A stretch of 21,292 nt of DNA from a virus: the IMG/VR virus record IMGVR_UViG_3300032304_001213, positions 1 to 21,292 of that record. One strand, 5' to 3'. The notes under the pieces are model-generated. The model was given only the letters and a program-made list of their open reading frames with translations. It made no database searches and had not been told where the DNA came from. How positions within the stretch are numbered: the first letter of the stretch is position 1; each line of letters starts with the position of its first letter. Positions 1 through 21,292 of the stretch are shown piece by piece. The position numbers and the translations under genes were made by a program.

Positions 1-320
1 ACTCTTTTGCCGCAATCTAAACACGCAGTCCATATTACTGGTTCATTGTTACGCTCCGCTTGTGCCTTGTTTAAGTTAATAGACGAGTCCAAGCCGTTTT
101 CTAGGTCGGAGATGTATTCCCGTAGCACACCAATCATATGCCCCGCTTCGGTTAGTTCTTTTTCCAACTGTTCAACCTTTATGGCTTTATCTGTGTAAAG
201 TTCTACTGCTCTATCTATCTCTGCTTGTTGCTGGCGTAACATGGTGGCGGCTTGTCTATATGGACTCTCTTCCCAATCCGTAATATCTTCCAAGTAAACA
301 GCTAGTTCATTTGCGTTCAT
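1..320 (-). CDS. Hypothetical coiled-coil protein (3' end cut by window edge)
   Basis: An open frame starts with ATG at 320 and runs off the left edge with no stop, so about 106 residues of the N-terminal part are visible. A clear ribosome binding site, AGGAG, lies just upstream and overlaps the end of the previous gene. The visible protein begins MNANELAVYLEDIT and has a long charged helical stretch (roughly residues 27-90) rich in Q, E, K and L, suggesting a coiled coil. Near the edge it reads CLDCGK, a possible half of a zinc-binding site, but the partner cysteines would be outside the window. It is the last visible gene of the minus-strand early block. The family is not recognised and I infer no function. 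Confidence 0.75.
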   Translation of the reverse strand, partial: MNANELAVYLEDITDWEESPYRQAATMLRQQQAEIDRAVELYTDKAIKVEQLEKELTEAGHMIGVLREYISDLENGLDSSINLNKAQAERNNEPVIWTACLDCGKR

Positions 321-321
321 A

Positions 322-582
322 TCATCTCCTAAACTGTGGCACCTTGTTAAAGCGGCCGAATGTTAATCTCATCTTGAGCGCGTTAAGTCGCCCGAATATC
401 TTGTTGCGAAAGCCTTGGCTTGCACGACGTAGGCGCTGGCTTAGTGGCCGGCGCTGGCGTGGGTTGCGGCACGTTATCTTAATGTGTTTGTAGTCGGTGA
501 CAAGCCGGCGCCCACCAAAACCCTTGAAGACTTGGGTGAAGGTGTTGCGCCGTATTGTTTTCCTAAAGTTAAACTTGGTCAT
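322..582 (-). CDS. Small, very basic hypothetical protein (86 aa)
   Basis: The frame starts at an ATG that overlaps the TGA of the upstream membrane-protein gene (ATGA), the usual coupling in this operon, and ends just before the next start codon. The product is strikingly rich in arginine and lysine (for example RRNTF, RQRRPLSQRLRR, LRRASQ) with no hydrophobic segment, which would suit a nucleic-acid-binding protein, though that is inference only. There is no strong Shine-Dalgarno sequence of its own, so translation would depend on coupling. The local DNA is GC-rich compared with its neighbours and other frames are also partly open here, so the call rests mainly on packing and overlaps. Confidence 0.55.
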   Translation of the reverse strand: MTKFNFRKTIRRNTFTQVFKGFGGRRLVTDYKHIKITCRNPRQRRPLSQRLRRASQGFRNKIFGRLNALKMRLTFGRFNKVPQFRR

Positions 583-710
583 TTATTTAACAGTGTGGCG
601 ATTGCCAAGAAAATAAAATGCGAAAAGAATGCTAGCCAAAATAAAATCCACCAGCCCCAGTGCGCCTCACCATACGCTAAGAAAAATCCGGTGAGCACTG
701 CCAACATCAT
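579..710 (-). CDS. Small membrane protein with two hydrophobic segments (43 aa)
   Basis: I chose the ATG at 710 because it overlaps the TGA of the preceding gene in an ATGA junction. The 43-residue product has a first hydrophobic stretch (about residues 3-13, LAVLTGFFLAY), a short polar turn (GEAHWG) and a second long one (about 19-41, rich in W, F, L, I). That pattern suggests a helical hairpin in the inner membrane. Small two-helix proteins of phages can be holins, but this one lies in the early block and not beside a lysin, so no such role is claimed. It overlaps the following basic-protein gene by 4 nt. Confidence 0.65.
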   Translation of the reverse strand: MMLAVLTGFFLAYGEAHWGWWILFWLAFFSHFIFLAIATLLNK

Positions 711-859
711 TTCTCGTCCTCGCATACTGGCTTGCCCAACATTGCAAACTGTGCGTACTGCCACGCTGTATCACGTACCTCTGCTGGCGTCGCGCCACGG
801 GCGACTAAGCCCATGACCGCCGCGACTGCAAAGGCAAACTCTTGCTCTTGATCTGTCAT
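707..859 (-). CDS. Small hypothetical protein (50 aa)
   Basis: The start ATG at 859 is preceded by AAGGAG, which lies inside the last codons of the primase gene, so the two are translationally linked although their frames do not overlap. The product begins MTDQEQEFAFAVAAVMGLV and has one amphipathic, alanine-rich helix followed by a helix containing AEVRDTAWQYAQF. It ends in the acidic stretch CEDEK. It is too short and featureless to place in a family. The ATGA overlap at its end couples it to the membrane-protein gene downstream. Confidence 0.75.
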   Translation of the reverse strand: MTDQEQEFAFAVAAVMGLVARGATPAEVRDTAWQYAQFAMLGKPVCEDEK

Positions 860-860
860 A

Positions 861-3170
861 TTAGAATACTCCTTCGTCAAATGTTTCAATCGAATCCACA
901 TACTTCTGTGCCTTTGCGTTTAATCTTACACCCATGTAGACCTGCTGTCGGTCGCCGTTGTCGCGCACCTGCTCTGAGCGTACTAGCTGTTCCTGTGTGG
1001 CCGCTAAGAATCTGCGCTTGAACGCCTGCTCTGTCCCTGGGGGCATTGACTTCTTGAGCGCCCAGTGTTTGTAGCAGGCAAACACTTCCTCCTTGCTGAC
1101 CATGTAGTCAGGACTAAACTCCAGTGCGTCCTCAGAGAATGATCCGATTGGATTGCCCAGCTCGGCCATCAAGTCCAAGTATTCCTTACCCGAGTGTGGC
1201 TGCATAAAGTGACCGCCCCTAGCAATGCGCCGCTTGAGTCCTTCCATCGCCCAGTTAAAGATACCGCCTAGCTCTTGCTCCAGCTTATGTGACAAGTCGG
1301 TGTCTTCCTTGTTAAAAAACGACTTGCTCATTTTCAGCACGATCATGCGGCCTGTGAGAGCATTACTGTTCTCTGTCAGTTGTAGCACCTCATTAGAGTA
1401 GATTACCAAACGCGTAGGAAGATAGCCATTCCATGCCTCTTTATTCTTACGATTAACTGTAATAGTGTCGCCGCCCACAATACGAAGAAGCTGAGATACA
1501 ACAGCACTGCGATTTCGTTCGGGAGCTCGAGCGTCAGTAAAAGAAGCAAGCAGCTTGCCAAGCCAAGGTTGCAAACCAAAAGTATCACATAGTTCTCCCA
1601 GTTCGGGCGCGACGGTGTTGTGCTGTCCAAGCAGTGCCACCAGCACCTTGTTGATGGTGCCCTTGCCTGAGCGGCGTGGGCCGATGATGTTAAAGAATTT
1701 CTGCTGTCTCGTGTCTCCCGACAGGATGTAGCCGAACATCTCTTGCAGTGTGTCGATTGACTCTTGGTCATCACCCCACACCGAGCGCAAGAACGCGTCC
1801 CATGTAGGCGATGCGGCGGTCTGGTTGTACTCGAATGGCAGTGAGTTCTGCGTAAAGAATCCCAGTGAGTGCGGTATCAGTATGCTGTCCTCTAAATGGA
1901 AGATGCCATTCTTGAGCGAGACCAGCTTGGATGCGGCTGGCTTGGCGTGCGAGTAGTCTTCTAACCAAATCGGTGGCTTGGTGTTCGGGTGGTTGGGTAG
2001 GTGCACGATCGACTTGATTGCGTCGATTGCACCCGATACCGTGGCCGGTGACGGATTGAACGGCACCAGCGCACCCTGCTTGCCTGCCTTCTTGCACTTC
2101 TCTAAGAACGCGTACACCTTGGAGCGGATGGTGGCCTCCTCGATCACCTCGTAGTGCGTCCCTGCGTAGATAAAGAAGTCGTCTGCATAGTGCACCAGCT
2201 TGTAGCCCTCCTCGCTGGAGTAGTAGTTATCCAAGAACGTGCGGGCATGGTTCATTGCACCCGAGTCCAAGATAGTCTCGCCCCGAGCCAATGCCTCCTT
2301 GCGCTCTTGGTGGTTGACTTGGAACAGGAGCGAGCGTAGCGTCGCGCCCGATCCCTTGAACGTCCTCCATTTGTTCTCGCACGAGTAGTCTCCCGTGGCA
2401 GTGTAGCCTGCGCCCTGTGACGACCACCGATCCCATGCCTCACAAGCCTCGACGTCGCCGCCAAACTGGTGGTGCAGGATCGCGCCTACCTTAAGCCAGT
2501 CTGAGTAGCCCATGTTGGGATCGAGCTTGGCTAGGATCTCTGTCTCGACTCGGTGTATGTCGTACCCCTCGAGCGGGGCTGTGTAGTCACCGAAGGCGTC
2601 GCCTGTCTTGTGCAGTGTGCGCTCGGGGATCACCGAGCTCAAGTCCTGCACCTCGGCGGGCACCGTGCCGCTGATGTGCCTGCCAGTGACCGTAAAGAAA
2701 CGCGAGTTAGCGTACGCCTCAAAGCCGATGCTGTGGTCTGCGTGGGAGGCGAACGGGTTGGATCGGGTAAATATCTTGACGCCTGTGCCTGAGGGGCTGA
2801 CCTCCATGTAGCCGTTGACGTTGTCTGCTAATTGCTGCATTGCAGCATTTATGAAACCGGCTGTGTGGTGGTCGTAGCAATCATCTAAGTCGATTCCTAC
2901 TAGGTCGTCTTCGTGTGAGAAGACAAAGCCTACGCCGTCAAACTTGTGCGTGTTGTAGGCCTGCTCGACGGACATAAAATCCGTCCACGTCTTGGGGTCT
3001 GTCGATGAGGCATACCGCCCCGTTACTTGGAGCGGCATCTTAGCCCATCGCCGGTTCACCCCATCGCCTACCTGTACGAACGACCACATCACCCAGCGGG
3101 GCACCTTACGGAGCTCTAGGGGGATGTTGGCCAGCTCGACGGGCAGGCAAAATGGTTTGGTATCGCTCAT
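861..3170 (-). CDS. P4-alpha-type replication protein: primase-polymerase and SF3 helicase (769 aa)
   Basis: This is a replication initiator that makes primers and unwinds DNA. Residues 20-170 form an archaeo-eukaryotic primase (prim-pol) domain: IDLDDC with metal-binding Asp at 94 and 96, SPSGTG at 125-130 and TGRH at 162-165. Residues about 220-275 resemble the PriCT-2 linker domain (YSDWLKVG, then WDRWS). A superfamily 3 helicase follows, with Walker A GPRRSGKGT at 497-505, an acidic Walker-B-like region near 545 (SFTDAR) and the sensor YSNEV at 591-595. Residues about 675-750 look like the winged-helix C-terminal domain of the D5/P4 family (YMVSKEEVFACYKHW), which in P4 alpha binds origin iterons. 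The start ATG at 3170 has AAAGGA upstream. Just beyond the gene start lie a promoter, a palindrome and an iteron dyad, consistent with an adjacent origin. Length is close to that of P4 alpha (777 aa). No key residue appears missing. Confidence 0.93.
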   Translation of the reverse strand: MSDTKPFCLPVELANIPLELRKVPRWVMWSFVQVGDGVNRRWAKMPLQVTGRYASSTDPKTWTDFMSVEQAYNTHKFDGVGFVFSHEDDLVGIDLDDCYDHHTAGFINAAMQQLADNVNGYMEVSPSGTGVKIFTRSNPFASHADHSIGFEAYANSRFFTVTGRHISGTVPAEVQDLSSVIPERTLHKTGDAFGDYTAPLEGYDIHRVETEILAKLDPNMGYSDWLKVGAILHHQFGGDVEACEAWDRWSSQGAGYTATGDYSCENKWRTFKGSGATLRSLLFQVNHQERKEALARGETILDSGAMNHARTFLDNYYSSEEGYKLVHYADDFFIYAGTHYEVIEEATIRSKVYAFLEKCKKAGKQGALVPFNPSPATVSGAIDAIKSIVHLPNHPNTKPPIWLEDYSHAKPAASKLVSLKNGIFHLEDSILIPHSLGFFTQNSLPFEYNQTAASPTWDAFLRSVWGDDQESIDTLQEMFGYILSGDTRQQKFFNIIGPRRSGKGTINKVLVALLGQHNTVAPELGELCDTFGLQPWLGKLLASFTDARAPERNRSAVVSQLLRIVGGDTITVNRKNKEAWNGYLPTRLVIYSNEVLQLTENSNALTGRMIVLKMSKSFFNKEDTDLSHKLEQELGGIFNWAMEGLKRRIARGGHFMQPHSGKEYLDLMAELGNPIGSFSEDALEFSPDYMVSKEEVFACYKHWALKKSMPPGTEQAFKRRFLAATQEQLVRSEQVRDNGDRQQVYMGVRLNAKAQKYVDSIETFDEGVF

Positions 3171-3189
3171 GTAATCCTTTCAGTATGCT

Positions 3190-3222
3190 TATAATAATAC
3201 AAAACAAGGGCTTATCGACGTT
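3190..3222 (-). promoter_or_regulatory. Variant of the phage promoter in front of the primase-helicase gene
   Basis: Read on the minus strand, 3202-3190 is TTGTATTATTATA, identical to the downstream box of the five plus-strand phage promoters. Counting the same 14 nt upstream gives AACGTC in place of GGGCGG, so the upstream element is different. The perfect palindrome at 3221-3235 overlaps that position. The predicted transcription start near 3187 leaves a leader of about 17 nt containing AAAGGA. Confidence 0.65.
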
Positions 3223-3264
3223 TCACAATGTGAAATAGATCCGTGAAACATTGCGTGAAACATT
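3221..3264. promoter_or_regulatory. Operator-like palindrome and direct repeats upstream of the primase gene
   Basis: Positions 3221-3235 read TTTCACAATGTGAAA, a perfect 7+1+7 palindrome. Next to it, CGTGAAACATT occurs twice (3242-3252 and 3254-3264), one helical turn apart, and shares GTGAAA with the palindrome. A relative, TTTCACAATGTAAAA, lies at 9567-9581. The palindrome is centred about 41 bp upstream of the predicted primase transcription start, a position used both by class II activators and by repressors. Which applies here is unknown. Confidence 0.6.
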
Positions 3265-3311
3265 TCGCTTGTAACTTGTTGTTTCCATTAACTATTGTCT
3301 AAAAGTGTCTT

Positions 3312-3424
3312 GGGTGTACAGGGTAGACACGCCTTTTTCACTTTTTTTCAAACTTTTTTTAAAAAAAAATAAATAAAGTATGGAAAGGAGTAAAAACGCC
3401 GTGCTACCCTGTCTACCCTTGACA
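3312..3424. repeat. Origin-like iteron dyad, copy A
   Basis: Two tandem 9-mers, GGGTGTACA and GGGTAGACA (3312-3329), face two more in the opposite orientation, GGGTAGACA and GGGTAGCAC (minus strand, 3418-3401). Between them is a tract of about 70 bp made almost wholly of T and A runs, including a T run followed by A9 and AAATAAATAAAG. The whole element recurs at 9792-9903. It lies in the otherwise gene-free region 3173-3469, just upstream of the replication protein gene. In phage P4 the alpha protein binds iterons of the form GGTGAACAG at two separated sites, and these 9-mers look similar. An origin function is inferred from that parallel. Confidence 0.7.
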
Positions 3425-3469
3425 AAATCCCCTTTTTGTTATAAAGAACTGGTTCTATATTACTTTTAG

Positions 3470-3691
3470 TTATATAGGAAAGCAAGTAACCGTACCGCCA
3501 CCCCCTGGAATACACCTAATGATGGGTGCGGGTTGGGTATTGGCAAATGCCAAGGCAATGTGGAAGAAAAAGTACACCGCCGTAAAGATTAGTACGAATT
3601 TTAGTAGTTTGTCCGTCCAGCCCCCATCGGGTTGTACTATGCCGCAGTCGCAGCTCCGCCCCTGATTACAGTTTCCGTTGCATCCCTTCAT
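3470..3691 (-). CDS. Small membrane protein with cysteine-rich N-terminus (73 aa)
   Basis: The start ATG at 3691 overlaps the TGA of the upstream gene (ATGA) and has GAGGTG upstream as ribosome binding site. The first 20 residues contain four cysteines (CNGNCNQGRSCDC), a possible metal- or disulfide-forming cluster. One hydrophobic segment follows at about residues 29-48 (LLKFVLIFTAVYFFFHIALA). The C-terminal tail is rich in glycine and has two more cysteines (IRCIPGGGG, TVTCF). One membrane pass is likely; the topology and role are unknown. It is the last gene before the origin-like region, and no convincing terminator follows it. Confidence 0.72.
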   Translation of the reverse strand: MKGCNGNCNQGRSCDCGIVQPDGGWTDKLLKFVLIFTAVYFFFHIALAFANTQPAPIIRCIPGGGGTVTCFPI

Positions 3692-3882
3692 AGTGTCACC
3701 TCATAGTTTAGTCGTTTAATCATGTTGTATGCCCACTTACGGAAGGCATCCCTGTTCTCGGGAGTCTGCTCATCCCCCTCGTCCCACTCGGCAAAGACAA
3801 TAAATGATCCCAGCACGTCGTAAAACTCGATGCCTGTCAGGTTGCCGTCCTTATCTAATACGTCTTGTGGTATTGCGTTCAT
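3688..3882 (-). CDS. Small hypothetical protein (64 aa)
   Basis: The ATG at 3882 overlaps the stop of the upstream gene and the stop overlaps the start of the next, so it sits in a continuous chain of coupled genes below the sigma factor. The product begins MNAIPQDVLDKDG and has a beta-rich first half (IEFYDVLGSFIVFAEW), an acidic centre (DEGDEQTPENRD) and a C-terminal helix (AFRKWAYNMIKRL). It is soluble and acidic. No family is recognised. Confidence 0.75.
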   Translation of the reverse strand: MNAIPQDVLDKDGNLTGIEFYDVLGSFIVFAEWDEGDEQTPENRDAFRKWAYNMIKRLNYEVTL

Positions 3883-4229
3883 TCGTCCCCCTGTGTGATT
3901 GAGTAGGTGTCACGTAGCCTTGGTGACTCTTCGTTCCATGAGTCACTGGCACCGTAGTCGCCGCGGATGGCACTCATGCGCTCTGCCTTCCTAAACTCGG
4001 GCTCTACTCGCCACCATGCGCTTGATGCTGCCAAGTACTCGATGAAGTCATCGTTCTCTTCGAACAGTGGATGGTTAAGTCCCTCGACGTCGACGGTCTG
4101 TGTCACTACCGCCTGCCGCACCCATGGTCGCTTGGTGTAGCCCTCGGTGCGCACAATACCTACCTTGTCCCGTGCCGTAATGAATCGCTTGTATGCCTTC
4201 TGTTGCTCGTCTGTAAATTGTAGTGTCAT
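3879..4229 (-). CDS. Hypothetical protein directly downstream of the sigma factor (116 aa)
   Basis: The start ATG at 4229 overlaps the sigma-factor stop by the ATGA pattern, so the two should be made together. The sequence starts MTLQFTDEQQKAYKRFITARDKVG (helical), followed by a mixed region containing KRPWVRQAVVTQTVDVEG, an acidic helix (FEENDDFIEYLAAS) and a polar C-terminal tail. No helix-turn-helix typical of sigma region 4 is apparent. Because of its position it is a candidate partner of the sigma factor, for example a co-activator or polymerase-binding protein, but nothing in the sequence demonstrates this. Confidence 0.78.
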   Translation of the reverse strand: MTLQFTDEQQKAYKRFITARDKVGIVRTEGYTKRPWVRQAVVTQTVDVEGLNHPLFEENDDFIEYLAASSAWWRVEPEFRKAERMSAIRGDYGASDSWNEESPRLRDTYSITQGDE

Positions 4230-4798
4230 TCTTCGCTCTCTTCGTTAAAGTTGTCGTCGCTGATACTGCCCAGGGATACTGGTTCACGTGCCAAGCACGC
4301 ACGCAGTCGGTATATCTTACCACTATCCATGTCCAGCGCAGTCGCTAGCTCCTGTACCGTGGGCTTGCGCCCCAGTGACTGGGATAGGATGCGCTCGTTG
4401 TAGTGCATGCGGTAGATGTCCTCGACGACGTTGATGGGTAGCCGTATGATGTTGGCCGTGTTGTCAATCTCCCTGCGCACACCACGCTCGATAAACGAGC
4501 GGGCAAATGCCGCGAATGGTATCTTACCCATGGGTTTCCATCTCTTTGCCGCCTCCAGTAGCTTCTCGTTGCCGATTGCCAGTATGTCCTCCTGTGGTAG
4601 CTTACTGTGTTCCCATACCGTCATCTTGGTGACGACGTGGGGCACAAAGCGCAGGTTATGTCGCACCAGCTTTTCCAGTGCGTTGTCATCCCCTGCGGCG
4701 ATACGTTTAGCTAGATCCTTCTCTTCCTCCAGTGTTAGTGGCTCGATGCCGTATAGTGATTTCAGGTAGTCCGACTTGATGTCGTTGTTATTTGCCAT
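4226..4798 (-). CDS. Sigma-70 family factor lacking region 4, probably the late-promoter sigma (190 aa)
   Basis: The protein should direct RNA polymerase to phage promoters. Residues about 10-45 match region 1.2 (IEPLTLEEEKDLAKRIAAGD). Residues 46-120 match region 2, with LVRHNLRFV, then DILAIGNEKLLEAAKRWKP, then FAAFARSFIERGVRREIDN, the segment that binds the core enzyme and reads the -10 box. Residues 116-178 match region 3 (NIIRLPINVVEDI, LGRKPTVQELA, EPVSLGS). The chain then stops after a short acidic tail where region 3.2 and region 4 would follow, so the -35-reading domain is absent. T4 gp55, also about 185 residues and without a canonical region 4, is the closest known parallel in architecture. 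The start ATG at 4798 lies inside the end of the preceding small gene. It could instead be an early-middle sigma; the repeated promoter supports a late role. Confidence 0.88.
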   Translation of the reverse strand: MANNNDIKSDYLKSLYGIEPLTLEEEKDLAKRIAAGDDNALEKLVRHNLRFVPHVVTKMTVWEHSKLPQEDILAIGNEKLLEAAKRWKPMGKIPFAAFARSFIERGVRREIDNTANIIRLPINVVEDIYRMHYNERILSQSLGRKPTVQELATALDMDSGKIYRLRACLAREPVSLGSISDDNFNEESEE

Positions 4799-4946
4799 AG
4801 TGGTGCCTCTTTATGTAGGCGAAGATTTCTTTGTGCAACATGAGGGTGAGGCCAGCTGAGACGGCAATAATGCCCTCAAGACTGATCCCGTAATTGTCCA
4901 TAATAAACCAGCCGTAGATTAACGCAAAAAATCCGATGATATTCAA
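4788..4946 (-). CDS. Small membrane protein with TTG start (52 aa)
   Basis: This gene fills what would otherwise be a 140-nt gap upstream of the sigma factor. A strong ribosome binding site, AAGGAGG, is followed at correct spacing by TTG (4946-4944), which overlaps the TGA of the upstream gene. No ATG lies at that spacing. The product begins MNIIGFFALIYGWFIMDNYG, has a second hydrophobic stretch (ISLEGIIAVSAGLTLML) and ends in a basic tail (KRHHYGK), so one or two membrane helices are likely. It overlaps the sigma gene by 11 nt. The non-ATG start is inferred from the ribosome binding site and gene packing. Confidence 0.7.
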   Translation of the reverse strand: MNIIGFFALIYGWFIMDNYGISLEGIIAVSAGLTLMLHKEIFAYIKRHHYGK

Positions 4947-5122
4947 AACGGTGCCTCCTTGAGTAGTAGTGTAGCCATTGCGTACGGATTGGCTTTGGGA
5001 TCCTTTGGCAGTGCCTTCAGGCTCATGCCGTCAGTGAGGTAGGGGGTAGCCTCCAGCTTAGATACAAACTTCCTACAAGCGCCCCCAAACTCGTCAATCA
5101 GTATGTACTTGTACTGGCTCAT
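4943..5122 (-). CDS. Small hypothetical protein (59 aa)
   Basis: I chose the ATG at 5122 over an upstream ATG because AAGGAG lies at normal spacing from it. The product begins MSQYKYILIDEFGGACRKFV and is a short mixed alpha/beta protein without membrane segments. It carries a proline/lysine-rich turn (ALPKDPKANPYA) and a C-terminal helix (MATLLLKEAPF). It overlaps the upstream gene by 29 nt, and its stop overlaps the TTG start of the next. No family is recognised. Confidence 0.72.
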   Translation of the reverse strand: MSQYKYILIDEFGGACRKFVSKLEATPYLTDGMSLKALPKDPKANPYAMATLLLKEAPF

Positions 5123-5258
5123 TGGCTTGCTCCTTTTCTGCCTTCCACTCCCGCCATACGTCAAGCAAATTGACCTCGGGTGTCGGTGTCGCTAGTATGT
5201 GGTCAATAAACTCTTGTTGTTCTTTGTTCATTCTTACGATTTGATTAAGTCCATGCAT
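5094..5258 (-). CDS. Small hypothetical protein (54 aa)
   Basis: The start ATG at 5258 has TAGGAG upstream and gives a product beginning MHGLNQIVRMNKEQQEFIDHI. A second in-frame ATG nine codons later is possible. The protein is helical and acidic, with the pattern VNLLDVWREWKAEKEQANE. A longer frame starting further upstream would read through the hairpin and promoter region and is rejected. It is the first gene of the lower half of the early block, behind a possible minus-strand promoter at 5304-5333. Confidence 0.68.
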   Translation of the reverse strand: MHGLNQIVRMNKEQQEFIDHILATPTPEVNLLDVWREWKAEKEQANEPVQVHTD

Positions 5259-5263
5259 AAAAA

Positions 5264-5292
5264 CTCCTAAAAAATGGGGCGGTTTTGCCCCG
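5264..5292 (-). terminator. Hairpin plus T-run in the leader of the lower early operon
   Basis: On the minus strand GGGGC and GCCCC pair around a six-base loop (5291-5276) and are followed by ATTTTTT, the form of an intrinsic terminator. The ribosome binding site of the 54-residue gene follows at once. It could stop transcripts arriving from the upper early operon or act as an attenuator. The same bases on the plus strand supply the GGGCGG box of the HNH promoter, so the pairing may partly be coincidence. Confidence 0.5.
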
Positions 5293-5309
5293 TTGTTTGT
5301 ATTATTATA
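5277..5309 (+). promoter_or_regulatory. Phage promoter upstream of the HNH gene
   Basis: GGGCGG at 5277-5282 is followed after exactly 14 nt by TTGTATTATTATA at 5297-5309. The two boxes and the spacing are the same as at the four other plus-strand sites in the window. The predicted start near 5312 gives an HNH-gene leader of about 85 nt. Confidence 0.8.
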
Positions 5310-5333
5310 TATGTAGGGACAGGATGTCGACAA
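5304..5333 (-). promoter_or_regulatory. Possible sigma-70-type promoter for the lower early operon
   Basis: On the minus strand TTGTCG (5333-5328) is followed after 18 nt by TATAAT (5309-5304). The -10 box is perfect and the -35 box matches four of six positions. It lies head-on over the plus-strand HNH promoter. The call is moderate because the TATAAT is simply the reverse face of the repeated TATTATTATA box. Confidence 0.4.
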
Positions 5334-5366
5334 TCTTGTCCTAGCTGATATCTAGGACTCACCTAC
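5313..5366 (+). promoter_or_regulatory. Structured leader of the HNH gene with two exclusive hairpins
   Basis: Hairpin 1 pairs GGACAGGAT (5317-5325) with ATCTTGTCC (5333-5341) around a 7-nt loop. Hairpin 2 pairs GTCCTAG (5338-5344) with CTAGGAC (5352-5358), also around a 7-nt loop. They share GTCC at 5338-5341, so they cannot form together. GTAGG at 5313-5317 can also pair with CCTAC at 5362-5366. The start codon at 5398 has only a weak ribosome binding site (CAGGG). This could be a control leader, or simply a DNA operator, since the first arm is also a near-palindrome. Confidence 0.5.
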
Positions 5367-5397
5367 ACACCTCAAACTACCATATCAGGGTATCAAA

Positions 5398-5889
5398 ATG
5401 AAACGATTAAATCCAAATACGGGTTTGCCTTTTAAGCGTGGCGATCTTCGAGAAGATGGCCGAGTATTTAAAGGGTACAAGACAACAAAAACTAAGCACG
5501 ATGGGTATTATATAGAAAACTGGGTTACTGGTCAAGCATTGATTAAACAAAATGAATACAACAATCATTGGAAAAGAAATAACCCCGAAAAACATAATGC
5601 CCACGTCACTGCTTGTAAAAATAAAAACCCCGCTAAATATAACGCATTAAAGAGAAAACATAAATCCGCCAAAATACAGCGCACACCCCCTTGGCTAAAC
5701 GCCGAACATTGGGCTCAAATAGAATCGTTTTATAAACAAGCATACGACCTAAGCAAAGCCACTGGTATCCAACATCATGTTGATCATATTGTGCCTTTGC
5801 GTGGGCAATTTGTAAGTGGCCTCCATGTACCTTGGAATATGCAAGTATTGACAGCATCTGAAAACTGCTCTAAGTCAAACAGGGTTTGA
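5398..5889 (+). CDS. HNH homing endonuclease, antisense to the early operon (163 aa)
   Basis: This is an HNH nuclease of the free-standing phage type. The catalytic module is at the C-terminus: HHVDH at 126-130, followed by IVPLRG, GLHVPWNMQVLT (Asn 147) and ENCSKSNR (Asn 161). The N-terminus (TGLPFKRGD, then DGRVFKGY) and the basic centre (KRKHKSAKIQR) probably bind DNA. The gene is on the plus strand inside a minus-strand operon, is visibly richer in A/T than its neighbours, has its own phage-type promoter and overlaps the convergent gene by 20 nt. Those are the usual marks of a mobile selfish gene. Its insertion separates the upper and lower parts of the early block. The catalytic residues look intact. 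The cleavage site cannot be read from the sequence. Confidence 0.9.
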   Translation: MKRLNPNTGLPFKRGDLREDGRVFKGYKTTKTKHDGYYIENWVTGQALIKQNEYNNHWKRNNPEKHNAHVTACKNKNPAKYNALKRKHKSAKIQRTPPWLNAEHWAQIESFYKQAYDLSKATGIQHHVDHIVPLRGQFVSGLHVPWNMQVLTASENCSKSNRV

Positions 5890-6133
5890 CCACAACAGAT
5901 TTAACGTGCTGGACGGTTGTCACTGATTTGACAAACTCCTCGTTGCTTAGTTTGCGCACCAATGGTGCGCTGATCTGTTCCCTGTCATATTCCAATACCT
6001 CGGCCGCAAACTGCTCGCCTTGGTAGTTGCCTACACCACGGGCAATGAGCTCTGCCTTGAGTTTGCTCTTAGTCTCCTCGAGCTCTGCGATACGTTGGCT
6101 GATGATTCCGTACTGGTCGATAATATTAGTCAT
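5870..6133 (-). CDS. Small coiled-coil phage protein (87 aa)
   Basis: The ATG at 6133 was chosen because GGGAGGAAGC precedes it and it overlaps the TGA of the upstream gene. The N-terminal half is a charged helix (IISQRIAELEETKSKLKAELIARGVG) typical of a short coiled coil. The second half is beta-like (YQGEQFAAEVLEYDREQIS) and then helical, and it ends VVVKPCLT. The pattern 'helix, GVG-Y-G-FAA-V, DRE, K-LS-EF, TV-VK-V-V' is familiar from small conserved proteins of unknown function in many tailed phages. The gene converges with the HNH gene and overlaps it by 20 nt. Confidence 0.8.
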   Translation of the reverse strand: MTNIIDQYGIISQRIAELEETKSKLKAELIARGVGNYQGEQFAAEVLEYDREQISAPLVRKLSNEEFVKSVTTVQHVKSVVVKPCLT

Positions 6134-6300
6134 GCTTCCTCCCGTTCCCACTGTTTAACCTGCAAATAAACATTCTGAATGTAACCACAAAATGGTATTG
6201 CCTTGCACAATTCCACTGCCTCGAATTGGTCTTCGGCTAAAAACTCTTCGTGTTTATAACCCTCTGAGTCGTGATGGTATTCAATTAAATAATAGTTCAT
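6130..6300 (-). CDS. Small hypothetical protein (56 aa)
   Basis: A short frame from ATG at 6300 to a TGA that overlaps the next start (ATGA) fills the gap between two clear genes. AGGAC lies upstream at good spacing. The product begins MNYYLIEYHHDSEGYKHEEF and has the pattern beta strand, turn, beta strand, helix (DQFEAVELCKAI), then an aromatic strand (FCGYIQNVYLQV). It has two cysteines. It resembles the other tiny early proteins in having a strand followed by an EA-containing helix. Confidence 0.72.
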   Translation of the reverse strand: MNYYLIEYHHDSEGYKHEEFLAEDQFEAVELCKAIPFCGYIQNVYLQVKQWEREEA

Positions 6301-6327
6301 GGTATTTGTCCTGTCTAAAATGTTAGT

Positions 6328-6633
6328 TTACTGCAAGCTTTCTAAAAAGTCAAGCCATTCCTGCCCACGGTGCTCGAGCACAAACTCGGGCGATCCTTTG
6401 GTGCCTGCCTTGACCTCTGTGCGTGATGGGATACGGTTGCCGTAGTAGTCGTTGAATGACTCGGTGCCAAGCAGGCACCAGCCGTCACTGATGGCTTGCA
6501 TCATGGCGCGCCCATACGAGCCCTGCAATGACCACATGCCGCCGTTGATGGCGCGCTGGATGGATGCGTAGAGCTCGTACTCGTCTACTCCATCCTCGCG
6601 CTCGATGTTGTTGATGTCTTTGATTGATAGCAT
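6328..6633 (-). CDS. Hypothetical early protein (101 aa)
   Basis: The start ATG at 6633 overlaps the stop of the upstream gene by one base (TAATG). The product begins MLSIKDINNIEREDGVDEYEL and has helical segments (ELYASIQRAING, YGRAMMQAIS), an aromatic middle (FNDYYGNRIPSR) and a C-terminal acidic helix (EWLDFLESL). It is soluble, with no recognisable motif. A short gap of about 27 nt separates it from the next gene, the only real break in this part of the operon. Confidence 0.75.
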   Translation of the reverse strand: MLSIKDINNIEREDGVDEYELYASIQRAINGGMWSLQGSYGRAMMQAISDGWCLLGTESFNDYYGNRIPSRTEVKAGTKGSPEFVLEHRGQEWLDFLESLQ

Positions 6634-6863
6634 TATGCCTCATCCTTAAATAGTTGTAAAAAGTAAGTCACCGAGTCTGCCACGTTGTTTGCCAGCTCTT
6701 GACCTTCCATTGCCTCGAATGGCTCCCATGGTGTCGCAATATCCCAGTCCTCGTCAGCAATACCCTCGAGGATTTTTGAGAATGGCAGGTCGCCGTTCCA
6801 GTCTGATAAATACGTGCTAAGCACAAAATGCTCAGCCTTGTCGCGTAATTGCTCTTTAGTCAT
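6633..6863 (-). CDS. Small acidic hypothetical protein (76 aa)
   Basis: I chose the internal ATG at 6863 because GAGGAG lies at normal spacing upstream of it; a start five codons earlier is possible. The product begins MTKEQLRDKAEHFVLSTYL and is strongly acidic with many tryptophan and phenylalanine residues (DEDWDIATPWEPFEAME). It ends with a helix (VADSVTYFLQLFKDEA). It overlaps the upstream gene by 8 nt. The function is unknown. Confidence 0.75.
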   Translation of the reverse strand: MTKEQLRDKAEHFVLSTYLSDWNGDLPFSKILEGIADEDWDIATPWEPFEAMEGQELANNVADSVTYFLQLFKDEA

Positions 6864-7011
6864 TTTTATTCTCCTCATCTGCTAGTCTGATCCGAGCATT
6901 CTCGGGATTGTGGTACCACCTGTTAATGATGGCGCGTGCATCGTCATCATCGTAGGCATAAATCAGTGGGCGATCAATACCGTCCACGGTTGGTAAGTAT
7001 AGTGCTCCCAT
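6856..7011 (-). CDS. Small hypothetical protein (51 aa)
   Basis: This frame lies between two clear genes and uses an ATG at 7011 that overlaps the preceding TAA by one base (TAATG). GAGGAG lies a little further upstream. The product begins MGALYLPTVDGIDRPLIYAY, contains an acidic run (DDDDARAI) and ends NARIRLADEENKND. It overlaps the next start by 8 nt. It is supported only by length, packing and overlap. Confidence 0.68.
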   Translation of the reverse strand: MGALYLPTVDGIDRPLIYAYDDDDARAIINRWYHNPENARIRLADEENKND

Positions 7012-7178
7012 TACTTGGTCTCCTCAATATTATCCACATTCCAGTCACCGTAGCCTGTGTCTTTAAAGTCGCCGCCGTCCATGTTGTAGGCAATCTCCTT
7101 TGCCTCGTCGAGATTGTCCGCCTCGATGGTTGCCTCTACGTACGATACGTAGCTTGCCTGAATTTTAAACTTAGCCAT
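7011..7178 (-). CDS. Small hypothetical protein, strand plus EA-helix type (55 aa)
   Basis: The ATG at 7178 overlaps the TAA of the upstream gene and is preceded by AAGGAGGAAGAG, an excellent ribosome binding site. The product starts MAKFKIQASYVSYVEATIEA, two beta strands, and continues with NLDEAKEIAYNM, a helix, then a short acidic tail. This 'strand with VEA, then a helix with DEA' layout is seen in small phage and plasmid proteins of the DpnD/PcfM type. That similarity is only of pattern. Confidence 0.72.
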   Translation of the reverse strand: MAKFKIQASYVSYVEATIEADNLDEAKEIAYNMDGGDFKDTGYGDWNVDNIEETK

Positions 7179-7354
7179 TACTCTTCCTCCTTGGCGGGTT
7201 CAAATTTGGGTGCTGTGTAACCCTCTTCCCTAAACCGTGCTGACACTAATGCCTCAGCACCCTCTAATTGTTCTTCAATAGCTTTAAACACCCAGTTTAC
7301 GTTTGTGGTGTCGTCGTTTAAATCTAACACTATTTCGAATTTAAATGTTTTCAT
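7178..7354 (-). CDS. Small hypothetical protein (58 aa)
   Basis: The ATG at 7354 lies within the last codons of the upstream gene, with GAGG at suitable spacing; a TTG six codons earlier is an alternative. The product begins MKTFKFEIVLDLNDDTTNV and continues with a helix (WVFKAIEEQLEGAEALV), a strand and an acidic tail (PAKEEE). It is a compact alpha/beta protein by pattern. The TAA overlaps the next ATG by one base. Confidence 0.72.
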   Translation of the reverse strand: MKTFKFEIVLDLNDDTTNVNWVFKAIEEQLEGAEALVSARFREEGYTAPKFEPAKEEE

Positions 7355-7658
7355 CTTCGTCCTCTTCGTCAAATATGCAGTATGGCACCTCGAGAAAATT
7401 GCCCTCGAATGGCACCTCGGTAATAAAGTAATTGAGGCGGTTGACTAAATGGTACCCGTCTACAATGTACAGGTTGCCGTCGTCGCCGTCGACCAGTGTC
7501 CAAATACAGCGCGGATCTTGGGCTCGTACAAAGTCCAGCTCCTCGCCGTATGTCTCGAATTTATCTGTACCGTCAAACTGATTGGTGACTGGCTTGTACT
7601 TTGCCTCCCACGCATCGAGCTCCTGCTCCCATGCTGGATATGTTGTCGTTGTGCTCAT
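7341..7658 (-). CDS. Acidic hypothetical protein (105 aa)
   Basis: The ATG at 7658 overlaps the upstream TAA and has GAGGAG at normal distance; a GTG three codons earlier is less likely. The product begins MSTTTTYPAWEQELDAWEA. It has a central beta-rich part with an aspartate-glycine loop (TLVDGDDGNLYIVDGYHLVNRLNYFI), giving a pattern of paired strands around DGDDGN, and ends in an extremely acidic tail (FDEEDEDENI). Such charge is seen in DNA-mimicking phage inhibitors but also in many ordinary small proteins, so no role is assigned. Confidence 0.75.
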   Translation of the reverse strand: MSTTTTYPAWEQELDAWEAKYKPVTNQFDGTDKFETYGEELDFVRAQDPRCIWTLVDGDDGNLYIVDGYHLVNRLNYFITEVPFEGNFLEVPYCIFDEEDEDENI

Positions 7659-7792
7659 TATTCCCACTCCTCTGTGTCGTAGTCGTATACATAAAACCCT
7701 TGGTCTGTGGCCTGTTGATATGCCTCTGCAAAGGTCTTCGCGTCGATGACGAGGGTGTTGCCCTCCTCGTCCTTAAAGTATGCTGTAATCAT
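7658..7792 (-). CDS. Tiny hypothetical protein (44 aa)
   Basis: ATG at 7792 overlaps the previous TGA (ATGA), and the TAA overlaps the next ATG. AAGGAG lies upstream. The product begins MITAYFKDEEGNTLVIDAKT, two strands, then a helix (FAEAYQQATDQG) and an acidic aromatic tail (YVYDYDTEEWE). It repeats the strand/EA-helix layout of its neighbours. The perfect chain of overlaps on both sides is the main support. Confidence 0.68.
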   Translation of the reverse strand: MITAYFKDEEGNTLVIDAKTFAEAYQQATDQGFYVYDYDTEEWE

Positions 7793-8001
7793 GCTGTGAG
7801 CTCCTTGATAAACTGTTCTGCCTCTTCGAGGGTTGCGAATGGCTTGCCTACGGCGATTGCCCAGCCGACGTGCACCTGCATCACGTCAAACTTGCCACCC
7901 TTCCAGCTTGGCTTGTTGATGCGGTAGGTTGGGTTCTCAATGCTTGGCAGGTTCCACAACTTAGCGCACTCTCTGTCTTCTGCCCAATTAAATGTTGTCA
8001 T
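7789..8001 (-). CDS. Small hypothetical protein (70 aa)
   Basis: I chose the ATG at 8001 because CGGAGG lies just upstream and because the longer frame would begin inside the strong promoter at 8023-8051. The product begins MTTFNWAEDRECAKLWNLP. It has a strand-rich, tryptophan-containing middle (PSWKGGKFDVMQVHVGWAIAV is one continuous stretch of alternating residues) and ends with a helix (FATLEEAEQFIKEL). It is the first gene behind that promoter, with a leader of only about 15 nt. Confidence 0.75.
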   Translation of the reverse strand: MTTFNWAEDRECAKLWNLPSIENPTYRINKPSWKGGKFDVMQVHVGWAIAVGKPFATLEEAEQFIKELTA

Positions 8002-8022
8002 ATATCCTCCGTTAGTCTGTAC

Positions 8023-8051
8023 ATTATAGTGACCTTTTCGGTCACTGTCAA
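8023..8051 (-). promoter_or_regulatory. Consensus sigma-70-type early promoter with an operator palindrome
   Basis: On the minus strand TTGACA (8051-8046) is followed after exactly 17 nt by TATAAT (8028-8023), a perfect match at both boxes. The spacer itself holds an inverted repeat, AGTGACC and GGTCACT (8028-8046), around a 5-nt loop. A protein bound there would cover the promoter. The palindrome suggests a repressor operator, since the unrepressed promoter should be extremely strong. No repressor gene is identified in the window. Confidence 0.85.
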
Positions 8052-8314
8052 TCGTATACGCCGATCTCACCGGCATTGATCCATTCTGCGTGCAGTCCGT
8101 ACTTAGCCAGCGTGTTGGTAATCAGTGGGTTGATACCAAACTCCCAGTCGGGTATGTTGCGACCGTCGTAGTAGTCTGCCCAGCAGGTGTCACGGTCGTA
8201 CTCGCCGTAAATACCCTCTGCGCTGATCTGAAAATTCTCGATGTCACTGCGCTCGTACACTGGGCACCCGATTTTCTTGAGTGCGTTGAATGCTAGTCTG
8301 TGGTTGCGTGTCAT
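8048..8314 (-). CDS. Hypothetical early protein (88 aa)
   Basis: The ATG at 8314 has TAGGAG upstream and follows the ribozyme-like segment directly. The product begins MTRNHRLAFNALKKIGCPVY (helix), continues through an acidic aromatic region (CWADYYDGRNIPDWEF) and ends with a helix (TNTLAKYGLHAEWI) and an acidic tail. The DYY..RNIP pattern recalls FNDYYGNRIP in the 101-residue protein further down, but the rest is not clearly related. Its last codons overlap the -35 box of the next promoter. Confidence 0.75.
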   Translation of the reverse strand: MTRNHRLAFNALKKIGCPVYERSDIENFQISAEGIYGEYDRDTCWADYYDGRNIPDWEFGINPLITNTLAKYGLHAEWINAGEIGVYD

Positions 8315-8331
8315 GGTGTAGCTCCTATGTT

Positions 8332-8381
8332 GGTCTCATCAGTGCACGCCTTACGTGCATACCGCTCACGCGGTTTCGACC
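8332..8381 (-). ncRNA. Hammerhead ribozyme, type II permutation
   Basis: All core elements are present in the minus-strand RNA. Stem II is GGUC (8381-8378) with GACC (8335-8332) and is the open end. GAA (8377-8375) is the conserved segment before stem III. Stem III is ACCGC (8374-8370) with GCGGU (8365-8361), capped by a GUGA tetraloop. A single A (8360) is the cleavage-site base. Stem I is UGCACG (8359-8354) with CGUGCA (8348-8343) and a UAAGG loop. CUGAUGA (8342-8336) completes the core. Base pairs A15.1-U16.1, U1.1-A2.1 and G10.1-C11.1 all fit. Cleavage is predicted between A8360 and U8359, separating the 111-residue gene's message from the rest of the early operon. Confidence 0.88.
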
Positions 8382-8385
8382 TGTA

Positions 8386-8721
8386 CTACGCGTACTCACG
8401 TGCGGTGACGTGCGGTACGATAAACTGGAAATACTCGGGGTTGAATTCGCCCCACTGGTCTGCCTTGTCACCGATCAGTGAGCCACGGTCGATACTGTGA
8501 TCATACACTGCAATGCAGTCCTGATCCAGTGCCGTCGCCAGCACGTCGATGTTGCCCGTGTGGTATACGTAGTCGATAATGACGGTTGGCTCGTCGCCGT
8601 CATACGATACGCGCACTGCCGTGACGTTTGCAACAAACTGCATTGCTTTGGTGAGGGTGAGCTCTACCGTGTTGTTGTCGCCTGTGAATGGGTTAGCTAA
8701 CCCGATATTCATGGTATACAT
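8386..8721 (-). CDS. First early gene, hypothetical protein (111 aa)
   Basis: This is the gene nearest the early promoter at 8895-8923. The ATG at 8721 follows AAGGAG closely; an ATG three codons later is too distant for that site. The product begins MYTMNIGLANPFTGDNNTVEL and is beta-rich with several valine runs (AVRVSYDGDEPTVIIDYVY), then an acidic second half (LDQDCIAVYDHSIDRGS) and a C-terminal strand. No family is recognised. The hammerhead sequence starts 5 nt beyond its stop codon, so self-cleavage would leave this message with a short, structured 3' end. Confidence 0.75.
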   Translation of the reverse strand: MYTMNIGLANPFTGDNNTVELTLTKAMQFVANVTAVRVSYDGDEPTVIIDYVYHTGNIDVLATALDQDCIAVYDHSIDRGSLIGDKADQWGEFNPEYFQFIVPHVTAREYA

Positions 8722-8754
8722 ATTGCTCCTTGTGTTTGGTTAGTACTGCCTCGA

Positions 8755-8775
8755 GCGCACTGGTATACAATGCGC
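8755..8775. promoter_or_regulatory. Imperfect 21-bp palindrome in the first early gene's leader
   Basis: GCGCA and TGCGC flank a centre containing GTATAC, with two mismatched pairs. It lies in the predicted leader of about 165 nt between the promoter at 8895-8923 and the start at 8721. It could be an operator or an RNA hairpin. A further short hairpin, GCAGG with CCTGC, lies near 8803-8820. Confidence 0.35.
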
Positions 8776-8894
8776 TCTGAGCATTACTATCTATTAGCAT
8801 ACGCAGGGATGAATACCTGCACTGGTTCTGCCAGCTCCCCCTTATTTATCTCGGTTGGGTTTGAGTACTACAACTGCTTTACTACCATGACTCT

Positions 8895-8923
8895 ACTATA
8901 CCGACCTTAGAATTAAATGTCAA
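8895..8923 (-). promoter_or_regulatory. Sigma-70-type early promoter at the divergent region
   Basis: On the minus strand TTGACA (8923-8918) is followed after exactly 17 nt by TATAGT (8900-8895), five of six in the -10 box. It points into the whole early block, with a predicted start near 8888. Its -35 box lies inside AATAGGTGTTGAC, nearly the same as AATAGGTGTTTAC found three times at 9161-9505, which suggests a shared binding protein. Confidence 0.8.
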
Positions 8924-9160
8924 CACCTATTTAATACTTGACTGCGCTGTGGGGTTTTGTGGGATAGTGTGGGATTGCTGGCCTCCCTCGTGCTGTTGTA
9001 TTCTCGCCCACCCTCCAATTTGACCCTCGCGTGCGCATCGCCCTGCAAGCCTTACTGGCTGGTACCCGAGTCCACCACGCTGTCAACGGCATGGTGCCAA
9101 TGCACCTGTGAGGCAAACTGCTAAAACGCCTCTATGCCCCCTTAAAACGCGCCCAATCCG

Positions 9161-9505
9161 TCAATAGGTGTTTACCCTAATAGCCAGCTAAGTTAGTCTG
9201 CACTAAGTTAATGCACCAAAATGGTGCACGCGCCAGCTTGGCTTTGTGGCACGTTGCCGCGTTGTTATCTTGCCACAGTGTTGCGTTCATACAACAAAGC
9301 TGGCGTATGCACCACATTGGTGCATTAACTTAGTGGCTACTAACATCATGCACCACATTGGTGCACGGGCCTGCTCGGCTCGGCAGACAGGGTGCTGGGC
9401 GCGGAGTCAATAGGTGTTTACCCTAGGTGTTGTGCCAGCGCAACAGTGGACTGCTGGCTCGGCATACAGGGTGCTGGGCGCGGAGTCAATAGGTGTTTAC
9501 CCTAG
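9161..9505. repeat. Three copies of TCAATAGGTGTTTACCCTA
   Basis: The 19-bp motif occurs identically at 9161-9179, 9407-9425 and 9486-9504. Its reverse face contains GGGTAAACA, one or two substitutions from the GGGTNNACA iterons of the origin-like elements. A fourth, partial copy in the opposite orientation covers the -35 box of the promoter at 8895-8923. These are good candidates for binding sites of the replication initiator or a regulator. Confidence 0.7.
9201..9335. repeat. Large inverted repeat with 38-bp arms
   Basis: CACTAAGTTAATGCACCA at 9201 and the following bases to 9238 match, in reverse complement and with few mismatches, the segment 9297-9335 that ends TTAACTTAGTG. Each arm contains a smaller palindrome, TGCACCA-N3-TGGTGCA (9212-9228 and 9308-9324). 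A third copy of that palindrome is at 9349-9365. The 58-bp centre holds a further inverted pair, GTGGCA with TGCCAC. As DNA this can form a cruciform; as RNA, a long hairpin. Confidence 0.75.
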
Positions 9506-9544
9506 GTGTTGCGTGCATACAACAGTGTGGCAAGATAACAACGC
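9259..9544. repeat. Perfect 18-bp inverted repeat 250 bp apart
   Basis: GCGTTGTTATCTTGCCAC at 9259-9276 is the exact reverse complement of 9527-9544. Beside each arm is a near-identical direct repeat, GTGTTGCGT(T/G)CATACAACA, at 9278-9296 and 9506-9524. The combination encloses the other repeats of the region. Confidence 0.7.
9377..9511. repeat. 56-bp direct repeat with 79-bp period
   Basis: The segment 9377-9432 recurs at 9456-9511 with a single substitution. It contains ACAGGGTGCTGGGCGCGGAG followed by the TCAATAGG motif. ACAGGGTG also resembles the junction between two tandem iterons. The repeat lies in the divergent intergenic region and codes for nothing recognisable. Confidence 0.75.
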
Positions 9545-9744
9545 CGCAATCTGACGCGACCTAGCGTTTCACAATGTAAAATGCGTTACCACAATGCGGA
9601 ACAGGGGGCTTTTCTTTTAACCGCGACACCCAATTTGGGTCCTGTGCCTAGGGGCGGCGGTGGCCCCATGCCAAACCCTAAGTTTGTAAAATCCGCCAGA
9701 AACACAGATCCTAAATTTTTTTTTTATAAACTAGGGCGGAGAGG

Positions 9745-9764
9745 ACCTACTACATGTAGTAGGT
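9745..9764. promoter_or_regulatory. Perfect 20-bp palindrome
   Basis: ACCTACTACATGTAGTAGGT is its own reverse complement over all 20 bases. A GGGCGG lies 5 nt upstream (9734-9739), but no TATTATTATA box follows at the right spacing. The palindrome lies 28 bp before the second iteron dyad. A dimeric DNA-binding protein site is the likeliest reading. Confidence 0.6.
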
Positions 9765-9791
9765 GCACCCCCTAAAATCACTAGAATGACA

Positions 9792-9903
9792 GGGTGTACA
9801 GGGTAGCACACCCTTTTTACTCTTTTTTAAATTTTTTTTTAAAAAAAATAAATAAAGTATGGAAAGAGTGAAATAAGCCTCGCAACCCTGTCTACCCTTG
9901 ACA
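9792..9903. repeat. Origin-like iteron dyad, copy B
   Basis: GGGTGTACA and GGGTAGCAC (9792-9809) face GGGTAGACA and a degenerate GGGTTGCGA (minus strand, 9897-9880) around an A/T tract. The tract contains AAATAAATAAAGTATGGAAAG exactly as in copy A at 3312-3424. Outer flanks (TTGACAAA on the right) are also shared. It lies just upstream of the first late promoter, 6.5 kb from copy A, mirroring the two-site origin of phage P4 in outline. Confidence 0.7.
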
Positions 9904-9926
9904 AATGTGGTTTATTTGCACTGGAA

Positions 9927-9959
9927 GGGCGATAACCCCTAGTTGTTTGTATTATTATG
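9927..9959 (+). promoter_or_regulatory. Phage late promoter, first of the structural block
   Basis: GGGCGA (9927-9932) stands 14 nt before TTGTATTATTATG (9947-9959), with one substitution in each box relative to the other sites. If the first TATTAT is the -10 hexamer, the transcription start falls at about 9962, directly on the ATG at 9963. Confidence 0.78.
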
Positions 9960-9962
9960 TGT

Positions 9963-10271
9963 ATGAGCAAATACGTATACCAAATCCAAGGCGCCCTGGA
10001 GAGTAGGCAGGGAGAATTCTTGGGGCTTCGTGTCTTGGTATGTGATGCGTTTAACTTTGATTCGGTTGACATACCTGTAGAGGTACTGGATTCAGAAACC
10101 GCAAAGTACATGCAGTTCAGACTTTCTATTACGGCAGAGACGGTCAACATAGCAAGACTGCCGGTTGAAATCCAAAACAGAATACGCACGCCGTTAGGGC
10201 GATGGCTGGACCACTGGGTCCTAGATAATTTTTATGGCGATAACCGCAAATACAAAGATACTAACGCTTGA
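9963..10271 (+). CDS. Hypothetical protein, first late gene (102 aa)
   Basis: An ATG at 9957 lies inside the promoter's TATTATTATG box and cannot be transcribed, so I take the ATG at 9963, which gives a leaderless message. The product begins MSKYVYQIQGALESRQGEFL and is a mixed alpha/beta protein with a strand-rich first half (LGLRVLVCDAFNF) and a later segment ITAETVNIARLPVEIQNRI. The end, LGRWLDHWVLDNFYGDNRKY, is rich in aromatics. The gene overlaps the next by 38 nt. Its position two genes before the terminase large subunit makes a packaging role possible, but no small-terminase motif is visible. Confidence 0.78.
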   Translation: MSKYVYQIQGALESRQGEFLGLRVLVCDAFNFDSVDIPVEVLDSETAKYMQFRLSITAETVNIARLPVEIQNRIRTPLGRWLDHWVLDNFYGDNRKYKDTNA

Positions 10272-11226
10272 TTACTGGAAGCCAGCCTACAAGCTGGAGG
10301 TAGGTGACTATGTCTTTGATCGTAAGGGCAACATAGTCCAGGTCAAACTAGCGCAGCAGTACCAAGGCATACGCTGCTATGAGGTCATGTTCAACGACTA
10401 CCTGACGGTGGAGGGTGACGCCAACCTGGCGCTACCCACAGAGAACCCCAAATACCGTAACAGGCTGGTCACGTACAAGGGCAAGCTGCAGTTTAGGCGC
10501 CCTCTTAAGCCACTAACGGCCGAGCAGATGCTTGATATGCCGCTACTGGATCAACACAACCGCAAGATACTCTCGGTCCCCACCACAAACCCCCTGGCAT
10601 TACCCCACCAAGACCTACCAGTCCCAGCGTTTGTCTTTGGGTTCTGGTTCTTTGCCCGTAGATCGACTGGCAGGATGGCTGCGGCCAAGGGAACAACCGA
10701 GTTTGTGGTGCAACGATTCAAAGACCATGGCTACAAAGTGGTTATGGGACCGCTGATCAACACCGGGGAGCGCGAATTTAGCGTCACACCCACAGTTGAG
10801 TCGCAGTTAATCCCCAACATCCCCAAGATTATCACCAACAACTACCTTTTTTCGTCGCCAGAGCAGCGACAAGACTTACTTTCTGGCATTGTCTGCGCAA
10901 AAAACAGGCGTTACAACAAGAGATCAGACCGTTTTCGGTTTTCTTCTCGCCAATACGACACCGTTCGCCGTGTCCAGCTCCTGGCAGAGTCCCTTGGCGG
11001 GCGGTCTAGCCTGCAAAGTGACGACCACAAGAAGGATTTTACGGTTTTCTTTAAGATCCGCGCGCCCATCCACCCGGAACAGAGCTCGCCCAAAGTAAAA
11101 GTCCACCATGGCAGACGTTATGTCAGCAAGATCAGCCCAATCCCGACCCAGATGTGTGTGCACATTGAGACAACGGGCGAGGATAACACCATTTTAGTGG
11201 GGGAGGGCTTCATACCATGTCTTTAA
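10234..11226 (+). CDS. Intein-derived (Hint/LAGLIDADG-like) protein without catalytic residues (330 aa)
   Basis: The protein begins exactly where an intein would: MAITANTKILTLDYWK aligns with intein block A (C-x-x-x-D/N-TKILT-x-x-G-WK), but the first catalytic Cys is Ala. EVGDYVFDRKG (22-32) is the usual next strand. Block B, expected around residues 58-68 (VEGDANLALP), lacks the His. The C-terminus, CVHIETTGEDNTILVGEGF followed by IPCL, matches intein blocks F and G, but the terminal His-Asn is missing and the chain stops there. The middle resembles a dodecapeptide homing endonuclease: FVFGFWFFARRS (133-144) and LLSGIVCAKN (215-224) followed by RFRFSS and LLAESLGG. Both motif aspartates are replaced. 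It lies directly before, and overlaps, the terminase gene, the usual small-terminase position. No good ribosome binding site precedes the ATG. Confidence 0.75.
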   Translation: MAITANTKILTLDYWKPAYKLEVGDYVFDRKGNIVQVKLAQQYQGIRCYEVMFNDYLTVEGDANLALPTENPKYRNRLVTYKGKLQFRRPLKPLTAEQMLDMPLLDQHNRKILSVPTTNPLALPHQDLPVPAFVFGFWFFARRSTGRMAAAKGTTEFVVQRFKDHGYKVVMGPLINTGEREFSVTPTVESQLIPNIPKIITNNYLFSSPEQRQDLLSGIVCAKNRRYNKRSDRFRFSSRQYDTVRRVQLLAESLGGRSSLQSDDHKKDFTVFFKIRAPIHPEQSSPKVKVHHGRRYVSKISPIPTQMCVHIETTGEDNTILVGEGFIPCL

Positions 11227-12662
11227 CAACAAAACAAGAGGCCATCCTCAAGCGATTTGCCGAGGAGCGCAAGAATTGGCCCCAGCAACAGCTCGATGCG
11301 GCGATCTGGCAGATCAAATGGAGCCTACAAGCCCTGCCGCACCAGAAAGAACCAGACGATGGAGAGTATGATACGTTTCTTATGCTTGCCGGTCGTGGAT
11401 CGGGTAAGACCCACACTGCCAGCCATTGGATTGGCATTCGTGCTTGGCGTTATGACAACACCCGCTGGCTCGTCACCGCTCCCACCTCAAACGATATACG
11501 TGCAACTTGTTTCGAGGGGGACTCCGGACTTATCAGTATCATTCCCCCGTCACTTATCCGGGATTACAACAAGTCACTCTTTGAGATTACCCTCACCAAC
11601 GGGTCTATCATTCAGGGTATCCCAGCCTCAGAGCCAGAACGGTACCGTGGTAAGCAATACCATGGGGCCTGGTTCGACGAGTTGTGTGCATTCGATTACA
11701 TCGACGATGCCTACGACGGCGTACAGTTTACCCTACGTCTTAAGGACCCGCGAATCCCTCGAGTGCAGCAGATTATTACCACCACTCCAAAGCCCAAGGA
11801 ACTGATTGTAGACCTTAACGAGGGCAAGGTAGGGGGTGATGTATACGTAGCCAATGCAAGCTCCTACGACAACCGTGCAAACCTCTCAGAGACCTTTTTT
11901 AAGCAGCTAGAGACGTACGAGGGAACAGACATTGGTAAGCAGGAGATCTATGGCGAGATCCTAGACCCTGAGGCGGCTGGTATCATCAAGCGCAAACATT
12001 TCCGCATGTGGCCAGCGAACAAGCCCACCCCGGTCCTAGAGTACGTGATTGCCTCGTATGACCCGGCGACCTCTGAGAAAACGGTGAATGACCCCACTGC
12101 CTGTACGGTCTGGGGTGTGTTCGAGAGAGAAGACGCTGGGACGTCTGTCATACTGCTAGACGCATGGGACGCGCACCTGTCGTACCCCGAGCTGCGTCGT
12201 AAGGTGATTGATGACTTCAAGGAAGTTGTCTACGGAGCAGACAATGACTTCGGTAAGGGCAAGAAGGCCGACCTGATACTGATGGAAGACAAGTCCGCCG
12301 GTATCTCGCTGATACAAGAACTCCAAGGCGCTGGCGTGCCCGTCAGGGGATACAATCCAGGCCGCGCGGATAAGATCCAGCGTATCAACATTGTGGCCCC
12401 GCTCGTGCTTAAGGGTAAGGTCTACATCCCCGAAGAGCCAAGTAACCCAGGCGAGTACGCCAACTGGGCCAAACGCTTCATGCGGCAGGTTTGTTCATTT
12501 CCGGAGGCTGGGGGTCATGACGACTACGTTGACAGCCTCAGCCAGGCCCTACGCGTCCTCAGGGACTCTGGCTGGTTGCAGCTTGATCCGTTGCCTGCCA
12601 GGGACTATGACTACGCTGACGACGACTCAAACAGGAAGTTTAGCAATCCCTACGCACAATAG
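11217..12662 (+). CDS. terL: Terminase large subunit (481 aa)
   Basis: This is the DNA-packaging motor and nuclease. The ATPase has Walker A GRGSGKT at 59-65, Walker B AWFDE at 151-155 and a coupling motif TTTPKP around 188-193. The RNase H-like nuclease domain shows the acidic triad at Asp 282 (ASYDPA), Asp 358 (LMEDKS) and Asp 436 (GGHDDYVDS). Length and order of motifs are normal for a complete terminase and there is no internal intein, which matters because an intein relative lies immediately upstream. The ATG overlaps the end of that gene by 10 nt. No strong Shine-Dalgarno sequence is present (GGGGGAGGG lies about 8 nt upstream and may serve). The next gene starts behind its own late promoter. 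Confidence 0.95.
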   Translation: MSLTTKQEAILKRFAEERKNWPQQQLDAAIWQIKWSLQALPHQKEPDDGEYDTFLMLAGRGSGKTHTASHWIGIRAWRYDNTRWLVTAPTSNDIRATCFEGDSGLISIIPPSLIRDYNKSLFEITLTNGSIIQGIPASEPERYRGKQYHGAWFDELCAFDYIDDAYDGVQFTLRLKDPRIPRVQQIITTTPKPKELIVDLNEGKVGGDVYVANASSYDNRANLSETFFKQLETYEGTDIGKQEIYGEILDPEAAGIIKRKHFRMWPANKPTPVLEYVIASYDPATSEKTVNDPTACTVWGVFEREDAGTSVILLDAWDAHLSYPELRRKVIDDFKEVVYGADNDFGKGKKADLILMEDKSAGISLIQELQGAGVPVRGYNPGRADKIQRINIVAPLVLKGKVYIPEEPSNPGEYANWAKRFMRQVCSFPEAGGHDDYVDSLSQALRVLRDSGWLQLDPLPARDYDYADDDSNRKFSNPYAQ

Positions 12663-12694
12663 GGCGGAAACGGCTTCATTCTTGTATTATTATA
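12662..12694 (+). promoter_or_regulatory. Phage late promoter between terminase and the structural genes
   Basis: GGGCGG (12662-12667), 14 nt, TTGTATTATTATA (12682-12694). It begins at the terminase stop codon. The predicted start near 12697 leaves at most about four nucleotides before the ATG at 12701, so the message is almost leaderless. Confidence 0.85.
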
Positions 12695-12700
12695 ATTAGA

Positions 12701-13324
12701 ATGGACATTTTAAAGACTCCCCACCAAAAGCTGCTCGAAGAGGCAGGCGCTATTCCTGCATCGCCCGGGATGGCTCACACACCACGCCAGATGCTGATGC
12801 AAGAGTCTGGCATCATGCCACGTTTTGCAGACGGTGGTGAAGTGCAGATGTCGCCACAAGATATGTTGGCCGAGTTAATTTACGGTGGCCGAACACCGCA
12901 GCATTTTGCGTCAGGTGGCAGCACAGAAAGAATGAGCCCAGAGTTTGAGGCATTACTTAACAAACTTTACACGCAACAAATTTACAGTGGCGAGTTGCCA
13001 CCAGAGCCTACGTTTCAGGCGCAACCAGTAACATTAACATCCCGCGCCCGCGATGCAACGGCGTCATTAATTGGCGACTTACCAGCTGATAGATTGTTTG
13101 GCACAGGATCAGAAGGGCAAAAGACAGAGTACTTACCCTTGCAATTTTTAAACCCGGTTAGTGCTACGACAGAGACACTCAGTGCAATTCCAGAAACAGC
13201 AAGACAATTACGCCAGGGCGATGTGATGGGTGCCGGTATTACAGCAGGTGCTACAGGACTAGGAGTCCTACCATTCTTAAAGCCAATTAAAAGCGCTATC
13301 AAAAAGATCAAACCTAAAAAATAA
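12701..13324 (+). CDS. Probable virion-associated protein (207 aa)
   Basis: The ATG at 12701 follows the late promoter with no room for a ribosome binding site. The N-terminus has two similar segments, TPHQKLLEEAGAIPASPGM and TPRQMLMQESGIMPRF, each followed by glycine-rich FADGGE or FASGGS motifs. A third, weaker one is SPQDMLAELIYGG. Such 'P-LL-ESG--P-FADGG' repeats occur in proteins encoded next to phage portals. The C-terminal third has a long hydrophobic, glycine-rich stretch (MGAGITAGATGLGVLPFL) and a very basic end (KSAIKKIKPKK), which would suit membrane interaction during DNA ejection. That role is inference; the family is not recognised. Confidence 0.78.
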   Translation: MDILKTPHQKLLEEAGAIPASPGMAHTPRQMLMQESGIMPRFADGGEVQMSPQDMLAELIYGGRTPQHFASGGSTERMSPEFEALLNKLYTQQIYSGELPPEPTFQAQPVTLTSRARDATASLIGDLPADRLFGTGSEGQKTEYLPLQFLNPVSATTETLSAIPETARQLRQGDVMGAGITAGATGLGVLPFLKPIKSAIKKIKPKK

Positions 13325-13327
13325 TTT

Positions 13328-16084
13328 ATGGCACAACCAATACTCCCGATGCAAACCGGCGCTAACCTACCTGGACTTGAAAAAGAAGAGGACCTGGAGC
13401 TAGCCGCGCAACAAGACGCAGAGATGGACTACTACGAAGAGGCGCTTGACTTAGAGCCAGGCGACGTAGAGCAAGAGATCATTGAGCAGGAAGACGGATC
13501 GGTTGTAGTTAACTTTACACCAAAGGCATCGCCCAAAGAAGCGCCAGAGTTTTATGCTAACCTGGCCGAAGAAATGGACGAGGACATCCTAGAAGGATTG
13601 GCCGCTGAGTATTTAGATTTTATTGACGTTGACCAAGAGTCACGCAAACAACGAGACAAACAGTACGAAGAAGGACTTCGTCGCACTGGACTCGGCAAGG
13701 ACGCGCCCGGAGGAGCCACGTTTGACGGAGCTTCCAAAGTCGTCCACCCCGTTATGGCTGAGGCATGCGTTGACTTTGCTGCCTCATCCTCAAAAGAATT
13801 ACTACCACCCGATGGCATCGTGCGCTCTAACGTTAAGGGCCAAGCAGACCGCCTCAAGGAAGAGACAGCCGCTCGTAAGGTAGACTTTCTTAACTGGCAG
13901 CTCACAGAACAGATCGCAGAGTACCGCGACGAGATGGAGCAGTTGCTCACACAACTACCACTTGGTGGTTCACAGTTCCTCAAGTGGCGCTGGGAGTCAG
14001 AGCAAAAGCGTCCTACCTGCGAGTGGGTACCAATTGACAACATCCTCTTACCGTATGCGTCCACTAACTTCTACACCGCCCAGCGCGTTACTGAAGTGCA
14101 GGACATTACAGAAGACACATTCCTGCAGCGCGTCGAGGCTGGTATTTACCGCGACATCGACACCGAGTACACGTCTGATGCACCGCTAACAGAACAAACC
14201 CGCAGCCAAGAAGCAAACGACAAGATTGAGGGCAAACAGAATCCGTCTAAGAACATTGACGGACTACGCCGCGTCTACGAGATTACATGCTTCATGCGCC
14301 TGGACGATGATGCAGAGACAGGCGGAGCACGCGCCCCGTACATCCTCACCATCGACGAGACAACCAGCAAGGTTATTGGACTCTACCGTAACTGGGAAGC
14401 CAACGACGAAAAAATGGAGAAGCTAGACTGGTATGTCGAGTTTAAATTTATTCCTTGGAGAGGCGCTTACGCGATTGGACTGCCTCATCTTATTGGCGGC
14501 CTTGCTGCTGCTCTCACTGGTGCTCTACGCGCTCTTCTCGATGCAGCGCACATTAACAACAGCCAGACGCTCCTTAAACTTAAGGGCGGCCGAATTGGCG
14601 GCCAGTCGGATCGCATCGAGCCGACGCAAGTCGTCGAAATCGAAGGCGCGCCGGGAGTAGACGACGTACGTAAGTTGGCTATGCCAATGCCGTTCAACCA
14701 GCCGTCCTCTGTATTGTTCAACCTCTTAGGTTGGCTGACAGACGCAGCTAAGGGCGTTGTCAGCACAGCAGAAGAAAAGATTGGCCAGGCAAACAACAAC
14801 ATGCCGGTCGGTACAGCCCAGGCTTTGATCGAACAAGGCGCTAAGGTATTTTCCGCTATCCACGCCCGTCTGCATCGCAGTCAGGCCAAGTCCCTCGCAA
14901 TTGTATCCCGTATCAATCACTGGTACTTGGACGAGATGGACAACCAGTCTGGCTCTGAGATCCAGGTTCGTGACTTTGCGGCAAACAACGACGTACGCCC
15001 AGTATCCGACCCCAACATCTTTTCTGAGACCCAGCGCGTGGCCCAGAACCAGGCACTGTTGCAGATGGCTAACTCAGCGCCCCCAGGTATGTTTGACACC
15101 CGCGCTGTCTATCGCCGCGTCTTAGGTCAGCTTAAGATCCCCGCGATTGACGAGGTATTGCCAAACCCACTGGGAGCTAAAGAGTCTAACCCAGCACTGG
15201 AAAACGTTGGAATGACAATGGGCCGCCCAGCTGCAGCCTACCCAGACCAAGACCACATCTCTCACATTAAGATTCACTTAGCCTACGCTAAAGATCCAGC
15301 ATACGGGTCTAGCCCAGTGGTTGGTCCTACTTTTGCACCGCATGTTTTGGAGCACATCAAGCAGCACTTGACGCTCCACTACCTGCAGTCTATGCGCTCG
15401 TACGTGGCGCAGGCAGCAGGCGGCCGCGACACCTTAGAACTACACCAAGAGAAGCCACTGAACCTGGAAGCGCAGCAGGCACTTGCATTGGCATCCGACA
15501 TGGTAACGCAAGACGCGCAGCAATCCATGCAGGCGTTTATTCCTGAGATCCAGGCACTGGCCCAGAAGGTACAGCAAGCAGTACAGGCACAGCAACAAAA
15601 CATGGCCAACTCTGATCCAACGGCCCAGGTTATCCTCAAGACGCAGATGGCTGAGACACAGCGCAAGCAGGCTGAGTCCCAGGCACGTATGCAGCTCGAG
15701 GCAGAAAAAGCCAAGCAAGACTACCAGTTGCGTATTGCTGAGCTGCAGCGCCAGGTTGCCGAGCTGGAGACTAAGTACCAGACCCAGAGCGCAATTGACT
15801 CGAACAAGAGCACGACACAGATCGCACTGGCAGACGTTAACAACGCCTCCCGCGAGCGAGTCGCTGCAATTAACGCACAGGCCGGACTAACAGCCGACCA
15901 GATGGCAATGGCGCACGAGCAGAACCAGACAGCGTTCCAGGCATCTAACGCAGCGCAGCAAGAACTAACGCGCCATGGTCTGGATATTGAAAAAAGAGCA
16001 TTTGAACAACAAGCTGCACAAACCCAAGAGCTGCTAAGAGCTGCAGCCGCATCACAACCACCCACTAATCCTACAGGAGTATAA
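13328..16084 (+). CDS. Portal protein (918 aa)
   Basis: This long protein sits between terminase and the scaffold/capsid genes, the place of the portal, the ring through which DNA enters the head. It begins with an acidic, probably disordered region (residues 15-100, EEDLELAAQQDAEMD and similar). A conserved-looking core follows with GATFDGASKVVHPVMAEA and SSKELLPPDG, typical of large portals of podovirus-like phages. The body includes WVPIDNILLP and an LNWQLTEQ helix. From about residue 715 to the end the sequence is a long coiled coil rich in Gln and Ala (AEKAKQDYQLRIAELQRQVAELE), which may extend into the capsid as a barrel-like region. It is larger than most portals (500-750 aa), largely because of that tail. 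The start ATG lies 3 nt after the previous stop. Confidence 0.85.
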   Translation: MAQPILPMQTGANLPGLEKEEDLELAAQQDAEMDYYEEALDLEPGDVEQEIIEQEDGSVVVNFTPKASPKEAPEFYANLAEEMDEDILEGLAAEYLDFIDVDQESRKQRDKQYEEGLRRTGLGKDAPGGATFDGASKVVHPVMAEACVDFAASSSKELLPPDGIVRSNVKGQADRLKEETAARKVDFLNWQLTEQIAEYRDEMEQLLTQLPLGGSQFLKWRWESEQKRPTCEWVPIDNILLPYASTNFYTAQRVTEVQDITEDTFLQRVEAGIYRDIDTEYTSDAPLTEQTRSQEANDKIEGKQNPSKNIDGLRRVYEITCFMRLDDDAETGGARAPYILTIDETTSKVIGLYRNWEANDEKMEKLDWYVEFKFIPWRGAYAIGLPHLIGGLAAALTGALRALLDAAHINNSQTLLKLKGGRIGGQSDRIEPTQVVEIEGAPGVDDVRKLAMPMPFNQPSSVLFNLLGWLTDAAKGVVSTAEEKIGQANNNMPVGTAQALIEQGAKVFSAIHARLHRSQAKSLAIVSRINHWYLDEMDNQSGSEIQVRDFAANNDVRPVSDPNIFSETQRVAQNQALLQMANSAPPGMFDTRAVYRRVLGQLKIPAIDEVLPNPLGAKESNPALENVGMTMGRPAAAYPDQDHISHIKIHLAYAKDPAYGSSPVVGPTFAPHVLEHIKQHLTLHYLQSMRSYVAQAAGGRDTLELHQEKPLNLEAQQALALASDMVTQDAQQSMQAFIPEIQALAQKVQQAVQAQQQNMANSDPTAQVILKTQMAETQRKQAESQARMQLEAEKAKQDYQLRIAELQRQVAELETKYQTQSAIDSNKSTTQIALADVNNASRERVAAINAQAGLTADQMAMAHEQNQTAFQASNAAQQELTRHGLDIEKRAFEQQAAQTQELLRAAAASQPPTNPTGV

Positions 16085-16085
16085 T

Positions 16086-16295
16086 ATGGCCGACAATAAT
16101 TTAAAAGGCTTTCGCCAAACGTATCAAGAGACCGGCACGCTATCTAGCGGCGGCGGTCCAGAGGACAAAAAATTAGACGCGGGCCCTTCCGGCTCTAAGC
16201 GTTCAAACAACGCAGCCAAAGGTAAACCTGCTCGTTCAAGCAAAGTTGGACCAGATAAGAACCTGAAAGACATTGGCGGCGGTAACTTTTATTAA
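16086..16295 (+). CDS. Small disordered basic protein (69 aa)
   Basis: The ATG at 16086 follows GGAG at the very end of the portal gene, one base after its stop codon. The product begins MADNNLKGFRQTYQETGTLS and is dominated by Gly, Ser, Lys and Asn (SSGGGPEDKKLDAGPSGSK, AAKGKPARSSKVG), so it is probably unfolded. It has no membrane segment. It is co-transcribed with the portal and probably a minor head protein, but that is inferred from position. Confidence 0.75.
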   Translation: MADNNLKGFRQTYQETGTLSSGGGPEDKKLDAGPSGSKRSNNAAKGKPARSSKVGPDKNLKDIGGGNFY

Positions 16296-16304
16296 TACAA
16301 TTTG

Positions 16305-16337
16305 GGGCGGATTTTCTAGCTCCTTTGTATTATTATA
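16305..16337 (+). promoter_or_regulatory. Phage late promoter before the co-chaperonin and scaffold genes
   Basis: GGGCGG (16305-16310), 14 nt, TTGTATTATTATA (16325-16337). The predicted start near 16340 coincides with the ATG at 16341, giving a leaderless message. Confidence 0.85.
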
Positions 16338-16340
16338 AGT

Positions 16341-16532
16341 ATGAAAGACTTTATTTCTGAAATTATCTCGCGCACGCGGGACGAACAGGCAAAATTGGCG
16401 GAAACCCTCACCGCTGGAAGTAATGTGAATAGCTTTGACGATTACCAGCGCTTAGTTGGTAGGTTTGAAGGATTCAAGGAAGTACTCGACATTATAAATG
16501 AAATTTTGAGGGAAGACGAAGACGACCTGTAG
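16341..16532 (+). CDS. Small acidic hypothetical protein (63 aa)
   Basis: The ATG lies four bases beyond the promoter box, so the first codon is at or next to the 5' end of the message. The product begins MKDFISEIISRTRDEQAKLA and is all-helical by pattern: a first amphipathic helix, a loop (TAGSNVNSFDD) and a second helix (YQRLVGRFEGFKEVLDIINEI), ending in an acidic tail (REDEDDL). Short two-helix proteins with the pattern 'D-YQRLVGRF-G' recur in head-gene blocks of phages. No function is known to me. Confidence 0.8.
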   Translation: MKDFISEIISRTRDEQAKLAETLTAGSNVNSFDDYQRLVGRFEGFKEVLDIINEILREDEDDL

Positions 16533-16554
16533 AGGTCATAGGGAGCACTGAACA

Positions 16555-16992
16555 GTGTTTGATTTAAAAGGCAATGAAGAGCCGGATACACGATCAGAGG
16601 AAGAATGTTTTCCCGCAATCGACACCGGTATTGAGGTAGCTGGAGACCGTGTCCTAGTACAACTACGACGCGAAAAATCAACCAGCAAGGGCGGAATCAT
16701 CCTAGTCGATGAGACCAGACAGACGCTACGATTTAACGAGACGGTTGCAAAGGTAGTCCAGATTGGACCCCTAGCATACAAATCGCCAGACACACTGGAG
16801 CCGTGGATTGAAGGCCCCTGGTGTAATGTGGGTGACTTGGTTCGCACTATCAAGTACGGCGGCGATCGTTTTGTTGTGCAACCAGATGATGAGGGTTCTC
16901 CCGTAGTATTCATCACGTTGCAGGCTCGTGAAATCATTTCTCGCATCAAGTCGTTTGAGTATGCGCAGAAAATGAAAGCGTTCATAGATTAA
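16555..16992 (+). CDS. GroES-like co-chaperonin (145 aa)
   Basis: The protein matches the GroES/Cpn10 fold: GDRVLVQL at 30-37, the mobile-loop-like STSKGGIIL at 42-50, AKVVQIGP at 65-72, VGDLVRTIKYGG at 92-103 and a C-terminal strand at 117-124. GroES caps the host GroEL ring. Phage versions such as T4 gp31 are needed to fold the major capsid protein, which fits its place just before scaffold and capsid genes. It is longer than bacterial GroES (about 97 aa) because of an N-terminal extension of about 25 residues, an insert around residues 73-90 and a C-terminal helix. The start is GTG at 16555 with GGGAG upstream; no in-frame ATG is near. The start is therefore less certain than the family. 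Confidence 0.82.
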   Translation: MFDLKGNEEPDTRSEEECFPAIDTGIEVAGDRVLVQLRREKSTSKGGIILVDETRQTLRFNETVAKVVQIGPLAYKSPDTLEPWIEGPWCNVGDLVRTIKYGGDRFVVQPDDEGSPVVFITLQAREIISRIKSFEYAQKMKAFID

Positions 16993-17012
16993 CTTTTGTA
17001 GAAAAGAAAAAG

Positions 17013-18011
17013 ATGGCAGATAATGAAAAAAACGTTCCGATTAAGGAACAGAATGACGGCTCGTTTTTAGCTCGTGTAGAAGAACCAGAACAGTTTGACG
17101 ACGAAGAAGAGCTTAAAGAAGGCGGCAAGGTAGAGGCCGCAGATGACTCAGATGACGAGGATAACCAGGATGAAGATCAGGGTTCCGATGAGTCAAATGA
17201 TGACGAAGAGACAGATGACGAGCGCGCGAAGATCCGTGAAGCTCGCCGCGAAGAGCGCAGGCTAAAGAAAGAACTAGCCAAACAGCGTGAGGCGTCATCC
17301 AAGCACAAGATTAGCGCACTTGAAAAGCGTAACGAAGATTTAGCTCGTAGATTGGCGGCAGTAGAGAACACCGCGGCATCGTACCAATTTGCACAGATTG
17401 ACAAGGCCCTCGAGGATGAGGCGACCCGTGTTGAGTATGCAAAAATGAAGATGCTACAGGCGGCACAGTCTAATGACGCAGCTGGCCAGATTGAATACCT
17501 GGAGCAGTTAACAGAAGCTAAGCAACGTCTGCAGCAAGTGCAGCATTACAAAAAACAACAGCTCGAGGCTGCTAAGTCACCTAAGCAGAACGTGCCAAGT
17601 GAGATGTCTAATGAGGTCCAACAAAATGCAACACGTTGGCTCAAAAAGAACTCCTGGTTTGACCCACAGGCTCGAGATACAGATAGTAGAATTGCCAAAG
17701 TAGTTGATCAAGAACTCGCTGCAGATGGTTGGGATCCAACGGATTCTGAGTACTGGGAAGAGTTAGACAGTCGTTTAGCAAGTCGTCTGCCACACCGCTA
17801 CACAACAAGGGGTGGCAATAACAAGCGCTCTTCAGCAGGCCCAACGGCCTCCAGCAGGGTAGCTAATACAACCAGCTCCAAGCCAGGTACCATCACACTA
17901 AGCCGTGAGCGTGTACAGGCAATTAAGGATGCAGGTTCATGGGACGATGTAGAGAAACGAAACAAAATGATCCGCGCATACGCATCGTATGATCGCGCTA
18001 ATAAAGGATAA
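17013..18011 (+). CDS. Head scaffolding protein (332 aa)
   Basis: The position just upstream of the capsid genes and the composition identify a scaffold, which shapes the prohead and then leaves. Residues about 25-75 are extremely acidic (DDEEELKEGG, DDSDDEDNQDEDQGSDES). Residues about 75-205 are a charged coiled coil (EARREERRLKKELAKQREA, then LEKRNEDLARRLAAVEN). The C-terminal part has SWFDPQARDTDSRIAKVV, a Ser/Thr-rich linker and a helical end (RAYASYDRANKG), typical of capsid-binding C-termini. Start: ATG at 17013 with AAAGAAAAAG upstream, a weak site. Acid runs at this position could also suggest a protease-scaffold fusion, but no protease motif is seen. Confidence 0.83.
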   Translation: MADNEKNVPIKEQNDGSFLARVEEPEQFDDEEELKEGGKVEAADDSDDEDNQDEDQGSDESNDDEETDDERAKIREARREERRLKKELAKQREASSKHKISALEKRNEDLARRLAAVENTAASYQFAQIDKALEDEATRVEYAKMKMLQAAQSNDAAGQIEYLEQLTEAKQRLQQVQHYKKQQLEAAKSPKQNVPSEMSNEVQQNATRWLKKNSWFDPQARDTDSRIAKVVDQELAADGWDPTDSEYWEELDSRLASRLPHRYTTRGGNNKRSSAGPTASSRVANTTSSKPGTITLSRERVQAIKDAGSWDDVEKRNKMIRAYASYDRANKG

Positions 18012-18016
18012 ACAAA

Positions 18017-18574
18017 ATGGCAAATACAAGAATCAAACGTGACTTAGACGACCGCATGGCCGACAGAGCACAAGAGGTGATTGAGCGTTCAAATAGCGCC
18101 AATCCGGATGACATTGCACGTCGTGAACGCCTTGATGCGTTTAGAGACAAGTGGGCAAATAGTGCGTTGCCCGATCTTCCCGCGGGGATCATTCCCGGGA
18201 TGCACTTGTGTTGGTTGTCAACAACCAATACTTACGACAGTATCGACAAACGTATGGCATTGGGTTATGAGCCAGTTAAAGCTAGCGAATTAGGCAAAGG
18301 CTTTGAAGGACTAGGCAAAATGAGCTCAGGCAAGTTTGAAGGCTGTGTTAGTTGTAACGAAATGGTACTCTTCAAATTACCAGAAGACATCTACCAAGAA
18401 GTAATGCGTATGCTCCACCTGGAGGATCCGCTTGAACACCAACGTAATATTACCGCGCAGGTTCGCGACACAGCGCAGGGCAATAAAGGTGGCCGTTCAG
18501 TTCTTGAAGGTGGTTTACTGGAGATGGAAAAGGATACCGCAAGAGCGAATAATAAAAATGTTCGTTTTCAATAA
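18017..18574 (+). CDS. Conserved-looking structural-block protein (185 aa)
   Basis: The gene follows the scaffold by 5 nt. The product has a helical, charged N-terminus (RIKRDLDDRMADRAQEVIER), then a folded middle starting at about residue 50 (LPAGIIPGMHLCWLSTTN, then RMALGYEPVKASEL) with two nearby cysteines (EGCVSCNEM). A helix follows (EDIYQEVMRMLHLEDPL), then a polar tail. The motif LSTTNTYDSIDKRMALGYEPV looks like a conserved family signature among phages with similar head genes, perhaps a head-completion or decoration factor. No specific role can be assigned. Confidence 0.75.
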   Translation: MANTRIKRDLDDRMADRAQEVIERSNSANPDDIARRERLDAFRDKWANSALPDLPAGIIPGMHLCWLSTTNTYDSIDKRMALGYEPVKASELGKGFEGLGKMSSGKFEGCVSCNEMVLFKLPEDIYQEVMRMLHLEDPLEHQRNITAQVRDTAQGNKGGRSVLEGGLLEMEKDTARANNKNVRFQ

Positions 18575-18608
18575 CATTCTTCAAAAATAAAACAAAGGAA
18601 ATACATAA

Positions 18609-19271
18609 ATGTCCACAACATTTAAACCCTTTGGTCTGAAGCCTGTGTATCACCCAAGTGGCCTTGATCGTGCAGTTCCATTCGTTGGAACAAACACTTT
18701 CGTCACGGGTACTACATTTACAGCTCCATACAGCTTGAATTCTGGTGAAACATTTTTCCAGTATCAGCCAGTGAGCTTGACCGCTTCAGGTCAATTAACC
18801 ATTGCAAACCAAACTGCCGCTTCTGGCACAGTATACGGCGTATTTGACGGTGTAGAATTTACAACCGCTGAAGGTCGTCGTACATTAGGTAAGTCAATTT
18901 CCAAAGCCTCTTTGGACGCTGCTACCCAAATCGTATTCTGGATCTTCGCAGACCCAGCATTAGTTTACGAAGCTCAAGTAAACGGTTCAGCATCAACAGC
19001 CTCTATTGGCCGTCAGTACAACTTTGATACAACCACAGGTTCACGGACCATTGACGGTTATACCATCGGTACAGGTGGTGCTGGCTTCTCCACAACAGCA
19101 TTGTTGGCAACTCCTGTTGCTACCACTGTTCAAGGACAAGTTCGCGTAGTAGGTTTAGGCCGTGAAGTAGCATACCCAACAGGCGAGTTAAACGCTTGGG
19201 GTGATACTTACACGATTGTTCAGGTCCAAATCGCTAACAACACGTTTGTTGCGCCTAAGGTCTCGATTTAA
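18609..19271 (+). CDS. Structural protein, probable head decoration type (220 aa)
   Basis: The ATG at 18609 has AAAGGA upstream. The product begins MSTTFKPFGLKPVYHPSG and is beta-rich, with many Thr, Ser, Gly and Val residues and no charged clusters. That is the composition of capsid decoration or head-fibre proteins. Segments such as YSLNSGETFFQYQPVSLT and TASGTVYGVFDGVEFT alternate strands and turns. It lies immediately before the major capsid gene, and its codon use is similarly rich in preferred codons, implying high expression. Decoration function is inferred from fold-like pattern and position. Confidence 0.78.
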   Translation: MSTTFKPFGLKPVYHPSGLDRAVPFVGTNTFVTGTTFTAPYSLNSGETFFQYQPVSLTASGQLTIANQTAASGTVYGVFDGVEFTTAEGRRTLGKSISKASLDAATQIVFWIFADPALVYEAQVNGSASTASIGRQYNFDTTTGSRTIDGYTIGTGGAGFSTTALLATPVATTVQGQVRVVGLGREVAYPTGELNAWGDTYTIVQVQIANNTFVAPKVSI

Positions 19272-19294
19272 TTAATAACGAAAGGAACTAGCAA

Positions 19295-20212
19295 ATGGCA
19301 ACCCCAATGCGTAGTACAGACTTTCGTGCGGTAGTCGAGCCGATTATCAACGAAGTCTTTGATGGTGTATACGAGCAACGTGCAGACGAATGGAAAGGCT
19401 TTGTTGAGCAGATCCAGGGTATCCCACGTAATTATCACGAAGAAGTAATGCTGTTCGGTATGAACGCAGCTCCTGCAATGCCTGACGGCACTCCAGTTAG
19501 CTACGATCAAGGCGGTACACTGTACATCACCCGATTCATTTATCAAATCTATGGCTTGGCATACGCCTTGACTAAGGTTTTGATGGAAGACGGCGATCAC
19601 ATCCGTATCGGCTCAACCTTCGCTAAGCACCTCGCTCAGTCAATGATTGAAACCAAAGAAACCCTCTGCGCAAACCTCTTGAACTTCGCGTTCACAGCTG
19701 GTTATGTAGGCGGCGACGGCGTAACTTTGATCAACACAGCTCACCCTGTTGCAAACGGTTTGACATACTCGAACCAATTGTCTACAGCCGCTTCTTTGAG
19801 CCAGACATCTGTTGAGCAGATGCTGATTCAGATTCGTAGCGCTATCGACAACAACGGTAAGCGTATTCGCCTCAAGGCAGAGCAGTTAGTTGTTCCACCA
19901 GCACTCGAGTTCCAAGCAGAAGTAATTCTGAAGTCGGTTCTCCGTTCTGGTACAGCGGACAACGATTTGAACCCAATCAAGTCAACAGGTATGTTGCCAA
20001 AAGGCACACACGTTGTTACTCGTTTGAGCTCAAGCAAAGCCTGGTGGGTACAGACTGATGCCGAAAATGGTCTTATGCTCGTAATGCGTCGTCCAATGGA
20101 GAAATCCATGGAAGGCGACTTCGAGACAGACAGCATGCGTTACAAAGCAACCGAGCGCTATGCGACCGGCTGGCATGACGCACGTAACATTTATGGTACA
20201 GCTGGTTTGTAA
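19295..20212 (+). CDS. Major capsid protein, HK97-like fold (305 aa)
   Basis: The gene is last before a strong terminator and has a good ribosome binding site (GAAAGGAAC). The N-terminal helix (STDFRAVVEPIINEVFDGVYEQ) and the following segments (EWKGFVEQIQGIPRNYHEEV) are typical of HK97-fold capsid proteins. So are the E-loop-like region (AMPDGTPVSYDQGGTLYITRFIY), the long spine helix (HIRIGSTFAKHLAQSMIETKE) and the motif FAFTAGYVGGDGVTLINTAHPV. The C-terminal part has LVVPPALEF and RYATGWHDARNIYG. Length is average. There is no N-terminal delta domain, which agrees with a separate scaffold gene. Confidence 0.9.
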   Translation: MATPMRSTDFRAVVEPIINEVFDGVYEQRADEWKGFVEQIQGIPRNYHEEVMLFGMNAAPAMPDGTPVSYDQGGTLYITRFIYQIYGLAYALTKVLMEDGDHIRIGSTFAKHLAQSMIETKETLCANLLNFAFTAGYVGGDGVTLINTAHPVANGLTYSNQLSTAASLSQTSVEQMLIQIRSAIDNNGKRIRLKAEQLVVPPALEFQAEVILKSVLRSGTADNDLNPIKSTGMLPKGTHVVTRLSSSKAWWVQTDAENGLMLVMRRPMEKSMEGDFETDSMRYKATERYATGWHDARNIYGTAGL

Positions 20213-20232
20213 TCCAAGCCACTCGAAGTAAC

Positions 20233-20261
20233 AAAAAAGCCACCCACAAGGTGGCTTTTTT
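20233..20261 (+). terminator. Strong intrinsic terminator after the major capsid gene
   Basis: GCCACC (20239-20244) pairs with GGTGGC (20250-20255) around a 5-nt loop, preceded by six A and followed by six T. The A and T runs can extend the stem, so it may work in both directions. The next gene has its own promoter starting 8 nt later. Confidence 0.92.
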
Positions 20262-20268
20262 GCTTTTA

Positions 20269-20301
20269 GGGCGGTTTTGCCGACTTTCTTGTATTATTAT
20301 A
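20269..20301 (+). promoter_or_regulatory. Phage late promoter after the capsid terminator
   Basis: GGGCGG (20269-20274), 14 nt, TTGTATTATTATA (20289-20301). Unlike the other structural-block copies it is followed by a leader of about 90 nt before the ATG at 20393, with ATAAGGA as ribosome binding site. It lies directly behind the terminator, so it resets transcription for the next genes. Confidence 0.87.
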
Positions 20302-20392
20302 TATAAGGAAGATAAATCCCATTCTGACTGCCGAAACTTCCCGGTAGACGACTCAGAGACAGCTTGGGAACCCACTGAGATAAGGAATCAAC

Positions 20393-20965
20393 ATGTCTAG
20401 CACATTTACAACCCCCATTCGTGTATTTAAGCGTAACAACCCAACAAACAACGGCGTTATTGCCCCAGACAACACAGGCGCCGTACGCCTCAGCCAACAA
20501 CAGTTTATTACCAACCCAATTACAGCCGTAACCGAAGCAGCCACTGTTTTAACCACAGCGGATGTCGGTACAACTACTGCAGTTCCCTTTGTATTGCCAG
20601 CCGGCGCAATTATTGAAGGTTTTGCTTTATACCAAGACGTAGCCGCTGGCGGCCTCGTTGGTGGTGTAATCACTGTAGCTATTGCTCAAACTAACCCAAC
20701 AACTGGCGTGGTAACTACTACTACAATTGGCACCATTACCCCAACAGCAGCCGGTGGCCGTATCGTTGGTGTGTTTACTGCTAGTGCAGCCGTTGCCAAC
20801 ATTATTGAAAACATCGGTACACTCGATGCTACATTGACTTTTTCTGCAGCTGCCGTAACAACATTGACAAGCGGCTCTTTGGCAGGTACATTCTCTGTTG
20901 ACTACACAGCACGTAACGCAGACGGTTCAATTATCGCCTACGGTTCTGGTTATACAAATAACTAA
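20393..20965 (+). CDS. Structural protein, beta-rich (190 aa)
   Basis: The start ATG has AAGGA at correct spacing. The product begins MSSTFTTPIRVFKRNNPTNN and is almost wholly made of Thr, Ala, Val, Gly and Ile (VLTTADVGTTTAVPFVLPAG, GVVTTTTIGTITPTAAGG), alternating strands and loops with few charged residues. That composition and its own strong late promoter indicate an abundant virion protein, such as a decoration, tail or fibre component. No specific family is recognised. Confidence 0.78.
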   Translation: MSSTFTTPIRVFKRNNPTNNGVIAPDNTGAVRLSQQQFITNPITAVTEAATVLTTADVGTTTAVPFVLPAGAIIEGFALYQDVAAGGLVGGVITVAIAQTNPTTGVVTTTTIGTITPTAAGGRIVGVFTASAAVANIIENIGTLDATLTFSAAAVTTLTSGSLAGTFSVDYTARNADGSIIAYGSGYTNN

Positions 20966-20972
20966 TTAAGAC

Positions 20973-20988
20973 GGCGGGGAAACCCGCC
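20973..20988 (+). terminator. GNRA-capped hairpin between structural genes
   Basis: GGCGGG (20973-20978) pairs with CCCGCC (20983-20988) around GAAA. GACGG and CCGTC further out (20970-20974 and 20996-21000) could instead pair to form a larger structure. Only TCTTT follows, so it is a weak terminator at best and may mainly stabilise the upstream message. Confidence 0.5.
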
Positions 20989-21011
20989 TCTTTCACCGTC
21001 TAGGAGAAATC

Positions 21012-21292
21012 ATGGCAGCAAGACCATCAAACACATTTGTAGCACCCCCTCATTCCGTATCCGTTCAAGGCGCATACGAGCCTTTTGCATTGCAAGTCTC
21101 ACGTAACCAAATTGCAGGTCACTCAGCCGTTACAGTCTTTGGATACAATGGTGACCTTGACCAAACAGAAGAATCAATTTGGCCTAATGGCGGAACTGTA
21201 CCACACCCAACAACTGCTTCGGTATTAGACATTGTGTCTACTAGCACAGATGATGATGGTAGCCCAGTAGGAACAGGGGCAAGAACTGTATA
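21012..21292 (+). CDS. Structural protein, cut by the right window edge (93 residues visible)
   Basis: The ATG at 21012 has TAGGAG upstream. The visible part begins MAARPSNTFVAPPHSVSVQG and contains GYNGDLDQTEESIWPNGGTV and SVLDIVSTSTDDDG, followed by GTGARTV. The pattern 'E-E-IW--GG', then 'S-S--D---GTGARTV', is familiar from a widespread family of phage virion proteins of podovirus-like genomes, commonly found just after the capsid gene and annotated only as structural. The C-terminal part lies outside the window. Confidence 0.8.
   Translation, partial: MAARPSNTFVAPPHSVSVQGAYEPFALQVSRNQIAGHSAVTVFGYNGDLDQTEESIWPNGGTVPHPTTASVLDIVSTSTDDDGSPVGTGARTV

Follow-up and report, generated by a model that had tools for sequence, protein, structure and literature searches.

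Paired iteron dyads that co-vary with the winged-helix domain of a phage helicase-primase suggest a two-site replication system

An element of about 112 bp, made of inverted pairs of 9-bp iterons flanking an A/T core, occurs twice in the stretch of DNA analysed here, a 21,292-bp IMG/VR virus record (hereafter the window), and the two occurrences lie 6.5 kb apart. In related phages the dyads change together with the C-terminal domain of the helicase-primase, and this paired change points to a two-site replication-start system. We are highly confident that the helicase-primase would bind both copies, and, judging by sequence co-variation and a modelled fold, it very likely reads the iterons. Our confidence is good that both copies would act in replication, and the dyads probably make up a two-site replicon in which the helicase-primase binds each copy. 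The features concerned are located in Table 1.

Table 1. Positions of the dyads, the helicase-primase gene and neighbouring elements in the window.
Feature	Position	Strand	Basis or remark
Helicase-primase, 769 aa	861..3170	-	Domain searches, predicted structure
C-terminal domain coding segment (residues 671-769)	861..1160	-	Predicted RFX/P4-origin-binding-type winged helix
Promoter-like repeat TTGTATTATTATA	3190..3202	-	Ahead of helicase gene
Palindrome TTTCACAATGTGAAA	3221..3235	.	Between proximal dyad and helicase gene; in many relatives
Proximal iteron dyad	3312..3424	.	Self-comparison, motif inspection
Distal iteron dyad	9792..9903	.	Self-comparison, TerL-anchored survey
Promoter-like repeat TTGTATTATTATG	9947..9959	+	Right next to distal dyad, ahead of rightward operon
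Terminase large subunit (TerL)	11217..12662	+	Landmark placing distal site about -1.3 kb in relatives

Comparison of the window with itself aligned 3312-3426 with 9792-9905 at 87% identity over 116 bp (BLAST E ~5.5e-34 to 5e-33), and a third copy of the dyad was absent from the 21,292-bp record. The duplication put forward in the original prediction is thus real, with exactly two copies, and the layout it described, tandem iteron pairs inverted around an A/T core, is correct. In the proximal dyad the left arm reads GGGTGTACA-GGGTAGACA and the right arm, read inward on the other strand, GGGTAGACA-GGGTAGCAC; in the distal dyad the arms on either side of the A/T core are GGGTGTACA-GGGTAGCAC and GGGTAGACA-GGGTTGCGA. 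The claim of one shared iteron holds in part, since the literal motif GGGTNNACA is exact in three of the four proximal iterons (3312+, 3321+, 3410-) and two of the four distal ones (9792+, 9889-), but the inner iterons are degenerate (GGGTAGCAC, GGGTAGCAC, GGGTTGCGA). Similarly, the block AAATAAATAAAGTATGGAAAG, said to be exactly conserved, is identical in both window copies but is not conserved across the wider family of relatives. Three extra GGGTAAACA matches (9169, 9415 and 9494) fall inside a 20-bp repeat in a non-coding region and are not dyads; by our own arithmetic, with 7 fixed bases and both strands of 21 kb counted, chance alone would give about 2.6 such matches. The proximal dyad adjoins the helicase-primase gene, as had been claimed, with the start codon 142 bp downstream. 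The distal dyad lies 1.3 kb ahead of TerL, at the divergent early/late boundary between leftward early genes and a rightward terminase/portal/capsid operon.

The helicase-primase has an N-terminal half with prim-pol and PriCT_2 domains, followed by a D5/DUF5906 helicase and a winged-helix C-terminal domain. Its helicase core is that of P4 alpha: PF08706 and PF19263 (D5_N / DUF5906 helicase core) match both proteins, and hhalign gave 96.9% over residues 376-645. Pox_D5 (Pfam) does not match the window protein. The primase halves are unrelated, with prim-pol and PriCT_2 in the window where P4 alpha has PF08273 and PF13362 (Zn-ribbon/Toprim). By sequence and fold this half resembles the NrS-1 prim-pol, and the SaPI5 primase-helicase (7ola) is a relative (hmmsearch E 7.6e-40, structural Z 12.1). 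At the C-terminus AlphaFold2 predicts a winged helix (mean pLDDT 82 for the domain alone), whose top structural matches are RFX-DNA 1dp7 (Z 10.7) and RFX5 (Z 10.5). These two, together with 1ka8, the origin-binding domain of P4 (Z 8.2-8.7; at 8.7, 85 residues superpose at 3.1 A), stand above the remaining matches. The predicted structure therefore agrees with the winged-helix C-terminus of the original prediction, whereas the name "P4-alpha-type protein" is half right: it suits the helicase core and the origin-binding-like C-terminus and does not suit a primase half of NrS-1/SaPI5-type prim-pol. On the same grounds, a P4-like working is well supported as an architecture.

When the sequence preceding the helicase gene was compared with itself in 80 loci of relatives, a second dyad copy appeared several kb away in about 20. 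Two full copies are present in 12 long relatives (20-68 kb), and in two further records, G022 and G024, the distal copy is cut by the contig end and the other is complete. When the arms of each phage were run against every record, 11 of 12 records searched with their own arms contained exactly two dyads at a score of at least 30/40; foreign arms gave mostly zero dyads and shuffled arms 0/240 at the unchanged threshold, which for distal copies had been raised from 26/40 because about half of the controls were positive at that value. Anchoring the scan on TerL placed a dyad 1.3-1.9 kb ahead of the gene in all 53 terminase loci with enough upstream sequence, 51 of them above threshold and the other two, the window's closest relatives, just under it (shuffled controls, 0/106). 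Each copy is a near-symmetric, complete dyad of approximately 96-120 bp. Across the testable genomes the copies are spaced 5.1-11.7 kb apart, and 25 pairs are direct and 6 inverted, a count that omits the second dyad of L043, 187 bp from the first and treated as an artefact. The nearest copy is ~0.9-3.4 kb from the helicase gene in five loci, and a clear proximal dyad was not found in a few (e.g. L072, L084, L087). Some apparent absences were rejected: the distal copy seemed missing from five loci through an artefact of their 10-kb flanks, and longer records show it, while the copy thought missing from L083/G024 was located 3.4 kb ahead of the helicase gene. G037, which has a partial helicase (52% identical), carries clusters of iterons at two places separated by 11.4 kb. 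In each of six long relatives tested, a family A DNA polymerase is encoded and a tyrosine integrase was not found. By gene content, then, these phages carry a replication set, and they are probably lytic.

The position of the distal copy ahead of TerL is near-fixed, and contigs G022 and G024 terminate inside it, as might be seen if this copy were a packaging (pac) site or genome end and the proximal copy a relic. We consider such a role very improbable. Virion relatives whose TerL and portal are related, but which have a different replication gene and no helicase C-terminus of the window type (Caulobacter phage RW, MW202545), yielded zero dyads in the same scan. Moreover, the contig ends lie in or beside A/T runs, the letters of the site vary while TerL is 87-99% identical, and the overlapping ends of G002 and G019 are placed away from the dyads. 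With these overlapping ends, G002 and G019 appear to be complete circular genomes of ~66 kb. The assemblies of G022 and G024 break within the distal dyad, so dyads may cut many contigs of this phage family.

Iteron letters vary among phages, yet agree between the copies within each phage. The window has GGGTAGACA, and its relatives have TAGGGTTGC, GTATGGGTA, AGACACAGA, CATAGTATC, TTGTCACAC, AGTAGTCAC, CCGATGTAT and others; 41 non-redundant phages form 14, 21 or 24 iteron groups, depending on the threshold. Co-variation was tested by comparing iteron distance with domain distance after removal of the rest-of-protein distance. Iteron distance correlated with residues 671-769 (partial r 0.33) and 721-769 (0.35), with 0/500 permutations for either, weakly with residues 601-670 (2/500 permutations), and not significantly with the remaining helicase-primase domains. 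Shared descent can inflate Mantel tests of related sequences, and the safeguard here is the contrast between domains within one protein. The strongest among 381 variable columns were Q734, R736, Q715, D666 and Q743, with Q728 also among the strongest within the C-terminal domain, and most lie in the recognition helix, strand and wing. Residues 671-769 hold 68 of the 381 columns and 12 of the top 20 (p 2e-5). The family thus offers dozens of natural pairs of helicase domain and iteron, in which residues 715, 728, 734, 736 and 743 likely do the reading, and a matched series with named residues makes the recognition code of self-loading replicative helicases directly testable.

Each window copy has the promoter-like TTGTATTATTATA repeat downstream of it, which makes a regulatory role for the dyads possible. 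If the dyads served purely as operators, the helicase C-terminal domain, or some other regulator, would bind them and so govern the helicase gene and the terminase operon. Like the packaging role, this is a less likely explanation, which we hold to be improbable: the other four of the six window copies of the repeat have no adjoining dyad, and the repeat is kept ahead of the helicase gene in only 6 of 58 relatives. A two-armed A/T dyad of ~110 bp is also bigger than an operator requires, its orientation is free, and it co-varies with a replicative helicase. The six repeats (3190-, 5297+, 9947+, 12682+, 16325+ and 20289+; one with a mismatch) mostly stand directly ahead of genes, several of them preceded by GGGCGG. 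The window also encodes a phage sigma-70-like factor (4226-4798; regions 1.2, 2 and 3), and the two perhaps represent a promoter specific to the phage and the sigma factor that serves it. The palindrome TTTCACAATGTGAAA is possibly an operator. We rejected GC skew as evidence for an origin, as it tracks the gene strand and does not flip at the proximal copy; because skew follows the gene strand, composition cannot separate origin from transcription.

In the two-site replicon that we favour, the copies would be cis-acting replication sites belonging to one replicon. The winged helix would read the 9-bp iterons, as co-variation and fold suggest, and, by analogy with SaPI Rep, Cch2 and P4, hexamers would form on both inverted arms, melt the A/T core and load the helicase bidirectionally. 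The distal copy at the divergent boundary would most likely be the main origin. The proximal copy may be a second site, a partner like P4 crr that needs bridging with the distal copy, or alternatively a second origin for another stage, as in SPP1; it could perhaps also damp helicase transcription. These two modes are sub-versions of the two-site replicon, and the choice between them is about even.

P4 replication needs both ori1 and crr, the latter labelled "cis required region" in the P4 record. There, crr adjoins alpha and is built of paired + and - type-1 repeats with a 9-bp period, and the origin has the leftward alpha operon on one side and the rightward sid operon on the other. P4 resembles the window in having a single initiator helicase-primase with a winged-helix origin-binding C-terminus (1ka8; predicted in the window) and short iterons shared, in mixed orientation, by two sites, one adjoining the helicase gene and one at a divergent operon boundary. 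An obligate pair of this type, ori and crr bridged by helicase complexes with neither sufficient alone, is a possibility that we entertain tentatively. It matches the layout and the predicted fold of the C-terminal domain, and pairing is universal among testable relatives. However, the P4 sites are unlike each other, crr being itself a double repeat, whereas the window sites are near copies. P4 also lacks head genes of its own, which the window's family of ~60-68 kb phages has, and its proximal site is downstream of the helicase gene rather than upstream.

The original prediction of a P4-like two-site origin is supported in part, by layout, fold and co-variation, but does not hold as regards P4-alpha identity or lack of precedent. 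It had supposed that two initiator sites would be unusual in a full-size phage; SPP1 is such a phage, with two G38P-bound origins (oriL and oriR) 12 kb apart, one of them inside the initiator gene (PMC3485210). The window system is therefore a variant of an arrangement already known. The window, too, has two distant sites, which its own initiator would bind, as co-variation suggests, and the likeness to SPP1 is drawn from layout: G38P is a separate replisome organiser, whereas the window initiator is a helicase-primase. In the SPP1 model, the second origin blocks forks and initiates sigma replication (PMC3485210). ICP1 has an early theta origin, and its coverage suggests a second, late one (PMC7145576). 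For the window, two origins that work independently and fire at separate stages, with no need of pairing, as in SPP1 oriL/oriR or ICP1, are quite possible, if somewhat short of probable. Each copy is a full near-symmetric dyad, relative orientation is free and the distal site is where the terminase operon begins, in line with these precedents, but the two-copy rule and the 5.1-11.7 kb spacing in all testable genomes fit a required partner at least equally.

As described for SaPI Rep and SCCmec Cch2, helicases of the window's kind can use their C-terminal domain to read iterons (PMC7581432). SaPI5 Rep (7ola, 7om0) and Cch2 are, like the window protein, D5-type helicases with an iteron origin beside the gene (PMC7581432), and SaPI5 Rep likewise has a prim-pol fused to the helicase; their single origin lies directly downstream of the gene, whereas the window has two dyads, the proximal one upstream. 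In Vibrio cholerae PLE, the DNA-binding domain of the initiator RepA co-varies with the origin iterons (PMC8263062), but this initiator is unrelated (RepA_N) and belongs to a satellite with one origin. A broader reading, which we regard as rather doubtful, is that obligate two-site initiation extends across a widespread, probably lytic family, in which helicase complexes would bridge near-identical dyads of many incompatible specificities. These specificities would have diverged as the winged helix and both sites changed in step, a divergence driven perhaps by satellites, or by relatives infecting the same cell, that would steal the initiator-origin pair or attack it. The question of why P4 and SPP1 have two initiator sites becomes testable in an independent phage group, one that keeps two sites and alters both together.

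Megablast of the whole window against phages matched nothing, and a host scan of genome contigs returned two uncultured betaproteobacterial bins only, a weak hint of a betaproteobacterial host. An exact search of viral contigs for the GGGTNNACA dyad recovered relatives (L003, L010/L014/L020, L009, L011 and L019) and mostly other phages with a different single dyad, and these were set aside. Their dyad, seen in six records, has GTTAACAGGGT-type 9-bp iterons and a less A/T-rich core, and the phages include prophages of isolate genomes. Unrelated prophage-like records with ACAGGGT iterons have one dyad each. Of the cultured phages whose primases are distant, PS6 has one dyad of 8-bp period adjoining the primase, and 9NA, Henu15, PSA and A9Y have no clear dyad.

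Approximately 1 kb of the window (8720-9790) is without a clear gene. Its repeats are nested inverted ones with arms of 57 nt and 43 nt, a direct repeat of 72 bp and three copies of GTCAATAGGTGTTTACCCTA; it also contains the palindromes ATGCACCACATTGGTGCAT, and Rfam gave no match. At 10234-11226, a 330-aa protein that overlaps the TerL start has the same length in nearly all relatives. Pfam gave nothing for it, a segment of terminase profiles matched weakly, and it reads like a free-standing intein-type Hint domain. Fur-box-like palindromes (e.g. AATGATAATGATTATCATTTAG) stand beside the dyads in five relatives and not in the window, and AATCAATGACTTA / TAAGTCATTGATT repeats recur beside both dyad copies in many relatives.

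Follow-up and report, generated by a model that had tools for sequence, protein, structure and literature searches.

A phage sigma factor without region 4, its overlapping neighbour gene and promoters with a fixed -35 box: a possible two-gene split sigma

Introduction

Late transcription in phage T4 depends on two phage proteins, gp55 and gp33, and is activated by the gp45 clamp, while in phage SPO1 the products of two adjacent genes, gp33 and gp34, jointly make up the late sigma. According to the accessible sections of PMC2988020, T4 gp55 and gp33 together form a split sigma in which gp33, with 112 aa, mimics sigma-4 but does not read sequence, and late promoters have no -35 element; the excerpted text of PMC7892883 has gp33 contacting the DNA backbone only. 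Because the promoters served by the T4 split sigma have no -35 element, its sigma-4 mimic reads nothing. For SigO-RsoA of B. subtilis, the part of PMC10028694 available to us assigns the sigma-4 domain to one protein and the sigma-2 domain to the other.

Here we analyse a window of 21,292 bp, an IMG/VR virus record in which terminase, portal, primase, a GroES-like protein and capsid are present. We suggest, with roughly even confidence, that it encodes a two-gene split sigma that works in the manner of gp55/gp33 but whose partner is unrelated and whose promoters have a genuine -35 element. A literature search that saw its sources in part and was thin on subscription journals found no earlier account of such a system. 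The features discussed below are collected in Table 1.

Table 1. Features of the window relevant to the proposed system (positions count from the first letter of the window; +1 positions are inferred).
Feature	Position	Strand	Remarks
Primase gene	861-3170	-	promoter -10 at 3190..3202
-10 motif, primase gene	3190..3202	-	no GGGCG box
Palindrome TTTCACATTGTGAAA	3221..3235	-	centred about -42 of primase promoter
p116 (116 aa)	3879..4229	-	family without recognised relative; proposed partner subunit
Sigma-70 factor	4226..4798	-	190 aa; regions 1.2, 2, 3.0-3.1 and start of 3.2; no region 4; acidic tail
-35 box GGGCGG	5277..5282	+	-36 to -31 from inferred +1
-10 motif TTGTATTATTATA	5297..5309	+	inferred +1 5313
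Endonuclease VII-like gene	5398-5889	+	3' of the 5277/5297 promoter
-35 box GGGCGA	9927..9932	+	20 bp upstream of -10
-10 motif TTGTATTATTATG	9947..9959	+	inferred +1 9963 = A of ATG (putative leaderless start)
-35 box GGGCGG	12662..12667	+	at terminase stop
-10 motif	12682..12694	+	inferred +1 12698; gene starts 12701
-35 box GGGCGG	16305..16310	+	20 bp upstream of -10
-10 motif	16325..16337	+	inferred +1 16341 = A of ATG of 63-aa gene 16341-16532 (putative leaderless start)
-35 box GGGCGG	20269..20274	+	20 bp upstream of -10
-10 motif	20289..20301	+	inferred +1 20305; upstream of 20393-20965

Results

The sigma factor ends before region 4

The 190-aa protein is a truncated member of the sigma-70 family, as T4 gp55 is. 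Pfam matches region 1.2 at residues 11-38, region 2 at residues 44-111 and part of region 3 at residues 136-178; the region 2 match scores 23.7 bits in one search, just under the cut-off of 24, and 25.6 bits, above it, in a second. Of the regions that define the family, 1.2, 2 and 3 (the last partly matched) are thus present, and region 4 of the same protein is missing: Pfam finds none, and nothing is matched past residue 178. Aligned with SigA, the sigma profile stops at residue 268 of 371. An AF2 model (pLDDT 79.4, with a low-confidence tail) superposes over residues 3-173 on residues 53-220 of sigmaS (Z 17.3, 168 residues aligned, rmsd 13.8). The protein ends at the start of region 3.2; an earlier note on this DNA had likewise read it as carrying regions 1.2, 2 and 3 but not region 4.

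Relatives share the truncation. A sigma of 190 aa is likewise encoded by two close ones, of which one is in a 61,329-bp record (G001), and a profile built from four sequences retrieves 25 loci at 46-99% identity. In all 25 the protein ends 183-193 residues past the match start, about 15 residues beyond an invariant P-x-S-L, and a homologue of the 116-aa protein (p116) comes next after sigma. Region 2.4 differs among lineages. Searched against a phage collection, the sigma matches 52 records, all at less than 60% identity and at 24-40% among the matches listed; among those inspected, five have a longer sigma of at least 274 aa, and one (L019) adjoins bacterial-looking genes.

A frameshift or a later frame might have supplied the missing region, which would have overturned the earlier reading. 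We looked for such a frame and found none; Pfam, the conserved sigma ends and searches of whole records with region-4 models together rule it out. The model PF04545 gives no match above cut-off in sets of 4, 26 and 10 records (the sets of 4 and 26 overlap), nor does PF08281 in 15 records, and the control searches found a match in 14 of 14 genomes. Sub-threshold matches occur in 15/26, 3/10 and 4/15 records and, where they could be placed, belong to the C-terminal part of the sigma itself, to a helicase frame or to a small protein resembling region 4.

A GGGCG box at a fixed distance from the -10 motif

The window has six copies of the -10 motif TTGTATTATTAT and G001 has 14; GGGCG starts exactly 20 bp upstream of the first T in 5/6 and 8/14 of them, respectively. 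The claim of a fixed GGGCGG at the -35 distance therefore holds for five of the six window promoters, with four boxes reading GGGCGG and one GGGCGA, and fails at the primase promoter, 3202(-), where the box is absent. The hexamer GGGCGG as such is only mildly over-represented, with 15 occurrences in the window against a mean of 8.8 in shuffles.

To look beyond the window, we collected 118 sites matching a loosened -10 motif in 26 records found through the sigma (G006, G012 and G019 are partial sequences), excluding sites less than 60 bp from a record start or less than 40 bp from a record end. GGGCG stands at -20 in 52 and at -19 in three of these, and at no other offset between -60 and -6. 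After reduction by flank similarity, 77 sites remain, with the box at -20 in 34 and at -19 in three, where 0.05 would be expected per offset; it is consequently the spacing, rather than the hexamer count, that goes beyond chance. The same spacing emerges when the 26 records are searched for GGGCG-Nk-TTGYAT, which gives 61 matches at k=15 and 0-4 at each other k from 5 to 30. In a further 49 records found through p116, GGGCG-N15-TTGYATNANT has 53 sites in 26 records and the reversed control pattern none.

The box is not universal. It is missing from both -20 and -19 at 40/77 dereplicated sites, and 23 of the 49 p116 records have no match to the full pattern, so that the box is either not needed or not seen everywhere. 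Nine of these 23 records were inspected: seven have the box at the orthologous promoter, while in G052 and G053 the orthologous gene was not found and the promoters shown lack it. This orthologous promoter, that of the 63-aa gene, was compared across 18 records bearing a G handle and selected by sigma or p116, with GGGCG placed 36 bp before the ATG in 15, 35 bp before it in two and nowhere in one, G024, which belongs to the most distant sigma group. Note that the orthologous-promoter set as a whole mixes sources and that 15/18 covers the G-handle records only. Seven of the 15 boxes come from records whose differing -10 had hidden them from the combined box and TTGYAT search.

In IMG/VR, 67 stretches match GGGCG-N15-TTGTATTATTAT, compared with eight at spacings of 16-23, which is a rough control only. 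Of the 66 stretches from this IMG/VR scan that were compared, seven of them from the record of G001, 64 share proteins with G001. Since the scan selects loci by the box, the counts given above rest on records found via sigma or p116. Taken together, these patterns make the box very probably a real promoter element at the -35 position, though one too constant for covariation with p116 to be tested.

The -10 motif varies and is followed by a start-like A

While the box stays unchanged, the -10 motif reads TTGTATTATTATA, TTGCATTATTGTA, TTGCATTAATATA, TTGCATTAGTA, TTGCATAAGTA or CGTATTAGT depending on lineage. Its octamer resembles the T4 late consensus. We consider it highly likely that the sigma reads this -10. 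Counting from the first T of the motif, position 17 is A in 72/77 and position 16 is T in 64/77 dereplicated sites. If A17 is +1, the box occupies -36 to -31 and lies 17 bp from the octamer at -13, a layout like that of an ordinary bacterial promoter.

Position 17 coincides with the A of an ATG at 19 of the 77 sites. In 18 cases the frame that follows has 63-156 codons, and many of these frames belong to a small number of orthologous genes; one frame has eight codons. An ATG at the inferred start suggests that several promoters give rise to leaderless phage mRNAs. The window promoters at 9963 and 16341 have orthologs among the position-17 ATG sites of relatives.

The gene next to the sigma and the reader of the box

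The sigma stop and the p116 start overlap in ATGA (4226-4229), and it was by position that this coupled gene had been named as a candidate partner. Its pairing with the sigma recurs in relatives. A search with a profile of p116 alone, whose seed sequences came from sigma-bearing loci, recovered 115 IMG/VR relatives plus one MAG contig, the sole match from the genome collection, which is labelled beta proteobacterium. Among the 81 loci examined (the best 80 of the 115, and the MAG contig), a truncated sigma lies directly upstream in 80, the lone unpaired locus (L234) being cut by a contig edge. The sigma frame stops within four residues of the profile end in 80/80 paired loci; in 10 of them a gap of 141-151 bp separates the two genes, and two of the sigmas are without their N-terminus at a contig edge. 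Because many contigs are near-identical, 80/81 should not be read as 80 independent cases. On the strength of this pairing p116 is a strong candidate partner, and we think it reasonably likely that it joins the sigma in the holoenzyme.

Relatives without the pair fit this picture. MW202545 (complete, Manatee Spring) and Caulobacter phage RW have terminase and portal homologous to those of the group, and neither sigma nor p116 was found in them, nor any promoters of this type; the single spacer-15 match in MW202545 falls inside an annotated coding gene. We count this joint absence in favour of a split sigma.

What p116 is cannot be read from its relatives. By Pfam, PHROG and PDB-sequence searches it has no recognised HTH and no resemblance to region 4, the best matches being DUF4743 (E 0.019), a PHROG of unknown function (E 0.0031) and a PDB sequence at E 0.64. 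The model (pLDDT 75.1, with a low-confidence C-terminal part) consists of a long helix, a beta hairpin and two helices, with no clear HTH. Compared with PDB folds, its best Foldseek hit has E 1.6 and its best VIA-align hit Z 3.6 (rmsd 5.5, 72 residues aligned); two uncharacterised phage proteins, at E 1.3e-8 and 1.5e-3, are the only BFVD matches below E 0.5. Aligned by hhalign with T4 gp33 alone, the p116 profile shows no detectable kinship (probability 0.2%, E 0.37). That p116 itself contacts the box is a possibility to which we give somewhat less than even weight.

The sigma might be split and the box nonetheless be read by something else, namely a phage or host DNA-binding protein that activates from -35, with p116 otherwise employed, for example as a gp33-like repressor/co-activator or an anti-host factor. 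We regard this as rather unlikely. There is no positive support for such a reader, the sole HTH-like core protein noticed resembling a small terminase subunit (phrog_309, E 3.1e-9), although other small proteins of unknown function are core to the group (7/7 records compared with G001) and, like the sigma, were not found in the two sigma-less relatives. T4 gp33 itself reads no sequence, according to the portion of PMC2988020 cited above, which likewise favours a reader other than p116.

The same alternative gains from a second class of promoters. At 15 of the 40 box-less sites we find a palindrome like TTTCACATTGTGAAA, agreeing with it in 11 or more of 15 letters (no other site exceeds nine), at offset -32/-33 and centred on -41/-42; it recurs near G001 537 and 12692. 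By its sequence and place it looks like an activator or operator site. Its centre is where class II activators sit, which fits a sigma in need of help from a protein bound upstream.

Many boxes also pair with the spacer

On a quite different explanation, the box would be nothing but a 5' hairpin arm, part of a terminator-like structure that belongs to the upstream gene, its distance fixed because terminators abut these promoters. Hairpin enrichment is indeed clear. Box and spacer fold at a mean of -5.06 kcal/mol over 34 box sites, compared with -2.34 kcal/mol when spacers are shuffled, and the box pairs with the spacer at p<=0.05 (200 spacer shuffles) in 15 of them; the orthologous promoter reaches an MFE of -4 kcal/mol or lower in 21/31 sequences. 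(These are 31 of 35: G018, G020 and G024 were left out for having no box at -36, and L027 for repeating L064 up to the ATG.) Yet a stable hairpin, as an intrinsic terminator would need at every box, is lacking at 9/31 orthologous promoters, which fold above -2 kcal/mol, and at 4/34 sites, which lie at -1 or above, with the box kept in each case. Furthermore, the letters from -36 to -32 are invariant in the 31 orthologous sequences, which were chosen for having the box, whereas the pairing arm is not. Perfect terminator-like hairpins exist at other promoters, G001 2156 and 58774, which lends the explanation some colour, but these two have no GGGCG at -20. Persistence of the box in weak folders and its absence from two perfect hairpins argue that it is selected in its own right, and we reject the box as a mere hairpin arm, an explanation that strikes us as very improbable.

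We conclude that the hairpin is an added feature that comes and goes. Given the pairing with the spacer, the box may also serve in a hairpin of the upstream transcript. This double use of many boxes, like the palindrome class without a box, had no place in the earlier note.

As a separate observation, four sites (G001 2156 and 58774, G005 25481 and G018 25607) carry a terminator-like hairpin whose T-run merges into the -10 motif; they are fused terminators and promoters.

Least likely of all, and hardly to be credited, is the earlier suggestion of a region-4 domain from elsewhere, be it a stand-alone phage protein or region 4 of the host sigma: one small protein, 54 aa long when counted from its M, does weakly resemble region 4.2 along one stretch (16.4 bits; cut-off 24.1), but it occurs in only 3/35 records (G006, G009 and G012, 96-98% identical; G009:32664-32831 +), its relatives were not found in the other 32 (tblastn E<=0.1; several are fragments), PF04545 and PF08281 gave nothing above cut-off, and GGGCGG is unlike the usual sigma-70 -35. 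We accordingly reject this small protein as a general reader.

Other features of the window

Three further features of the window deserve mention. A 330-aa ORF at 10234-11226 (+) overlaps the terminase start and has weak matches to large-terminase profiles; it is possibly a stand-alone Hint or endonuclease-like insert and is present in 7/7 records compared with G001. A GroES-like co-chaperonin gene (16555-16992, +) lies inside the head gene cluster. Between the two gene arms, copies of GTCAATAGGTGTTTACCCTA and palindromes of the form TGCACCA...TGGTGCA recur within 9160-9510; in other records the repeats are of a kind of their own.

Discussion

Having weighed the alternatives, we return to the split sigma, in which a second protein probably reads the box that the shortened sigma should not read alone. 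In the scheme we propose, the truncated sigma would use regions 1.2 and 2 to dock on the core RNA polymerase of the host, and would recognise an extended -10 made up of TTG and a T4-late-like octamer. A separate protein would fill the place of region 4 and contact GGGCGG at -36 to -31; p116, encoded by the overlapping gene that follows, is the best candidate for this role. The two would jointly fire promoters that include those on the terminase/portal/capsid side, several with their start on an ATG, and at some other promoters, that of primase included, the palindrome near -41 would take the place of the box.

With a constant box, a -10 that drifts between lineages and a sigma that has no domain to read the box, nature has here set up a test of whether a non-sigma protein can take over -35 reading; many aligned promoters are available for it, and the candidate gene is small and closely linked. 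Promoters that start on an ATG suggest, in addition, that leaderless phage mRNAs may be routine here. More tentative than the claim of box contact is the idea that p116 represents a new kind of promoter-reading subunit, unrelated to region 4 and without a recognisable HTH, that occupies the place of region 4 on the polymerase and reads the -35 by sequence; if true, half of a sigma factor would have given way to an unrelated invention.

How does this compare with known systems? From RpoD, SigA and RpoS, which it matches in alignment and fold over regions 1.2 to 3.1, the present sigma differs in having no region 4, an altered region 2.4 (compared by eye) and another -10. With SPO1 gp33/gp34 it shares the arrangement of two adjacent phage genes. 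The likeness to T4 gp55/gp33 lies in a sigma without region 4 and a short separate partner (112 aa for gp33, 116 aa for p116). Unlike in T4, however, the sigma and p116 genes overlap, the sigma keeps regions 1.2 and 3, p116 shows no homology to gp33, and many promoters have a -35 box at the fixed position -36, where T4 late promoters, as the consulted sections describe them, have none. SigO-RsoA, as far as the same partial source goes, similarly divides promoter-reading duties between two proteins, but its second subunit is a sigma-4, which p116 is not recognisable as. On the features tested, the present system works like those of T4 and SigO-RsoA and is a member of neither.

Follow-up and report, generated by a model that had tools for sequence, protein, structure and literature searches.

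A short phage-encoded sigma factor that lacks region 4 and is made early would read the 13-mer TTGTATTATTATA on middle and late operons, with separate upstream elements setting the promoter class; from the sequence comparisons described below, we give this reading a probability of about 0.85. The 13-mer alone is the core element, and marks a genome-wide promoter system. Early, middle and late are used here as terms inferred from gene content.

The window, that is the whole stretch of DNA analysed, is a 21,292-nt fragment of a tailed phage (IMG/VR record IMGVR_UViG_3300032304_001213). It carries genes for a primase, terminase, portal, GroES-like and capsid proteins, as well as an early block of small minus-strand genes. 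A 330-aa gene ahead of the terminase gene (10234-11226) has no Pfam or NCBIfam match and is kept in most compared relatives. The features discussed here are the following:

861-3170, minus strand: primase gene, predicted to be driven by a box without GGGCG
3190-3202, minus strand: predicted promoter of the primase gene, an exact 13-mer without GGGCG, with GTGAAAC upstream at 3220-3226
3879-4229, minus strand: gene for a 116-aa protein, its start overlapping the sigma stop; the two genes overlap or are adjacent in 44 of 48 loci
4226-4798, minus strand: sigma-70-family factor of 190 aa in which regions 1.2, 2 and 3 are present and region 4 is missing (Pfam, PHROG and NCBIfam matches, PDB profile)
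5259-5882, plus strand: inserted segment with an HNH gene (5398-5889; HNH family matches) and its own predicted late promoter; the flanks join in L008 and G007
5277-5309, plus strand: predicted late-class promoter (GGGCGG plus box) of the HNH gene; exact match, within the segment inserted relative to L008 and G007
8023-8051, minus strand: TTGACA-17-TATAAT, a consensus sigma-70 promoter within the early block (12 of 12 matches)
8895-8923, minus strand: TTGACA-17-TATAGT, a sigma-70-like promoter at the head of the early block with the sigma gene (11 of 12 matches)
9927-9959, plus strand: predicted late-class promoter that departs from the pattern at two positions; box position 17 (9963) falls on an ATG
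12662-12694, plus strand: predicted late-class promoter of the portal operon; exact match
16305-16337, plus strand: predicted late-class promoter of the operon of a 63-aa gene, the GroES-like gene and the capsid gene; exact match, ATG at box position 17 (16341)
20269-20301, plus strand: predicted late-class promoter 3' of the major capsid gene and 5' of the gene at 20393-20965; exact match

The two-box sites and the core box

The original prediction described five exact plus-strand copies of a two-box promoter, GGGCGG-N14-TTGTATTATTATA. Its coordinates and the 14-nt spacing are correct at all five sites, each of which does lie 5' of a plus-strand gene, but the pattern is exact at only four of them (starting at 5277, 12662, 16305 and 20269). 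The copy at 9927-9959 carries GGGCGA and TTGTATTATTATG, with a final G, and thus two mismatches. None of 100 dinucleotide shuffles of the window contained the two-box pattern. The minus-strand copy at 3190-3202 has an exact box and no GGGCGG, as had been stated; rather than a mere box-only copy, it falls squarely into a second class, with GTGAAA upstream. Nor do the two boxes form one unit, as relatives have the 13-mer without GGGCG at about half of the sites.

When 2.9 million viral contigs were scanned for exact matches, the full two-box pattern turned up in 33 stretches. A motif search in related phages had been proposed together with the original prediction, and the 13-mer was recovered ahead of virion operons elsewhere, for example in the tail region of G007. 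This complete relative (61,329 bp, with an end repeat) has 14 boxes against 0 predicted by a Markov model; 13 are exact and the other has a single mismatch. The boxes are found on both arms and head replication as well as virion operons: those on the replication side precede the primase, DNA polymerase and DUF2800 genes, a ribonucleotide-reductase block and a helicase block, and the others precede the terminase, portal, GroES/capsid, tail and lysis regions. The relatives MW202545 and Caulobacter phage RW, which do not have the sigma gene, give 0 PWM matches each, against 14 in G007 and 14 in G018. In a de novo search for intergenic words, the box family ranked among the leading words of most sigma-positive genomes, but of neither of these two relatives. 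The idea of a phage-specific promoter family is supported. A lone exact match in G009 stands in a differing context and is probably due to chance.

Two repeats, GGACCACAAG with 10 copies and TAACGCCTGT with 9, also occur in G007 (L039-L042), and the palindrome TGTTTAAACA occurs 12-18 times per locus in one sigma-positive branch (L075, L088, L095, L096, L097 and others).

The sigma factor and its link to the box

The window itself encodes a sigma factor without region 4, which the original prediction overlooked and which is the likely reader of the box. Pfam matches to regions 1.2 and 3 are above the cut-off, and region 2 scores 23.7 against a cut-off of 24 bits. A PDB profile search with five relatives matched SigA with an E value of 8e-24; the match to SigA/RpoD begins at region 1.2 and goes no further than the end of region 3. 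The relatives of the factor are 186-193 aa long, have an acidic tail and end just after the region-3 match. Pfam gave no match to region 4 in the window protein, and no region 4 scored above the cut-off elsewhere in six relatives, in a search whose control worked. In the region 2.4 alignment with SigA, the stretch WWIRQAITR, which holds the tryptophan pair and the -12-contacting residues, is replaced by SFIERGVRR here and by PFIERGVRR in other relatives. These replacements are in line with an altered -10 specificity. The structure model obtained from five sequences is of low confidence (pLDDT 57); its top Foldseek matches were sigma factors, namely SigA and SigS chains.

The sigma gene belongs to the early block, which contains the two sigma-70 promoters listed above; among the genomes listed, no box stands upstream of sigma in the same block. 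Strong sigma-70 promoters are found in the sigma-gene block of several relatives; their concentration is shared by G007, G018 and G048, but not by every relative.

The search with the sigma factor gave matches at 47 viral loci and on a single bacterial contig, metagenome-assembled and labelled as a betaproteobacterium, many of the compared contigs being fragments. The box takes the form TTGCATTATTRTA, TTGCATTAATATA or TTGCATTAGTATA in the sigma-positive loci, and these variants are clade-specific. MW202545 and Caulobacter phage RW, both distant and together making up the sigma-less comparison, possess homologous terminase, portal and capsid genes, yet neither a sigma homologue nor a box. The sigma tree requires one change at box position 4 (mean of 3.9 after shuffling) and four at position 9 (mean of 12.1). 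Where a genome has four or more sites, its majority base is carried by 95 of 98 sites at position 4 and by 94 of 98 at position 9. Position 9 is A in some boxes of G030 and T in others, and G018 has two T boxes among C boxes.

Such concerted change of many sites per genome argues for a trans-acting reader that has itself changed, and the phage sigma factor is probably this reader. The co-variation would also fit another phage protein always inherited with sigma; owing to vertical inheritance, a linked protein of this kind could read the box instead. Individual sigma residues (e.g. 53, 57 and 97) correlate with box position 9, but we did not retain them as candidates since shared ancestry confounds the correlation.

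Start sites and promoter classes

Among 190 distinct sites, a count that takes in related genomes and is inflated by near-identical ones, an A stands four bases past the box (position 17) in 177 and is mostly preceded by T or C. The register proposed initially, with TATTAT as the -10 element and a start about 8 nt further on, is supported. Transcription is predicted to start at this A, which would place TATTAT at -13 to -8 and GGGCG at -36 to -32. An ATG is found exactly at position 17 in 46 of the 190 sites, including three orthologous gene groups in which it occurs in 15/19, 14/14 (sites orthologous to 16305-16337) and 13/13 sites (group 19393, that of the 9927-9959 site). The genes concerned may be expressed from leaderless mRNAs.

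Of the 190 distinct sites, 92 have GGGCG at an offset of precisely -20 from the box and, among scanned offsets, 3 more have it shifted by one base. GGGCG is present at 77 of 91 virion/packaging sites, at 6 of 7 HNH genes and at 1 of 78 replication sites. Since the first relatives had been found through the GGGCGG pattern, the class test was repeated in genomes found by sigma alone, where GGGCG occurs at 38 of 49 virion/packaging sites versus 1 of 38 replication sites (Fisher P = 1.5e-13). Orthologues of the portal-operon promoter (12662-12694) have GGGCG in 11/11 and 10/10 sites, and sites orthologous to 20269-20301 retain it while their spacers diverge. The late regulon suggested by the original prediction therefore stands for the GGGCG subset, which comprises virion, packaging and HNH genes, but not for the 13-mer, which also heads primase, DNA polymerase, DUF2800, helicase and ribonucleotide-reductase operons.

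On the replication side, GTGAAA or ATGAAA is present at 14 of 18 primase-group sites and at 12 of 13 sites of the ribonucleotide-reductase/DUF2815 group. The DUF2800 and DNA polymerase sites lie mostly directly 3' of a hairpin-plus-T-run terminator and have the appearance of single-element promoters. Tandem endolysin-like genes are present in L040 (16457-16927 and 17328-17870), and a box that lacks GGGCG lies right at the beginning of the second.

The inclusion of the HNH gene in the late class is supported. The insertion at 5259-5882 takes in the predicted promoter with its GGGCGG and almost the entire HNH gene, so that a mobile endonuclease gene appears to travel with a late promoter of the host phage. 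The gene lies on the strand opposite to the early block, and the HNH genes of relatives mostly have a late promoter too.

Proposed mechanism and comparison with known systems

We propose that the short sigma would be made early from host sigma-70 promoters and would bring the host RNA polymerase to the long -10-type box, which heads middle (replication) and late (virion) operons, transcription beginning at the A of position 17. A sigma without region 4 cannot itself read a -35 element, so class control would come from separate upstream elements. At late promoters, GGGCG at -36 to -32 would most likely be bound by a second, putative protein that holds the polymerase in region 4's stead; of the replication promoters, some would use GTGAAA and others would directly follow a terminator without any upstream element. 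Sigma homology, the missing region 4, the motif, its positions, the classes, co-distribution and co-variation are read from sequence; from them we infer binding, start, timing and the GGGCG-binding protein. A more general reading, to which we give slightly less than even odds, is that one region-4-less sigma serves as a common platform, to which distinct phage proteins that bind DNA add exchangeable -35 functions, through GGGCG at late promoters and GTGAAA at some replication promoters. On this view, what is normally one sigma would be divided between two parts encoded apart from each other, and this division would define the temporal classes.

The 116-aa protein could be the GGGCG reader or a gp33-like flap-binding cofactor, which would complete the explanation given above rather than replace it. 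In the 44 loci (of 48) mentioned above, its gene either overlaps sigma or lies directly next to it, and the protein matches no known family and is modelled as a mixed helix/strand fold (pLDDT 73). We nevertheless regard this assignment as unlikely, as comparison with the PDB gave no fold match at E <= 0.001 and the protein was not found in the partial contigs G038, G047, G040 and L090, three of which have GGGCG sites.

Phage polymerases typically use long, nearly invariant promoters, and the box might accordingly be read by a single- or multi-subunit phage RNA polymerase, with the sigma serving another role. This is very improbable: box variants track the sigma tree, the -10-like TATTAT followed after about 8 nt by a YA start fits a bacterial polymerase, and no RNA polymerase gene is seen in the G007 gene list. 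A search with PF00940 (single-subunit RNA polymerase) gave no match, its controls being likewise silent. We attach equally little weight to a host alternative sigma factor reading the box and rendering the phage sigma dispensable. The phage and host sigmas are related in regions 2 and 3, but within each genome the box sites shift together, in step with the phage sigma, and structural relatives without sigma are also without the box. Slightly less remote, though still improbable, is the idea that GGGCG is the 5' arm of terminator hairpins abutting the promoters and not a promoter element. Hairpins do form at some sites (5277-5309; 44724 in G007), and other box sites, those of the DUF2800 and DNA polymerase groups, clearly follow terminators. 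However, pairing between GGGCG and the spacer (77 of 92 sites) is not above that with shuffled spacers (mean of 75), so a hairpin does not explain GGGCG; its offset is fixed while the spacers diverge, and the true terminator-linked sites do not make use of GGGCG.

The sigma-dependent reading predicts the transcription programme of a whole uncultured phage group from sequence alone. The sigma, its promoters and dozens of naturally diverged pairs make residue-to-base reading directly testable. The literature searched, with incomplete coverage, yielded no description of this promoter family. The closest parallels are found in three phages. gp36 of phiEco32 is a sigma without region 4 that uses tAATGTAtA one-element promoters (PMC8948821). 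As in phiEco32, a sigma without region 4 would here use a -10-type box on middle and late operons, with a start 6-8 bp downstream and early genes predicted to depend on host sigma-70. Unlike the single element of phiEco32, late promoters here add an element at -36 to -32 and replication promoters add others, and the sigma clearly matches SigA/RpoD regions 1.2-3 in the searches run. The T4 gp55/gp33/gp45 system resembles ours in its diverged sigma, whose region-2 domain reads a -10-like element. In T4, gp33 occupies the place of region 4 on the flap and reads no DNA sequence, and late promoters have no conserved -35 sequence (PMC2988020, PMC7892883), in contrast to the conserved GGGCG at -36 to -32 on late promoters here; neither a sliding clamp nor a gp33 homologue was identified in the present phages. 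The sigma gp47 of phage 7-11 recognizes bipartite promoters, GTAAtg-(16)-aCTA, and has a region-4-like C-terminus (PMC8948821); two-element promoters 5' of late genes are common to both systems, but the sigma described here has no such C-terminus. The combination of a region-4-less sigma with a class-specific element at the -35 position is found in neither phiEco32 and 7-11 nor T4, and poses the problem of how a conserved -35-like element is paired with a sigma lacking any domain for its recognition.

Follow-up and report, generated by a model that had tools for sequence, protein, structure and literature searches.

What is the short RNA that lies between two small genes of an uncultured phage, and what could it do for the message that carries it? 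The window analysed here, a virus record of 21,292 bases, encodes a D5-type primase, a sigma factor, a terminase, a portal and capsid genes; its terminase is closest to that of an uncultured Caudoviricetes record (52%) and to those of Caulobacter phages (42%). The junction under study lies on the minus strand, with the following landmarks:

8895-8923, minus strand: promoter TTGACA-17-TATAGT, likely operon start, upstream of the 111-aa gene (sequence match)
8386-8721, minus strand: upstream gene, 111 aa, phrog_11722, function not assigned (ORF, profile match)
8322-8326, minus strand: Shine-Dalgarno AGGAG of the 88-aa gene (sequence)
8048-8314, minus strand: downstream gene, 88 aa, without a family (ORF list)

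A perfect TTGACA-17-TATAAT promoter was also present at 8051-8023 (minus strand), directly after the end of the 88-aa gene; the transcript bearing the RNA may thus rely on one promoter for its first two genes only. Elsewhere in the window, a GroES-like co-chaperonin (phrog_3188, E 6e-10) is encoded among the head genes at 16555-16992 (plus strand). By eye, a 330-aa ORF before the terminase (10234-11226, plus strand) resembles a protein of the Hint/intein type, and a 163-aa ORF oriented opposite to its neighbours (5398-5889, plus strand) contains an HNH-like stretch, both without a Pfam match.

On the minus strand, positions 8381-8332 read GGUC GAAA CCGC GUGA GCGG U A / UGCACGUAAGGCGUGCA CUGAUGA GACC, where the slash marks the predicted cleavage bond. 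Direct reading of this sequence gives a complete hammerhead core (C3UGAUGA9, G12AA14 and H17 = A8360), with all invariant positions in the correct order, exactly as a preliminary description of the locus had stated. The consensus pairs that it listed are present too: A15.1-U16.1, U-A at 1.1-2.1 and G-C at 10.1-11.1. Stems I and III are closed and stem II is open, which is the type II form proposed at the outset, and RNAfold returned the three-way junction as both the MFE and the centroid structure. The element is made up as follows:

8332-8381, minus strand: compact type II hammerhead ribozyme, predicted (core, fold, covariation, chance scan, relatives)
8382, minus strand: A directly 5' of stem II, predicted tertiary partner of U1.7 (co-variation; PMC2553840)
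8378-8381, minus strand: stem II 5' strand GGUC, 11.4-11.1 (sequence; covaries in the broad set)
8361-8374, minus strand: stem III hairpin, A15.1 CCGC GUGA GCGG U16.1 (sequence, fold, covariation)
8359-8360, minus strand: predicted cleavage bond, A8360 (H17) / U8359 (1.1) (established hammerhead core)
8343-8359, minus strand: stem I hairpin UGCACG UAAGG CGUGCA, 17 nt, loop UAAGG, with U1.7 at 8353 (sequence, covariation, class comparison)
8336-8342, minus strand: core CUGAUGA (sequence)
8332-8335, minus strand: stem II 3' strand GACC, 10.1-10.4 (sequence)

The fold energy (z -1.9) is a weak argument taken alone. A strict motif scan, however, gave only two matches in 1.42 billion simulated strand-bases of the window's dinucleotide composition, a chance expectation of about 6e-5 per window against the one seen. 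The window itself carries a single copy.

The 111-aa protein is encoded on 30 viral contigs, and the same RNA adjoins the gene in most of them. Among 23 distinct sequences from these relatives, 98.5% of the cells expected to pair did so, against 80.5% after shuffling and at most 50% when the partners were slid. Nine of the 17 pairs had changed on both sides, stems I and III being rewritten by compensatory change, and doubly changed cells numbered 66 against 14 in shuffles. The preliminary description had pointed to related phages as the place to seek covarying stems, and there they are indeed found. RNAalifold, run on the relatives, recovered the same structure unaided; moreover, a broad set (n = 146) was 98.5% paired against 67.7% when shuffled, with covariation in all three stems.

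We built a covariance model from the relatives' copies and ran it on the 30 related loci. Scores were 66-86 bits or there was no copy; the other matches were a copy truncated at the edge of its contig and a pair of near-chance matches of 13 bits (L004, L005). At the sensitivity used, decayed copies were not seen in these 30 loci. According to the preliminary description, loss of the core beside conserved flanking genes would speak against a ribozyme; in the related loci the RNA is either complete or absent. The same data bear on the reading that the element is a structured but inactive pair of hammerhead-like hairpins, acting only as an mRNA stabiliser. Some hammerhead-like RNAs are inactive according to Perreault et al. 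(PMC3088659), but the catalytic core is complete here and in the relatives and its decay was not observed, and we regard an inactive stabiliser as highly improbable. Core, fold and strong covariation in relatives together support the assignment of the window element as a type II hammerhead between two phage genes, and its RNA would be expected to cleave itself. A nucleotide similarity search of the junction region against cultured phages gave no match, and no hammerhead was found with model R1 in the Achromobacter and Erythrobacter phages that encode distant relatives of the 111-aa protein.

Abundant, highly active type II ribozymes were reportedly found in human microbiome metagenomes by Jimenez, Delwart and Luptak in 2011. 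Phage type II hammerheads between or flanking single genes were described in 2011 with a proposed role in mRNA processing, and cleavage of other phage hammerheads was reported in vitro and in vivo (Perreault et al., PMC3088659). Phage type II hammerheads, their activity and the processing idea are thus known already. The window element resembles these bacterial and prophage ribozymes (PMC3088659, RF02276) in its core, its open stem II and its position between small phage genes; as among the hammerheads of that study, some phages carry several per genome. In the type II consensus, loop I forms a pseudoknot with the 3' tail; pseudoknots are used by about 40% of all hammerheads in that work, and others, which lack one, may rely on different contacts (PMC3088659).

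To place the window element among its kin, at least 651 distinct type II-form hammerheads were gathered by pattern scans of IMG/VR and GTDB and from the relatives. The patterns prescribed some of the stem II bases and a range of total lengths, and left position 1.7 and the 5' flank of stem II free. The length of the stem I hairpin was bimodal among the hammerheads listed (at least 651). A compact class of at least 433, to which the window belongs, has a stem I hairpin of 17-18 nt and mostly a 4-bp stem II; a long class of at least 216 has a hairpin of mostly 21-24 nt and mostly a 3-bp stem II. Among the matches listed, a loop I-tail pseudoknot of four or more pairs was available in 175 of the 216 long hammerheads (69 expected) and in 27 of the 433 compact ones (35 by chance). 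The pseudoknot was also tried on the window's close relatives and rejected, 56.5% pairing against 50.0% in shuffles not being significant. Set against the consensus of PMC3088659, the compact class thus differs in combining a 4-bp stem II with a stem I hairpin of 17-18 nt and in showing no pseudoknot signal.

What, then, holds the compact fold? Among the matches listed, U occupies position 1.7 in 422 of 433 compact hammerheads and A lies directly 5' of stem II in 420 of 433. The two positions are linked (420 A/U, 11 non-A/non-U and 2 mixed; Fisher 3.5e-20), and in all 11 non-A/non-U cases listed, position 1.7 is A and the base before stem II is U or C; the combination of A with U occurs in L098, L412 and L487. 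Dereplicated counts for the matches listed were 176/0/2/6 (Fisher 5.6e-10, mutual information z = 35), and compact hammerheads from bacterial genome assemblies had U at 1.7 and the A flank without exception (43/43). The two classes of crystallised hammerheads share a single tertiary pair, in which the last A of the stem II loop makes a Hoogsteen pair with a U adjacent to residue 1.6 (Chi et al. 2008, PMC2553840). The compact class is like the sTRSV class of that study in its co-varying A and U, here the A 5' of the 4-bp stem II and the U at 1.7; it is unlike it in that stem II is open, the A lying in the linker to the upstream gene and not in a closed tetraloop. By analogy, compact type II ribozymes would use the A-U contact of the crystallised hammerheads with stem II open, and their fold is probably held by U1.7 contacting the A 5' of stem II; the co-variation is observed directly, and the geometry is inferred. 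According to a 2017 review, type II contacts are usually Watson-Crick and the role of phage hammerheads is open (PMC6155905).

Several further features of the collection were noted. Assemblies with compact hammerheads included Paraburkholderia, Gastranaerophilales, Clostridia and others, perhaps as prophages (loci L156, L159-L161, L165-L167, L172, L181, L195, L198, L205, L206). Two phage genomes carry nine hammerheads each within a few kilobases (L140 9144-13228; L345, 3300038412_000035). Some hammerheads have an extra base between A9 and 10.1 (CUGAYGA U GACC), a U in 11/11 among the matches listed (L028 5932-5994 and 6459-6521, L120 in two copies, L064/L089, L119, L137, L177, L208, L428). Both L028 copies and both L120 copies share this U, which hints at within-genome copying or at a tolerated core variant.

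The preliminary description had proposed a search with the Rfam type II model. Hammerhead_II (RF02276) does match the window, but at 19.4 bits, below its gathering threshold of 37 (E 0.092 in a 201-base search), and Rfam with default settings reported nothing there. At cut-off, the model recognised 0 of 15 hammerhead-bearing loci; among five of the 15, the best score was 36.4 of 37 bits. The compact class fell below the Rfam cut-off in all tested loci, and Rfam-based phage annotation therefore tends to miss such ribozymes.

The position of the RNA is equally constrained. In the window it takes up the space from the stop codon to the ribosome-binding site; the distances first given (5 nt after the stop, about 10 nt before the ribosome-binding site) need correction, since the gap from the stop (8388-8386) to stem II (8381) is 4 nt and that from the end of stem II to AGGAG (8326-8322) is 5 nt. 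Likewise, 124 of 182 hammerheads had a stop codon -3 to 8 nt upstream together with a Shine-Dalgarno and a start codon no more than 45 nt downstream; the same arrangement was found for 1 of 182 when the opposite strand was read, and at 44 of 3640 sites chosen at random. Such packing could mean that cleavage is regulated by translation: a ribosome at the stop or start would cover stem II and block folding, so that poorly translated messages are cut and the ribozyme works as a sensor. Indeed, in at least 435 compact copies the median distance is 2 nt from stop codon to stem II and 22 nt from stem II to start codon, the long class is packed in the same way, and some copies have a stop codon that reaches into the beginning of stem II. 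Nevertheless, the small intergenic gaps of phages alone also predict tight packing, and we consider a translation sensor rather unlikely. Sequestration of the ribosome-binding site was tried as a switch and rejected: the predicted fold keeps its three-way junction and no on/off switch is suggested. With longer flanks in the folding, the Shine-Dalgarno was partly drawn into weak pairing.

The junction occupied by the ribozyme varies by phage: it lies before the 111-aa gene, after it, on both sides of it, or one gene away. In L001 and L015 this gene lies between two ribozymes, and so do other single genes in L006, L016, L017 and L027, which would be expected if ribozyme pairs excised single-gene RNAs whose 5'-OH and 2',3'-cyclic phosphate ends were then ligated into a circular message. 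In the window, however, there is only one ribozyme copy, and a search by Perreault et al. for circular or spliced products was negative (PMC3088659); we judge circular messages very unlikely. Mobility between junctions might also be explained if the element acted as DNA, a promiscuous recombination linker between small gene cassettes, its RNA activity being incidental. Variable gene junctions are occupied, flanking genes are reshuffled, and CAGGTCGAAAC and CTGAYGAGACCA do not vary among close relatives. Against a linker, the stems are freely rewritten with pairing retained, the strand is fixed relative to the genes and the unpaired catalytic bases are kept; there is little probability left for a role purely as DNA.

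A further clue came from relatives that lack the ribozyme. At the junction from the 111-aa gene (c0) to the c5 gene, the ribozyme is present in L002 and absent in L009 and L010, thus it is not essential. In five ribozyme-less loci (L020, L022, L023, L025, L026), the 111-aa gene has a perfect TTGACA-16-TATAAT promoter whose start is at -66, and in ten other relatives the ribozyme starts at -66 to -71 of this gene. In L006, L016, L017 and L027, and also in L011 and L043, a promoter of sigma-70 consensus lies inside the ribozyme DNA, with the loop side of stem III as -35 box and the 3' strand of stem I plus C3 and U4 as -10 box. Six such promoter-containing hammerheads were found, against 0.34 expected when stem III blocks were swapped at random; they represent about four distinct sequences and the five promoter-bearing ribozyme-less loci stem from few lineages, so that both counts reflect few independent events. 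Given this exchange with promoters, the simplest role for the ribozyme is to provide a gene with a fresh mRNA 5' end ahead of it, and the compact family seems to supply such message ends at places where related phages have a promoter.

To the motif, covariation, placement, family and promoter exchange that we observed, we add a mechanism that we consider likely, argued from sequence: a compact type II hammerhead in an early operon mRNA that cleaves itself and uncouples two genes, leaving protected message ends. While transcription proceeds from the promoter at 8923-8895, the ribozyme would fold and cut between A8360 and U8359. The upstream message, with the 111-aa gene, would finish with the stem III hairpin and bear a 2',3'-cyclic phosphate. 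Its downstream counterpart would carry a 5'-OH and open immediately with the stem I hairpin; the start codon of the 88-aa gene would follow 45 nt later, and the ribosome-binding site of this gene would be retained. Judging by what is generally known of bacterial mRNA decay, both ends should be protected from 5'-monophosphate-dependent and 3' exonucleolytic attack, the usual routes of entry; the case for end protection is drawn from this general picture only. For the window operon, cleavage, end protection and uncoupling would serve to give each gene its own protected end, the ribozyme standing in for the separate promoter of some relatives. Competition with terminating and initiating ribosomes would be a plausible regulatory layer on cleavage.

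A search of the openly available literature found no description of the compact class, of a co-varying contact in type II hammerheads or of promoter exchange. The compact class, the co-varying contact between 1.7 and the stem II flank in the type II form, and the exchange with promoters thus look new. The compact class amounts to a second, short type II architecture with a tertiary contact predicted at the level of single bases, and the two genomes with nine hammerheads each (L140 and L345) are strong candidates for experimental work. All together, we propose tentatively, and with slightly less than even confidence, that a large compact class of phage hammerheads has swapped the pseudoknot for a viroid-type contact between 1.7 and the stem II flank, and that in this lineage these ribozymes may be interchangeable with promoters, and sometimes superimposed on them, for making new mRNA 5' ends before genes. 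For the role of phage hammerheads, a question since 2011, this lineage offers natural pairs: junctions with a ribozyme, with a promoter at the same place, with both in one sequence, or with neither.

Follow-up and report, generated by a model that had tools for sequence, protein, structure and literature searches.

A conserved, extein-less relative of class 3 inteins without catalytic residues is encoded beside terL in uncultured freshwater phages

Here, we describe a family of phage proteins that originated as a class 3 intein, are encoded by an extein-less gene of their own directly upstream of the large terminase gene, terL, and have lost the residues associated with both activities of an intein of this type, i.e., protein splicing and DNA cutting. 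On sequence evidence, the intein-like gene is under purifying selection and belongs to the core genes of a large group of uncultured freshwater phages. Inteins are held to decay after the loss of splicing or homing. A dead intein family is here preserved intact under selection, and therefore probably has a new job. We propose tentatively, and at somewhat less than an even chance of being right, that the protein is a domesticated class 3 intein that now serves as a non-cutting, nucleic acid-binding accessory with TerL or the late operon.

The gene and its neighborhood

The founding member of the family lies on a virus contig of 21,292 bases, the whole of which was analyzed and is referred to here as the window. 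The intein-like gene (10234–11226) overlaps the start of terL at 11217, and an earlier note, made from the letters of the window, was right that its frame is intact over 330 codons and runs into terL (Table 1). The gene has its own start, and its frame differs from those of both of its neighbors, orf104 and terL; hence, it is not an in-frame insertion in a host protein. The two genes overlap in all 112 loci from which terL was extracted, by 10 nt in 85 of them and by 7 nt in the other 27. The window contains no Rfam hits and no tRNAs. A scan of genome contigs returned a single locus, on a contig of a betaproteobacterial MAG.

Table 1. Positions of the features discussed, in the window unless a locus is named
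Feature	Position	Strand	Remarks
Primase	861-3170	-	left side, minus-strand genes
Sigma factor	4229-4798	-	left side, minus-strand genes
Left repeat pair, 9-nt period	9789..9806	.	ACAGGGTGT ACAGGGTAG; imperfect, by eye
Right repeat pair, 9-nt period	9885..9902	.	ACCCTGTCT ACCCTTGAC; inverted relative to left pair; imperfect, by eye
orf104, conserved partner gene	9957..10271	+	104 codons; overlaps start of intein-like gene
Intein-like gene (Hint + LAGLIDADG)	10234..11226	+	330 aa; ATG start; 0 internal stops
N-terminal Hint segment	10234..10437	+	residues 1-68; B:10 His and B:12 Trp missing
Basic linker/accessory region	10438..10623	+	residues 69-130; mean net charge +7.3
LAGLIDADG domain	10624..11058	+	residues 131-275; aspartates missing at 141 and 223
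C-terminal Hint segment	11059..11223	+	residues 276-330; His310 in place of F:4 Cys; stops short of His-Asn
terL (Terminase_6N/6C)	11217..12662	+	start codon within end of intein-like gene
Portal	13328-16084		right of terL
GroES-like gene	16555-16992		right of terL
pqqA-like gene	L051:7850-7921; L036:512-583; L142:5495-5566; L148:5848-5922; L150:1351-1422		family loci without orf104

The partner gene orf104 is present in 106 of the 111 distinct family loci that have at least 330 nt of upstream sequence. No Pfam family was matched by more than 2 of 33 members, Foldseek gave 0 matches at E ≤ 0.001, and the best VIA Z score was only 4.9. Thus, no known family or fold was found for orf104, yet we do not call it a new fold. 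In all five distinct loci that lack orf104, a PqqA-like peptide gene is located upstream of the intein-like gene; the two copies scanned matched PF08042 (E 3e-10 and 5e-11), with TIGR02107 above the cut-off. At one further locus (L022:7501–8000), an ORF that we label HNH-like by eye lies between orf104 and the intein-like gene. A window ORF that resembles it (5398–5889) had no Pfam match.

Fold and class 3 ancestry

An AlphaFold model of the 330-aa protein, built from an alignment of 42 homologues, has a pLDDT of 89.2 and a pTM of 0.67, the latter meaning that the orientation of the domains is uncertain. Foldseek matched the model to PI-SceI, an intein with Hint and LAGLIDADG domains (E 6.9e-14), and to I-DmoI (E about 6e-5). 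With VIA-align, the Hint part was superimposed on the MchDnaB-1 intein (Z 18.9, 1.9 Å over 128 residues) and on MsmDnaB-1 (Z 18.5, 1.7 Å over 123 residues). Among solved structures, the class 3 DnaB inteins and PI-SceI match best, and these comparisons bear out the proposal that the protein is a Hint domain split by a LAGLIDADG endonuclease.

In a search of 50,697 phage records, 331 of which had a match, the nearest sequence was the intein carried by a DnaB-like helicase in Brevibacterium phage Rousseau (E 1e-13; 26.5% identical across 99% of the protein), and the Bixzunavirus gp205 intein ranked second. No isolate phage among the 50,697 records is close to the family, the best match being the 26.5% identical DnaB intein. 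Class 3 inteins are defined by the absence of the N-terminal nucleophile together with Trp at B:12, Cys at F:4, and Thr at G:5 (PMC3196547). Both the Rousseau and the gp205 intein carry the class 3 pattern, i.e., His-x-Trp in block B, Cys in block F, and a terminal Thr-His-Asn. Pfam and NCBIfam gave no matches to the intein-like protein, and in PHROG it matched two TerL profiles, into which inteins seem to have been built; no TerS profile was matched, although a TerS could escape such a search. The family descends from a class 3 intein that has become an extein-less gene of its own. Between the N-terminal Hint segment and the LAGLIDADG domain, residues 69–130 are positioned like the accessory DNA-recognition region of an intein described in PMC8966425, and by this analogy may have a similar, putative role.

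Catalytic residues across the family

Residues were surveyed in 117 distinct, intact, full-length genes, with the block B positions read from 58 rows that were mapped via the alignment. The protein sequence opens exactly at intein residue 1, directly after the initiator Met, and this residue is Ala in 117/117. The earlier note had placed the start correctly but had taken the Ala for a lost Cys. Class 3 DnaB relatives likewise begin with Ala, and the residue therefore reflects the class 3 state rather than a loss. The other absences reported from the single sequence, i.e., those of the block B His, the terminal His-Asn, and both endonuclease aspartates, extend to all family members compared. 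At B:10 (position 65), where His is expected, 56 of the 58 rows have Leu and 2 have Met; at B:12 (position 67), where Trp is expected, all 58 have Leu or Phe. The Cys expected at F:4 is replaced by His in 106 and by Tyr in 11 of the 117 proteins. Residue 329, which aligns with the G:5 Thr, is Cys in 117/117, and a His-Asn end is found in 0/117. The family hence lacks the Trp, Cys, and Thr that make up the WCT motif of class 3.

Two cysteines were considered as nucleophiles and rejected. The alignments set F:4 at His310, which excludes Cys308 as the class 3 nucleophile. Cys329 was considered as a kept C-terminal nucleophile, but the start codon of terL, ATG or GTG, overlaps its codon and forces it to be TGN, so its invariance needs no function.

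An active LAGLIDADG enzyme has an acidic residue at the end of each of its two motif helices. The fold is present, and Asp is gone in 117/117 from both of the positions that we take to be catalytic: the first is Asn in 85, Ala in 22, Ser in 8, Cys in 1, and Gly in 1, and the second is Lys in 113 and Arg in 4. Homologues with intact catalytic residues, which the earlier note had named as evidence that would count against it, numbered 0 among the 117 distinct genes at this position. Judged by these residues, both known activities, splicing and DNA cutting, are lost family-wide.

Conservation and selection

The sequence collection comprised 246 rows, from which 2 known inteins were removed to leave 244 family rows: 222 are full-length, 20 run into a contig edge, and 2 are broken, these being one and the same contig (L101 = L183). 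The edge and broken rows were also set aside. The full-length rows represent 117 distinct DNA sequences with 0 internal stops. Loci overlap between scans, and distinct sequences were counted where possible.

The ratio dN/dS was taken only from pairs with 0.1 < dS < 1, and strict text rules allowed orf104 to be extracted for 70 and terL for 112 of the 117 sequences. The median is 0.090 for the intein-like gene (123 pairs), 0.036 for terL (148 pairs), and 0.18 for orf104 (167 pairs); the comparison across homologues that the earlier note had called for thus indicates purifying selection. Within the protein, pN/pS ranges from 0.04 to 0.21 between segments. The Hint segments have the lowest pN/pS (0.04–0.09; residues 1–12, 0.042; residues 13–68, 0.087) as well as the lowest entropy, and the linker and LAGLIDADG segments range from 0.17 to 0.21. 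The intein-like protein diverges much faster than terL, with a median dN of 0.44 vs 0.10 (2211 pairs). All 117 proteins are basic, with a median pI of 9.6 (9.07–9.93), compared with 5.3 for TerL.

To gauge retention from the side of terL, 80 loci fetched with terL only were used; 12 with <700 nt upstream were set aside, and the intein-like gene was present in 68/68 of those with at least 700 nt. The attributes of a domesticated element, i.e., loss of the residues for mobility, maintenance of the gene by selection, and core inheritance, are all found here. Retention for a new role, as had been suggested from the one sequence, agrees with the number of distinct intact copies, the low dN/dS, and the presence of the gene at every terL locus with sufficient upstream sequence.

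The small terminase

In the sister phages (Manatee Spring phage and Caulobacter phage RW), an ordinary terS lies upstream of terL. Indeed, 72 of 80 Manatee-type loci have an adjacent terS, and 0 of 80 have the intein-like protein; in the family loci, terS is missing from beside terL. Caulobacter phage RW also has a partial TerL paralogue of 222 aa between terS and the full terL (L065:2445–3113).

Elsewhere in the family genomes is a gene for a 131-aa HTH protein, located in one genome (G001) at 2215–2604 on the minus strand, compared with 19393 for the intein-like gene. The best four PHROG matches of the HTH protein (phrog_309, 4102, 4044, and 1482) are all annotated as “terminase small subunit”, with E values of 3e-7 to 2e-4 across the two copies scanned and of 3e-7 to 2e-5 for one of them; against Pfam Sf6_terminase, the protein fell below the cut-off. 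A six-copy profile detected it in 19 of 40 family records, including 11 of the 13 that are at least 45 kb long, and in 0 of 10 sister-type records. The HTH protein had no match in the 21 kb window. The earlier note saw no terS because this gene falls outside the window; its statement that terS was not otherwise identifiable holds for the fragment but not for the family. The HTH protein is a probable, rather than a proven, TerS. Because the likely terS lies elsewhere in the family genomes, the intein-like protein is probably not the small terminase subunit. The small-terminase role suggested for it is accordingly not supported, and a clear terS elsewhere, which the earlier note had named as grounds against its proposal, is probably what the HTH gene represents.

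Repeat arrays upstream of the operon

Upstream of the operon, GC-containing 7-mers recur at a lag of 9 nt in 84 of 104 loci and at a lag of 18 nt in 22; each of the other lags between 6 and 24 nt accounts for no more than 4 loci. In two control regions, recurrence at a lag of 9 nt was seen in 3/104 and 3/87 loci. Two or more arrays are present in 53 of the 104 loci. The arrays often form an inverted pair ~90 nt apart that flanks an A/T tract just upstream of orf104 (orientation judged by eye; e.g., L030, L099, and L100). Their layout is conserved and clade-specific, and the sequence of the repeat is phage-specific and fast-changing.

Neither the intein-like protein nor orf104 appears to read these arrays, as far as covariation can tell. 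Partial Mantel values are similar for Hint, orf104, and terL. Nearest neighbors share arrays in 35, 38, and 32 of 60 cases, respectively, and a run on 33 phages gave 21, 25, and 18. A site-level comparison with the arrays showed no concentration in the predicted DNA-contact strands. Individual pairs also contradict such a role: L172 differs in its arrays from L163, L175, and L199, yet their intein-like proteins are 96% and their orf104 products 99% identical, and the arrays of L038 and L228 are alike, with 43% identity between their intein-like proteins and 66% between their orf104 products. By these sequence comparisons, the array motif tracks neither linked gene. The arrays are the only upstream candidates for sites of the packaging-related DNA recognition that the earlier note had suggested, and they vary independently of the intein-like protein.

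Further upstream, the stretch from 9160 to 9530 is without obvious genes and contains ATGCACCACATTGGTGCA-type palindromes and GTCAATAGGTGTTTACCCTA, each in three copies, together with 43- and 57-nt inverted repeats. It is possibly an origin or a packaging site.

Possible roles of the intein-like protein

Under the accessory role that we tentatively favor, the protein would neither splice nor cut any longer. The basic surface of the LAGLIDADG domain and linker would bind nucleic acid, and the former splicing domain, Hint, which is the most constrained part, would dock a partner, the simplest candidates being TerL and the packaging complex encoded in the same operon. The protein may thus be an accessory in packaging initiation or late-operon control, alongside a separate HTH small terminase. 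The basic charge and the kept LAGLIDADG fold speak for nucleic acid contact, although basic proteins are common. The tighter constraint on Hint (pN/pS about 0.08) than on LAGLIDADG (0.17–0.21) fits a protein–protein role better than DNA reading. Counted against an accessory role are a divergence far above that of terL and the failure of the variable upstream arrays to track the protein. A more specific proposal, which we regard as possible but somewhat unlikely, is that a freshwater phage lineage has made a doubly dead class 3 intein obligate for packaging, where it would serve TerL as a DNA clamp or loader that does not cut, in concert with an unlinked HTH small terminase.

Several other explanations were weighed. 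The low pN/pS and entropy of the Hint segments would also be expected if the frozen splicing site had become a docking groove that makes protein contacts only, e.g., in a TerL chaperone or clamp, and the gene overlap favors co-translation with TerL; the LAGLIDADG part and the basic linker are, however, kept in 117/117 as well, and we consider this explanation unlikely. Much the same holds for a role in regulating the late operon at the level of transcription or translation, in which the degenerate LAGLIDADG protein would act like WhiA, a regulator related to homing endonucleases. The position of the gene would suit a regulator, as it is close to the start of a rightward operon and follows 1.2 kb of repeat-rich sequence in which no genes are obvious. 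A basic protein whose catalytic residues are gone would suit one as well. Against this stand the arrays, which differ at 96% protein identity (L172 vs L163 and L199) and are alike at 43% (L038 and L228), and the lack of an added HTH domain of the WhiA type.

That the protein is itself the small terminase, recognizing the packaging site and loading TerL instead of terS, is improbable. It occupies the terS position of the sister phages, whose Manatee-type loci have terS and never the intein-like protein, family loci have no adjacent terS, and 2 of the 13 long family records lack a separate terS-like gene; but the other 11 encode the HTH protein with terS matches, and the fold is that of an intein. 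A dead homing endonuclease could in principle shield a target site from invading homing elements by covering it, and these phages do appear to host homing-type genes, such as the HNH-like ORF seen by eye at the L022 junction of orf104 and the intein-like gene. No target site was identified, and universal retention with terL exceeds what a shield needs, making this explanation very improbable. Finally, the gene might be a decaying pseudogene, or a spacer held only for the terL ribosome-binding site in its 3′ end. Catalytic residues are lost here as in the Arthrobacter intein pseudogene Arth_1007 (PMC3196547), and the frame is broken in a single contig (L101 = L183). We assign this explanation a very low probability: 117 distinct intact copies, a dN/dS of 0.09, and constraint over the full length of the gene speak strongly against both a pseudogene and a mere ribosome-binding-site spacer. 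The SD-like count of 107/112, for which there was no shuffle control, is given no weight.

Relation to known systems and significance

The closest known relatives are class 3 inteins (mycobacterial DnaB-1, 6bs8/6rix; Rousseau DnaB; Bixzunavirus gp205), to which the family is linked by sequence kinship and a Hint fold within 1.9 Å. The DnaB class 3 inteins share the Ala start, the phage ones share the central LAGLIDADG domain, and occurrence in phages is a further common trait. In contrast to these inteins, the family lacks exteins, the WCT residues, the B:10 His, the terminal His-Asn, and the LAGLIDADG aspartates. Inteins often lie inside TerL, e.g., in mycobacteriophages (PMC5050341) and in phiCbK (PMC3556154), and an intein with a degenerated endonuclease can still splice (PMC8966425).

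The nearest precedent for a decayed class 3 intein is Arth_1007 of Arthrobacter FB24, which has lost the B:10 His and F:4 Cys, has tiny exteins, and is called a pseudogene by its authors and, to their knowledge, the first retained decayed intein (PMC3196547). As described there, Arth_1007 resembles the present family in its class 3 descent, in the loss of these two residues, in similarity confined to the intein, and in its negligible exteins. However, it is a single decaying prophage locus that keeps the B:12 Trp and G:5 Thr, whereas the family described here is large, intact, and selected. The yeast HO endonuclease and WHO elements are likewise intein-derived and extein-less and lack motif G, with HO being a domesticated standalone protein; according to the account in PMC7282813, they have kept the ability to cut DNA and possess a zinc finger. 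The present family, by contrast, has lost its nuclease residues and gained no domain. HK97 gp74 is, by the description in PMC9410871, a nuclease-fold protein that cooperates with terminase, but it is an HNH protein that promotes cos cleavage rather than a LAGLIDADG/Hint protein without catalytic residues. WhiA, as it has been portrayed, is a relative of homing endonucleases that has become a regulator; it differs in having an HTH domain and in being bacterial rather than of phage origin. WhiA is not known to have a Hint domain.

Within the terms used, searches of the open literature brought up no conserved phage intein family that is both extein-less and catalytically dead. Domesticated homing elements are already known, and a conserved, doubly dead, extein-less intein family appears to be a variant of these. 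A selected family of this kind, without catalytic residues, shows one way in which the fold can be retained for another use. If the protein does act as a clamp or loader for TerL, an intein would have been domesticated for a function that depends on neither of its former catalytic activities. The gene offers a defined handle on a step in packaging or in late expression in phages that are common in freshwater.
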